Positions 1 to 47,313 of a DNA stretch of 47,313 bases are shown here, one piece after another. The first letter of the stretch is position 1; every line of letters starts with the position of its first letter. The notes under the pieces were generated by a model. The model saw only the letters and a program-made list of their open reading frames with translations. It made no database searches and was not told the DNA's origin. Position numbers and translations under genes: made by a program. Source of the DNA: Bacteroidales bacterium (GTDB lineage Bacteria > Bacteroidota > Bacteroidia > Bacteroidales > UBA932); the NCBI GenBank assembly GCA_017651465.1, contig JAGCCX010000065.1:1-47313 (forward strand). Reading direction: 5' to 3'.

Positions 1-1037
1 CGGTCCTTGACGGCAACGGCGGCTCCTGCGGCGATCATATTCGTGCAATGGGTCTGCTGAGTACCGAACAGCGGGCCGACCGAGACTGGTAGTCCGTATG
101 CGGCAGGCTCTATGATGCTGTGGGGCGATTCGCCGCTGAAGCCCGAGCCCACGAAAGAAGCAAATCCGTAGCGGTACAGACGGGAAAGCATTCCCACGGT
201 ATCGACTATCAAAGCCTGTGCGCTCCGGGGATTATCGCCGGGATCGGTATAGAGCACGGCTCCCCCCTTGATGGAAGATAGCAGATGGCTGATTTGCGCC
301 TTCCCCTGCTCGTGAGGGATAATCAGGAACTTATCACCGGGATTGCGGTTGGCAGCGGCAATGATGCACTCGTCATCTTCGTCGGGAAGGGTGCTCCCGG
401 CCACGAACACCTTGTGCCCGTCGCACCACCGTTCCACCAGGGCGTCGCTCCATTGTTCGGCCGCTATGGCGTTAACCCTGTCGAGGCGCGGGTCGCCGGA
501 AATGGCCACATTGCTTAGTCCCGCTTTCTTGAGCACCTCAAAAGACGACTCGCTGTTTACGATTATTTTGGTGAAGCAAGTGCGGAATGCATCAAGATAT
601 ATCTTCCCTATGGGCTTGAAATACGCCATATCAGGCAAGAAACGGGCAGAAATCAGATAGGTAGGTATGTTGCGGTCACGCAGCTCGTGAAGGAAATTAA
701 GCCAGTAATCGCTGATGGATACAATTACTTTTACAGGGCGGACCAAATCGAGGAAGCGGCGGGCGTTGCGCTTGGTATCGATAGGAAGATAGAATACAAA
801 ATCGGCTACCGGATCGTTTTTCAAATGCTCATAGCCCGAGGGAGAGAAAAAGGTCACAAGGAAACGATACTTACTCTCCCTTGCCCTTATGGCCTCTATT
901 ACGGGGCGCGCCTCTTCGAACTCTCCGTACGAGGCAGCGTGCACCCATATTATGTCTTCAACACCTTTACAGGCTTTTTCAATACGTTCGAACTGGCCTG
1001 CACGGCCCTTGAAGAATTGGTACAGCTTAGAACTCAT
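1..1037 (-). CDS. waaA: 3-deoxy-D-manno-octulosonic acid (Kdo) transferase, 3' end cut by window edge
   Basis: This enzyme transfers Kdo from CMP-Kdo to lipid A at the inner membrane in lipopolysaccharide core synthesis. My reverse-strand translation shows the family pattern HAASYGEFEE at residues 33-42, where Glu39 matches the catalytic base of WaaA. A later stretch, SGESPHSIIEPAAYGLP followed by VGPLFG, is the C-terminal nucleotide-sugar binding region. The last few dozen residues lie beyond base 1. The first ATG (1037-1035) overlaps the uvrA stop as ATGA, so translation is probably coupled. From this ATG the protein lacks the usual N-terminal membrane anchor. The in-frame codons just upstream would read [10 protein letters not shown], resembling the family N-terminus, but begin at ATC directly after a TAA, so the true start is uncertain. 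The family call is firm. Confidence 0.9.
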   Translation of the reverse strand, partial: MSSKLYQFFKGRAGQFERIEKACKGVEDIIWVHAASYGEFEEARPVIEAIRARESKYRFLVTFFSPSGYEHLKNDPVADFVFYLPIDTKRNARRFLDLVRPVKVIVSISDYWLNFLHELRDRNIPTYLISARFLPDMAYFKPIGKIYLDAFRTCFTKIIVNSESSFEVLKKAGLSNVAISGDPRLDRVNAIAAEQWSDALVERWCDGHKVFVAGSTLPDEDDECIIAAANRNPGDKFLIIPHEQGKAQISHLLSSIKGGAVLYTDPGDNPRSAQALIVDTVGMLSRLYRYGFASFVGSGFSGESPHSIIEPAAYGLPVSVGPLFGTQQTHCTNMIAAGAAVAVKD

Positions 1038-3808
1038 AAGTACTTGGCAGTAAAAGTAGATGCCGATTTAATATCTTCGGGCGTTCCCTCGAAAACTATG
1101 CGGCCGCCTTCATCCCCGGCGTCGGGACCCAGGTCGATGATCCAGTCTGCGCTGCGGATTACGTCTGGGTTGTGTTCACCCACCACGAGCGAGTGTCCGG
1201 CTGAGAGCAGCGCATCGAAACTCTTAAGCAGTTTCTCCACATCGTAAAAATGCAGTCCGGTCGTGGGCTCGTCAAAAATGAAGAGTATCTTCTCGCCCTT
1301 TTTGTCCCGGCGGCTCAAGTTCAAAAAGTAAGCAAGCTTGATACGCTGGCTTTCACCGCCCGAGAGGGTGCTGCTGCTCTGGCCAAGGCGAATATATCCC
1401 AAACCTACATCGAGAAGCGGCTGAAGACGTTCCACGACCTCTTTCGCCTCCGGCTCGGGGCCCTCGGCAAAGAACTTCGATGCCTCGGAAACGCTCATCT
1501 TGAGTATGTCGTCGATGTTTTTACCCCGATAGCGCACCTCAAGCACGTCGGGCTTGAAACGCTTGCCGCCGCACTCGTCGCACACCATTGTCACATCGGC
1601 CATAAACTGCATCTCAATTTTTACTACTCCCTCTCCTTGGCACTCCGGGCAACGTCCTCCTTCTTGATTGAAACTGAAGTAGTTAGGACCGAATCCGTTG
1701 ATTTTGGCATACTGCTGTGCGGCCAGCAGTTCACGTATGGGGTCGTATGCCTTGAGGTATGTCATTGCATTTGAACGGCTGCTGCGCCCTATGGGATTCT
1801 GGTCAACATATTCAACCCTGCTGATGCGGTCAAGGTTGCCGCTCAGGCCGCGGAACACGCCGGGAAGGTCGCCGGAGTCGTTGATGCGGCGGTTGAGAGC
1901 CGGATAAAGGATGTCCCCTACCAGGCTCGATTTGCCCGATCCGCTTACTCCGGTCACTACGGTCAATACGCCAAGAGGAATACGCACGTCGATATCTTTA
2001 AGATTGTGTTCGTGAGCGCCTTCTACGGTTATGCTGTACTGCCAGGGGCGGCGGGTGCGGACATAGCGGTGGCGGACTCCGTCGAGGTACTGGAGCGTAA
2101 GCGAGGTCTCCAGCTGGTCGTTGGAGTAGTTGCCGGGGTAGCCTTCATAAATTACACGGCCGCCAAATTCGCCCGCTCTCGGTCCCATATCCACGAGCCA
2201 GTCGGCGGAACGGATTATCTCTTCGTCGTGTTCAACTACAATGACGCTGTTGCCCAGGTCGCGCAGGCGCTTGAGCACCTTTATCAGGCGCTCTGTATCG
2301 CGCGGGTGGAGGCCTATGCTCGGTTCGTCAAGAATGTACATCGAGCCCACTAGGCTGGAACCGATGGCGGTTACAAGATTGATGCGCTGGCTCTCGCCTC
2401 CCGAAAGGGTGTTGCAGGCACGGCTGAGCGTAAGGTAGCCCAGTCCGACGTCGTCGATGCAGCGCAGGCGGGAAATAATCTCGGAACGGGGCTCCGCCGT
2501 GACCTTGGCCTCATTGGGAGTAAGTTCCAGATTCTCGATAAAGTCGAGCAACTCTTTGACGTTGAGGTTCAGCAAGTCGGCTATAGTTTTGCCGCCTACT
2601 TTCACCCACAGAGCCTCTTTGCGCAGGCGCGAACCCTTGCAGGAGTTGCAGGTAGTACGCCCGCTGAAGCGGCTGAGCATATACTTGTACTGTATTTTGT
2701 AGCGCTGGGTCTCTACCCACTCGAAGAATTCGTTGATACCAACCAGTGAATGCTCGTCGTTACGCTTGCTGCGGGCGTTCCAAATCAGGTCTTTTTCGCG
2801 CTCCGACAACTCGCAATATGGCTTGAATGCATCTATGTCGTAGTCGGGAGCCAGCTGCACCAGATGGTCCCGGAACCAGCCCATTTTGTCTCCCCTCCAG
2901 CAAGCGATGGCACCGTCGTAGATGCTCTTGCTCTTGTCGGGAACAACCAGGTCTTCGCTGATTCCTATGATTTTACCGAGTCCTCCGCACACGGGGCAGG
3001 CACCCAGCGGGCTGTTAAAGCTGAACAAGAAGTCGTCGGGTTCGATAAACTTGATCCCGTCCAATTCAAAGCGGCTGCTGAAACAGCGCTGAATACCTCC
3101 GTCGGTGGCTATGTACATTACTCCGTCGCCGCGCGAGAAAGCATCGGAGAGACTGGAGTGCAGACGCTGGCTGTCGGACAGGTCCCTAAAACGGTCGAGC
3201 AGCAAATAGGCCTCTCCGGGCTCTTCGCCCTGCAGGACATCTTCGATGCGTGCAGGCGCGCCGTTTGTCCACAAGCGGTTGTAGCCGTCTTCTTTGAGCG
3301 CAAGCAAAAGCTCGGTCCGGTCGGTACGTTCTTTCCAGCCAAGTTCGGCAAGAATATAATGGGGCTCCGGCAGAGAAATGCCATCCGAAGTGAGCGAGCT
3401 GAGATAGGCGATAACATCGTTCACGCCTTCCTTGCGTACTTCCCTGCCGCTCACGGGACTGTAAGTACGGCCGATGCGGGCGAATATCAAGCGCAGATAG
3501 TCATAAACCTCAGTAGTCGTAGCGACCGTGGAGCGGGGATTCCGGATGTTGACCTTTTGCTCAATGGCTATTGCCGGAGGAATATCCTCTATGGCGTCCA
3601 CATCCGGCTTGGTCATACGTCCGAGGAACTGCCGGGCATAGGAACTCAGGCTTTCGGCAAAACGCCTCTGCCCCTCGGCAAAAAGGGTGTCGAAAGCCAG
3701 GCTCGACTTGCCGCTGCCGGATATGCCGGTAATCACGACGAGTTTGCCCCGCGGAATCTCCAGCGTGACATTCTTAAGGTTGTTTACCCTTGCCCCTTTG
3801 ATCAGCAT
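1034..3808 (-). CDS. uvrA: UvrA-family excinuclease ABC ATPase subunit
   Basis: UvrA is the damage-sensing ATPase of nucleotide excision repair. About 924 residues carry two ABC ATPase halves: Walker [13 protein letters not shown] near the N-terminus and [12 protein letters not shown] in the middle, and LSGGESQR signature motifs in both halves. Zinc-finger cysteines occur as [18 protein letters not shown] and CDECGG. A segment between the first Walker A and the first zinc motif corresponds to the UvrB-interaction domain, so this is not a short UvrA2 lacking it. I chose ATG at 3808 (protein [10 protein letters not shown]); a TTG nine bases upstream falls inside the promoter. The gene is followed by waaA with a 4-base overlap. 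Bacteroidetes often carry more than one UvrA paralogue, and which one this is cannot be decided here. Confidence 0.95.
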
Positions 3809-3813
3809 AGCCC

Positions 3814-3846
3814 ACAAAAATACAAAGAATTCATCCCTTTTGCAAA
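3814..3846 (-). promoter_or_regulatory. Bacteroidetes-type promoter for uvrA-waaA
   Basis: On the minus strand TTTG (3846-3843) is followed after 20 bases by TATTTTTGT (3822-3814), matching the Bacteroidetes consensus TTTG-N19/20-TAnnTTTG. Only five bases separate the -7 element from the ATG at 3808, so the message should be nearly leaderless. Confidence 0.75.
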
Positions 3847-3895
3847 GATTTAATGTAACGGCGCAGGCAGACCATTGTTATTCACTTTAAACAGG

Positions 3896-3904
3896 TATAT
3901 TTGC
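3896..3904 (+). promoter_or_regulatory. -7 promoter element abutting the GH88 start codon
   Basis: TATATTTGC fits TAnnTTTG exactly and ends three bases before ATG 3908. A weak -33 match, ATTG, lies at 3874-3877. If the start site lies a few bases past the element, as is usual, the transcript begins at or next to the start codon. Confidence 0.6.
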
Positions 3905-3907
3905 ACT

Positions 3908-5095
3908 ATGAAATGCTTGCTCAATCTGATGAAGGGAGCGTCCCTTGCTGCGGCGCTTTTTATCTTCCCGGCTTGCCGGGAGTCTGCTGATGCAATGGTT
4001 GACAGGGTATTTGATGTAGCGCTCTCCCGTTATACTTCGATGGATGAGGCGCTCACTACTCTCACTTTGCCGCGGACCGCTCAAGCCGACTCCCTCGTGC
4101 TCTGCAAACCGTCGTGGTGGACCTCCGGATTCTATCCCGGGAGCCTGTGGTACATATACCTCAAGACCTCGGACCCGGGCATACTTGCACTGGCGGAGAA
4201 GAACACCCGGAAAGTGTACGCTGAGACTCAGGCAGCCCGGAGCCACGACATAGGATTCGTCACCAACTGCAGTTACGGAAACGCCCTGAGGTTCACTGCG
4301 GACACCATCTGGCGACAGCCTGTAATAGATGCCGCCCGAGCGCTGTGCAGACGGTACTCTCCGGTTACCGGGGCCATCAGGAGCTGGGACTTCTCCCGCG
4401 GGGGCAAGACTTGGCTTTACCCGGTGATAATCGACAATATGATGAACCTGGAGCTGCTGATGGAAGCGTACCGGCTTAGCGGCACCGACTCCCTGCGCGC
4501 AATCGCCGTGGCCCACGCCCATACGACTTTGAAAAATCATTTCCGAAGCGACTGCTCCAGCTATCACGTGGTCGATTTTGATCCGGCGGACGGCTCCGTA
4601 CGGTCCAAATGCACTCTCCAGGGTTATTCCGACGACTCCGCCTGGGCCCGCGGCCAGTCCTGGGGCCTCTACGGCTACACTATGATGTTCCGCGAGAGTG
4701 GAGAGAAGGTTTTTCTGGACGTTGCGGAAAAGATAGCCGGGTTTATCATCCCCCGGCTTCCCGCAGACGGCATACCGTATTGGGATTACGACGCCCCGGA
4801 TATCCCCGACGCGCCGAGGGACGCCTCTGCCGCCGCCATAATGGCTTCGGCGCTTCTGGAGCTCTCCGCTTATACGGAAAACAAAGGCTCCGCGCAGCTT
4901 TACCGCAGGACCGCCCTCAAGCAGCTTCGCACTCTTTCGGGCCCGGGATATCTTGCCGCGAGCGGAGAGAATTGCAACTTCCTGCTCAAACACTGTGTAG
5001 GCAACCTGCCGGCCGGCAGCGAGGTTGACGTTCCCCTCTCATATGCTGACTATTATTTCCTCGAGGCACTTCTGAGGCTCCGCGGACTCCTGTAG
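3908..5095 (+). CDS. GH88-family unsaturated glucuronyl hydrolase, lipoprotein
   Basis: Glycoside hydrolase family 88 removes unsaturated uronic acid from the ends of oligosaccharides produced by polysaccharide lyases. The roughly 395-residue protein begins with a hydrophobic signal and lipobox ending FPAC, so it should be lipid-anchored. Family landmarks include PSWWTSGFYPG, HDIGF (the Asp matches the first catalytic Asp), IIDNMMNLELL (the second catalytic Asp) and QGYSDDSAWARGQSWGLYG. The reading frame extends upstream through promoter sequence, but ATG 3908 gives the signal peptide. The gene stands alone, with no lyase, SusC/D pair or regulator next to it, so the substrate (glycosaminoglycan, ulvan or other) cannot be inferred. 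A sulfatase 28 kb away could act on similar glycans, but nothing here links them. Confidence 0.9.
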   Translation: MKCLLNLMKGASLAAALFIFPACRESADAMVDRVFDVALSRYTSMDEALTTLTLPRTAQADSLVLCKPSWWTSGFYPGSLWYIYLKTSDPGILALAEKNTRKVYAETQAARSHDIGFVTNCSYGNALRFTADTIWRQPVIDAARALCRRYSPVTGAIRSWDFSRGGKTWLYPVIIDNMMNLELLMEAYRLSGTDSLRAIAVAHAHTTLKNHFRSDCSSYHVVDFDPADGSVRSKCTLQGYSDDSAWARGQSWGLYGYTMMFRESGEKVFLDVAEKIAGFIIPRLPADGIPYWDYDAPDIPDAPRDASAAAIMASALLELSAYTENKGSAQLYRRTALKQLRTLSGPGYLAASGENCNFLLKHCVGNLPAGSEVDVPLSYADYYFLEALLRLRGLL

Positions 5096-5123
5096 AATAA
5101 ATACACATTAATGCAAGAAAAAG

Positions 5124-5155
5124 TTTGCAAATTCAAAAAATGTATCTATATTTGC
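5124..5155 (+). promoter_or_regulatory. Promoter of tRNA-Asp
   Basis: TTTG (5124-5127), exactly 19 bases, then TATATTTGC (5147-5155) is a perfect Bacteroidetes promoter. It lies 29 bases upstream of the tRNA. Confidence 0.85.
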
Positions 5156-5184
5156 ATCCGCGTTAATCGCAGACCAGCGCACTT

Positions 5185-5258
5185 GGTGCGGTAGTTCAGC
5201 TGGTTAGAATGCCGGCCTGTCACGCCGGAGGTCGAGGGTTCGAGTCCCTTCCGCACCG
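5185..5258 (+). tRNA. tRNA-Asp (GTC)
   Basis: The acceptor stem GGTGCGG pairs fully with CCGCACC. The anticodon arm CCGGC-CTGTCAC-GCCGG presents GTC at 5219-5221, and the T arm contains GGTTCGAGTCC. The discriminator base is G. The gene has its own consensus promoter and a strong terminator four bases downstream, so it is a single-gene transcription unit. CCA is not encoded. Confidence 0.97.
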
Positions 5259-5261
5259 CTT

Positions 5262-5297
5262 AAAGATGCCTTACAATCACTTGTAGGGCATCTTTTT
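5262..5297 (+). terminator. Intrinsic terminator of tRNA-Asp
   Basis: A long hairpin (AAAGATGCC.TACAA, TCAC loop, then TTGTA.GGCATCTTT) is followed by a T-run. It also separates the tRNA from the convergent proC. Confidence 0.9.
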
Positions 5298-5340
5298 GTT
5301 TATGATTTCGCCAAAATGTACCGACCTGTATGCCTGCAGG

Positions 5341-6114
5341 TCAATCTACCAGGCCGGCGATAACGGCCGAACTGAAGCCGGCCTGCTCCATTGCGTTGAG
5401 TCCGCGTATGGTAATGCCTCCGGGAGTAGTGACCCGGTCTATCTCCGCCTCGGGATGGGAGCGGCGCTCCGTTGCCAGGTCAACAGCCCCCTTCATCGTC
5501 TGGAAAACAGCCTCCCGGGCTTCGTGGGGATACAATCCAAGTTGCACCCCTCCTTCCATTGCAGCCCGGGCGTAACGCAAAGCGAAAGCCGTTCCGCAGG
5601 AAGCTACCATCATTCCGGCGTGAAGCCGTCTTTCATCGACAATCAGCGTCTTGCCTACTTTGTCGAACAAAGCTTTAACCTCATCATCTGCTCCACCGAT
5701 GACGGGCGAGGCGAAAGTCATACTCTCCCCCACTTCGGCCGCAAGATTGGGAATCACCGTGTAGGCGGCGCGAACGCCGGATCCGGAGAGCCAGGCGGCC
5801 ATTTGTTCCGAGGAGATGCCAGCCGCCATAGACAGGAAGAGCTTTCCCGAGAGTGCCGGAACGATCTGCGCGAGGACCTGCTGCACAAACCAGGGCTTGA
5901 CACCCAATATTATAACATCGGCCGATGATGCCGCCGCGGCATTGTCCAGCGAAGTATCCAGACCGAGAGCAGCATATTTGTCAAGAGTGGAGGAATGCGC
6001 GGCAGTTACGATTAAATGCACGGAAGGATCGGCCCTCAGCAGGCCCCTTGCCACGGCACCGCCCATATTGCCGCATCCGATTATTGCTATTCTTTGTGAA
6101 TTGATGGAGTTCAT
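5341..6114 (-). CDS. proC: Pyrroline-5-carboxylate reductase
   Basis: ProC reduces 1-pyrroline-5-carboxylate to proline with NAD(P)H, the last step of proline synthesis. The protein has 257 residues, close to the family length. The N-terminal Rossmann motif is IAIIGCGNMGGAVARGLL, and the C-terminal domain carries the conserved TPGGITIRGL segment near residues 228-237. It is a single gene, divergent from the small lipoprotein at 6179 with only 64 bases between them, and faces the tRNA-Asp terminator. The start ATG gives the expected N-terminus just ahead of the Rossmann strand. Confidence 0.95.
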   Translation of the reverse strand: MNSINSQRIAIIGCGNMGGAVARGLLRADPSVHLIVTAAHSSTLDKYAALGLDTSLDNAAAASSADVIILGVKPWFVQQVLAQIVPALSGKLFLSMAAGISSEQMAAWLSGSGVRAAYTVIPNLAAEVGESMTFASPVIGGADDEVKALFDKVGKTLIVDERRLHAGMMVASCGTAFALRYARAAMEGGVQLGLYPHEAREAVFQTMKGAVDLATERRSHPEAEIDRVTTPGGITIRGLNAMEQAGFSSAVIAGLVD

Positions 6115-6178
6115 AATCGCAAATATATCAAATCATTTTATTAGATTTGCGAAGTTGAAGCAGAAAAATACCCTTAAT

Positions 6179-6556
6179 ATGAAACGGCTCTTTTCACTGA
6201 CTATCCTCGCCATCGCGGCTCTGGCGGCAACATCCTGCGGCGACCCGATCGGAATGCCTCTTACAGATACTTCGCTCACCTATACTACCTGGCGTTACAA
6301 CGGTTACGATTTCCTGAGCGACATCACTTTTCTGGAAAACGGAAACATCTATCACCAGGAGTATTATTACGACGACGGTACTTCCTGGAACTACCGGGGA
6401 TCTTACGGCTTTGACGGAATTAATGGTTCGGCCATCCTCGAATGCTTCGGACAGACAGAGCGCTTTACCTTTACCGTTTACGGAAACAGGCTCACCGTGG
6501 ATTTTGAGGGCGAAAGAATAGTTCACGAGCGCATTCAGTACATATATCCCTATTGA
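6179..6556 (+). CDS. Small lipoprotein of unknown function
   Basis: A 125-residue protein starts MKRLFSLTILAIAALAATSCG, a clear signal peptide with a lipobox Cys. The remainder is rich in aromatic and polar residues with alternating strand-like segments (TWRYNGYDF, GNIYHQEYYYDDG, FTFTVYGNRLTVDF), which suggests a small beta-sandwich such as those seen in Bacteroidetes lipocalin-like lipoproteins; that is only a guess. A -7 element, TAGATTTGC, lies at 6142-6150. The CDF exporter starts six bases after its stop, so the two are likely co-transcribed. I do not recognise a specific family. Confidence 0.8.
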   Translation: MKRLFSLTILAIAALAATSCGDPIGMPLTDTSLTYTTWRYNGYDFLSDITFLENGNIYHQEYYYDDGTSWNYRGSYGFDGINGSAILECFGQTERFTFTVYGNRLTVDFEGERIVHERIQYIYPY

Positions 6557-6562
6557 TATTAG

Positions 6563-7666
6563 ATGGATCGAAGTTCGCAAATCATACGCACCAGCATCAT
6601 CGGAATCGCAGCCAATGTACTTTTGGCGGCATTCAAGTCGGTTGTCGGTTTTATCGCCGGGAGCGTGGCCATTGTGATGGATGCGGTAAATAACCTCAGC
6701 GATGCTCTTTCGAGCGTCATCACCATCATAGGCACCAAACTCTCCCAACGTCCGGCCGACCGCAAGCACCCGTTCGGCTTCGGGCGGATCGAGTATTTCA
6801 GTGCCATCATCATTGCCGTCATCGTGCTTTCGGCCGGCGTCTCTTCGCTCATCGAGTCTGTCAAGAAAATAATAGAGCCCACCGAGCCAAGCTACACTAC
6901 CGCAACCTTGATCGTAATTGTGGTGGCGATATTGGTCAAGCTGGTGCTGGGAATGTATGTCAAGCAAAAAGGCAAGCAGCTCAACAGCGATGCTCTTACC
7001 GCATCCGGCTCCGACGCCCTGTTTGACGCAATCATCACTACCGCCACCCTGATTTCGGCCGGAGTGATGCTCATCTGGCACTTCTCCCTGGACGGTATTC
7101 TGGGTGCCCTGATTTCGCTTGTCATCATAAAGGCCGGTATCGAGATGCTCGCTTCTCCGGTCAATGAACTGCTTGGCGCCAGGGTGTCCCCGGACCTGGT
7201 CAAGGAGATCAAGAAGGAAGTTATGGAATTTGAGGGCGTCAAGGGCGTATTCGACATCATTCTTCACAACTACGGCCCCGACGTTATGATAGGCTCCCTG
7301 CACATCAGCGTGCCGGATTCTATGTCGGCACACGAGATTCACGTACTGACACGCAAGATTTCGACATTGATTTTCCAGCGTCACGGGATTATCCTCACCG
7401 TGGGCGTATACGCTTATGCCACCCAGGACAGCCAGAGGGCCGAACTCCAGGCCAAGGTTATGCAGACCCTTGCAGCTCATAAAGAGATCGTGCAAGTTCA
7501 CGGTTTCCTGTATTCCGAAGAAGACCGTATGCTCTCCGTCGACGTGGTTCCGGATATTTCCATCCGCGATGAAGCAGCTTTAGTCAAAATGCTGTCTGAA
7601 GAAGTTCAAAAGCTGGTTCCTGATTTGCTGGTGGTTATAGTGATAGATCACAATTATAGTGAGTGA
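6563..7666 (+). CDS. Cation diffusion facilitator, probable Mn-type exporter
   Basis: CDF proteins export divalent metals in exchange for protons. The 367-residue sequence has the usual six membrane segments followed by a cytoplasmic domain. The transport-site residues are unusual for a zinc exporter: in TM2 the pattern is NNLSD (Asn43 and Asp47), and in TM5 it is DALFD (Asp151 and Asp155) where zinc exporters have HxxxD. An N/D/D/D site is the arrangement of manganese-exporting MntE-type proteins, so I infer Mn2+ (or Fe2+) rather than Zn2+. The C-terminal domain is long (about 170 residues), with HxxGIILTVGVYAY and IDHNY segments. It sits six bases behind a small lipoprotein. The family call is firm; the metal is inferred. 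Confidence 0.92.
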   Translation: MDRSSQIIRTSIIGIAANVLLAAFKSVVGFIAGSVAIVMDAVNNLSDALSSVITIIGTKLSQRPADRKHPFGFGRIEYFSAIIIAVIVLSAGVSSLIESVKKIIEPTEPSYTTATLIVIVVAILVKLVLGMYVKQKGKQLNSDALTASGSDALFDAIITTATLISAGVMLIWHFSLDGILGALISLVIIKAGIEMLASPVNELLGARVSPDLVKEIKKEVMEFEGVKGVFDIILHNYGPDVMIGSLHISVPDSMSAHEIHVLTRKISTLIFQRHGIILTVGVYAYATQDSQRAELQAKVMQTLAAHKEIVQVHGFLYSEEDRMLSVDVVPDISIRDEAALVKMLSEEVQKLVPDLLVVIVIDHNYSE

Positions 7667-7741
7667 GTGCCGGATAGAAAAGCCCCTGAATCGTTTTGCC
7701 TGCCATTATTAAAAATGTGTTGATAACTTTTTGGGAGAATT

Positions 7742-7774
7742 CTTGACAGGCACTGTTTATTTACTTACATTTGC
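7742..7774 (+). promoter_or_regulatory. Promoter of the PRTase-permease operon
   Basis: TACATTTGC (7766-7774) matches TAnnTTTG. A near-match to the -33 box, CTTG (7742-7745), lies 20 bases upstream. Transcription should begin at about 7777-7781, which is the first base of the hairpin described next. Confidence 0.65.
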
Positions 7775-7776
7775 AT

Positions 7777-7803
7777 CCCGGTTAACTCTAATCGGGTTTT
7801 TTT
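7777..7803 (+). terminator. Hairpin plus T7 tract directly before the PRTase start codon (possible attenuator)
   Basis: CCCGGTTA-ACTC-TAATCGGG forms an 8-bp stem (one G-T pair) with a four-base loop, followed at once by seven T and then ATG 7804. This is the form of an intrinsic terminator, yet it lies downstream of the promoter and immediately upstream of the gene. It may end transcripts from the CDF gene, attenuate the operon from its own promoter, or do both. The T-run at the start codon could also permit transcript slippage. Confidence 0.6.
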
Positions 7804-8892
7804 ATGTCCAATTGTTTGCAGGGAGCGAGCCTTCGATTTGTCGGCTTGCAGCAAGAGACAAGTATTTACGAGCTGCACTTAGATCAGTTCACTAATGACT
7901 ACTTTATTCTCAGTCATTCCGGAACACGACAACTGATGACATTCCCCGAGGTGGTGGGATATGACTCCTACCAAGCTATGCTTCCCGCCACTGTCGCCGC
8001 CCTTCGCCATTTGATCAATCAAGGCAAGGGCGGCGATGTCGATATTCTGACCATACTTCGGGGCGGCTTGAATTATCCAGCCGAAGAGGCTTGTTCGATC
8101 AGCGGAATCAGGGTTCGTGACATTCATTTCATTTCGTGCGAGCGCATCATCGAAGACCATATCATTACAGGCCTGGAAATCAAATATGAGAAACTCCGGG
8201 TCAAAAATGACTGCACCCTCATCATCGGCGACATAATCGCCACCGGCGATACCCTGCGCCTCTGCCTCGACCAGGTGGTGGACCGCTTCCGCCGAAGGGG
8301 CGGCAGCATCAAGAGAATCATCTTCTTCACCATAGGCGGCACCCGAGCCATCGATCTGATGGAAGAGAAGACTCGCGAGATAAGGCAGATCTTCCCCGGC
8401 TTCGAAGGCTTCCAGTGCTTCTTCTACGAAGGCGTCTTTACGGTTTATGAAGATCAAGGCGCCAGCGGTATCAACGTGCCGGACATCGATTTCGGATGGA
8501 AGGGTGGAGCCGTAGCCCCCGAGTTCCGCCGCTTCGTGATGGACCACCCTTATTCGCTTCTTGAGAAATGCATCATTTACGACGGCGGGGCACGCCGCTA
8601 CGAGATTCCCGTCCACTTCCACGAAGTGCTTGAGTACTGGGAAGGTCTTTGGGGCAGGGCCGAGAGTATCGATCCCGTGCGCCTCGTGGCCGAGAAATTG
8701 GGTTTCGACTTCCCCATCACATTCGCGCAGTGGCTGGAATGGAATCATTTTACCGAGCTCTCGGACAGCAGCCTTCCAGCCCTCTACGCCGACGAGGTGC
8801 ACCTGCTTGAGAATGCTGTCGCGCTCTCGCTCGAGACCATAGCAATGCAGCGTATCAATGCCATCAATACAATTCTACAACAATATGAGTAA
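7804..8892 (+). CDS. Phosphoribosyltransferase-fold protein with C-terminal extension
   Basis: A 362-residue cytoplasmic protein contains the PRPP-binding loop of type I phosphoribosyltransferases: TLIIGDIIATGDTL at about residues 138-151. The pyrophosphate-loop-like ILRGGL lies at 84-89, and FFTIGGTRA follows at about 174-181. The last 170 residues (HFHEVLEYWEGLWGR and a helical tail) do not resemble uracil, hypoxanthine or orotate phosphoribosyltransferases that I know. Its stop codon overlaps the start of an NCS1 permease by eight bases (ATGAGTAA), so the two are translationally coupled. The context suggests salvage of an imported nucleobase or a PRPP/nucleotide-sensing regulator; neither is shown. 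The start follows a T7 tract with no Shine-Dalgarno sequence. Confidence 0.85.
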   Translation: MSNCLQGASLRFVGLQQETSIYELHLDQFTNDYFILSHSGTRQLMTFPEVVGYDSYQAMLPATVAALRHLINQGKGGDVDILTILRGGLNYPAEEACSISGIRVRDIHFISCERIIEDHIITGLEIKYEKLRVKNDCTLIIGDIIATGDTLRLCLDQVVDRFRRRGGSIKRIIFFTIGGTRAIDLMEEKTREIRQIFPGFEGFQCFFYEGVFTVYEDQGASGINVPDIDFGWKGGAVAPEFRRFVMDHPYSLLEKCIIYDGGARRYEIPVHFHEVLEYWEGLWGRAESIDPVRLVAEKLGFDFPITFAQWLEWNHFTELSDSSLPALYADEVHLLENAVALSLETIAMQRINAINTILQQYE

Positions 8893-10132
8893 AGTAACAA
8901 AGACTGACGTCGACTACACAGGCATTCCGGTCGACAAAAACGGACGAAAGAGCAACATCAGTATGTTTATGGTGATGCTCGGTTTCACCTTCTTCTCTGC
9001 CAGCATGTGGGTTGGCCAACAATTAGCAGCAGGACTTGATTGGCGTGGTTTCGTATGGGCACTGATACTTGGAGGCGCCATTCTGGCGGCTTATACAGGC
9101 GCACTTGGCTGGATAGGAGCGGAGAGCGGAATGTCGCTGGATATGCTTTCACGCCAGAGTTTCGGCACCAAGGGAAGCTGGCTGCCGAGCGCTATGATCA
9201 GCTTTACCCAGACCGGTTGGTTCGGAGTTGGCCTGGCTATGTTCGCGATTCCCGTAGCCAAGGAGCTTCTGGGCCTGGAAGTCACTCCCGATTCTATGCC
9301 CTGGCAGGGTTATCTGCTTGTGGCTGTAGCGGGTATCCTTATGACCGCCAGCGCCTATTTCGGCATCAAGAGTCTTACGATTATCAGTTATATAGCGGTT
9401 CCCGCAGTGGCCATACTCGGCACTGTGGCGATGATTATGGCAGTGCGTCACGGTGACGCCGGCCTGGTGGAACAGTTTGCCAAGGGGACAAAAGACCTGG
9501 GCATTATTGCCGGCGCCGGTCTGGTGGTGGGTAGTTTCGTGTCGGGAGGAACGGCCACGCCGAACTTCACCCGCTTTGCCAAAAACGGCAAAGTGGGCCT
9601 GATCATCACCGTTATCGCCTTCTTCCTCGGCAACAGCCTTATGTTCCTTTTCGGTGCGGTTTCCAGCATCTACGTAGGCGGCAACGACATCTTCGAGGTA
9701 ATGCTCAACCTCAATCTGTTCTACCTTGCGGTTCTCGTGCTCGGCCTTAACATCTGGACAACCAACGATAACGCTTTGTACACGGCCGGTCTTGGCCTGT
9801 CCAACATCTTCGGGCTCTCCAAGAAGACGATGGTCATCATCTCCGGTATCATAGGTACCGTGGCTGCAGTGTGGCTGTACTGGAATTTCTGCGGCTGGCT
9901 CAACGTACTCAACTGTACCCTGCCGCCGGTGGGCATCATCCTCATCCTCCATTACTTCACCCACAAAAAGGAAAAGGTGCAGGAAAAGGCCGTCAACTGG
10001 AGCGCCATCGCGGGTGTGGTGGCCGGTGCAGTGGTGGCCAATCTGGTGCACTGGGGCTTCGCTTCCATCAACGGTATGGTGGTAGCTGCCCTCTGCTGGG
10101 GTGTAGGTGAACTGATTGCCAGGAAGAAATAA
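8885..10132 (+). CDS. NCS1-family nucleobase (cytosine-type) permease
   Basis: About 415 residues with roughly twelve hydrophobic segments; TM1 contains GFTFFSASMWVGQQLAAGL and later segments include SFTQTGWFGVGLAMF and GLNIWTTNDNALYTAGLGL, both characteristic of CodB-like cytosine/purine permeases of the NCS1 family. The Trp-Thr-Thr-Asn-Asp stretch lies in the substrate region. The start at 8885 (MSKVTKTDVDYTGIPV) overlaps the upstream PRTase-like gene by eight bases; starts further upstream would add an unrelated tail. No cytosine deaminase is adjacent, so cytosine is not certain as the substrate. The gene ends directly against the convergent bcp gene. Confidence 0.88.
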   Translation: MSKVTKTDVDYTGIPVDKNGRKSNISMFMVMLGFTFFSASMWVGQQLAAGLDWRGFVWALILGGAILAAYTGALGWIGAESGMSLDMLSRQSFGTKGSWLPSAMISFTQTGWFGVGLAMFAIPVAKELLGLEVTPDSMPWQGYLLVAVAGILMTASAYFGIKSLTIISYIAVPAVAILGTVAMIMAVRHGDAGLVEQFAKGTKDLGIIAGAGLVVGSFVSGGTATPNFTRFAKNGKVGLIITVIAFFLGNSLMFLFGAVSSIYVGGNDIFEVMLNLNLFYLAVLVLGLNIWTTNDNALYTAGLGLSNIFGLSKKTMVIISGIIGTVAAVWLYWNFCGWLNVLNCTLPPVGIILILHYFTHKKEKVQEKAVNWSAIAGVVAGAVVANLVHWGFASINGMVVAALCWGVGELIARKK

Positions 10133-10585
10133 TTATTCCAGAATCTGGCCGGCGGCGTTCTTGGTATCGACTTTTTCGATAATTCGTTCAAGAACCCCGT
10201 CCTCGCTGAAGATAAATGTACGGCGAAGCGTCCCGAACGTTGTTTTGCCGTACATTTTCTTTTCACCCCAGGCGCCGAAGTCCTGGAGCATCCGGGTACT
10301 GGTATCGGCCAGCAGACGGAACGGCAGCTCATATTTGGCACGGAAGCCGCTGTGCGACTTGGCGCTGTCTTTGCTCACGCCGACCACGTTGTAACCGGCG
10401 GCGGAAAGAGCCGCATAATTGTCGCGGAACGAGCAGGCTTCGGCTGTGCAGCCTGAGGTATTGTCCTTGGGATAGAAATAGACTATGGTCTTTTTGCCTT
10501 TGCCGATAAAATCCTCCGATTTTACCATATTGCCGTCCTGGTCCATTACTTCAAAGGACGGCATTTTATCTCCAATTTTTAGCAT
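10133..10585 (-). CDS. bcp: Thioredoxin-dependent peroxiredoxin (Bcp/PrxQ)
   Basis: Bcp reduces hydrogen peroxide and alkyl hydroperoxides using thioredoxin. The 150-residue protein shows the atypical 2-Cys signature TSGCTAEACSFRD, with peroxidatic Cys46 and resolving Cys51 five residues apart, preceded by VYFYPKDNT. It is the last gene of a minus-strand operon behind an EamA exporter (29-base gap) and a flavin reductase. Its stop abuts the stop of the convergent permease with no intervening base. Confidence 0.95.
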   Translation of the reverse strand: MLKIGDKMPSFEVMDQDGNMVKSEDFIGKGKKTIVYFYPKDNTSGCTAEACSFRDNYAALSAAGYNVVGVSKDSAKSHSGFRAKYELPFRLLADTSTRMLQDFGAWGEKKMYGKTTFGTLRRTFIFSEDGVLERIIEKVDTKNAAGQILE

Positions 10586-10614
10586 AAGTACTTGATAATT
10601 AATTGCGAGAGCTT

Positions 10615-11541
10615 TTACGTGGAGTGGGATTTATTGGCCCATATCACACCGCCCATAATGGCCGCGCAGCCCAGGGCCGAGGGCAGCGTCATCCTTTCGC
10701 CCAGCAGGGCCATAGCAGTGAGCAAAGTAAAAACAGGGTTGAGATAAACGTAATTAGTGGAGGTGACGTTGCCCAGTTTGTCCATCACAAAGTTCCACAG
10801 GATGAAGCAGATGAGCGAAGCCACAAGGCCCAGGAAGAGCAGGTTGGTCCACACCACCGTTTTGGTAATGATGGCTGCAGAAAGCGAATCGCTGTACCCG
10901 CCAAGGAAAGGGATGATGGTAAGCAGGCCGTAAAAGAAAACTTTGCGAGTTGCTGTAACGGTACCGTGGTCACGCGTCATCTGCCCCATAAAGAGGCTGT
11001 ACACGGCCCAGCACAAGGCTGCGCCTATAGCCAGCAGGTCCCCTCTTGCGGAAAGATGCAGGCGAGAGCCGTCGAACACCACCAATGCCATTCCGGCAAG
11101 GGCAAGTAAAGTGCCGCCGGCAAGCGGCCAGCCGAACTTGATATTCTCCAGCCCGTCTGCAAAGCGCCCCCTGAAAAGGCGCTTGAAAAGCAGGGTGAAG
11201 ATGGCTGTAAACAGAGGAGCGGAGCACACCAGGAAGGCCACGTTGCAGGCCTGGGTATAAGCCAGGGCAAGATTCTCGGTAAGGAAGTAAAAAGAGCCTC
11301 CGGATACACCCAGGACGAGGAACACCAGCTCCTCCTTCCAGCCATACCAGAGTTTGGAACCCTGGTGCGTGAGAGCGATGTAAAGCCAGATTCCGGCATA
11401 GGCGAGAGTAAAGCGCACGAAGAAAATGGCCACCGGATGCATCCCGGCGCCAATCAGCACCTTGGTACTTACAAACGTCACTCCCCACACGGCGACTACC
11501 GCCAGTGCGAGCAAGTGATACTTCAGGCGCCTTTCGCTCAT
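10615..11541 (-). CDS. EamA-family (DMT) transporter
   Basis: A 308-residue inner-membrane protein with ten predicted helices arranged as two EamA repeats; the first begins LLALAVVAVWGVTFVSTKVL and the second contains LLAIGAALCWAVYSLFMG. EamA proteins are usually metabolite exporters (amino acids, nucleobases and others). The C-terminal helix NPVFTLLTAMALLGERMTL carries the conserved LxGE motif. It lies 15 bases after a flavin reductase-like gene and 29 bases before bcp, so the three probably form one transcript. The substrate is unknown. Confidence 0.9.
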   Translation of the reverse strand: MSERRLKYHLLALAVVAVWGVTFVSTKVLIGAGMHPVAIFFVRFTLAYAGIWLYIALTHQGSKLWYGWKEELVFLVLGVSGGSFYFLTENLALAYTQACNVAFLVCSAPLFTAIFTLLFKRLFRGRFADGLENIKFGWPLAGGTLLALAGMALVVFDGSRLHLSARGDLLAIGAALCWAVYSLFMGQMTRDHGTVTATRKVFFYGLLTIIPFLGGYSDSLSAAIITKTVVWTNLLFLGLVASLICFILWNFVMDKLGNVTSTNYVYLNPVFTLLTAMALLGERMTLPSALGCAAIMGGVIWANKSHST

Positions 11542-11556
11542 AGGGCCGGCGGATTG

Positions 11557-12147
11557 CTAATCGACAAACTTCTTCCCGTCGCCCCAGGCCTTGCCCACAA
11601 TCTCCCCTATGGCCCTGTAGCACATAGATGAAGCGTCGAACACAATCGGCTGGAGTTTGGCGAGGTCAACCTTGCCCTCGGTGAGGATACTGTCCTCAGC
11701 GCTCATATTCACGACCTCACCCACCAGGATACCATCGCTCCAGCTGATCACCTTGCATTCAAGGGTGAGAGGATATTCGTTGATTATGGGGGCGTCCACG
11801 TTGGGGCTGGGCGTGACGGTAAAGCCGGCCTTAGCCACCTTGTCGGGCACTTTTGCGCCGCTCACAAGCCCGAAATAATCAGACTGGGCAACCGTGTTGA
11901 TGTCCGCGAAGCTTACCGTGAAGGCGCCTGTCTTTTCGAGGTTTTCGGTTGTCTTGTGCTTGGACATACTTACGACTATCTGCTTATAGTCGTACTGACC
12001 GGCCCAGGCAGCCATCATTACATCGGGCTTATGGTCTACGTCCCAGGTTGCTATCATCACGCAAGGCTGCGGCGTGGTTACTAGCGCGTGGTCGGGGCCG
12101 AAGTTCTTTCGGCCTGCCACTTCTTTAAGAGGAGTTGATGTGCTCAT
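11557..12147 (-). CDS. Flavin reductase-like FMN-binding protein
   Basis: A 196-residue protein of the flavin-reductase-like split beta-barrel family. Typical segments are KNFGPDHALVTTPQPCVMIATW, NIMAAWAG-like MMAAWAGQYDYKQIVVSMSKHKTT, GAFTVSFAD and the later CKVISWSDGILVGEVV. Such proteins bind FMN and reduce it or transfer electrons with NAD(P)H. It is the first gene of the operon with an EamA transporter and Bcp; the proximity to a peroxiredoxin suggests redox housekeeping, but this is inference. Its upstream region (12148-12237) holds the terminator of the preceding minus-strand operon and a TACCTTTAT sequence resembling a -7 element. Confidence 0.88.
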   Translation of the reverse strand: MSTSTPLKEVAGRKNFGPDHALVTTPQPCVMIATWDVDHKPDVMMAAWAGQYDYKQIVVSMSKHKTTENLEKTGAFTVSFADINTVAQSDYFGLVSGAKVPDKVAKAGFTVTPSPNVDAPIINEYPLTLECKVISWSDGILVGEVVNMSAEDSILTEGKVDLAKLQPIVFDASSMCYRAIGEIVGKAWGDGKKFVD

Positions 12148-12173
12148 ATTAATCTGAATTTTCGATAAAGGTA

Positions 12174-12215
12174 TAAAAAATCCGGCTCAAACTGCAAGAG
12201 GCAGAAGAGCCGGAT
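12174..12215 (-). terminator. Intrinsic terminator ending the hypB-hypA operon
   Basis: On the minus strand ATCCGGCTC pairs with GAGCCGGAT across an 18-base loop, followed by a T6 run. It lies 23 bases after the stop of the last gene (12238), so it should end the six-gene operon and insulate the flavin reductase. Confidence 0.85.
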
Positions 12216-12237
12216 AGTAAAAAAATCAAAAATGCCG

Positions 12238-13341
12238 TTAGCTCACGTCAGCGCGGGCCATAGAGTCTTTGTAGTACTTCTGGTTGACGAATACGTCTTC
12301 TTTGTACGGGTTGATGTGACGCTTCTTGGACACGCAGATGATGTAACCGAGGGCAACGGCGTTGGTCACAAGTGCCAGTGCGCTGATTATCACCATCATC
12401 GTAGGATTGGCAGCGACCACCGAAGGATCGACGGTGGTACCGACGATACCGTCAACTGCGGCCTGGCCGCCAGCTGCATAGAGCTTCTCGATAGTAGCTA
12501 CTCCCTCGGGATAAAGCACGGGCAGAGTCGCCCAGTTGAACCACTGCTGGCCGTTCTTGAAGGTCTCCTGGAAGAGCGGGAATACCTGAGCGAACATACA
12601 CCAGATGGCGAGGGTGTTGGCACGGTTCTGGATCCAGCCGCCGCGGTTCCACAGCAGAGCTGCGATGGTAGGTGCAAGCAGAAGTGCGATACCGCAATAC
12701 CAGCTGTGGGTAGGCAGACAGTTGTAGGTGTAGGCGAAGTTCCAGATGTCGTAAATGACGATGTACACCCAGGTCATATCGGCCCAGATCATATCCTTCT
12801 TGTCCTTGGAAGGATAAACGTTCCACCAGGCGGTCATACAGAAGATGTTGAGCAGGCCTGCTACACCGTTCATCACATTGTGCCAGCCACCGTACTGCCA
12901 TACGCCTTCGGAAGTAAGCCACCATTTGTTCCATCCCATCACTGCCGACTCGAAGTCGGAAACGCAGGCAATGAGGATGTTGATACCCACGATGATGAAG
13001 GGGAAAGGCTTGAACCAGTGCTTGGCACCGATGCCCCACTTGTACTTGATCATCATAAAGCCGATACACCCGGCGGTGGCGGCATACAGCTTGGCATAGT
13101 GGAACCAGCCCTGCATATAGACGTGGGTCTGATTCTCGAGAGCCCACTGCGCCCCGCTCTTGACGCCTATCCAGATGGCGATGAAGTAAGCGGTGAGTGC
13201 AAGAGGAACCGCAAGGAAAGTAACGACGCCGCCGAATTTGGTACGGCGGGCAAATTCATTTAGGAGAATGAGGCCGAGGAGGACTACTATAAGCATTCCC
13301 CACTGCGCAAAGGCGTGCTCTCCATATACTTGAAAAAACAT
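12238..13341 (-). CDS. Polytopic membrane protein of unknown function (DUF5692-like)
   Basis: 367 residues with about eight to ten hydrophobic helices and a high content of Trp, Tyr and His. Segments such as MGWNKWWLTSEG, YGGWHNVMNGVAGLLNIF, TWVYIVIYDIWNFAYTYNC and NRANTLAIWCMFAQVFP look conserved and functional rather than spacer. From memory this resembles the family labelled DUF5692, but I cannot confirm it. The last 40 residues are polar and cytoplasmic (KKRHINPYKEDVFVNQKYY). It is the terminal gene of an operon with HypA, HypB and a large Fe-S/flavin enzyme. A role as membrane partner of that enzyme, in ion or quinone coupling or in nickel handling, is speculative. Confidence 0.8.
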   Translation of the reverse strand: MFFQVYGEHAFAQWGMLIVVLLGLILLNEFARRTKFGGVVTFLAVPLALTAYFIAIWIGVKSGAQWALENQTHVYMQGWFHYAKLYAATAGCIGFMMIKYKWGIGAKHWFKPFPFIIVGINILIACVSDFESAVMGWNKWWLTSEGVWQYGGWHNVMNGVAGLLNIFCMTAWWNVYPSKDKKDMIWADMTWVYIVIYDIWNFAYTYNCLPTHSWYCGIALLLAPTIAALLWNRGGWIQNRANTLAIWCMFAQVFPLFQETFKNGQQWFNWATLPVLYPEGVATIEKLYAAGGQAAVDGIVGTTVDPSVVAANPTMMVIISALALVTNAVALGYIICVSKKRHINPYKEDVFVNQKYYKDSMARADVS

Positions 13342-13369
13342 AACTAAAAGGTGTTAGGATAATAATTGG

Positions 13370-13720
13370 TTATTTAGTTTGATATTGTACTGATTTCCTT
13401 CCTTTGAGAATGGCATAAACAGCCCACACTGCGGTGACTACCAACGCCATAGGTACTCCCACCGCAAGCATTTCGTGGAGCATTACTTCCCAGCCGCCGC
13501 TCTGTCCGAGGGCGGTGAAGAACGGGAAGCGCCAGCTCAGCTCTCCGGAGATTATATGGTCGATGATGAGCATTACCGTACCGCCCCAGAGCATTTTCTC
13601 AAGAGCCGGCACGTGGTGCTTGAGGGCCGGAGCATCGGCCCTGCCTATGGATGAAGAATTGACTTTTCGATAGATCGAGACAGCTACCGCCTCTACCATC
13701 GGAACAATAAAACAACACAT
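13370..13720 (-). CDS. Small membrane protein of unknown function, Hyp operon
   Basis: About 116 residues from ATG 13720, two bases after the hypA stop. Two to three hydrophobic helices are visible: an N-terminal VPMVEAVAVSIY, a central MLWGGTVMLIIDHIISGEL, and a C-terminal VPMALVVTAVWAVYAIL. The loop ends carry His residues (ALKHHVPALEK, IIDHII, MLHEML), which could be functional. It ends 28 bases before the larger membrane protein, and the two may form a complex. A longer upstream reading in the same frame overlaps hypA and is unlikely. I do not recognise the family. Confidence 0.75.
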   Translation of the reverse strand: MCCFIVPMVEAVAVSIYRKVNSSSIGRADAPALKHHVPALEKMLWGGTVMLIIDHIISGELSWRFPFFTALGQSGGWEVMLHEMLAVGVPMALVVTAVWAVYAILKGRKSVQYQTK

Positions 13721-13722
13721 AA

Positions 13723-14067
13723 TTATATAACTTCTATTTCTTTGATTTCGACTTCCCGCCCCTGCAGCAGCCAGGTATCGTCGCTGCCGCAGTGCGGACA
13801 TTTCTTTCCATACCGGACGGTGGAATACTGTCCCCCGCATCCGTCACAGTGGGTAATGGCCGGGACGGTTCGGATCTTGAGTTCGCAACCTTTAAGCATT
13901 TCTTCCTTATCCGCGGCCCAGCGCCAGCAATCACTGAGGTATTCGGGCACTACGGTCGAAACCTCGCCGATGTTCATAACAACGGCGGAGACGTGCTCCA
14001 CACCGTTCTGCTCGGCTGCCTGCTTGACGTCGCGGATAATGTAGAAAACTATTCCCAGCTCGTGCAT
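13723..14067 (-). CDS. hypA: HypA-type nickel metallochaperone
   Basis: HypA delivers Ni2+ to hydrogenase (or urease) precursors together with HypB. The 114-residue protein begins MHE, whose His2 is the nickel ligand, and carries the zinc site CDGC (about residues 74-77) and CPHC (about 90-93). Length and order match the family. Its ATG follows the stop of the flavoprotein gene with no gap, and the next gene starts two bases after its stop. No nickel enzyme is present in the window. HypC, D, E and F are also absent here, so the nickel client is unknown. Confidence 0.92.
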   Translation of the reverse strand: MHELGIVFYIIRDVKQAAEQNGVEHVSAVVMNIGEVSTVVPEYLSDCWRWAADKEEMLKGCELKIRTVPAITHCDGCGGQYSTVRYGKKCPHCGSDDTWLLQGREVEIKEIEVI

Positions 14068-16893
14068 TTATTTCTTCTTGAACAAGATCTTGCCCGTACG
14101 CTTGATCATATAAGGCAGGATGCCGTCAAACTTGTTTTCGGATGTGCGCAGGTGGCTCGCCTCGGGATGCACGCGATGCAGGTGGATAGCGTCGAATCCG
14201 CACTTGGTGGTACACACGCCGCAGCCTATGCAGCGGTTCTCGTCAACCACCGAAGCGCCGCAGGAAAGGCAGCGGGAAGTTTCTTTGCGCACCTGTTCCT
14301 CGGTAAGCGTATTGTGATACTCGCGGAACGGATCTTTGCGCGGAGTAACGCCCGGATCCTGACGGGAGGAATTGTCGTACGACTCCACCAGAATGTCGTC
14401 CTTGTCCAGCTGGATAAAGTCGCGTCTGTTGCGCCCTATGGTCATATGGCCGTGCTGCACGAAGCGATGCAGGCTCTCGGCGGCTTCCTTGCCGGCCGCA
14501 ATCGCATCTATGGCGAACTTGGGACCGGTGAACACGTCGCCGCCCACAAAGATGTCCGGCTCGGCAGTCTGGTATGTGAGTTTGTCCGCCACAGGATAAA
14601 CGCCGCGGAAGAACTCTACCCGGGTGTCTTTGAAAAGGTCTTTGAGGACTACTGTCTGGCCGATGGCGAATATTACCAGGTCGGCATCCAGAGTAATCAG
14701 CTGGGACTCGTCGTATTCGGGAGCGAACTTGTGCTCGGCATTGAAAACAGAGGTGCACTTCTTAAATACTATTCCGCTCACTTTCTCCTCGCCGAGCACC
14801 TCCTTGGGGCCCCAGCCCGGATTGATGAGCACGCCGTCCTCGCGGGCCTCGGCCCTTTCTTCCAGAGATGCGGGCATAATATCTTCGGTCTCAAGCGACA
14901 GCATAGTCACCTCGGAGGCGCCGCTCCGCTTGGCTACACGCGCGGCATCTATGGCCACATTGCCGCCGCCGACAACCACTACCTTACCTTCCACCTTCAC
15001 CGCTCCGGTGTTGGCTCCGTGAAGGAAATCGATGGCGGTAACGGTACCGGGCAAAGTCTCTCCAGGGATGCCGGGCAGGCGTCCGCCCTGGCAGCCTATA
15101 GCCACGTAGAAGCCCTTGTAGCCCTGTTCGCGGAGTCCGGCGATGGTGACATCCTTGCCCACTTCCACACCCGTGCGGATGTCAACGCCAATCTCCTTCA
15201 TAATGTCTATTTCGGCAGCGATGACATCTTTTTCCAGCTTGTACGAAGGGATGCCGTAGCGGAGCATTCCGCCGGGCTCTTCGTTCTTTTCGAATACGGT
15301 GGGCTTGTAACCCATTGTAGCAAGGTAATATGCGCAGCTAAGTCCGGCCGGGCCGCCGCCTATGACGGCAATCTTCTCCTCCCAGCGGTCCTGGACATTG
15401 GAGCATATGTTGACTTCGGGGACGAAGCGCGTCTGAGCGTGAAGGTCCTGTTCGGCCAGGAATTTCTTGACCGCATCGATGGCGATAGGCTGGTCGATGG
15501 TGCCGCGGGTGCAGGCGTCTTCGCAGCGGCGGTTGCATATGCGGCCGCATACTGCCGGGAACGGATTCTCCCGTTTGATAAGCTCCAGGGCCTCGCGATA
15601 TTTGCCTTCGGCGGCCTTTTTCAGGTAACCCTGCACCGCAATGTGGGCTGGACAGGCAGTCTTGCAAGGCGAAGTGCCGGTCGGATAGCAGTTTATGCGG
15701 TTGCGGTCACGGTAGTCTTCGTTCCATTTGTGCGGGCCCCACTTGCTCTCGTCCGGCAGTTCCTGCTTGGGATAGGTCTGCTCGCCGTGCTTGGTGCAGA
15801 GCTTCTGGCCAAGTTTGACGGCGCCTGCGGGACAATACTCCACGCAGCGTCCGCAAGCCACACAGTTCTTGGGATCCACCTTGGCGACGTATGCACTGCG
15901 GCTCATATTGGGCGTGTTGAACAGCTGGGAGGTACGCAGGGCGTTACATATCTTGACGTTGCAATTGCAAATGGCGAATATCTTGCCTTCGCCGTCGATG
16001 TTGGTAATCTGGTGCACGAAGCCGTGGTCTTCCGCCTTGCGGAGTATGGCCATAGCCTGATCGTAGGTAATGTCGTGGCCGCGGCCGGTCTCGCGCAGGT
16101 AGTCGGCCATATCGCCCACTCCGATGCACCAGTCACGGTAATCGTCGGCGCAACCCTCGTCCAGTTTCTTGCGGCCGTAGCGGCACGAACAAATGCCTAC
16201 GCCTATATGGCCCTCGTACTTTTTCAGCCAGTATGAGATATGCTCGATGTCAACCGACTGGTTCTCCATACTGATGGCCTTCTCGACCGGAATGACGTGC
16301 ATACCGATCCCCGAGCCGCCCAGGGGAACCATAGGCGTAATTTTCTCAAGCGGGAGGAAAGTCATACGCTCGAAGAACATCGCAAGTTCGGGATGCTTGT
16401 CCATAAGGTCGGTGTTCATATTGGTGTACTCGGCGCTGCCAGGAACAAACATAGGAACCCAGTAGATGCGGTCTTCCCTATTGTATGTAGTGCCGGGAAC
16501 GGGGCCGTCGTCGGTATATTTATCGCCGTAATCGTACTCGAGCATTCCGAAATACGACAGTTTGTCGAGCAGCTCGTCAAACGATTCGTCGTCCGGGGTG
16601 TAGTGCTTCCTGGAGTTCCACTCGTGGAGCTGGGCGTAGGTGTGATGCTCCCTGACCCTGAAGAAGTTGGAGGGCAGCATATCCAGCAGAAGGTCGAGAG
16701 AAGCCTCGCGAGTTACCGCATCCATCTCGTCTTCGAATATGCACGCAAGGCCCCAGTATTCCGGGGCGTCCGTAGTCATCTTGATTTTTCCGGGAATGCG
16801 GTCGGTTACGTGACGGACGAATTTGAGCAGTTTAGGATTGGGATTTTTGTCGCCCTTGTGCTTGGGGACAAATTTGCTTGACATTTCAGGCAT
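14068..16893 (-). CDS. Multidomain Fe-S/FAD NAD(P)H oxidoreductase (GltD-like core)
   Basis: A 941-residue cytoplasmic protein. Residues 1-230 form a domain with no cysteine cluster that I cannot name. Residues 235-316 hold a cysteine-rich pattern (CSC, C248, C256, then CNCNVKIC). A ferredoxin motif CVACGRCVEYCP lies at about 344-355. Residues 402-465 carry the GltD-type cysteines (CKTACPAHI, CGRICNRRCEDAC). A FAD motif IGGGPAGLSCAYYL starts near 511 and an NAD(P)H motif VVGGGNVAIDAARVA near 645. A C-terminal part has CLSCGA and CIGCGVCTTKC. This resembles glutamate synthase small-subunit-like electron-transfer enzymes fused to extra Fe-S domains. It lies between hypB (42-base gap) and hypA (no gap). 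The reaction and partners are unknown. Confidence 0.85.
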   Translation of the reverse strand: MPEMSSKFVPKHKGDKNPNPKLLKFVRHVTDRIPGKIKMTTDAPEYWGLACIFEDEMDAVTREASLDLLLDMLPSNFFRVREHHTYAQLHEWNSRKHYTPDDESFDELLDKLSYFGMLEYDYGDKYTDDGPVPGTTYNREDRIYWVPMFVPGSAEYTNMNTDLMDKHPELAMFFERMTFLPLEKITPMVPLGGSGIGMHVIPVEKAISMENQSVDIEHISYWLKKYEGHIGVGICSCRYGRKKLDEGCADDYRDWCIGVGDMADYLRETGRGHDITYDQAMAILRKAEDHGFVHQITNIDGEGKIFAICNCNVKICNALRTSQLFNTPNMSRSAYVAKVDPKNCVACGRCVEYCPAGAVKLGQKLCTKHGEQTYPKQELPDESKWGPHKWNEDYRDRNRINCYPTGTSPCKTACPAHIAVQGYLKKAAEGKYREALELIKRENPFPAVCGRICNRRCEDACTRGTIDQPIAIDAVKKFLAEQDLHAQTRFVPEVNICSNVQDRWEEKIAVIGGGPAGLSCAYYLATMGYKPTVFEKNEEPGGMLRYGIPSYKLEKDVIAAEIDIMKEIGVDIRTGVEVGKDVTIAGLREQGYKGFYVAIGCQGGRLPGIPGETLPGTVTAIDFLHGANTGAVKVEGKVVVVGGGNVAIDAARVAKRSGASEVTMLSLETEDIMPASLEERAEAREDGVLINPGWGPKEVLGEEKVSGIVFKKCTSVFNAEHKFAPEYDESQLITLDADLVIFAIGQTVVLKDLFKDTRVEFFRGVYPVADKLTYQTAEPDIFVGGDVFTGPKFAIDAIAAGKEAAESLHRFVQHGHMTIGRNRRDFIQLDKDDILVESYDNSSRQDPGVTPRKDPFREYHNTLTEEQVRKETSRCLSCGASVVDENRCIGCGVCTTKCGFDAIHLHRVHPEASHLRTSENKFDGILPYMIKRTGKILFKKK

Positions 16894-16935
16894 ATTGGTT
16901 CAGTGTTATTGTGGCTTGGTTATTATTTTGCTTGG

Positions 16936-17607
16936 TTATTGTTTCCATTTTGCCACTTCCTCCAGGAGCCAGTCGGCAAACGCTTCCACACCCTCGCCGC
17001 TGAGGGCGCAGATGGGAATTACCCGGGCCTTGGGATTTCGCATACGCACGTATTCCCTGCACTTTTCGAGATCGAAATTGAAGTACGGCAGTACGTCCAT
17101 TTTATTGATGATGACAAGGTCGCAGACGGAAAACATAAGAGGGTACTTGAGGGGCTTGTCGTCCCCTTCCGGCACGGAAAGTATCATAGCGTTACGCACG
17201 GCGCCGGTGTCAAATTCGGCGGGGCACACCAGGTTGCCTACGTTCTCGAGAATTACCAGGTCGACACCCTCCAACATCACGTTGTCAAGCCCCTGGCGGG
17301 TCATTTCGGCGTCAAGATGACACATTCCGCCGGTGTGCAGCTGAATGGACTGTATGCCCGTGGCTTCTTTGATCTTGACCGCATCCACGTCGCTGTCGAT
17401 ATCGGCCTCCATAACCGCTATGCGCAGCTTGTCCTTGAGCAGGTTGATGGTGCGGATAAGAGTGGTGGTCTTGCCGCTGCCGGGCGAAGACATAAGATTC
17501 AGCAGATAAACTCCCTTTGCTTTGAGATAGGAGCGCAAAGAATCGGCATCGCGGTCGTTGTCCGCGAAGACGCTCTTCTTTATTTCGATGACTTTAACTT
17601 TGTCCAC
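16936..17607 (-). CDS. hypB: HypB-type GTPase nickel chaperone
   Basis: HypB is the GTPase that works with HypA in nickel insertion. The 223-residue protein has the P-loop MSSPGSGKTTTL (about 39-50), the switch/metal region LHTGGMCHLDAEM with Cys96-His97, ENVGNLVCPAEFD, and the NKMD base-recognition motif. The N-terminal His-rich or CxxCGC nickel-storage segment seen in many HypB proteins is missing. The start is GTG (17607), five bases after the stop of the preceding gene; the next in-frame ATG would remove part of the P-loop. It is second in the operon that includes hypA, yet no hydrogenase genes are nearby. Confidence 0.92.
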   Translation of the reverse strand: MDKVKVIEIKKSVFADNDRDADSLRSYLKAKGVYLLNLMSSPGSGKTTTLIRTINLLKDKLRIAVMEADIDSDVDAVKIKEATGIQSIQLHTGGMCHLDAEMTRQGLDNVMLEGVDLVILENVGNLVCPAEFDTGAVRNAMILSVPEGDDKPLKYPLMFSVCDLVIINKMDVLPYFNFDLEKCREYVRMRNPKARVIPICALSGEGVEAFADWLLEEVAKWKQ

Positions 17608-17612
17608 AGCCG

Positions 17613-18041
17613 CTATATCTCTTCTCCGCCGACTACATAAGGAATATCGGAGGCCACTTTGCCATCGTCAACGGAGAGGATTTCATAGACGATATAGTGC
17701 TGCATACCGCGCCAGGGCAGCATACCGTTGTATTCTTTGTAACGCAATTCCACCATCTTGCCGCTGCAGCGCATAAGCGAATCGGCCACGGCCTTGTCAA
17801 CCACCGAGAAATTGAACTCGTTCGACTGTATGCCATTGCCCTTCTTGGCGCCGCGGAAACCGGTCTGGATGAGACGGCCCTCGTAAGTTTTCCAAATCCA
17901 GCCTTTATACACTATCTGGTTCAGCTCTCCGGCCTTGACACCCTCGCCGAGGACGAAGTAAAATTTGAAGTACACGAAACCGGCGGCCGCAAGGAGCAGA
18001 ATTGTGACAATGATGGAGATTACTTTAGTTTTGGTTTTCAT
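17613..18041 (-). CDS. Conserved membrane-anchored Bacteroidetes protein of unknown function
   Basis: A 142-residue protein with one N-terminal hydrophobic helix (VISIIVTILLLAAAGFVYF), then a soluble domain with GEGVKAGELNQIVYKG, WKTYEGRLIQTG, NEFNFSVVDKAVADSLM and YNGMLPWRG. I recognise this pattern from a Bacteroidetes family that is often mislabelled 6-phosphogluconate dehydrogenase; it has no dehydrogenase motif. It is the first gene of the transcript that continues into hypB (five-base gap). Its function is unknown, and its link to nickel may be only positional. Confidence 0.8.
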   Translation of the reverse strand: MKTKTKVISIIVTILLLAAAGFVYFKFYFVLGEGVKAGELNQIVYKGWIWKTYEGRLIQTGFRGAKKGNGIQSNEFNFSVVDKAVADSLMRCSGKMVELRYKEYNGMLPWRGMQHYIVYEILSVDDGKVASDIPYVVGGEEI

Positions 18042-18060
18042 AAGTGTTACATTTAACCTT

Positions 18061-18089
18061 ACAAATATAATAATTTGTTTTAAATTTGC
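18061..18089. promoter_or_regulatory. Divergent promoter region (17613-hypB operon and O-acetylation operon)
   Basis: Two -7 elements sit back to back: TATATTTGT on the minus strand (18069-18061) and TAAATTTGC on the plus strand (18081-18089). The whole intergenic gap is 56 bases. The plus element ends eight bases before ATG 18098. A TTG within this element could be read as an in-frame start but is promoter sequence. Confidence 0.65.
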
Positions 18090-18097
18090 CCCCTGAA

Positions 18098-19495
18098 ATG
18101 TCGAGACTCAAAGTTTTATTGTTCATCATATCGGTATTCGCCATCCTGGCGGGCATCTGCCTCATTGTTCCCGAAGACGGAATAGAGTTGGGTGGAGCCA
18201 CTCTGCAATTTCCTGGTATCAAAGAAGTTGCAACCTCACTCGCGCCCAAGGAAAAGCCGTCCCATACGCCCTCTCCGGAGGAACTTCTGGCGCAGAGGAT
18301 GTCGGAGATACGCGTGGCCGAGAACAATCGTTTCCAGACTTACTTCAAGGAAAATCCCGCGCGCATCCATTTCCCCGATGACGATGTAACCCTTTTCGAC
18401 TCCTTTTTCCGCGCCCTGGAAGCCGCCGGCAAAAAGCAGGTGAGAATTCTCCACTATGGAGACAGCCAGATCGAGGAAGACCGCATTTCTTCTACCATTC
18501 GCACCGGTCTCCAGAGCAAATTCGGCGGCGGCGGCCCCGGCCTTATGCCCTTCGGTCGACCTTACTACACCATCAGTGCTTCCCAGTCGTCCACCGCAAA
18601 CCTCCACCGTTACCTTGTATTCGGCGAGGGCGGACGCCGGAGAGACGGGCGCTACGGCATTATGGGACAGTGCGCCAGAATGGACACAAGTGTCTATACC
18701 ACAGTCAATTCGGTCAAGAAAGGCACTTCCCCCAGCAGGCATTTCCAGCGTCTCACCCTTCTGGCCGGGAACATTGGCGGAAGCCTGAACATCAAGTGCA
18801 ACGGCAAGCAGTACAAGCTCCAGCAGGCCAGTGACCCCTCGGGGGTGGCGCGAATCGTAGTCGATCTTCCGGACAGCAGCACCAGCGTCCGCTTCTCGGC
18901 CTGGGGCAGCGCCGACATATACGGAATGCAGCTTGACGATACGCTTGGTGTCAGCCTCGACAACATTCCTATGCGAGGCTGTTCGGGCACCATATTCACC
19001 AGTATCAACTCGTCCCAGTTCAAGGAATATGTCCGCAACGACAATGTGCGGATGATCATCCTGCAGTTCGGCGGCAATTCGATGCCCTTCCGCAAAACGC
19101 CCAAGTCCATTTCGGAGTACAAAGAATCTATCGAAAAGCAAATCAGGCACATACACTCACTTGCACCCAATGCCTGCATTCTTTTCATCGGACCTTCAGA
19201 TATGTCGGTCAATGTAAAAGGACGTATGGTCACATATCCCCACCTGCCTATGATGGTGGACTCGCTCAAGGCCGCCGCCAACAACGCGGGAGCCGCATAC
19301 TGGGATCTGTACTCGGCTATGGGCGGAGAGGGGTCGATGGTAAAATGGGTTAAAGCGCGTCCCTCGCTTGCCGGCACTGACTATGTACACTTCACTCCCA
19401 GAGGCGCAGAAGCTATGGGCAATATGCTATTCGAGTCGCTGATGCTTTATTACGATTACTACAGCTGGCGCAAGAAGGGCAACCGGAAGATATGA
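18098..19495 (+). CDS. SGNH/GDSL-type hydrolase-fold protein, first of O-acetylation operon
   Basis: A 465-residue protein with an N-terminal membrane helix (LLFIISVFAILAGICLIV), so the domain lies in the periplasm. SGNH blocks are visible: ILHYGDSQ with Ser123, LQFGGNS (block with Gly and Asn), and DYVHFT, in which Asp428 and His431 complete the triad. The pattern is that of AlgJ/PatB-like partners of MBOAT acyltransferases, which move acetyl groups onto polysaccharide or peptidoglycan. The next gene overlaps by four bases (ATGA) and is another SGNH protein, followed by an MBOAT. Which glycan is modified is unknown. Confidence 0.88.
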   Translation: MSRLKVLLFIISVFAILAGICLIVPEDGIELGGATLQFPGIKEVATSLAPKEKPSHTPSPEELLAQRMSEIRVAENNRFQTYFKENPARIHFPDDDVTLFDSFFRALEAAGKKQVRILHYGDSQIEEDRISSTIRTGLQSKFGGGGPGLMPFGRPYYTISASQSSTANLHRYLVFGEGGRRRDGRYGIMGQCARMDTSVYTTVNSVKKGTSPSRHFQRLTLLAGNIGGSLNIKCNGKQYKLQQASDPSGVARIVVDLPDSSTSVRFSAWGSADIYGMQLDDTLGVSLDNIPMRGCSGTIFTSINSSQFKEYVRNDNVRMIILQFGGNSMPFRKTPKSISEYKESIEKQIRHIHSLAPNACILFIGPSDMSVNVKGRMVTYPHLPMMVDSLKAAANNAGAAYWDLYSAMGGEGSMVKWVKARPSLAGTDYVHFTPRGAEAMGNMLFESLMLYYDYYSWRKKGNRKI

Positions 19496-20685
19496 GAAAG
19501 TTCGCCGTAGTAATACTTGCATTGTTTTGCTGCCTGAATGCCGGAGCGCAGGGTGTCGAAGTGAACGCCGACAACTCCGTACTCCGTTTCCCCGGAGAGC
19601 GAAGCGGGATAGTGCGTTTCGCCGGCAAGCTGCGGCAGTGCAAGAACTATCCCGATCTCGGCGTTACTATCCTGCATATCGGAGGCTCGCACGTGCAGGC
19701 AGGCTGGTTCTCCTCGCGGATGAGGCACAACTTCGACTCCCTCGGGCATTATCCAGTCGGAGGCCGCGGCTACATCTTCCCCTACCCTCTCGCAGGCACC
19801 AATTTTGACCGTTCATACCGCGTAGGATACAACGGAGAATGGATAGGCAGCCTGAGCTCAAATCCCAACCGCAAGATGCCGGTGAAGCCCGACTACGGAA
19901 TAACCGGAATCGCCGCTTATACGGCCGACACTTGCGCCTGTTTCAGCCTCAAACTACCGCGCGAAGTAAGCGGTATCCACATCCTGGGCAAGGGTTCCGG
20001 GAGCAATGTAGTGCCCTATGTAATAGCGGGTTCCGATACTCTTAGGTGCAAGCGCGATCCTTTTCTCAAGGGCTTCGTGGCGGAGTTTCCCGCCGGACTT
20101 GACAGCATAGTGGTGGAACCCCGGCTCAAGGACGGAGAGTATTTTATGGTAACCGGTATTCTTCCCGAAGAAGCCCCCGGCGGAGTCAGGTATGTCTCGA
20201 CTGGGGTAAACGGCGCCCGCACTACAACCTGGACGGAGCGCTGTCCGGAATTCGAAAACGAACTCAGCCACGTTCACCCCGACCTGGTGATATTTGGCCT
20301 GGGCATCAACGATTCGGCCTGCCCCCCGGAAGATTTCGATCCCGTGCGCTTCAAGAACAACTATCGTAAACTGATAAAAATCATATTGGAACAGTCGCCA
20401 GACTGCAGTTTCATCTTTATCACCAACAATGATTCCTGGCGGTGGCATCGCCGCCGTATGGTTCACAACGACAACGGTACCGCCGTGCAAAAGGCTATGT
20501 ACGAGCTTGCCGGCGAGTACAATGCAGCAGTATGGGACTTGTTTGAAATTATGGGCGGCAACGGCAGCGCCGAAGCCTGGCGCGATTCGGGACTTATGAA
20601 GAACGACCGGCTGCACTTTACACGAGAGGGTTACGAACTGCTGGGCGATTTGTTATATGCTGCATTGATGCGGGAATGTGAATGA
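19492..20685 (+). CDS. Second SGNH-fold acetyltransferase/esterase partner
   Basis: A 397-residue exported protein with signal peptide MRKFAVVILALFCCLNAGAQ. Active-site blocks are ILHIGGSHVQ with Ser66, FGLGIND with the Asn block, and DRLHF with Asp372 and His375. The block I motif is GGSH rather than the GDSQ of its neighbour, so the two are related but clearly diverged and probably not redundant. It overlaps the gene before and the gene after by four bases each, so the three products should be made in fixed ratio. By analogy with PatA/PatB and AlgI/AlgJ/AlgX, it would accept or remove acetyl groups in the periplasm. Confidence 0.87.
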   Translation: MRKFAVVILALFCCLNAGAQGVEVNADNSVLRFPGERSGIVRFAGKLRQCKNYPDLGVTILHIGGSHVQAGWFSSRMRHNFDSLGHYPVGGRGYIFPYPLAGTNFDRSYRVGYNGEWIGSLSSNPNRKMPVKPDYGITGIAAYTADTCACFSLKLPREVSGIHILGKGSGSNVVPYVIAGSDTLRCKRDPFLKGFVAEFPAGLDSIVVEPRLKDGEYFMVTGILPEEAPGGVRYVSTGVNGARTTTWTERCPEFENELSHVHPDLVIFGLGINDSACPPEDFDPVRFKNNYRKLIKIILEQSPDCSFIFITNNDSWRWHRRRMVHNDNGTAVQKAMYELAGEYNAAVWDLFEIMGGNGSAEAWRDSGLMKNDRLHFTREGYELLGDLLYAALMRECE

Positions 20686-22631
20686 GAGAGATGCTGGAGA
20701 AACTGTTTGCATACGATCCGTCTTCGCCATTGATTTTCACCCAGTTTTATTTCTGGGCATTCTTCGGGGTGGTTTACGCCCTGTTCGCCCTGGTGGGAAG
20801 CAGGCGCCATATGCGGAACGTTTTCTTGTTCTTTGCAAGCCTTTTCTTCTACTACAAGACCAGCGGCCTCTCCATCCTCATACTGCTGTTTGTCATCTGT
20901 TCCGACTTCTTCATCGCCGGGCGTATGTCCCGCAGGCCCCAAGGGAGCTGGTCCCGCAAGGCGTGGCTGATCCTCAGCGTCTGCATCGACCTGGGACTGC
21001 TGTGCTATTTTAAATATGCCTACTTCCTTGCCGATGTGCTCCACAGCCTTACCGGCACCGAATTCAAGGTGGTGGATGTATTTGCCCAGCTGGGCAATAT
21101 GATTACCGGAAGCGAGCGCTTCGACGTGGACAAGATAGTGCTGCCCGTAGGTATCTCGTTCTTTATCTTCCAGATTATCAGCTACAGCGTCGATGTTTAT
21201 CGAGGCGACGTGAAACCGGTCAAGAACATTCTCGATTTCGGTTTCTACGTGAGTTTCTTCCCCCAGCTGGTGGCAGGTCCTATCGTGAGGGCCTCGGAGT
21301 TCATTCCCCAGCTGTATAAAAAATTTTCGCTGAGCCGCAGGCAGTTCGGCGTGGCGGCTTTCTGGATACTTAACGGCCTCGCCAAGAAGATTATCCTGAG
21401 CGACTATATAGCCGTCAATTTTATCGACAGGGTGTTCGACAATCCCCTGCTGTTCACGGGCTTCGAGAACCTGGCGGCCCTGTTCGCCTATTCGCTGCAG
21501 GTGTACGCCGACTTCTCGGGTTACACCGACATAGCCATTGGCGTCGCTATGCTGATGGGCTTTTATCTGCCCGTCAACTTCAACTCGCCCTACAAGGCTC
21601 CGAACCCCCAGGATTTCTGGCGCAGATGGCATATGTCGCTCAGCCGCTGGCTCCGGTCTTATTTGTACATTCCCCTCGGAGGCAACAGGAACGCATCGTT
21701 CGGCACTTACTTCTGGATCGTGCTGTTCGCCCTGATAGCCCTGATCCTGTCGGGCAGCTGGATAGTATCGGTGGTACTGGTTGCTTTCGGCGCCGCTATG
21801 CTGCTGCTCGCCCACTTCAAGCAGAGCAGCCGCAAAAAGCTCTTCTCCAACATCAACCGTTTCATAACTATGCTCTTCGGAGGAATGTGGCACGGTGCAA
21901 GCTGGAACTTCATCATCTGGGGAGGACTGAACGGTATAGGAATGATTATCTATATCCTGTGGAAGGATATGAAATGGGGCCTGAGACTTCTCCTGACAGG
22001 CCTTTGCGCTATAGGACTGGCAGCGCTGTGCCGCTTTGAGCCCCAGCCCGTCTGGCGTATTCTGAGCGTATGGATGGCGGTGGTGTTTGCAGGCACGCTG
22101 GTGCGTTTCATCTACCATCTGTTCAGGCCCGGCGCAATGGGAGCGCCCTCGAGTGGAATGGACAGCGTGCGTATGTGTATCGGCAGCACCCCGGTCAAAG
22201 GGTCCAAAAGAGTGAGCATTACCTCCAGGCGCGACTGCGCGACTGCGTGGTTGGGCACGGTATGGGCCATTGCCCAGACCTTTACCTTCATCACTTTTAC
22301 CCGTCTGTTTTTCCGTAGCGGCTCCAATCTCGACCCCGCTACCGCCAATCAGGTTGCTTGGGAAACGGCGCGCAATATGGTGTCGCAGATCGGCTCTCCC
22401 TGGGACGTTTCGCTCATTCCCGACATTTGCGCGGGCTACTGGAAAGTGTTCGTACTGGTGATAGCAGGAATGGTCATCCACTTGCTCCCCGCCCGCTGGA
22501 AACGACGCTACCGCCTGGGCTTCGCCAAGCTTCCGCTTCCGCTGATGGCGCTTGCCGCAGCTTTGGTCGTATTCGTTCTGTATCAGTTTGTAACTGCTGA
22601 TACCCAGCCGTTCATTTATTTCCAGTTCTAA
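20682..22631 (+). CDS. MBOAT-family O-acyltransferase (AlgI-like)
   Basis: A 649-residue multi-pass membrane protein that should carry acetyl groups across the inner membrane for O-acetylation. The family signatures are PQLVAGPIVRASEFIPQL, DFWRRWHMSLSRWLRSY, YIPLGGN and GGMWHGASWNFIIWGG, where His404 is the conserved catalytic residue. It is longer than typical AlgI (about 480-520), with extra helices and a soluble insert around residues 460-530 (SSGMDSVRMCIGSTPVKG). It overlaps the upstream SGNH gene by ATGA. Its stop overlaps the stop of the convergent btuB by two bases. Confidence 0.93.
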   Translation: MREMLEKLFAYDPSSPLIFTQFYFWAFFGVVYALFALVGSRRHMRNVFLFFASLFFYYKTSGLSILILLFVICSDFFIAGRMSRRPQGSWSRKAWLILSVCIDLGLLCYFKYAYFLADVLHSLTGTEFKVVDVFAQLGNMITGSERFDVDKIVLPVGISFFIFQIISYSVDVYRGDVKPVKNILDFGFYVSFFPQLVAGPIVRASEFIPQLYKKFSLSRRQFGVAAFWILNGLAKKIILSDYIAVNFIDRVFDNPLLFTGFENLAALFAYSLQVYADFSGYTDIAIGVAMLMGFYLPVNFNSPYKAPNPQDFWRRWHMSLSRWLRSYLYIPLGGNRNASFGTYFWIVLFALIALILSGSWIVSVVLVAFGAAMLLLAHFKQSSRKKLFSNINRFITMLFGGMWHGASWNFIIWGGLNGIGMIIYILWKDMKWGLRLLLTGLCAIGLAALCRFEPQPVWRILSVWMAVVFAGTLVRFIYHLFRPGAMGAPSSGMDSVRMCIGSTPVKGSKRVSITSRRDCATAWLGTVWAIAQTFTFITFTRLFFRSGSNLDPATANQVAWETARNMVSQIGSPWDVSLIPDICAGYWKVFVLVIAGMVIHLLPARWKRRYRLGFAKLPLPLMALAAALVVFVLYQFVTADTQPFIYFQF

Positions 22632-24550
22632 AACTGAAGGCTCACTTCGGCAAGCACGCTCCTGCCCGGCATAGGATAGCCCTGCACTATCTCGTAGCGG
22701 TAAGAGAATACGTTGGCTACCCGCAGCGACGCGCTTATGCTGAACTTCCTGAGGCCGGCATTCAGCTCGAAGCAGCGCGACAATTGGGCATCGCTTACGC
22801 TCCAGGGAGCGATGTAGTAGTCGGCAGTGTTGGCGCTTCGCGACCAGCGTTCCCCGTTGTACAAGGTGTTCCAGCAGAGCGTCCAGGCGCGCCACCCAAG
22901 ATGAATGTCGGCGGATGCGCTGTGAAGAGGTATGTACGGCAGCTGGTTCCCGTATGTATGGCTACCGGGCACGCTGTGGTCAAGCGCTCTCTGGTACGAG
23001 TATCTGAGTACCAGTGAGGCTGACAAATCGCCTACCACGGCGCTAACGCCCCCTTTAAGGTCCAGCCCGGCAATGTCGGCCAGTCCTATGTTGAGCATAG
23101 TCCAGCGGAACTGTGACACCGTGGGAATGGCGACAATTTTCTCTGATACCCTGTTGTAATATGGTGAAATCCTGCCTTCCCAGCGCCAAACCCCTGAAGA
23201 AGAGTGCACATATAAGTCGGCTCCGCTCTGGAAGGCGCTCTCAGGCCTCAGCTCTGAGTTCCCCATTAAGCTGTAATACAGGTCGTTGAAGCTTGGAAGA
23301 CGGTAACTTCGCTTGGCAAATGCATCCAGCTCCATCCACTCGAATGGCTCCCAGGCAACGCTTAGTGAGGGCATCCAGGCGCTGCGAGCCGGCTCTGTGC
23401 CGGCATCTCTTGCATTAATATATGCCAGATTAGCATCCATCCTAAAGAAATCCGCCCGGTAGCGGGCCGCAAGCGCTCCGGTAAAGCAAAGGCGCCTTGG
23501 GCTGGCGTTCTGCCAGGCGTCGCTTTCGAGGCCGTTCCATTGAAGGTCGGAGGCCAGGTCGAACGACCATTTTTGTGCCACCGCAAATGACTGCACAGCA
23601 GACACATAGGCAGACTGCTGAAGGTAATGCAGATCGTATGGCAGGGCCATAGGGTTCTTCTCGGGATGGGTAGCGTAGTGGGTGTAATTGTTGGAGTACT
23701 TACTCCTGATGGCGGTAGAATACCATTCCGTCCAATCTTGTATCCAGCTAAGCTGGGCAAAAATATCCCTGTCTTCCTGACGCTCGGCGCTGAAGGGGAA
23801 GCCGGACGCCCTGCGGATGACAGGACCCGGAAATCCCCTCTCGGAACCGTAGCCGTAAAGGTGGATGTTCAAGGAGCCTTTGTCAAGGGTTCCGCAAACA
23901 CGCGTCTCCAGCCGCAGACTCTTGATGTCTCCGTTTTCGCGCACCAAGGTTGTATCGAAGTACGGATATTTGTAATCCCCTCTGCTTCCCAGATACTCGG
24001 CGCCGGCACGTAGCCCGATTCGGCTTCCCAGGCGTTTGTCCCATACAATGGAAGGGTTGAGGGTACCGAAAGATCCACCTTTGAGCTTAAAGCGCAGGCA
24101 GTCGGAGCCGGGCACTGAAGAAGTAAGGTGAAGAGCCTGGCCCGAGGCATATTCTTTAGCGCTCTGCAGACGCACGCTTTTCTGGGCGTTGTACAGCGAC
24201 ACTGAACTCAGACCCTCAAGGGAGAGGCGTCCAAGGTCAACCTGCATATTCTGGGCATTGTCTATCTGGATGCCGTCGAGGAATACTCCCACGTGCTCGC
24301 TGCCCAAGCTGCGCACGTTAATGGTCTTTAGGCCGCCTGCCCCGCCGTAATCCTTGATCTGGACCCCCGTGAAGCGTTTTACGGCATCGGAAAGGTTTAC
24401 GGCGCCGGAAGCGGAGCCGGCCTTGAGCTGAATCTCCTCTGAGGGCTTCAGGGCCGGCAGGTCACGCGGAGCCGATAGCACCGCAGCCGCCAGAGTGTCC
24501 GGCGCCTGCAAGCACAAAGCCGACCAAAGTAGCGAGAGGACAGACAGCAT
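22628..24550 (-). CDS. btuB: TonB-dependent receptor, probable BtuB for cobalamin
   Basis: An outer-membrane transporter of 640 residues. The N-terminal plug is visible as VNLSDAVKRFTGVQIKDYGG, INVRSLGSEHVGVFLDGIQIDN and LSLEGLSSVSLYN. The rest has alternating beta-barrel strands and ends VLAEVSLQF with terminal Phe. It is nine bases downstream of a BtuG-like lipoprotein, and both follow a cobalamin riboswitch, so it should import vitamin B12 or related corrinoids. No SusD partner is present, in line with the BtuB/BtuG arrangement of gut Bacteroidetes. The plug lacks the long carboxypeptidase-like N-terminal extension of SusC proteins. Confidence 0.9.
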   Translation of the reverse strand: MLSVLSLLWSALCLQAPDTLAAAVLSAPRDLPALKPSEEIQLKAGSASGAVNLSDAVKRFTGVQIKDYGGAGGLKTINVRSLGSEHVGVFLDGIQIDNAQNMQVDLGRLSLEGLSSVSLYNAQKSVRLQSAKEYASGQALHLTSSVPGSDCLRFKLKGGSFGTLNPSIVWDKRLGSRIGLRAGAEYLGSRGDYKYPYFDTTLVRENGDIKSLRLETRVCGTLDKGSLNIHLYGYGSERGFPGPVIRRASGFPFSAERQEDRDIFAQLSWIQDWTEWYSTAIRSKYSNNYTHYATHPEKNPMALPYDLHYLQQSAYVSAVQSFAVAQKWSFDLASDLQWNGLESDAWQNASPRRLCFTGALAARYRADFFRMDANLAYINARDAGTEPARSAWMPSLSVAWEPFEWMELDAFAKRSYRLPSFNDLYYSLMGNSELRPESAFQSGADLYVHSSSGVWRWEGRISPYYNRVSEKIVAIPTVSQFRWTMLNIGLADIAGLDLKGGVSAVVGDLSASLVLRYSYQRALDHSVPGSHTYGNQLPYIPLHSASADIHLGWRAWTLCWNTLYNGERWSRSANTADYYIAPWSVSDAQLSRCFELNAGLRKFSISASLRVANVFSYRYEIVQGYPMPGRSVLAEVSLQF

Positions 24551-24559
24551 CGGGCTCTA

Positions 24560-25795
24560 TTACCAAATGGCAAAATGCCCCGGGCACACCCCGGCGTTTA
24601 CGCTCCAGTACTTTTCGCCGCCATTGAAATCCAGGGCATAGCAGCTCACGGTCCCGGGATTGAAATAGTCACCGGCGTCGCCAATCACCAGGTAGTGGCT
24701 TGAATCATCGAAGGAAGCCTTCACCGCCGACATACCGTAGGGTACGCCCGTCAGGGTCTGGGGATAGAGTGTGATGCTTAGTTTCCCGGAGCTGTAATCC
24801 TCTGTCTTGCACGACCATAGATAGTAGTTGTGAACTGCGCTCCAGTTGAATTCATCTTCCGTCCCTATGCAATACACCGCACCGTCAGCGCAACAAGAGC
24901 AACTCACGTGGAGGGATTCAGGCTTGATTGCGCTGCCGCTTCCTACAAGGGTTACTTGAGAGGGATTGCCTGCAAATAGTACATACAGGCCGGTGTGGGC
25001 ATCCCAGAAGTTGCCCATAGATGTCACATAAATAGCACCTTTGCCGTCGGACCATACGCTCTTGAGATTAGGCGCCACCTCGATGGTTTGCACGAGTTTG
25101 AAACTGGCGGCGTCGATTATGCTGAGGGTGTTGTCGTAGGAGTACAGAGGGGGCAGCTGGCTGGATATTCCGCCGGAGTTGGCAACATAGAGCCGGCCGC
25201 CGTAACAGGCAATCCCTTCAGGCTGAAGTCCCACTTCAACTGTTCCTTCTATCTTTTTGGTTTTTAGGCCAATGCGATAAACGCATCCCTTGGGGTTAGA
25301 GGAGTCGGAGATAGTGTAGTTGCCTTTATCGTCATAAGTCCCCGTGGCATACGCGCCGGCCCAGGAAGTGACGTACGCATAATTGTCATCGAAAGCTATG
25401 TTGCGAGGAGTCGGCACTGCTATGGCGGCGATTTCGGTTTCATCAACGGCGGATGCAACTTCCACTATTCCCGAATTGTTGATCACCATCCACAGCTCGT
25501 CGCCGAGAAGGGCGATATCATTGCCCACGTCACCCAGGCCTCCGGCAACAGAGGGGTTCATCTTCCGGAAAGAACTCCTCACATACCTTCCTTTCTGGAG
25601 GTTCAAAAAGTCGAGGGTGGCGTTATTTGCTCCCAAACCACCTTCATTGAGTACGAACAATTTACGGAAACTCCCTCCGAACCCCTTCAGGTCCAACTCC
25701 TCACCCTCCAGAAGAATGTCGGCGGAGGGTTCCAGGTCTTTCGTGCACGCGGCCAGGGACAGCGCGGCACAAAGCATCAGCAATGCTTTTTTCAT
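24560..25795 (-). CDS. btuG: BtuG-like surface lipoprotein, beta-propeller B12-binding
   Basis: In Bacteroides, BtuG is a surface-exposed lipoprotein that captures B12 and hands it to BtuB. This 411-residue protein starts MKKALLMLCAALSLAACTKD with a lipobox Cys. It consists of YncE/DUF5074-like propeller repeats: KLFVLNEGGLGANNATLDF, DVGNDIALLGDELWMVINNSG, PRNIAFDDNYAYVTSW, GLQPEGIACYGGRLYVANSGG, and LKSVWSDGKGAIYVTSMGN. The upstream cobalamin riboswitch and downstream TonB receptor make the assignment strong. A cluster CSCCADG near residue 300 is unusual for this type of protein. Confidence 0.88.
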   Translation of the reverse strand: MKKALLMLCAALSLAACTKDLEPSADILLEGEELDLKGFGGSFRKLFVLNEGGLGANNATLDFLNLQKGRYVRSSFRKMNPSVAGGLGDVGNDIALLGDELWMVINNSGIVEVASAVDETEIAAIAVPTPRNIAFDDNYAYVTSWAGAYATGTYDDKGNYTISDSSNPKGCVYRIGLKTKKIEGTVEVGLQPEGIACYGGRLYVANSGGISSQLPPLYSYDNTLSIIDAASFKLVQTIEVAPNLKSVWSDGKGAIYVTSMGNFWDAHTGLYVLFAGNPSQVTLVGSGSAIKPESLHVSCSCCADGAVYCIGTEDEFNWSAVHNYYLWSCKTEDYSSGKLSITLYPQTLTGVPYGMSAVKASFDDSSHYLVIGDAGDYFNPGTVSCYALDFNGGEKYWSVNAGVCPGHFAIW

Positions 25796-25848
25796 CTTTA
25801 GCAGCGTTTTACCGGAGCTTGCCCCCGAGCCCCTCAGTTAAACTTGAT

Positions 25849-26002
25849 TGCGGCAGGTCTTCTGACTTCTCCCCTCCCCGGCCTTCTCGAAGGTTTGGCT
25901 TCAATGGCTTAAAATGGAAAGGTTCAGGATAACACAGCTGCGGGCACAGTCCGGGATTCACACCCGATTCCCTATTAAGGCCCTCCCGGGCCACCGTAAT
26001 CT
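25849..26002 (-). ncRNA. Cobalamin riboswitch
   Basis: On the minus strand the leader contains GGGAATCGGGTGTGAATCCCGG, then ACTGTGCCCGCAGCTGT, and at the 3' end AAGTCAGAAGACCTGCCGC, which are the conserved core and J6/3 parts of the AdoCbl riboswitch class. It precedes btuG-btuB, so high corrinoid should shut the operon. The 3' expression platform was not resolved by eye. Boundaries are approximate. Confidence 0.93.
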
Positions 26003-26005
26003 GAA

Positions 26006-26038
26006 GCAAAGTTACAAAAACGAATACGTTCACACAAA
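26006..26038 (-). promoter_or_regulatory. Promoter of the btuG-btuB riboswitch leader
   Basis: Minus-strand TTTG (26038-26035), 20 bases, then TAACTTTGC (26014-26006). The riboswitch begins directly downstream. Confidence 0.75.
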
Positions 26039-26068
26039 AAAAAGATGGAACGTTTCCGCTCCATCTTT
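26036..26068 (-). terminator. Intrinsic terminator of the Lys-Lys-Val tRNA operon
   Basis: AAAGATGGA pairs with TCCATCTTT around a ten-base loop, followed on the minus strand by a T-run. It overlaps the -33 side of the btuG promoter, so tRNA transcription ends just where the next unit begins. Confidence 0.85.
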
Positions 26069-26071
26069 AAG

Positions 26072-26146
26072 TGAGAACAGACAGATTTGAACTGTCGACC
26101 TCTTGCCTGTCAAGCAAGCGCTCTAAACCAACTGAGCTATGCCCTC
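26072..26146 (-). tRNA. tRNA-Val (GAC)
   Basis: The acceptor GAGGGCA pairs with TGTTCTC (two G-T pairs). The anticodon arm CTTGC-TTGACAG-GCAAG gives GAC, read from plus positions 26109-26111, and the T arm has GTTCAAATC. Last of three tRNAs in one transcript. The acceptor stem is weaker than usual. Confidence 0.9.
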
Positions 26147-26153
26147 AGACTAG

Positions 26154-26226
26154 TGCTCCCTTAGGGGCTCGAACCCTAGACACCCTGATTAAGAGTCAGG
26201 TGCTCTACCAACTGAGCTAAGGAAGC
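26154..26226 (-). tRNA. tRNA-Lys (CTT)
   Basis: The acceptor GCTTCCT pairs with AGGGAGC. The anticodon arm CCTGA-CTCTTAA-TCAGG gives CTT. The D arm AGCTCAGTTGGTAGAGC and T arm GGTTCGAGCC are canonical. It is the middle gene, seven bases from tRNA-Val. Confidence 0.95.
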
Positions 26227-26242
26227 AAGATTTCAATTTTTG

Positions 26243-26316
26243 TGACCCGTTCGGGGCTCGAACCCGAGACCCCCACATTAAAAGTGTGATGCTCTACCAA
26301 CTGAGCTAACGAGTCC
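26243..26316 (-). tRNA. tRNA-Lys (TTT)
   Basis: The acceptor GACTCGT pairs with ACGGGTC. The anticodon arm TCACA-CTTTTAA-TGTGG gives TTT (plus 26280-26282). It is the first gene of the tRNA transcript, behind a perfect promoter. The two lysine isoacceptors are adjacent but differ in sequence. Confidence 0.95.
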
Positions 26317-26335
26317 TCCTCTGTGTTTGGGAATG

Positions 26336-26367
26336 CAAAGATAGAATGTTTTCCGAAATCTGCAAAA
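26336..26367 (-). promoter_or_regulatory. Promoter of the tRNA operon
   Basis: On the minus strand TTTG, 19 bases, then TATCTTTGC, a perfect consensus. It lies in the short gap behind the manC stop codon (26373), so the tRNA promoter occupies what would be the manC 3' region. Ends are accurate to a base or two. Confidence 0.85.
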
Positions 26368-26372
26368 CTTTT

Positions 26373-27239
26373 TCAGATATTTTTTAAAGGGTTGCGCCCC
26401 GTAATCTGCTCGATAGCCTCAAAACTTCCCAAATCGCTCCATTCCCAATCGGCCGCAAGCATATATACCACAGACGATTGCTCCATAACGGCATAATCGA
26501 TGCTGATTTTGGGGCACTGCGGGAATAATTCTTCGAGTGCTTTCTGCTCGAGAGGTGTACCCAGCGAGGGCTCCAGGGCATCCATTATTTCGCTGATCTG
26601 CGGGGCATAACGTCTCAACTCCGCTTCTATGGTGCCGACATTCCAGACAAAGATGCCGGCGTTCCACCAGTATCCGCCCTCGGAGAAGTAACGCTCGGCG
26701 ACCGAAAGCTCGGGCTTCTCTTTGAACGCTTCTACCTTGACGACCTTGCCCGGGGCGGCCTCTGCCTTGATGTAACCGTATCCGGTATGGGGAGAACGGG
26801 GAGCAATGCCAAGGCACACCACCGCCTCGCGCCCGCCGGTGAAGGCGAGAGCCTCCCGGATTGACGCGGCAAAGGCTGCGCTGTCGGGCACATAAGCATC
26901 CGAAGGAGCAACTACCACATTGGCATCAGGGTAAAGACGGAGTATTTTCCGGCAAGCGTAAGCGATGCAAGGAGCCGTATTGCGCCCGACCGGCTCGGCG
27001 AGTATGTTGTCTTCCGGGATCTCGGGGATCTGTTCGTGCACGAGAGGGGCATAATTCCCGCCTGTCACCACCCAGAAATGTGCGTGTGGAGAGGCTTGCA
27101 GAAAGCGCTCATAAGTCATACGGATCAACGACTTACCGCAGCCGAGCAAATCCAGGAACTGCTTGGGGCGCTCCGGGGTGCTGATCGGGAAAAGACGGCT
27201 TCCGACTCCTCCCGCCAAGAGTACAATATGTTCTGTCAC
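26373..27239 (-). CDS. manC: Mannose-1-phosphate guanylyltransferase, C-terminally short
   Basis: The enzyme makes GDP-mannose from mannose-1-phosphate and GTP. The nucleotidyltransferase signature HIVLLAGGVGSRLFP is followed by PKQFLDLLG, EPVGRNTAPCIAYA, VVAPSDAYV, GYGYIKAE, FKEKP, NAGIFVWN and WEWSDLGSFEAI. At 288 residues it stops right after the WSDLG motif, about 60-70 residues shorter than common Bacteroidetes homologues that continue into a C-terminal beta-helix part. No continuation in another frame is visible: the next bases are AT-rich and then a tRNA promoter. The start is GTG (27239), three bases after a -7 element. The catalytic core is complete, so activity is plausible. Confidence 0.9.
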   Translation of the reverse strand: MTEHIVLLAGGVGSRLFPISTPERPKQFLDLLGCGKSLIRMTYERFLQASPHAHFWVVTGGNYAPLVHEQIPEIPEDNILAEPVGRNTAPCIAYACRKILRLYPDANVVVAPSDAYVPDSAAFAASIREALAFTGGREAVVCLGIAPRSPHTGYGYIKAEAAPGKVVKVEAFKEKPELSVAERYFSEGGYWWNAGIFVWNVGTIEAELRRYAPQISEIMDALEPSLGTPLEQKALEELFPQCPKISIDYAVMEQSSVVYMLAADWEWSDLGSFEAIEQITGRNPLKNI

Positions 27240-27242
27240 AAT

Positions 27243-27271
27243 ACAAAATTAACAATTTTTATTATATTTGT
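27243..27271. promoter_or_regulatory. Divergent promoter region, manC and the exported-protein operon
   Basis: Minus-strand TAATTTTGT (27251-27243) ends three bases from the manC GTG. Plus-strand TATATTTGT (27263-27271) ends seven bases before ATG 27279. The whole gap is 39 bases, so both transcripts should be leaderless or nearly so. No -33 box is evident for either. Confidence 0.6.
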
Positions 27272-27278
27272 ACAATCT

Positions 27279-27836
27279 ATGGACGTTCAGAGACTCGATT
27301 CTTTTCAGGGTACCTTGCAAGACGGGCTCCTGAAATTGTGCAGGAACGCCGGAATCTGCGGCGCTGATTTGCTTTCGTCTTCCGACATCGAAAGCAAGTG
27401 GGCCTCTTTCGCAAAAGAATATATCGCCGATGCGGTCGAGAATTTCAACGCCTACCCCGAGGCTGCCATTGCGTGGGCCGCTTTCCTTGGAATGGGCGTC
27501 GCGAACGACTGGGACACCGACTGGCAGGCGGCCAAAGACAAACCCTACAAGAGTTACTACGGCCCGCGCGGCTGGGATGATATGGACGAGTACATACTGG
27601 GTCCCTTCCTCCATCTGCAGCCCGGCTACGCCAAAAAGATTTCCGACACATTCGACAGCTGCGCCCTCGCTGCCATTGCCCTGCTCAGCCACGAGGGCAT
27701 CGAGACCTGGAGCAAAGACGGATTCTACGCCCTGGCCCGCATCTACGGGACAATGTTCCGGGTAGGAGCGTGTTCGGAGCTCTTCCGCCTTGGATACAAA
27801 CTCACTGCAATTCCTGATATTATCACAAACAAATAG
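27279..27836 (+). CDS. Conserved cytoplasmic protein of unknown function, first gene of exported operon
   Basis: 185 residues, no signal peptide and no membrane helix. Mostly helical and rich in Trp/Tyr: FAKEYIADAVENFNAYPE, AIAWAAFLGMGVANDWDTDW, YYGPRGWDDMDEYIL, LHLQPGYAKKISD. I do not recognise a named family, but the density of aromatic and acidic motifs suggests a conserved fold. The next gene starts five bases after its stop and encodes an exported protein; the remaining genes follow closely. It is the only gene of the operon without an export signal, so it could be a cytoplasmic regulator or chaperone, which is inference only. Confidence 0.78.
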   Translation: MDVQRLDSFQGTLQDGLLKLCRNAGICGADLLSSSDIESKWASFAKEYIADAVENFNAYPEAAIAWAAFLGMGVANDWDTDWQAAKDKPYKSYYGPRGWDDMDEYILGPFLHLQPGYAKKISDTFDSCALAAIALLSHEGIETWSKDGFYALARIYGTMFRVGACSELFRLGYKLTAIPDIITNK

Positions 27837-27841
27837 CGCTT

Positions 27842-29392
27842 ATGATTAAGAAAATCTTCATCTCCGCCCTTTTTATCTTTCTCCTCTTACCTGCGGCAAG
27901 CGGACAGGAGAAAGTGAAAGAAGTGGTAACCAGCAATTACAACCGCAACAGCATTTCGATGGTTACGGTGCTCCGGGGTGATTCCTACGACTCCCAGGCT
28001 ACTTCGGCTGTAAGATATTACAAGATCAGCGAGAAATTCGACCTCAACAGCCTGAAGACCAGAACCGTAAGGGTATCCAAGACCCGCAGCGAGCCAATCT
28101 ACCAGTCGGAGGTTGACGAGGTTGTGAACAAAATCCGGTTCGCACCCGAAATCCTGGCATCTATCTTCAACCGTGACGCCAACGGAATGATGAATGACAA
28201 AACCATCCTCTACCGCGGCAACTACGACGCAAAAGACCAGGATGTCATCAATGCCCGGGCAGCGCGCGTCGGCACCGACGCCCTGGGAGAGCTGGGGCAC
28301 GCCCTGGTGAGCGGTAGCTACATAGTGCTGACCGACTTCAGCAAAATCGAGAGGGACACCGACCAGAAAGGCAATGTACACTGGAGCACCAACGCCCAGG
28401 CCTTCGCCTACAAGATAGGTCTGGATATGGATACTCTGAACGATTTCTATGAGAAATGCTGGATCTACGATGACGACACCGACGCAGTCAAGCAGGAGAA
28501 GAGACTCGCTTTCCAGAATCTGGACATCCCTATGATCCCCGTAGCGGAGGCCAGGACATCCAGCAGCGCATCCAAGTTGGAGGACGCTATGAACTCCTGC
28601 ATAGGCGATTTGATATTCAAGCTCGAAAGCCGCATTCCCGCCTGGGAAGTAGCTGTCACCATTATCGGCAAGCGCCCCCTGAGGGCCAAGATAGGCACCA
28701 AGGAAGGTCTCCGCAACGGCGACCGCTACCGTGCATACTCCTACACCGAAGACAGCCGTGGCAACCTCAAGTCAGTTCCCCACGGATTCCTGCGCGCCAC
28801 CGAGATCTCCAGCAACAGCGGTATGTCGATAGGCGAAACCGAGCCTTCCAAATTCTACCAGATTTCCGGCCTTGCCAACATCGACGAGGGCTGGACGATC
28901 AAGCAGAGCAACGACCTTAAAATCGGTGTCACGGCAGGTTTGAGGACTGGCGGCACCGGTGGTACAGGCATCGGCATAGACGCTGACTTCCTCGCCAACA
29001 CAAGTAATGTTGGCACAATGTCTTACTTTATGTTGAGCGGTGCTTTTGATTTAAGCAATGCCGATTATATGCCCATCCAGTTCGGGATTGGTTTTGCATA
29101 CGGTTTCCACCTAACCCGATTTGTCGAGCTTGCGCCTTACGCGGTGATAGGCCTGGAGCACATCGGTTACTCCAGTACAGACTCCTCCGAAGACCGTTTT
29201 ATGCGCGAGTCCGCTATGCTCCTGGAGCCGGGTGTAAGGGCTGCTATAAATGTGGCATACCCCTTGCAAGTAGTGGCGAAGGCATACTATGATGTGCTTG
29301 CCCTTCAGGGAAGTACGTATAAGATGTACAATTACTACGTGGGACACAAAAGCGGACTGGGTTTCCAGTTCGGAGTTAAATGGACATTCTAA
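27842..29392 (+). CDS. Exported protein with FlgT-like middle and C-terminal beta-barrel
   Basis: 516 residues with signal peptide MIKKIFISALFIFLLLPAASGQ. Residues 20-250 form a periplasmic-type domain. A segment near 275-310 (WEVAVTIIGKRPLRAKIGTKEGLRNGDRYRAY) resembles the SH3-like C-terminal domain of flagellar assembly protein FlgT and similar Bacteroidetes proteins. The last 190 residues alternate strand-like segments (FMLSGAFDLS, FGIGFAYGFHLTRFVELAPYAVIGLEHIG) and end FQFGVKWTF with terminal Phe, as in outer-membrane barrels. I infer an outer-membrane protein with a large periplasmic domain. It is second in the seven-gene operon. No family name is certain. Confidence 0.8.
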   Translation: MIKKIFISALFIFLLLPAASGQEKVKEVVTSNYNRNSISMVTVLRGDSYDSQATSAVRYYKISEKFDLNSLKTRTVRVSKTRSEPIYQSEVDEVVNKIRFAPEILASIFNRDANGMMNDKTILYRGNYDAKDQDVINARAARVGTDALGELGHALVSGSYIVLTDFSKIERDTDQKGNVHWSTNAQAFAYKIGLDMDTLNDFYEKCWIYDDDTDAVKQEKRLAFQNLDIPMIPVAEARTSSSASKLEDAMNSCIGDLIFKLESRIPAWEVAVTIIGKRPLRAKIGTKEGLRNGDRYRAYSYTEDSRGNLKSVPHGFLRATEISSNSGMSIGETEPSKFYQISGLANIDEGWTIKQSNDLKIGVTAGLRTGGTGGTGIGIDADFLANTSNVGTMSYFMLSGAFDLSNADYMPIQFGIGFAYGFHLTRFVELAPYAVIGLEHIGYSSTDSSEDRFMRESAMLLEPGVRAAINVAYPLQVVAKAYYDVLALQGSTYKMYNYYVGHKSGLGFQFGVKWTF

Positions 29393-29407
29393 TTTTTTTA
29401 GTGCTAT

Positions 29408-29923
29408 ATGAGAAAAACACTTATGATCGCGCTCACACTGCTGATGACATTCTCGGCAGTGAGTGCAAACGCCCAGAGCAAAGACCGCAGAAAGTCTTTC
29501 AAAAGCTGGGATAACTACGAAATCACCACCGAGAAAGTAGGCGTTGACGGAACCAAGTTCGTCAAAGTGTGGGGCTTCGGCAAAACTGTCGATGCAGCCA
29601 CGATGGCGGCCAAGGAGAATGCCGTTCACGCTTGCATCTTCAGGGGACTTCCCGGATGCGCGACCGCTATGAGTACGCCTCCCATCTGCCCCAATCCCAA
29701 CACTCTGGAAACACACGAAGACTACTTCCAGACGTTTTTCGCCCCAGGCGGCCCCTATCTCGCTTATGTCAGTATGACTACTGACGGCGTGCCTTCGGGC
29801 ACCGACAGGCGCAAGGTCAAGGGCGGCTACAAGGTCGGTATCTATGTTCAGGTTATGTACGACAACCTCAAGCGCAAGCTCGAGGCCGACGGTGTTGCAC
29901 GTAAACTCAGTTCCGGATTCTAG
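29408..29923 (+). CDS. Exported protein, LPP20/FlgT-N-like, paralogue of the 31872 gene
   Basis: 171 residues with signal peptide ending SANAQ. The core contains KVWGFGKTVDAATMAAKENAV, the Ala/Lys-rich helix pattern common to LPP20 and FlgT N-terminal domains. It continues with an insert containing two Cys (GLPGCATAMSTPPICPNP), then DYFQTFF, YLAYVSM and GIYVQVMYDNLKRKLEADGV. The gene at 31872 has the same order (VWGTGRN, DYFDIFF, YRKYVSM, LKEDG) without the Cys insert, so the two are diverged paralogues in one operon. It starts 15 bases after the previous stop. The two cysteines could form a disulfide. Confidence 0.78.
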   Translation: MRKTLMIALTLLMTFSAVSANAQSKDRRKSFKSWDNYEITTEKVGVDGTKFVKVWGFGKTVDAATMAAKENAVHACIFRGLPGCATAMSTPPICPNPNTLETHEDYFQTFFAPGGPYLAYVSMTTDGVPSGTDRRKVKGGYKVGIYVQVMYDNLKRKLEADGVARKLSSGF

Positions 29924-29926
29924 GAT

Positions 29927-30892
29927 ATGAAAAAATCTTTGTTAATCGCAGCTCTGCTGCTTGCCTGCCAGCTGGTCGGCTGGTCACAGGCCAAGAAGCC
30001 CACGATTATGGTTGTCCCCGCGGATGCCTTCTGCCAGCGTTACGGATACATACAGACGGTAAACGCAATGGGTGAGACCGTATCTTCCCCCGACTACTCC
30101 AGGGCGATGAAGGAGAATGCCGACATTCGCACACTGGTATCAGCAATGGCCGATTTTATGGCCAAGAACGACTTCCCTATCCAGAGTCTGGAGCAGGAAC
30201 TCAAGAGACTCCAGACCGAAGACGCCGAGATGGCGATGATGACAGGCCGCGGCGGCGGTGAAGTCGAAGAGACTCCCCTCGAGAGGCTTCGTCGTACCGC
30301 AAGGCCCGACATCATCCTCGACCTCGACTATGAAATCCATCGCGTAGGCCCCCAGAAGCAGGTCAGCTTCAACCTACAGGCAATCGACGCCTATTCTTCC
30401 AAGATCATCTCCGGCAACACCGGCGTGAGCACGGCCGCCAACGTACCTATGACTTCCCTGCTGGAAGAGTGCGTTCTGAGCTTCAAGGACAACTTCCTCA
30501 GCGGTCTGCAGCACTACTTCGACGACCTGTTCGCCAATGGCCGTGAGATTTCCATCACTTTCCTGCGTTACGACAACTGCCCGTTTTACTTTGACGACGA
30601 CATCGAGATCGACGGCGAAGATTACGAATTCGGCGAGTGGATCGAGGAATGGCTCCAGGACAATACTGTCGAAGGCCGCTTCACCACCGCTGCAAGTTCT
30701 GCCAACCGTCTCCGTTTCAACCAGGTACGCATCCCTCTGTACGCCCAGAACCGCAGGGGCCGCGATGTGGCTATCGACGCCGACGACTATGTGAAACCGC
30801 TCGTACGCGAACTCAAGAAGAAACTCAACGTTACCATAGGCTCCTCCCCCAGAGGTCTCGGCGACGTGTGGATTACCGTAGGCGACAAATAG
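29927..30892 (+). CDS. Exported protein of unknown function (DUF6175-like)
   Basis: 321 residues with signal peptide MKKSLLIAALLLACQLVGWSQ. It begins with a strand-like PTIMVVPADAFCQRYGY, then helices (AMADFMAKNDFPIQSLEQELKRLQ), then PDIILDLDYEIHRVG, VSFNLQAIDAYSSKIISGNTG, and an acidic stretch YFDDDIEIDGEDYEFGEWIEEW. This layout of a nucleating beta domain that meets 'IDAYSSK' resembles periplasmic CsgG/TolB-N-like proteins and, from memory, DUF6175. It starts three bases after the previous stop. The function is unknown; a periplasmic partner of the barrel proteins in this operon is a reasonable inference. Confidence 0.75.
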   Translation: MKKSLLIAALLLACQLVGWSQAKKPTIMVVPADAFCQRYGYIQTVNAMGETVSSPDYSRAMKENADIRTLVSAMADFMAKNDFPIQSLEQELKRLQTEDAEMAMMTGRGGGEVEETPLERLRRTARPDIILDLDYEIHRVGPQKQVSFNLQAIDAYSSKIISGNTGVSTAANVPMTSLLEECVLSFKDNFLSGLQHYFDDLFANGREISITFLRYDNCPFYFDDDIEIDGEDYEFGEWIEEWLQDNTVEGRFTTAASSANRLRFNQVRIPLYAQNRRGRDVAIDADDYVKPLVRELKKKLNVTIGSSPRGLGDVWITVGDK

Positions 30893-30895
30893 CGA

Positions 30896-31870
30896 ATGAA
30901 TATGAAAAAGATAATTGCAAGCATTATTCTGGCTGCGGCGTTCCTTACGTCTTTTGCCCAGAACAACCAAGGCAAGATGGATGATATGGGGCGCATAGCC
31001 CTGACTCCGGTCATTCTGGAGAACAGCTATATTCCGGCCGCCGCGTCCAACGTGGTGCTCAACAAGCTCACCCAGATTGTCACCCAGAACGGCCTGGCAG
31101 GCGACAGTTTCGATCCCCGCTTCATCATCACCGCCAATATGGTGGAGTTGAGCCACGACGTGACTGCCACTACTCCTCCTATGCAGGCCTACACTCTCAG
31201 CCCTACCCTGTACATCGGCGATGCCGCCACGGGCACTCTGTACGCTACCTGCGCCCTGGATCCCATCAAGGGAGCCGGCACAAACGCCACCAAGGCTTAT
31301 ATGCAGGCAGTTAAGATGCTCAAGGCGAACACTCCTACCGTACAGCGTTTCATCGAAACCGGCAAGACCCGCATCATCGAGTGGTACAACACCCAGATCG
31401 ACTTCCTCATCAGCGAGGCCAACGCCCTCGCCGGCCAGGACAAGTACGATGAGGCCATCGCCCTGCTCTTCACCGTTCCCACGGTATGCAAAGACGCGTT
31501 CGACAAGGCTATGAGGGCCGCGGAGCAGATTTTCCAGCAGAAGATCGACATCGAGGGAGCACAGCTCCTGAATATGGCCACCCACGTCTGGAACGCCAAC
31601 CAGCACTGGAGCGGCGCCAACGAGGCCGCCGGCTATCTCTCACAGATCCATCCCCTTTCTTCCGCCGTGCCCGGAGCAATGGCTCTTTCCGAGACCATAG
31701 CCAAGAGGGTCAAGGAGCTTGACAACAGGGAGTGGAATTTCGAAATGAAGAAGTTCGACGCCCACGTGAGCCTTGAGAGCCAGAGGATTTCCGCTATGGC
31801 GGAGGTCGGCAAGGCTATGGCCAAGCGTCCCGTCAACTATTACAATATGAACAGTTTCGGCTGGTGGTGA
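30896..31870 (+). CDS. Exported protein of unknown function, CsgG-like first half
   Basis: 324 residues (322 if started at the second ATG, 30902, which gives MKKIIASIILAAAFLTSFAQ). The first half reads IALTPVILENSYIPAAASNVVLNKLTQIVTQNG, FIITANMVELSHDV, LSPTLYIGDAATGTLYATCALDPIKGAG, an arrangement of strands and helices like CsgG-type or lipoprotein-assembly domains. The second half is a helical repeat with TPR-like spacing (DFLISEANALAGQDKYDEAIALLF, AMRAAEQIFQQK). It ends with a short aromatic tail (NSFGWW). It is fifth in the operon, with a three-base gap before and a one-base gap after. No confident family. Confidence 0.75.
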   Translation: MNMKKIIASIILAAAFLTSFAQNNQGKMDDMGRIALTPVILENSYIPAAASNVVLNKLTQIVTQNGLAGDSFDPRFIITANMVELSHDVTATTPPMQAYTLSPTLYIGDAATGTLYATCALDPIKGAGTNATKAYMQAVKMLKANTPTVQRFIETGKTRIIEWYNTQIDFLISEANALAGQDKYDEAIALLFTVPTVCKDAFDKAMRAAEQIFQQKIDIEGAQLLNMATHVWNANQHWSGANEAAGYLSQIHPLSSAVPGAMALSETIAKRVKELDNREWNFEMKKFDAHVSLESQRISAMAEVGKAMAKRPVNYYNMNSFGWW

Positions 31871-31871
31871 T

Positions 31872-32312
31872 ATGAAAAAGTTAGTTTTCGCAATGCTTGC
31901 GCTGCTCCTCTCGGCAGGAGCATTCGCACAGGAGACAGAGTGCATCAGCAAAGAGATGGACGGCAGCCTCACGCTCCGCGTATGGGGAACCGGACGCAAC
32001 CGTACCGATGCTCTCGAGCAGGCCAAAAAGCAGGCCGTGTATGACGTGCTGTTCAAGGGTATAACCCGCGGCAACACCGACTACAATATGCGCCCCATTA
32101 TGACCGAGGTTAATGCCCGCCAGCGTTACCAGGACTACTTCGACATCTTCTTTATGGACCGCGGCGAATACCGCAAGTACGTAAGTATGGAAGATAAGCG
32201 TGCAGGCTCTACCCGCGTCAAACGCAATTTCAGGGATGTAACCGTGGGAACCACGGTCAGGATCCTTGTACCCCAGCTCCGCGCCAGACTTAAAGAAGAC
32301 GGGTTGCTATGA
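31872..32312 (+). CDS. Exported protein, LPP20/FlgT-N-like, paralogue of the 29408 gene
   Basis: 146 residues with signal peptide MKKLVFAMLALLLSAGAFAQ. It shares the plan of the 29408 product: VWGTGRNRTDALEQAKKQAVYDVLFKGI, RYQDYFDIFFMDRGEYRKYVSMED, then VTVGTTVRILVPQLRARLKEDG. The Ala/Lys-rich helix between VWG and the second strand is the hallmark of LPP20/FlgT-N-like folds. It overlaps the following barrel gene by four bases, pointing to coupled translation of a periplasmic and an outer-membrane partner. Confidence 0.78.
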   Translation: MKKLVFAMLALLLSAGAFAQETECISKEMDGSLTLRVWGTGRNRTDALEQAKKQAVYDVLFKGITRGNTDYNMRPIMTEVNARQRYQDYFDIFFMDRGEYRKYVSMEDKRAGSTRVKRNFRDVTVGTTVRILVPQLRARLKEDGLL

Positions 32313-32884
32313 GAAAGTTCTTACTCGCCTTCAGCTTTGCGCTGATGCTGCTTCCCGCCACCCTTATGGGCCAGGCCAAGCATTCGGGTTACACTCTTCC
32401 TGACGAGCCCAAAAGGGCCAAATACATCGACTTCCCCAGCCTCGACCAGGGGCTCTGGTTCGCAGCCCAGGCCACGGGTGCAATGGCGTTCGGCAACGGC
32501 GCATCATTCCCCCTGGCTCAGGTGGATCTCATTGGCGGATACCGCTTCAATGAATTCATCAAACTCGGTCTCGGCATATCTCCGAGGCTGGCTGTAGCCA
32601 ATGCTCCCGGTTATGGTTTCAGCGGCGGCGCCGTATCTCTGCCGGTTTATCTTGACGTTCGCGGCAATATCATTTCACAGGAGTCAAGAATGTCGGTTCC
32701 CTGGTGGAGTGTCGATCTGGGTTACTCGATTCCCGAAGGTTTCTATGCCTCTCCTACCGTGGGAGTGCGTGTAGGCGGACCGCGCAACAATTTCATTGCA
32801 GGTGTAACCTACATCTTCCAGAGCGTAGCTGCGGCCAAGACATCTTATCACGCAGTAGGCCTGAGACTGGGATACGAATTCTAG
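32309..32884 (+). CDS. Small outer-membrane beta-barrel-like protein, last gene of operon
   Basis: 191 residues with signal peptide MRKFLLAFSFALMLLPATLMGQ. The mature part has alternating strands: GLWFAAQATGAMAFG, FPLAQVDLIGGYRFNEFIKLGLGISPRLAV, PVYLDVRGNI, WWSVDLGYSIPEGFYASPTVGVRVGG, NNFIAGVTYIFQSV and YHAVGLRLGYEF, ending in Phe. This fits an eight-stranded outer-membrane barrel. It overlaps the previous gene by ATGA and is followed by a strong terminator, closing the operon. Confidence 0.8.
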   Translation: MRKFLLAFSFALMLLPATLMGQAKHSGYTLPDEPKRAKYIDFPSLDQGLWFAAQATGAMAFGNGASFPLAQVDLIGGYRFNEFIKLGLGISPRLAVANAPGYGFSGGAVSLPVYLDVRGNIISQESRMSVPWWSVDLGYSIPEGFYASPTVGVRVGGPRNNFIAGVTYIFQSVAAAKTSYHAVGLRLGYEF

Positions 32885-32902
32885 TCCAGTTCGCTTCTGA
32901 TT

Positions 32903-32934
32903 AAAGTCCCGGTCTTACGAGTCCGGGACTTTTT
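32903..32934 (+). terminator. Intrinsic terminator of the exported-protein operon
   Basis: AAAGTCCCGG and CCGGGACTTT pair around TCTTACGAGT, then a T5 run. It ends immediately before the sulfatase promoter. Confidence 0.9.
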
Positions 32935-32936
32935 GT

Positions 32937-32945
32937 TATATTTGC
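32937..32945 (+). promoter_or_regulatory. -7 promoter element of the sulfatase
   Basis: TATATTTGC matches TAnnTTTG and starts just past the terminator T-run. The start codon lies 17 bases downstream, a short leader but longer than at most other genes here. No clear -33 box. Confidence 0.6.
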
Positions 32946-32962
32946 ACAAACACTACAGCCGT

Positions 32963-34633
32963 ATGAACAAGCAGCACATCGCAGCCATAGCCGCAGGGCT
33001 CCCGCTGCTGGTACTCCCCTCCTGCCGCAAGGCCGCCGAGCGCCCCAATATCATTTTCTTCCTGGTTGACGACTTCGGATGGATGGACACCCAGGTCCCT
33101 TTCGGGCCTGATTGCTACCCCGAGAACAACAGGCACGACACGCCTAATTTCCTTCAGATGGCGGCGGAAGGCACCATACTTACAAATGCTTACGCTTGTC
33201 CGCTGTCCTCGCCCACACGCACCAGCATACTGACCGGAGTCAATTCCGCCCGCACTCACGTTACCAATCCCCTCGGGAGCCTGCGAGGAGCACAGACCGC
33301 ATACCCCAGCCCCGACGATTCGCCCTGGGCTACAATCGATTCGCTCTCCGGCGGATGCCTTGACTCTCCGGAGTGGAGCGTGAACGGGGTCAATCCGGCC
33401 ATTCCCGGCTCTGAAGACTCTATCGAAGACAGTTTTTACGGCACTGTCTATCCCAGTATCCTTAAAGACAACGGCTACTTTACCATCCACGTAGGCAAGG
33501 CTCACTGGGCCACGGCGGGCACTCCCGGCTGCTCTCCCTACAATATGGGATTCGTGGTTAATGTCGCAGGCGGCGTGGTGGAGTTCTCCAAATGCGGCTA
33601 CCGCTCCGAAGACAATTTCGGCAACATCAAGGACGGGCGCGGCGTTCCTTTCACTCCCCACAACCTTATGGAGTACTACGGCACCGGTATCCATATGACA
33701 CAGGCCCTCACACGCGAGGCACTTAAGTCGCTCGAATTCCCGATCCGGGAAAAGAAGCCTTTCTACCTGTTCCTGTCGCAATACGCTGTTCACACTCCCA
33801 TTCAGGACGATCCCAGGTTTTACGAAAAGTACCTTGCACGCGGTATGGACGAGGGGCAGGCGCGCTTCGCCTCGATGATAGAAGGAGTCGATGTGAGCCT
33901 CGGCGAGATAAGGGCTTACCTCAAGGAAAAAGGAATAGAGAAGAATACCGTGCTAATAGTTATGGGCGACAACGGCGGCAACTCCGAGAATAAAAGCAAG
34001 GGCGGAGTTCCCCACACCCAGAACAAGCCCCTGCGCGAAGGCAAAGCATCCTGCTATGAAGGTGGCATCCGCGTCCCTATGCTGGTTTGCTGGCCGGGGA
34101 AAGTAGCGCCCGGCACCCGCATCAACACTCCTGTAATTTGCGAGGATCTCTTCCCCACCCTTCTCCACCTGGGCGGGGTAAAGGACTATAAAACCGTCCA
34201 GCAGATTGACGGAAAAGACCTTTACGACCTCCTTGTCAAAGGCTCCGCGCTGGCATCCAGGCAGCATTTCTCAAGCCTCGAGGAGGCCTACAGTTTCGAA
34301 ATCCCCGAGTCGCTGTCGGGTATCGATCCTGAAAGGTACATCATTTCCCATTATCCCCACCAGTGGAAGCCCTACGTCCTTTCCGACATAGATTATTTGT
34401 CGAGCATAAGGAGCGGCGAATGGAAACTGGTTTACAGGATGCGAACCAGGGAGCTGGAACTGTACAATCTCACCGACGATCTGGGCGAGCAGGAAAATGT
34501 GGCTTCGGCCTATCCCGAAATAGTAAAAAGCCTTGCAACGGTTCTTTCGGACAGCCTTAAAAAATGGGACGCCGGAATGCCGCTTGTGCGCGGTACCGGC
34601 GTCCCAGTAGAAATGCCTGACGAGTTACTTTAG
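32963..34633 (+). CDS. Sulfatase (arylsulfatase family, serine-type), lipoprotein
   Basis: A 556-residue sulfatase that should remove sulfate esters from glycans. The signal peptide has lipobox LPSC (Cys21). The metal-binding start NIIFFLVDDFGWMD follows. The formylglycine motif is S82-S-P-T-R, so the catalytic residue comes from serine and needs an anaerobic sulfatase-maturating radical SAM enzyme. Later landmarks are GKAHWA, YFLFLSQYAVHTP-like FYLFLSQYAVHTP, VLIVMGDNGG and LREGKASCYEGGIRVPM. No polysaccharide utilisation genes flank it. Longer in-frame starts lie upstream in promoter sequence; ATG 32963 gives the signal peptide. Its stop overlaps the stop of the convergent M16 protease. Confidence 0.93.
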   Translation: MNKQHIAAIAAGLPLLVLPSCRKAAERPNIIFFLVDDFGWMDTQVPFGPDCYPENNRHDTPNFLQMAAEGTILTNAYACPLSSPTRTSILTGVNSARTHVTNPLGSLRGAQTAYPSPDDSPWATIDSLSGGCLDSPEWSVNGVNPAIPGSEDSIEDSFYGTVYPSILKDNGYFTIHVGKAHWATAGTPGCSPYNMGFVVNVAGGVVEFSKCGYRSEDNFGNIKDGRGVPFTPHNLMEYYGTGIHMTQALTREALKSLEFPIREKKPFYLFLSQYAVHTPIQDDPRFYEKYLARGMDEGQARFASMIEGVDVSLGEIRAYLKEKGIEKNTVLIVMGDNGGNSENKSKGGVPHTQNKPLREGKASCYEGGIRVPMLVCWPGKVAPGTRINTPVICEDLFPTLLHLGGVKDYKTVQQIDGKDLYDLLVKGSALASRQHFSSLEEAYSFEIPESLSGIDPERYIISHYPHQWKPYVLSDIDYLSSIRSGEWKLVYRMRTRELELYNLTDDLGEQENVASAYPEIVKSLATVLSDSLKKWDAGMPLVRGTGVPVEMPDELL

Positions 34634-37512
34634 TAACCGAAGATCTCTTCAAGCGAAACTATCTTCACGGGGCCGAGGGTCTTAAGATAATCGGAATCCA
34701 GATCCTTGATATCACCGAGGATGGCATAGGCGTATGTGCGTCCCTTTACCCACTGCTCCTGAGCGGCCTTGATGTCATTGAAAGTAAGTGAAGGCAGAGC
34801 CTCGAACACAGCCTTGTCCAGCGGCTCTTCGATGCCCATACGACGGCAGTAGCGGTACTCGCTCAAAACGTTGCGGCCGGTTGTACGCTGGGTGCGGTAG
34901 CGGCTGTCGAGAGCATCCTTTGCCACGGCGAAAGCAGCGTCGGATTCGGGCATATTGTTGATGATATCGTCAAATGCCTCTATAGCCTGCTGCATCTTGT
35001 CGTTCTGGGTGGCGATAAACGCGGAGAATGAGAAGGTGCCGTCTTTGCATACGGGATTGCGGAGCCTAGCATTGGCGCTGTAGGCCAGACCGCGAGCTTC
35101 CCTCATCTCCTGGAACACGATGGCGTTCATACCGCCACCGAAGTACTCGTTGTACAGAGTCCTCACGGGCTCGCTGGCAGCCTCGAATTTCTCACCGCGG
35201 TTGGAGTACTGCTGATAGTAAATCTGGGGAGCGTCATACTGGGCCATATAAACCACGCTCTCGGGAGTCTGGAGCTGCTCGGGATAAATCTCGGGAAGCT
35301 GGGTATAGCTACCCTCGAAAGGAACGGCTTCCTTGACTTCGGCCTCGGACATAGGTCCATAATAAAGCACTTCGCAGCCATTGGACAGCACGTCGGAAAC
35401 AGCCTTGAGCAGATCTTCCGAAGTGAGTGCGGCGAGAGCGGCGTCGCTCAGATGGGTGCGCTTTACGAACTCAGGGCCGTAGGTCACGTACGAAACGAGG
35501 GCGGAGTAACAGCTGCGCTGGCTCTTTTTGCCATCAGCGCGAGACTTGAACGCATCGGCCTTGAGGTTGGCAAGAATACCCTCATCGGGAACTGCGTTGG
35601 CGGCCAGGTCGCGTACGATGGCAAGGGCCTCGGCCATATTCTCGCTAAGACCGGAAATGCGCACCGATGACTGGTTGGCACCGGAAGAGAACGAGAAGGA
35701 GCAAGCCAGCTCATAGAGACGGGCGGCTATTTCTTCGGCGGTCTTGTCGGAGGTGCCAAGATACTGCAGGTAGTCGAATGCCATTCCCAGGGCGGGATTG
35801 TTTTCGGTACCGGTGTTATAGATCATCTCAAGAGAGAAGACGTCGTTGATCTCGTTCTTCTTGTAGAGGACGTCAACGCCTTCTGCGAGCTGGAACTTGG
35901 ACATATCCTTGTTGAAGTTCACGAACACAGGCTCGATGGGTTTGACCTTGGTATCCTTGATCTCCTTGAGGAAGTCGCTCTGGGCGTCACGGTTGGCGAC
36001 GATAGGGGTAATCTTGGGAGCGGAAATCTTCTGGACGCTGGTATCCTCGCCCTGGCGCTTGTAAACCACGGCATAATTGTTATCGGCGATGAATTCCTTT
36101 GCCCAGGAAACTATATCCTCCTTGGTAACTTGCTCGTAGCGCTCGATTTCGGTGGCTGCATCCTTCCAGTCAACACCGTTGATGAACGCATCCACATATG
36201 CCATAGCGCGGGAACTGTTGTTCTCCAGCTGGCGCATCTTGGAAAGCTTGATGTTATTGATGGTAGCGCTGATGAGCGACTCGTCGAAAGCGCCTTCCGC
36301 AAGTTTTCCAACCTCTTCGACAGCCATAGAACGGAGTTCGTCAAGCGACTGTCCCTGCTTGGGACGTGCCATAACGATAAACTGTCCGTAATCGGGCTGG
36401 ATGCTTGCGCCTGAGTACATAAACAGAGCCTTCTGCTGCTGGTTGATGTCAAGGTCGATAAGACCGGCCTGGCCATTGTAAAGAACGGAACCGGCAATCT
36501 CGGCAACTGCGCAGTTCTTAAGGTCGGTGGCGCCGGGAAGCCTCCAGGCAAGGGCGATGCTCTCGGCCTCTTTACCGAATACTTCCTTGACTATAGGCTC
36601 GGTGATGGGCTCCTCAGGCTCATATTCAAGAACGGGGATGGAGGGATTGGGTTTCCAGTCGCCGAAGTACTTCTTAAGGATCTTGACCATCTCGTCCGGA
36701 TTGAAATCACCCGACACGCAAACTGCTATGTTGTTGGGAACATAGTACTGGTCGTGGTATTTCTTCACGTTGGTGATGGAAGGGTTCTTGAGATGCTCCT
36801 GGCTGCCGAGGGTAGTCTGCTGGCCGTAAGGATGGTGGGGGAAGAGAGCCTGGGCGATGACTTCCCAGATCTTGCGGCTGTCCTGGGTAAGGGACATATT
36901 CTTCTCCTCATAGATGGTCTCAAGCTCGGTATGGAAGCCGCGGATGACTCCGTGACGGAAACGGTCGGCCTGGATGCGGGCCCAGTTGTCGATCTGGTTG
37001 GAGGGGATATCCTCTACGTACACTGTCTCGTCGTCACTGGTGAAAGCGTTGGTGCCGTCGGCTCCGATCATAGACATAAGTTTGTCATACTCATTGGGGA
37101 TGGCTATTTTGGACGCTTCGTAGCTGACGGAGTCGATGCGGTGGTAGATGGCTTCGCGCTCGGCGGGGTCTTCGGTTTTACGATACTGCTCAAAGAGCTG
37201 CTCGATCTCGTCCAGAAGGGGCTTCTCGGCGGCATAGTCCGTGGTGCCGAAACTTTCAGAGCCTTTGAACATAAGATGCTCGAAATAGTGGGCGAGGCCG
37301 GTGGTCTCCGAAGGATCGTTCTTGCTTCCCACCTTTACGGCGATGTAGGTCTGGATGCGCGGTTGCTCTTTGTTAACCGACATAAACACCTTCATACCGT
37401 TGTCGAGAGTGTAAATTTTAGTACCCAGAGGGTCGTTCGGAACGGTTTCGTACTTGTTGCACGAGACCGCCGCAATGCATACCGCTAAAGCGGCGAAAAT
37501 GAATCGTTTCAT
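34630..37512 (-). CDS. M16-family (pitrilysin-like) zinc protease, lipoprotein
   Basis: 960 residues built from two M16 modules. The signal peptide has lipobox AVSC (Cys18), so the enzyme should be anchored in the cell envelope. The active site HYFEH (residues 75-79) is the inverted HxxEH zinc motif, with the distal Glu supplied by the ETIYEEKNM region. The second module contains MNAIVFQEMREARGLAYS, the usual inactive C-terminal half that forms the peptide chamber. A -7 element TAACTTTGT lies upstream. It is a single gene, convergent with the sulfatase. Such enzymes degrade peptides in the periplasm; the substrate is unknown. Confidence 0.94.
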   Translation of the reverse strand: MKRFIFAALAVCIAAVSCNKYETVPNDPLGTKIYTLDNGMKVFMSVNKEQPRIQTYIAVKVGSKNDPSETTGLAHYFEHLMFKGSESFGTTDYAAEKPLLDEIEQLFEQYRKTEDPAEREAIYHRIDSVSYEASKIAIPNEYDKLMSMIGADGTNAFTSDDETVYVEDIPSNQIDNWARIQADRFRHGVIRGFHTELETIYEEKNMSLTQDSRKIWEVIAQALFPHHPYGQQTTLGSQEHLKNPSITNVKKYHDQYYVPNNIAVCVSGDFNPDEMVKILKKYFGDWKPNPSIPVLEYEPEEPITEPIVKEVFGKEAESIALAWRLPGATDLKNCAVAEIAGSVLYNGQAGLIDLDINQQQKALFMYSGASIQPDYGQFIVMARPKQGQSLDELRSMAVEEVGKLAEGAFDESLISATINNIKLSKMRQLENNSSRAMAYVDAFINGVDWKDAATEIERYEQVTKEDIVSWAKEFIADNNYAVVYKRQGEDTSVQKISAPKITPIVANRDAQSDFLKEIKDTKVKPIEPVFVNFNKDMSKFQLAEGVDVLYKKNEINDVFSLEMIYNTGTENNPALGMAFDYLQYLGTSDKTAEEIAARLYELACSFSFSSGANQSSVRISGLSENMAEALAIVRDLAANAVPDEGILANLKADAFKSRADGKKSQRSCYSALVSYVTYGPEFVKRTHLSDAALAALTSEDLLKAVSDVLSNGCEVLYYGPMSEAEVKEAVPFEGSYTQLPEIYPEQLQTPESVVYMAQYDAPQIYYQQYSNRGEKFEAASEPVRTLYNEYFGGGMNAIVFQEMREARGLAYSANARLRNPVCKDGTFSFSAFIATQNDKMQQAIEAFDDIINNMPESDAAFAVAKDALDSRYRTQRTTGRNVLSEYRYCRRMGIEEPLDKAVFEALPSLTFNDIKAAQEQWVKGRTYAYAILGDIKDLDSDYLKTLGPVKIVSLEEIFGY

Positions 37513-37630
37513 ATTGTACTAACTAATTTTCACAAAGTTAGAAAAAAAAAGATTCATTTTTTTTGGAGGTAATAAAAAAAACTATATCTTTACACCGAAG
37601 TTTTTCATAGTTTAAGTTTAGGTTAAGTAG

Positions 37631-37660
37631 CGGGGCGCTCGCAGTGATGCAAGCGCCCCG
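37631..37660. terminator. GC-rich hairpin between the lipoprotein and M16 genes
   Basis: CGGGGCGCT.GC, loop AGTGAT, GC.AGCGCCCCG forms an 11-pair stem. No good T-run follows on the minus strand, so it may be a weak terminator or an mRNA 3'-end stabiliser for the 37687 gene. The rest of the 37513-37686 gap is AT-rich and contains the M16 promoter. Confidence 0.5.
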
Positions 37661-37686
37661 TGAATTTTGTCCTCCGCCCGGCTCCC

Positions 37687-38751
37687 TTACTCTTTGAATT
37701 GATAATCAGATATATTCTGCACTCCGGGTATGCCATAGTAAGCCTCCACTATGGTTCCTTTCAAGAAGATTTGCCTCCCGATCAGCGCCGGATGGTCAAC
37801 CAGATTCAGATTGTCCCGGACATTGCCCTTGGCGAGTTGGACCGACAGGCAGAGCGACTTGTCTTTACAGGACGATTTGGTGGCCAGAACCAGGTTGGTC
37901 CGCGACGAGAAGGGCGGCGAAAACGAGCATTTGCTCGAAGACAGGTCCCCGCCCACTATGTAGCCGTAAACCCACACGTCTTCCTCGCCCGCGTGAGACT
38001 TGGCCTCGCTTACGCTGTATGCCTTTTCAAGGTCGAAGCCCGCATTCTCTCCGCCTCCCCCAACGGTAATGTCTTCCCGGGTCCAGTTGCGCGTGGTATC
38101 AACCTGGACCACTATTCCGTTCCTGGATCCTTTTTCATCTACGTTCACGCCCAGGGTCAGGACCTGCTGGGGCTCGAGACGCCTGCTGAACAGCGTGCTC
38201 TCCACTCCCCCGTCGTTCATCTCAAGATTGACCGTACCGGGCTGGAAATACGCAATGCGGGTTTCCTTGAAGCCGTACATCAGCTTGCCGGCGGCAGATT
38301 TAAGAAAGAGCGTCGCTCCGGGATAAGCGGCAACGAATGACGAAGATATGCGCAGGCGTATGCCCGAATTAAGTTGTACGCACGCGAGAGTCACCACCGT
38401 GGTCTTGCCGGCCTTTACGGAAGCTACCTGAGTATCTCCCCACTGAGGCGAGTCGAACAGAGGCGCCGAAAAGTCGCAGGAGCGGGCATTGACGGTATAA
38501 GTACCCTCGTCGAGAGTAAAGCTTTCCTGGGAGGCGCCGTAGGTACCTTCGTAGATAATCTTGCCTTTGGAGTCGCTGACGGTCAGGAGGAAGTCGTTGG
38601 TGTCGGGGAAAGCCGCCCTGGTTGAAGGGAGCGTGCCTTCGGCGAAACGGATCTGAAGTATTCCCTGGCGCCCGAACGGCTGCATCAGGGCTTCACACGA
38701 GGCCGACATCAATGAGACGGCCGCAAATAAACAAAGAAGCATCTTTTTCAT
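37687..38751 (-). CDS. DUF4493/DUF6359-like lipoprotein of unknown function
   Basis: About 354 residues from ATG 38751 (MKKMLLCLFAAVSLMSASC), with lipobox Cys19 or so; a start further upstream would add seven unlikely residues. The first two-thirds have DUF4493-type beta-sandwich features (GILQIRFAEG, IIYEGTYGASQESFTLDEGTYTVNA, VTLACVQLNSGIRLRISSSF). The last third is OB-fold-like with VWVYGYIVGGDLSS, TNLVLATKS, VDHPALIGRQIFLKGTIVEAYYGIPGVQNISDYQF, as in DUF6359. Similar two-part proteins in Bacteroidales are surface lipoproteins or fimbria-associated. No fimbrial or glycan genes flank it. Confidence 0.78.
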   Translation of the reverse strand: MKKMLLCLFAAVSLMSASCEALMQPFGRQGILQIRFAEGTLPSTRAAFPDTNDFLLTVSDSKGKIIYEGTYGASQESFTLDEGTYTVNARSCDFSAPLFDSPQWGDTQVASVKAGKTTVVTLACVQLNSGIRLRISSSFVAAYPGATLFLKSAAGKLMYGFKETRIAYFQPGTVNLEMNDGGVESTLFSRRLEPQQVLTLGVNVDEKGSRNGIVVQVDTTRNWTREDITVGGGGENAGFDLEKAYSVSEAKSHAGEEDVWVYGYIVGGDLSSSKCSFSPPFSSRTNLVLATKSSCKDKSLCLSVQLAKGNVRDNLNLVDHPALIGRQIFLKGTIVEAYYGIPGVQNISDYQFKE

Positions 38752-38843
38752 AGCTATGGGTTTTGCCGGCAAGATAAGACGAATTTCGTCACACCTCTTT
38801 AAAAAACAGCAAAACTTGAACGAAAAAAATGCTTTATAATTTG

Positions 38844-38915
38844 TACGCCCTAGGCGAATCGAACGCCTATCGTAGGAACCGGAATCCTAAATTTTATCCA
38901 TTAAACTAAGGGCGC
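38844..38915 (-). tRNA. tRNA-Arg (CCG)
   Basis: The acceptor GCGCCCT pairs with AGGGCGT (one G-T). The anticodon arm TAGGA-TTCCGGT-TCCTA gives CCG. The T arm has GGCGTTCGATTCGCC. A -7-like TATTTTTGC lies upstream on the minus strand, within the 47-base gap shared with fabD. Confidence 0.94.
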
Positions 38916-38949
38916 ATCAAACGGCATTGCAAAAATAATAAAAAATACG

Positions 38950-38958
38950 TAATTTTGT
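38950..38958 (+). promoter_or_regulatory. -7 promoter element of fabD-nifJ
   Basis: TAATTTTGT ends four bases before ATG 38963. ATTG at 38926-38929, 20 bases upstream, is a fair -33 match. The transcript should be leaderless or nearly so. Confidence 0.6.
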
Positions 38959-38962
38959 AAGA

Positions 38963-39850
38963 ATGAAAAGAGCATTTGTTTTTCCCGGTCAAGGTTCCCA
39001 GTTCAGCGGTATGGGCAAAGAGTTATATGATAACAGCTCCGATGCCCGCGCCCTGATGGAGCAAGCCAACGAGATACTGGGATTCCGCATAACCGACATT
39101 ATGTTCGAGGGCTCCGAGCTTGAGCTCAAGGCAACACGCGTCACACAGCCGGCCATCTTCCTGCATTCGGTCACGCTGGCCGGATGCAGTTCCCTTCCCA
39201 TACCCGATATGGTCGGCGGTCACTCGCTGGGCGAATTCAGTGCCCTGGTGGCCGCCGGTGCCGTGTCTTTTGAGGACGGACTGCGCCTTGTAGCAGCCAG
39301 GGCCGGCGCGATGCAGCGCTGCTGCGAGCTTCATCCAGGGGCTATGGCCGCTATCATCGCCCTCCCCTCCGAAACCGTCGAACAAGTGTGCAAGCAAATT
39401 CCCGGCACTGTTGTGGCGGCCAATTATAACTGCGAAGGGCAAATCGTCATATCCGGCGAGAGCGAGGCCGTAGCCCTTGCCTGTGCCGCTCTCAAGGAGG
39501 CGGGAGCCAAGAGAGCCCTCCCCCTGAGCGTAGGCGGTGCTTTCCACTCCCCTCTTATGGAAGAAGCCCGTTCAGAGTTGGCGGAAGCCATTGAAAAGAC
39601 AACTTTCAACGTCCCCTCCTGCCCGGTGTACCAGAACGTCAGCGCCAAGGCGGAGACCGACCCGGGACGCATCAAGGAGAACCTGCTCGCCCAGCTGACC
39701 TCTCCCGTACGCTGGACCCAGAGCGTAAAGGCTATGCTCGACTACGGGGCCACCGACTTTACCGAGATAGGCCCGGGCACCGTGCTGCAGGGCCTTGTGA
39801 GCCGCATCTCCAAGGGCCTGGAGGGCATTACCATTCAAGGAATTCAGTAA
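38963..39850 (+). CDS. fabD: Malonyl-CoA:ACP transacylase
   Basis: FabD loads malonyl groups from CoA onto acyl carrier protein for fatty acid synthesis. The 295-residue protein begins FVFPGQGSQFSGMG, carries the nucleophile motif GGHSLGE (Ser88), and later AFHSPLM with the catalytic His and QNVSAKAE. Length matches the family. It starts four bases after a -7 element and is followed 21 bases later by nifJ, probably on the same transcript, which would tie acetyl-CoA supply to fatty acid synthesis. No other fab gene is adjacent. Confidence 0.95.
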   Translation: MKRAFVFPGQGSQFSGMGKELYDNSSDARALMEQANEILGFRITDIMFEGSELELKATRVTQPAIFLHSVTLAGCSSLPIPDMVGGHSLGEFSALVAAGAVSFEDGLRLVAARAGAMQRCCELHPGAMAAIIALPSETVEQVCKQIPGTVVAANYNCEGQIVISGESEAVALACAALKEAGAKRALPLSVGGAFHSPLMEEARSELAEAIEKTTFNVPSCPVYQNVSAKAETDPGRIKENLLAQLTSPVRWTQSVKAMLDYGATDFTEIGPGTVLQGLVSRISKGLEGITIQGIQ

Positions 39851-39871
39851 CATTCACATATCTTAATACAC

Positions 39872-42800
39872 ATGGCACAAAAGAAATTCATCACCTGTGA
39901 CGGTAATCAGGCAGCCAGCAACATCGCTTACCTTTTCAGCGAGCACGCCGCCATCTACCCTATCACACCATCCTCCACAATGGCGGAAAACATCGACGAG
40001 TGGTCTGCCCAGGGCAAGAAGAACCTCTGGGGCGAGACTGTTAAAGTGACCGAGATGCAGAGCGAGGCCGGTGCCGCCGGCGCCGTGCACGGTTCCCTTC
40101 AGGCCGGTGCTCTCACCAGCACCTTCACCGCATCCCAGGGTCTCCTGTTGATGATCCCCAATATGTACAAGATTGCAGGCGAGATGCTCCCCGCAGTGTT
40201 CCACGTATCGGCCCGCGCCCTTGCTTCGCACGCCCTCTCCATCTTCGGAGACCATCAGGACGTAATGGCCTGCCGCCAGACCGGTTTCGCGATGCTCGCT
40301 TCCGGCTCCGTTCAGGAAGCCCAGGATATGGCGGCCGTAGCGCACCTCTCCACCATCAAGTCCAGCATACCCTTCCTTCATTTCTTCGACGGTTTCCGCA
40401 CCTCGCACGAGATTCAGAAAATCGAGGCCCTCGACGAAGACGCCCTCCGCGGAATGGTGAGCCAGAAGGCCCTGGATAATTTCCGCGCCCGCGCGCTCAA
40501 TCCCGACGCTCCCGTCACCCGCGGCACCGCCCAGAACGGAGACGTTTATTTCCAGGCAGTGGAGTCGCGCAACCAGGCCTACGATGCCATCCCCGACATC
40601 GTGGCCCGCTATATGGGAGAGATCAGCGAGCTGACAGGCCGCAGCTACAGGCCCTTCGAGTATTACGGCGACCCTCAGGCCGAGAATGTGATAGTGGCAA
40701 TGGGTTCCGTAACCGAGACCATACGCGAGACTATCGATTATCTTGCCGCCAAGGGTCATAAATACGGCCTTGTAAGCGTTCACCTTTATCGTCCTTTCTC
40801 CGAGAAGTACTTCCTCAAGGTGCTCCCCGCCAGTGTCAAGAAGATTGCGGTCCTCGACCGTACCAAAGAGCCCGGCGCCCTCGGCGAGCCTCTCTATCTG
40901 GACGTGAAGGCCCTCTTCCAGGGCAAGGAGAACGCTCCGCTGGTAATCGGCGGCCGCTATGGCCTCTCATCCAAGGACACCACTCCCGCCCAGATCGTGG
41001 CAGTGTTCGACAACCTCGAGCTCAAAGCTCCCAAAGCCGACTTCACCATCGGTATCGTGGATGACGTCACCTTCAAGAGCCTTCCGGTCAAGGAGGAGAT
41101 CTCGATAGTCAAGCCCGGCACCACCGAGTGCAAGTTCTACGGACTTGGATCCGACGGCACCGTAGGCGCCAACAAGAATACTATCAAGATCATCGGCTCC
41201 CACACCGACCTTTACAGCCAGGCGTACTTCGACTACGACTCCAAGAAGTCCGGCGGTTACACTTGCTCGCACCTGCGCTTCGGCAAGTCTCCCATCAAGG
41301 CCCCTTACCTTGTCGGCACCCCCGACTTCGTGGCCTGCCACGTGCCTTCCTACCTTAACAAGTACGACGTACTCAAGGGCATCAAAGAAGGCGGCAGCCT
41401 CCTTCTCAACTCTTTGTGGGACGAGGAAGAGACGCTCAAGCACATCCCCGATCACGCCAAGGCTGTTATCGGCCGCAAGCACATCAAGCTTTACATAATC
41501 AACGCCACCAAGATCGCGGCCGAAATCGGTCTGGGCGGTCGTACCAACACCATTCTCCAGAGCGCTTTCTTCCGCATCACCGGCATTATTCCCGCCGACG
41601 ATGCAGTCAAGTATATGAAGGATGCAGCCCTCAAGAGCTACGGCAAGAAAGGTGAAAACGTGGTGAATATGAACTACGCGGCAATCGACCGCGGAGGAGA
41701 ATATACCGAGGTCAAAGTCCCTGCCGAGTGGGCTAACATCTCAGCCAAATTCGAGAATCCCAACGCCAAGAGGCTCGCTCCCGCATTTGTCAAGGAGATT
41801 GCCGACGTGGTCAACGCACAGTGCGGCGACACTCTCCCCGTGAGCGTGTTTATGCCTTGGAAAGACGGTACTATGCCTGCCGGCACCGCAGCTTACGAGA
41901 AACGCGGCGTGGCTGTAAACGTGCCTGTATGGGATGCCGAGAAATGTATCCAGTGCAACTCTTGTGCATTTGTCTGCCCTCACGCAGCCATCCGTCCTTT
42001 CCTCCTGACCGAAGAAGAGGCCGCCGCAGTGCCCGCAGGTCTCAAGATTTCGGACGGCAAGGCCAACCTCAAGCAGTACAAGTACGCCCTGAGCGTGTCG
42101 GTGGCCGACTGTACCGGTTGCGGCAACTGCGTGGATGTGTGTCTTGCCAAAGAAAAGGCCCTCAAGATGGAGTCCTACCAGGACAATGTCGCCGAACAGG
42201 CCAACTTCGACTACCTCAACGCAAAGGTCGGTTACAAGCAGCCTATGGATCCCAAGTCCAATATGAAGGCCGCCCAGTTCGCACAGCCTCTGTTCGAGTT
42301 CAGCGGCGCTTGCGCAGGCTGCGGTGAGACTCCCTACATCAAGAACATCACCCAGCTTTTCGGCGACCATATGATGATTGCCAACGCTACCGGCTGTTCT
42401 TCGATCTACGGTGCTTCGTTCCCCGCTTCGCCTTACTGCACCGACGCCAAGGGACGCGGACCCGCCTGGCAGAATTCCCTGTTCGAGGACTTCTGCGAAT
42501 TCGGTCTGGGTATGAGGCTCGGAAGCGAGCGTATCCGCGAGACTGTAGCCCGCTATATGCAGAAGGGCCTGGAGTGCGAGAAGTGCTCCGCCGAGATGAA
42601 AGAGCTCTACCAGAAGTGGCTTGACAACCGTGGCGACTATGCAGCCACCCGCGAGGTTGCCGACAAGCTCGTTCCCCTGATGGAAGCCTGCGGATGCGAG
42701 GTCTCCAAGAGTCTGCTCGCTCTCAAGCAGTTCATTCCTGCACGCAGCCAGTGGATCTTCGGCGGCGACGGCGCTTCCTACGATATCGGCTACGGCGGTC

Positions 42801-43390
42801 TGGACCACGTGCTTGCCAGCGGCGAGAATGTCAACATCCTGGTACTCGACACCGAGGTTTACTCCAATACCGGCGGACAGTCTTCAAAAGCCACTCCTGC
42901 CGGCGCTATCGCCAAATTCGCCGCTTCCGGCAAGAAGATACGCAAGAAGGACCTTGGTATGATGGCAATGAGCTACGGCTACGTTTACGTGGCACAGGTG
43001 GCAATGGGAGCAAGCCCCGTACAGTATATGAACGCCATCAAGGAGGCAGAGGCCTATGACGGACCTTCACTCATCATCGCCTACGCCCCTTGTATCAATC
43101 ACGGTCTCAAGGCGGGTATGGGTTTGAGCCAGAAAGAAGAGAAACTCGCGGTCGAGTGCGGTTACTGGCATCTGTACCGCTACAACCCTCTTCTCGAAGA
43201 GGCCGGCAAGAACCCGTTCAGCCTCGACAGCAAGGAGCCCGACTGGGCCAAGTTCCAGGACTTTCTCAAGGGCGAGGTTCGCTTCTCATCTCTTGCAAAA
43301 CTCTATCCCGACACAGCCGGAGAGCTGCTTGCCAAGACAGAAGAGTTTGCAAAGATACGCTACAACACCTACAAGAAACTCTCCGAGTAA
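39872..43390 (+). CDS. nifJ: Pyruvate:ferredoxin (flavodoxin) oxidoreductase
   Basis: This enzyme oxidises pyruvate to acetyl-CoA and CO2 and passes electrons to ferredoxin in anaerobes. The 1172-residue single chain has all domains: ITPSSTMAE at the N-terminus (pyrimidine-binding domain), the gamma domain with FYGLGSDGTVGANKN near residue 425, two ferredoxin motifs CIQCNSCAFVCP and CTGCGNCVDVC from about residue 692, CAGCGETPY, and the TPP site GGDGASYDIGYGG followed by VYSNTGGQSSK near 960-990. The start codon lies inside one of only two CATG sites seen in the window. It is downstream of fabD and ends before a GC-rich hairpin. An anaerobic lifestyle follows. Confidence 0.97.
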   Translation: MAQKKFITCDGNQAASNIAYLFSEHAAIYPITPSSTMAENIDEWSAQGKKNLWGETVKVTEMQSEAGAAGAVHGSLQAGALTSTFTASQGLLLMIPNMYKIAGEMLPAVFHVSARALASHALSIFGDHQDVMACRQTGFAMLASGSVQEAQDMAAVAHLSTIKSSIPFLHFFDGFRTSHEIQKIEALDEDALRGMVSQKALDNFRARALNPDAPVTRGTAQNGDVYFQAVESRNQAYDAIPDIVARYMGEISELTGRSYRPFEYYGDPQAENVIVAMGSVTETIRETIDYLAAKGHKYGLVSVHLYRPFSEKYFLKVLPASVKKIAVLDRTKEPGALGEPLYLDVKALFQGKENAPLVIGGRYGLSSKDTTPAQIVAVFDNLELKAPKADFTIGIVDDVTFKSLPVKEEISIVKPGTTECKFYGLGSDGTVGANKNTIKIIGSHTDLYSQAYFDYDSKKSGGYTCSHLRFGKSPIKAPYLVGTPDFVACHVPSYLNKYDVLKGIKEGGSLLLNSLWDEEETLKHIPDHAKAVIGRKHIKLYIINATKIAAEIGLGGRTNTILQSAFFRITGIIPADDAVKYMKDAALKSYGKKGENVVNMNYAAIDRGGEYTEVKVPAEWANISAKFENPNAKRLAPAFVKEIADVVNAQCGDTLPVSVFMPWKDGTMPAGTAAYEKRGVAVNVPVWDAEKCIQCNSCAFVCPHAAIRPFLLTEEEAAAVPAGLKISDGKANLKQYKYALSVSVADCTGCGNCVDVCLAKEKALKMESYQDNVAEQANFDYLNAKVGYKQPMDPKSNMKAAQFAQPLFEFSGACAGCGETPYIKNITQLFGDHMMIANATGCSSIYGASFPASPYCTDAKGRGPAWQNSLFEDFCEFGLGMRLGSERIRETVARYMQKGLECEKCSAEMKELYQKWLDNRGDYAATREVADKLVPLMEACGCEVSKSLLALKQFIPARSQWIFGGDGASYDIGYGGLDHVLASGENVNILVLDTEVYSNTGGQSSKATPAGAIAKFAASGKKIRKKDLGMMAMSYGYVYVAQVAMGASPVQYMNAIKEAEAYDGPSLIIAYAPCINHGLKAGMGLSQKEEKLAVECGYWHLYRYNPLLEEAGKNPFSLDSKEPDWAKFQDFLKGEVRFSSLAKLYPDTAGELLAKTEEFAKIRYNTYKKLSE

Positions 43391-43410
43391 ATGCTGGGAG
43401 CTATATGAAG

Positions 43411-43438
43411 CAGGGCCGGCCCTTTCGGGTCGGCCCTG
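43411..43438 (+). terminator. Hairpin after nifJ
   Basis: CAGGGCCG.CCC, loop TTTC, GGG.CGGCCCTG is a strong stem 20 bases past the nifJ stop, followed only by TAGTTTAA. It lies between two convergent units and could serve either strand; the weak T-run makes efficiency uncertain. Confidence 0.6.
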
Positions 43439-43442
43439 TAGT

Positions 43443-44081
43443 TTAAATAGGCAGTATCACGAATACCAGCGCATCCCACAACGCGTGGCTCACAACCAGG
43501 GCCGGAAGTGCCTTTGGACAAAGGTAGTAGATAAAGCCCCACACGGCGCCGGCTACGAGCGCCGCCATAATGAGCATAAAGTTGAACGACCAGATGTGAA
43601 CCAGGGCATAGATTACCGCCGTAAGGGCAAAAGCAAGCAAGGTTCCGGCTTTGCGGCTACCGAGCAGAGAGGAGAAGGTTCGCTGCACATAACCGCGCCA
43701 GAACAACTCTTCCGCCGGCCCGATGAGCAGTATCAGCAGCGAGGCAATGAGTAAAGGCGACTGACCTTCTTTCATTGAATAAACCGCATCGACCCCGGGC
43801 CTGGCAAAGTCAAACAGCAGGGACGAGAGCTTGTCTCCCACCCAGAATATGCCCCAAAGTACAAAAGCTATAACAACTCCTGCAACTAACTGGGGCCAAG
43901 GCTTTTCAATCCTCAGGAGAGCTTTTTTATCAGGGGTAAAAGCCAGGGCGAGCGTAGTGAGGATGATAGCCGATACCGACATCACAAGCCATAAGCCGGG
44001 AGCCCCTCCGGTCCAGGGACTGAACATATAGAACCAGAGCAGCGCCGCCACGGCCAGCGCTATGCATAGGCGCGTCTTCAT
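43443..44081 (-). CDS. CPBP-family intramembrane metalloprotease
   Basis: 212 residues with about six hydrophobic helices. The CPBP/Abi signature is present as GPAEELFWRGYVQR (Glu124, Glu125, Arg129), followed by a helix with FNFMLIMAALVAGAVWGFIYY and VVSHALWDALVF carrying the distal conserved His and Asp. Such proteins process prenylated or other membrane substrates, or modulate signalling; the substrate is unknown. The gene overlaps menA by ATGA and is last in the M28-like/menA operon. Confidence 0.9.
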   Translation of the reverse strand: MKTRLCIALAVAALLWFYMFSPWTGGAPGLWLVMSVSAIILTTLALAFTPDKKALLRIEKPWPQLVAGVVIAFVLWGIFWVGDKLSSLLFDFARPGVDAVYSMKEGQSPLLIASLLILLIGPAEELFWRGYVQRTFSSLLGSRKAGTLLAFALTAVIYALVHIWSFNFMLIMAALVAGAVWGFIYYLCPKALPALVVSHALWDALVFVILPI

Positions 44082-44980
44082 AGAAGCACCGACAGGAAAA
44101 GCCCCGCGGAGAGCAGCACCGAGAACAGCAGCTGCAACTTGGCAGAGGCCTGGTCAAGACCTTTCATCGCCTCTATTCCCAGCGAGTCATACCTGAAGGC
44201 TTGCTGCATATTCTTCCACGCCGGGATCGCCGCCACAAGGCACAGGAGGGAGAGCGGATGAAGCCTTGAGAAACTCACCGCCGCCGCTATGCTCACAAAA
44301 GGAACGACCATATAAACCGCGTACAGGATGCTGGAGCTCTTGCCGCCTATTAGCATTGCAAATGTCTTGATGCCAGCGGCGCGGTCGCTCTCCGTATCGT
44401 AGGTATTGTTGGCGTGAAGTACCGATACGGTAATAATGCCTATGGGCAGCGAGAGCACAAGGGCGTCCCAGTGCATTTGCCCGCTCACGGCATAGGCTGT
44501 GCCCAGCACAGGCAGGATACCGAAAATCACGAAAATATCGGCATCGCCAAGTGCGTGGTATTTAAAGAACGAATAGAGCGCTGTGAGCAGCACCCCCACT
44601 CCCCCGATAATCCACAGGGCGGGCCCGCTCAGAAGAGCGATTACCAGACCTACCGCGCATCCCGCCGCAAAAAGAATGATGCTGAAGCGCAGATACTCCC
44701 CCGGCTCGAAATGATGAAATACCAGGTTTGGGACAGCAAAGGCATTCTCGTTATCCACGCCGGAGCGGTAGTCGAACCAGTCGCTCAGCACGTTCCCGGC
44801 GGAGTGCAGGAGCACCACACCCAGGAGGCAAAGGACGAAGATCAGATACGGCATAAAGCCGCCGGGCAGGAATCCTTTGCTGAACATATATGCAAAAGTA
44901 GCCAGAACCGGCATTGTTGAAACAGGAAAAGACCAGTAACGGGTAACTACGAACCAATCCTTGATACTGTGCTTGCTCAT
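44078..44980 (-). CDS. menA: UbiA-family prenyltransferase, probable 1,4-dihydroxy-2-naphthoate prenyltransferase
   Basis: MenA attaches the polyprenyl chain in menaquinone synthesis at the inner membrane. The 300-residue protein has about nine helices and the two Asp-rich motifs of the UbiA superfamily: NVLSDWFDYRSGVD near residue 64 and NNTYDTESDRAAG near residue 192. The N-terminal TRYWSFPVSTMPVL is typical of MenA. It overlaps both neighbours by four bases (ATGA), with an M28-like protein upstream and a CPBP protease downstream. Other men genes are not in the window, so a different UbiA substrate is not excluded. Confidence 0.85.
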   Translation of the reverse strand: MSKHSIKDWFVVTRYWSFPVSTMPVLATFAYMFSKGFLPGGFMPYLIFVLCLLGVVLLHSAGNVLSDWFDYRSGVDNENAFAVPNLVFHHFEPGEYLRFSIILFAAGCAVGLVIALLSGPALWIIGGVGVLLTALYSFFKYHALGDADIFVIFGILPVLGTAYAVSGQMHWDALVLSLPIGIITVSVLHANNTYDTESDRAAGIKTFAMLIGGKSSSILYAVYMVVPFVSIAAAVSFSRLHPLSLLCLVAAIPAWKNMQQAFRYDSLGIEAMKGLDQASAKLQLLFSVLLSAGLFLSVLL

Positions 44981-45819
44981 AGCGAAATAATCCAGTTGTG
45001 TATTAGAAGCGCCCGCCGCTCCAAGATCTCATAATCGAGTGTCTGGGCCGTGTCGGACGGTTTGTTGGTATTCATTGTGATTCCGGAGGTAAACATCACC
45101 GCCTTGATCTTGCGCTGGAGGAAGGGGGCCTGGTCTGAAATACGGGTATAAAAATAATCGGTGAACCCTTTGCTCCGGTAATAATCGTAGTAAAGCCTGA
45201 GCTGGGGGCCCTCGTTGGCCTTGTCCAGCTGCTTTTCATACTCCTTACCGCCAAGCGCGATGAGGAAGTCGGGACGGTACTTGTTGGGCGGTGCCAGCGT
45301 GCTTCCTATGGTGTCGATATTGACCACCAGCGAAATCTTGTAAGGCAGCTGCGCCATATTCTCGGCGCCGGCAAGCCCGTCGTGAACATCCAGTGCGGCA
45401 AAGATGTAATTGCAGCCCCTGCCCGATAAAGATTCCGCCAGATAGAGCATAACGGCCACTCCCGAAGCGTTGCTGTCGGCACAAGGATAGAGATTGTCCC
45501 CGATGATGCCCAGTCCGTCGTAATGGGCGCAGACTAAAACGTATTTATCCGACCGTGGATCCTCCCTGCAAACCGAATAGACATTGCGTCCCACTCCGCC
45601 GGGAGCAAGGAAGAACTGCAGCCTGGGCTGGAGCCCTATCTGCTGGAAGCGCCGCATAATATATACGGAAGCCTCTACCGAGCCACGCGTGCCGGGACGG
45701 CGGCCCTCAAGCAAGGGGTCGCTCAAGTGCTCCACATCCTCCTTGAGAGAGGCCCGCAGAGGAGCACACACGGCGCCGAGCAGCCCCAGGCAGACAATTA
45801 TTTTGCAGATACGCTTCAA
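44977..45819 (-). CDS. M28-like exported peptidase homologue with altered active site
   Basis: About 280 residues from a TTG start at 45819 (MKRICKIIVCLGLLGAVCAPLRA, a signal peptide). The only longer frame runs through the divergent promoter and the neighbouring gene and is not credible. The M28 fold is clear: AHYDG (His99), CADSNASGVAVML (Asp115), VVNIDTIGS (Asp169). But the catalytic Glu-Glu pair is His146-Asp147 (DVHDGLAG), the usual SDH is SDQ (Gln230), and the last metal His of HTPSDT is Asn252 (TNKPSDT). I infer reduced, altered or absent zinc hydrolase activity. It overlaps menA by ATGA. Confidence 0.82.
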   Translation of the reverse strand: MKRICKIIVCLGLLGAVCAPLRASLKEDVEHLSDPLLEGRRPGTRGSVEASVYIMRRFQQIGLQPRLQFFLAPGGVGRNVYSVCREDPRSDKYVLVCAHYDGLGIIGDNLYPCADSNASGVAVMLYLAESLSGRGCNYIFAALDVHDGLAGAENMAQLPYKISLVVNIDTIGSTLAPPNKYRPDFLIALGGKEYEKQLDKANEGPQLRLYYDYYRSKGFTDYFYTRISDQAPFLQRKIKAVMFTSGITMNTNKPSDTAQTLDYEILERRALLIHNWIISL

Positions 45820-45837
45820 TTCGGCACGATAAATGTT

Positions 45838-45853
45838 TATCTTTGCAAAAATA
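45838..45853. promoter_or_regulatory. Overlapping divergent -7 elements
   Basis: Plus TATCTTTGC (45838-45846) and minus TATTTTTGC (45853-45845) share two bases in one 16-base block. The gap between the two start codons is only 34 bases. Polymerases could hardly bind both at once, so the genes may be transcribed alternately. Confidence 0.6.
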
Positions 45854-47313
45854 GTGAAAAAGTTTCTCCTGACAATAGCGATCTTGTTCGCCTCCGCCCT
45901 CTCCGCCTTTGCCCAATATGACAAAGACGTTTTCAATATGCGCGGACGTCTCGCCTTGCAGGACGGGAAATATACCCAGGCTATTGAACATTTCAACATT
46001 CTTGCCAGACTTGACAGCACCGACTATTGGTGCTTCTTTTTCAGGGGTATAGCAAAGTACAACCTAGGGGACATCCGGGGAGCCCAGAGAGATTTCAACA
46101 CTTCCGTGCGCCTGAACCCAGTGTTCACCAACGGATACCACTACAGGGCCATTACCGAGAGCCGCACCGGCGATTACGAGAAGGCCTTCGCCGACTTCGA
46201 CAAGGCCATTAGCCTAAGGCCGGGATTCAACGGCCTCTACTACAGCCGCGGAGTCACAAATTTCCTGGCCCGGCGTTTCCCCGAGGCGGTGGAAGATTTC
46301 AACTACTACATACGAAAAGAAGCCAAGGACCCTTCGGCCTTCCTCAACAGGGGCGCTTCCTACCTGTTCCTGGGCGACACCCTCAAGGCCCTCGATGACT
46401 ACAACCGCGCCATAAAGCTGGACCGCTTCGAGCCGGAGTGCTACATACGCCGGGGACGCGTGTATGCGGCCCAGGAGCGTTATCTCGACGCCCTTTCGGA
46501 TATGACAAAGGCGGTCGAACTCGACAGCACCAACACCTTCGCCTACTTCAACCGCGCCCTGCTCTATTATGAGCTGCACGACTACAATTCCGCGATGCGC
46601 GACCTTAACCGCGTCCTCAAAGAAGAACCCGGCAATGCCCTTACCCTCTACAACCGTTCGCTCCTGTATGCGCAGGTGGGCGATCTGGGCAGCGCCCTGG
46701 AGGATATGGACCGCGTCATAAACATCAATCCCCGCAACGTGCTTGCATATTACAACAGGGCGGCATTCTTTATGGGGATGGGACGCTGGAGAGACGCCCT
46801 GGCCGATTACGACAAGGCCATCGAACTCTATCCCGATTTTGCCAAGGCATATCTGAACCGCTCCTATGTGGAGAATATGCTGGGTATGACCAAGGAGTCC
46901 AAGGCGGACTACCGTACTGCCCAGCGCAAGGTGGGAGAATACCGGGCAAAGAACGCCACCGGCGAGGCCTCGTTCGCCGATACCACCAAGAAATACGACG
47001 CCCTGCTGGCGCTTGACGCCGACTTTGCAAAGAAAGACTTCGACGACGAGCTGCTCCAGCACAGGGACATCGACATCCGCCTCCGTCCGCTTTACAAGTT
47101 CCACCTGGCGGCGCGTCCGGAGGAACGCAAGCTGGCCCTGAGCAGGCGTTACGAGAACGCTCTCATCGACCATTTCATCGATGCAGTGCCCGTCCCCGTG
47201 GTAGTTTCCAACAGCGACTCCCTCTCCACCCTCAAGCTGGTGCGCTCGCTGGGTTCCGTGCTTTCCGGAGACGGCAGTTCCGGAGCCGGCACGGTCAACC
47301 TGAGCCCCTCCGA
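45854..47313 (+). CDS. Exported tetratricopeptide-repeat protein, runs off right edge
   Basis: An open frame from GTG 45854 to the window end (at least 486 residues). The signal peptide is VKKFLLTIAILFASALSAFAQ. About ten TPR units follow, spaced about 34 residues apart: for example GKYTQAIEHFNILARLDS, GDYEKAFADFDKAISLRP, GDTLKALDDYNRAIKLDR, ERYLDALSDMTKAVELDS, RWRDALADYDKAIELYP. After residue 370 the sequence becomes charged and non-repetitive (YRAKNATGE, HRDIDIRLRPLYKFHLA). The GTG start lies seven bases after a -7 element; the next ATG would delete the signal. Such Bacteroidetes TPR proteins often act in envelope assembly or secretion; the partner is unknown. Confidence 0.85.
   Translation, partial: MKKFLLTIAILFASALSAFAQYDKDVFNMRGRLALQDGKYTQAIEHFNILARLDSTDYWCFFFRGIAKYNLGDIRGAQRDFNTSVRLNPVFTNGYHYRAITESRTGDYEKAFADFDKAISLRPGFNGLYYSRGVTNFLARRFPEAVEDFNYYIRKEAKDPSAFLNRGASYLFLGDTLKALDDYNRAIKLDRFEPECYIRRGRVYAAQERYLDALSDMTKAVELDSTNTFAYFNRALLYYELHDYNSAMRDLNRVLKEEPGNALTLYNRSLLYAQVGDLGSALEDMDRVININPRNVLAYYNRAAFFMGMGRWRDALADYDKAIELYPDFAKAYLNRSYVENMLGMTKESKADYRTAQRKVGEYRAKNATGEASFADTTKKYDALLALDADFAKKDFDDELLQHRDIDIRLRPLYKFHLAARPEERKLALSRRYENALIDHFIDAVPVPVVVSNSDSLSTLKLVRSLGSVLSGDGSSGAGTVNLSPS

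Follow-up and report, generated by a model that had tools for sequence, protein, structure and literature searches.

Recent loss of the tetranucleotide CATG from a Bacteroidales genome by selection, probably through a restriction-modification system

The question raised by this locus is by which process, and when, the tetranucleotide CATG came to be almost missing from it. The window, that is the whole stretch of 47,313 nucleotides that was analysed, is contig C63 of a MAG of 2.5 Mb (85 contigs, 95.1% complete). An earlier note on this DNA had reported only two CATG sites, at 9004 and 39871, where base composition would predict well over a hundred; a program count gives exactly these two, against 181.5 expected from base composition. 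The 4-mer count with a Markov expectation that the note had proposed as a check yields 176.0 expected from trinucleotides and places CATG lowest of all 256 4-mers in the window (second-order Markov, z -17.7), followed by CTAG (9 vs 57.3 expected, z -7.7). GATC, CCGG and GGCC had been described as common, which is correct for all three, although GATC itself is somewhat low (120 vs 195.1 expected, z -7.4). The features referred to below are the following.

1..47313, no strand: CATG-depleted contig C63 of the source genome (G000), with 2 CATG vs 176 expected, likewise most sampled GC-rich stretches
9004..9007, no strand: CATG kept in a permease gene (by reading; gene 8885-10132), also CATG in the sister genome G023
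34631..47313, no strand: stretch aligned to G023 and to the outgroup G071, in which 21 of 21 ancestral CATG were lost here
39871..39874, no strand: CATG kept, overlapping the start codon of the PFOR gene, also CATG in G023
39872..43390, plus strand: pyruvate:ferredoxin oxidoreductase (PFOR) gene, by reading, the marker for the tree and for the CATG state of relatives

The coding sequences were represented by 36 genes picked from the list of open reading frames (42,789 bases), which hold a single CATG, the site at 9004, whereas 200 shuffles of synonymous codons give 179.5 ± 9.7; neither codon bias nor amino-acid content can thus account for the shortfall. The third base preceding Met codons in these genes is T in 188 cases, G in 97, A in 69 and C in one, despite C making up 43% of the third bases preceding non-Met codons, which bears out the earlier remark that pre-Met codons avoid C and favour T. 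As the trinucleotide and synonymous-shuffle nulls are both far exceeded, base composition and codon usage are ruled out as the cause, and the refutation envisaged beforehand, a count near expectation or one explained by dinucleotide and codon bias, failed.

The sampled part of the genome, 982,578 bases or 39% with the window counted in, has 506 CATG vs 3,727 expected. CATG is absent from 320 of the 476 2-kb windows in the sampled stretches, and 51 of them have four or more. The CATG-bearing 2-kb windows are poorer in GC (mean 0.50 vs 0.56), and the observed/expected ratio by GC bin is at most 0.05 from 0.55 up, 0.18 at 0.50 and 0.46-1.14 below 0.50. In the contigs looked at, the GC-poor islands that bear CATG have sharp edges; the depletion is weak in these islands, which look like later acquisitions, and runs through the presumably older GC-rich part of the genome that was sampled; CATG density may mark recently acquired DNA in depleted genomes. 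A check on tRNAs is too small to inform, with CATG in one of the 23 tRNAs here and 1.5 expected. A GC-poor, CATG-bearing island with putative defence genes by reading is found in L073 (G000:C78:1-20000), where a CD-NTase-like protein is followed by a membrane protein and an AAA ATPase by an HNH protein; a 446-aa orphan DNA methyltransferase at the edge of L073 matches PADLOC Type II models.

By PFOR, G023 is the nearest relative (98.5% amino-acid identity), followed by G071 (97.5%) and then by the named loci L268 and L269, G011 and G027, and all six are CATG-normal; because close relatives show normal counts, the CATG-poor state is derived. For comparison with a sister genome, as the earlier note had suggested, the syntenic stretch of G023 was used (85.7% DNA identity, 42,490 mapped positions). 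It carries 146 CATG, of which two are kept in the window (1.4%), and the sequence runs through the lost sites with ordinary substitutions. For the median 4-mer of G023, 53% of the sites are kept; the lowest after CATG is CTTA, with 26%. Where G023 and G071 both align (34631-47313), the CATG common to the two, and thus ancestral, were lost here in 21 of 21 cases; the median 4-mer loss there is 21%. In the three-way alignment this branch has 537 substitutions vs 663 on the G023 branch, so it is not otherwise faster. The loss of CATG is therefore recent: it followed the separation of this lineage from a sister species in its own genus. The slightly more distant L272 (0 vs 56 expected) and L273 (observed/expected 0.25) are also CATG-depleted, apparently independently of this lineage. 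An impression of depletion in G004 and G034 came from short contigs, and further stretches of both are CATG-normal. One contig of G004 (L018, G004:C1, 5.3 kb) has no CATG vs 19.7 expected, G004 being otherwise normal in sampled stretches; it may be a foreign contig in that MAG, so that CATG density could act as a binning check.

The closest PFOR proteins come from uncultured Bacteroidales or Bacteroidia, many from the rumen or other gut, and three are from Candidatus Cryptobacteroides, which is probably the genus under study. Across 80 named PFOR loci the CATG observed/expected ratio has a median of 1.13 and extremes of 0.00 and 1.77; 12 loci lie at or below 0.25 and 13 below 0.4, the arbitrary threshold adopted for depletion, intermediate values also being present. 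On the PFOR protein tree (115 rows, 21 below 0.4), CATG state needs 13 changes, or at least 11 when judged by the well-supported branches, and not every change need be a gain; the tree, made with FastTree from one protein, includes repeat genomes, and some of the depleted rows are of the same species. Other words are rare in the same 80 loci (L268-L347): CTAG has a median observed/expected ratio of 0.03 (maximum 0.19) and TTAA one of 0.36 (minimum 0.04). In two loci, L286 (genome G088) and L135 (G067), the GATC ratio is 0.00 and CATG is nearly absent as well; neither genome has a D12 match.

The manner in which sites were lost can be read from the 146 CATG of G023, of which 134 are coding and phased, 11 intergenic and one unclassed. 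Silent escape from CATG exists in every codon phase, by way of a different base in each. In the phase CAT|G the third base changed from T to C in 18 of 18 cases (control CAT|notG, 26/66), and in xCA|TG the third base A was replaced by C, T or G in 11 of 11 (control, 300/450). In xxC|ATG the C gave way to T, A or G in 96 of 105 cases (control xxC|A-not-ATG, 275/1468), eight of the remaining sites being lost by other changes and one kept. Altogether 121 of the 133 coding losses are synonymous and 12 are not. The reverse step is missing as well: CAC preceding G changed in 0/35 cases vs 19/83 preceding other bases, and a new C at third positions arose in 0/130 cases before ATG vs 323/807 before other A (this gain-of-C analysis, like the 4-fold analysis below, dropped codons whose first two bases differ). 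Since the base replaced is the silent one of each phase (T, A or C) and no new C arises before ATG, the cause is selection against the word CATG and not C-to-T decay; the loss is near-complete, base-agnostic and mostly synonymous on one short branch, with the sister unchanged. Of the long selection that the earlier note had considered, the selection stands, and its length is limited by the loss having come after the split from the sister species.

CATG was probably selected against by a Type II restriction-modification system specific for it, the NlaIII/IceA (HpyI) kind being the likeliest. Such a system would have been acquired by the lineage after its split from the sister species. The endonuclease would then now and again cleave under-methylated CATG in its own host's DNA, or methylation as such would carry a cost, and each silent escape mutation would therefore be favoured. 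The responsible system would by now have been recently lost, or it would be missing from the 95%-complete MAG, possibly because its locus is mobile or varies between strains and so interrupts assembly; loci of both kinds drop out of MAGs.

Selection by a CATG cutter, as put forward earlier, finds support in the genus, where an ICEA endonuclease with an adjacent methyltransferase occurs, once in a depleted 23-kb locus. ICEA (PF05315) matches were obtained in four of 400 genus genomes, G092 (= G377 by coordinates), G417, G156 and G219; a first search of 61 genomes had given none and had no positive control, which the 400-genome search supplied. In all three loci examined (G092, G417, G156) a D12 methyltransferase lies directly beside ICEA in the order R then M; a contig end truncates the unit in two of them (G092, G156), and the endonuclease of G417 is complete. 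The G092 methyltransferase is directly downstream of the endonuclease fragment, a C-terminal part cut by the contig end that matches PF05315 at 6.9e-53, and the methyltransferase start compares with that of G092 at 67% identity over 64 residues in G417 and at 86% over 59 in G156. The G092 locus (L294, 23 kb), the only ICEA carrier measured, has 7 CATG vs 89 expected. The endonuclease fragment had no PADLOC or NCBIfam match and one plasmid match (Priestia, 40%); a PDB search gave no match.

Some phage proteins similar to the G092 methyltransferase are labelled 'ulcer associated adenine specific DNA methyltransferase', which we take to be the name of the IceA-linked HpyI methylase, and the ICEA family is presumably tied to NlaIII. 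Other similar proteins are labelled LlaI and FokI methylase, and a further one comes from an H. pylori plasmid on which an AlwI-family endonuclease gene is also found; with such relatives, the specificity of the G092 methyltransferase rests mainly on the ICEA partner. Judged from family names alone, the Cryptobacteroides ICEA pair is putatively CATG-specific and m6A-forming. Among viral contigs, one relative of the methyltransferase was found, on IMGVR_UViG_3300005613_000001 (527 kb). In 10.9 kb of that contig (L355) the HpyI-like gene, at 56-58% identity, neighbours other methyltransferase-like genes by reading, and CATG is at expectation (38 vs 39.6).

In the genome under study itself, whole-genome profile searches gave no D12, C5 or ICEA match, so that the search for NlaIII-type genes recommended by the earlier note came back empty; the MT-A70 profile also had no match and is uninformative, its controls being without a match too. 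No R or M remnant was seen in the sampled 39% of the genome. The window is without a DNA methyltransferase gene, as had been stated, the motif scan giving none and no whole-genome profile match falling on its contig. Several candidates were considered and rejected. The orphan 446-aa N6_N4-type methyltransferase of C78 sits in a CATG-bearing stretch beside the GC-poor island, and its layout has no match in other depleted genomes, by profile only. Neither the Type I HsdM/HsdS of C17 nor the Type IIG-like gene that lies at the C9 contig end (both named by reading) is of a class that should recognise a palindrome of four bases, and the C9 gene is located in a CATG-bearing island. Those of the weak PF01555 matches of about 470 aa that were read are RlmD-like.

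The D12 search extended to 22 depleted genomes (CATG below 0.4; 8 + 14, some of the same species), the 14 belonging to a second search of 28 further genomes that found the G092 gene. Seventeen of the 22 had no D12 match. Apart from the HpyI-like gene of G092, matches came from G031 and G089 (other types), from G085 (308 aa, with a score in the manner of the DpnM-like group) and, weakly, from G095. The G089 fragment is Dam-like by reading and has no similarity to the HpyI type, and D12 genes near an N6_N4 gene in relatives look like DpnII-type GATC systems. As only one of the 22 depleted genomes is a known ICEA carrier, and one carrier was measured, these numbers do not allow a statistical link between ICEA presence and depletion to be drawn; ICEA is found in 1% of genus genomes vs depletion in 13 of 80 sampled loci. 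The rarity of D12 in depleted genomes may reflect frequent later loss, MAG gaps or several different CATG systems.

It is possible, if doubtful, that the agent was a CATG system unrelated to NlaIII/IceA, either another Type II system whose enzymes escape recognition or a force needing no methyltransferase. The 17 depleted genomes without a D12 match are consistent with this, as are G067 and G020, in which no match above the cut-off was obtained for PF02086, PF01555, PF00145, PF02384, PF05063 or PF07669 (below it, a PF01555 match in G020 is RlmD-like by reading and PF07669 matches are weak). A CATG cutter without known domains has a precedent in UpaP162 of Ureaplasma, according to the available text of PMC6191088. 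Against it, the genus does contain the ICEA pair, one depleted genome among its carriers, and contig ends truncate two of the three ICEA units examined. By a broader version, which we consider unlikely, most depleted Cryptobacteroides were purged by a CATG-targeting agent other than a resident restriction-modification system with a methyltransferase of a known class; this might be a mobile CATG addiction or nuclease system that swept the genus repeatedly and is now gone, or a system without a recognisable methyltransferase.

It is much less probable that CATG is hypermutable, through cleavage and error-prone repair or through damage to a modified base, with selection merely filtering the outcome. 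The escape rate from CATG is indeed about 25 times control at 2-fold sites and at least 15 times at 4-fold sites, and the 11 intergenic losses, taken together, hit all four positions; however, coding losses fall on the silent base of each phase, and the 0/130 new C before ATG runs against a mutational origin. A base-blind mutator filtered by selection on proteins could mimic part of the pattern, which is unlikely.

Deamination of 5-methylcytosine at CATG, which turns C into T and leaves TATG or CATA, had been the other suggestion of the earlier note. It is refuted as the sole cause and is hardly credible. TATG is the commonest replacement in the phase xxC|ATG (74/105), and 4-fold sites show a modest T excess at CATG (T 33, A 12, G 8, n=53, vs T 69, A 50, G 50 in the control, n=169; p 0.007). 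The same 4-fold sites also went to A and G, however, and deamination cannot empty the phases CAT|G (18 losses) and xCA|TG (11), where C stays intact. The genome also gave no C5 methyltransferase match. A plain bias in dinucleotides, codons or palindromes is refuted here, as is an artefact of assembly: CTAG is also rare (9 vs 57), likewise in the 80 named loci, but the trinucleotide and shuffle nulls are exceeded, close sisters are normal, and ordinary substitutions continue through the lost sites.

Restriction-site avoidance in host genomes was reportedly described by Gelfand and Koonin in 1997. As in such cases, a short palindrome is scarce across the genome here, and a matching Type II system is found in relatives. 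According to PMC4687349, Type II sites can still be avoided after the system has gone, as a trace of it, and the present avoidance, with no resident system found, resembles those traces. What sets this case apart is that one branch has lost nearly all its sites while a sister of 85.7% DNA identity stayed as it was, and that a single genus shows at least 11 changes of CATG state on its tree. Some lineages of the Bacteroides fragilis group are depleted of mostly palindromic methylated motifs, which was judged not explicable by hypermutation alone (PMC10333322, available text). Lineage-specific motif depletion in Bacteroidales is shared with that study; methylation was measured there, whereas here sequence alone was used and the loss was polarised site by site.

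As regards the preferred NlaIII/IceA kind of system, IceA1 recognises CATG and M.HpyI targets it, and in H. pylori M.HpyI is universal, yet CATG is the densest motif analysed and endonuclease presence has no significant relation to motif density (PMC10423294, available text); carrying such a system therefore need not cause depletion. The genus resembles NlaIII and IceA1-HpyI in having ICEA endonucleases followed by a D12 methyltransferase similar to ulcer-associated ones, but the pair was not found in this genome and its CATG specificity is putative.

Among the matches listed, neither the literature on CATG avoidance or depletion nor that on Cryptobacteroides restriction-modification or methylation held a report of this case, subscription journals being mostly outside the scope of these searches. 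Site avoidance and motif depletion are already known, and this is an extreme, cleanly polarised case. What it contributes is a loss that is almost total on a single branch, with polarity resolved site by site, and a state that switched repeatedly within a genus. Because silent escape is available in all three phases, the genus provides replicated, polarised natural experiments on the strength and speed with which a restriction system remodels the genome of its host, and an escape rate 15-25 times control quantifies the selection. The mismatch between depletion and visible restriction-modification genes points to lost or unassembled defence systems. Elsewhere in the window, a co-directional gene row at 27842-32884 includes several small exported-looking proteins without an assigned function (by reading).
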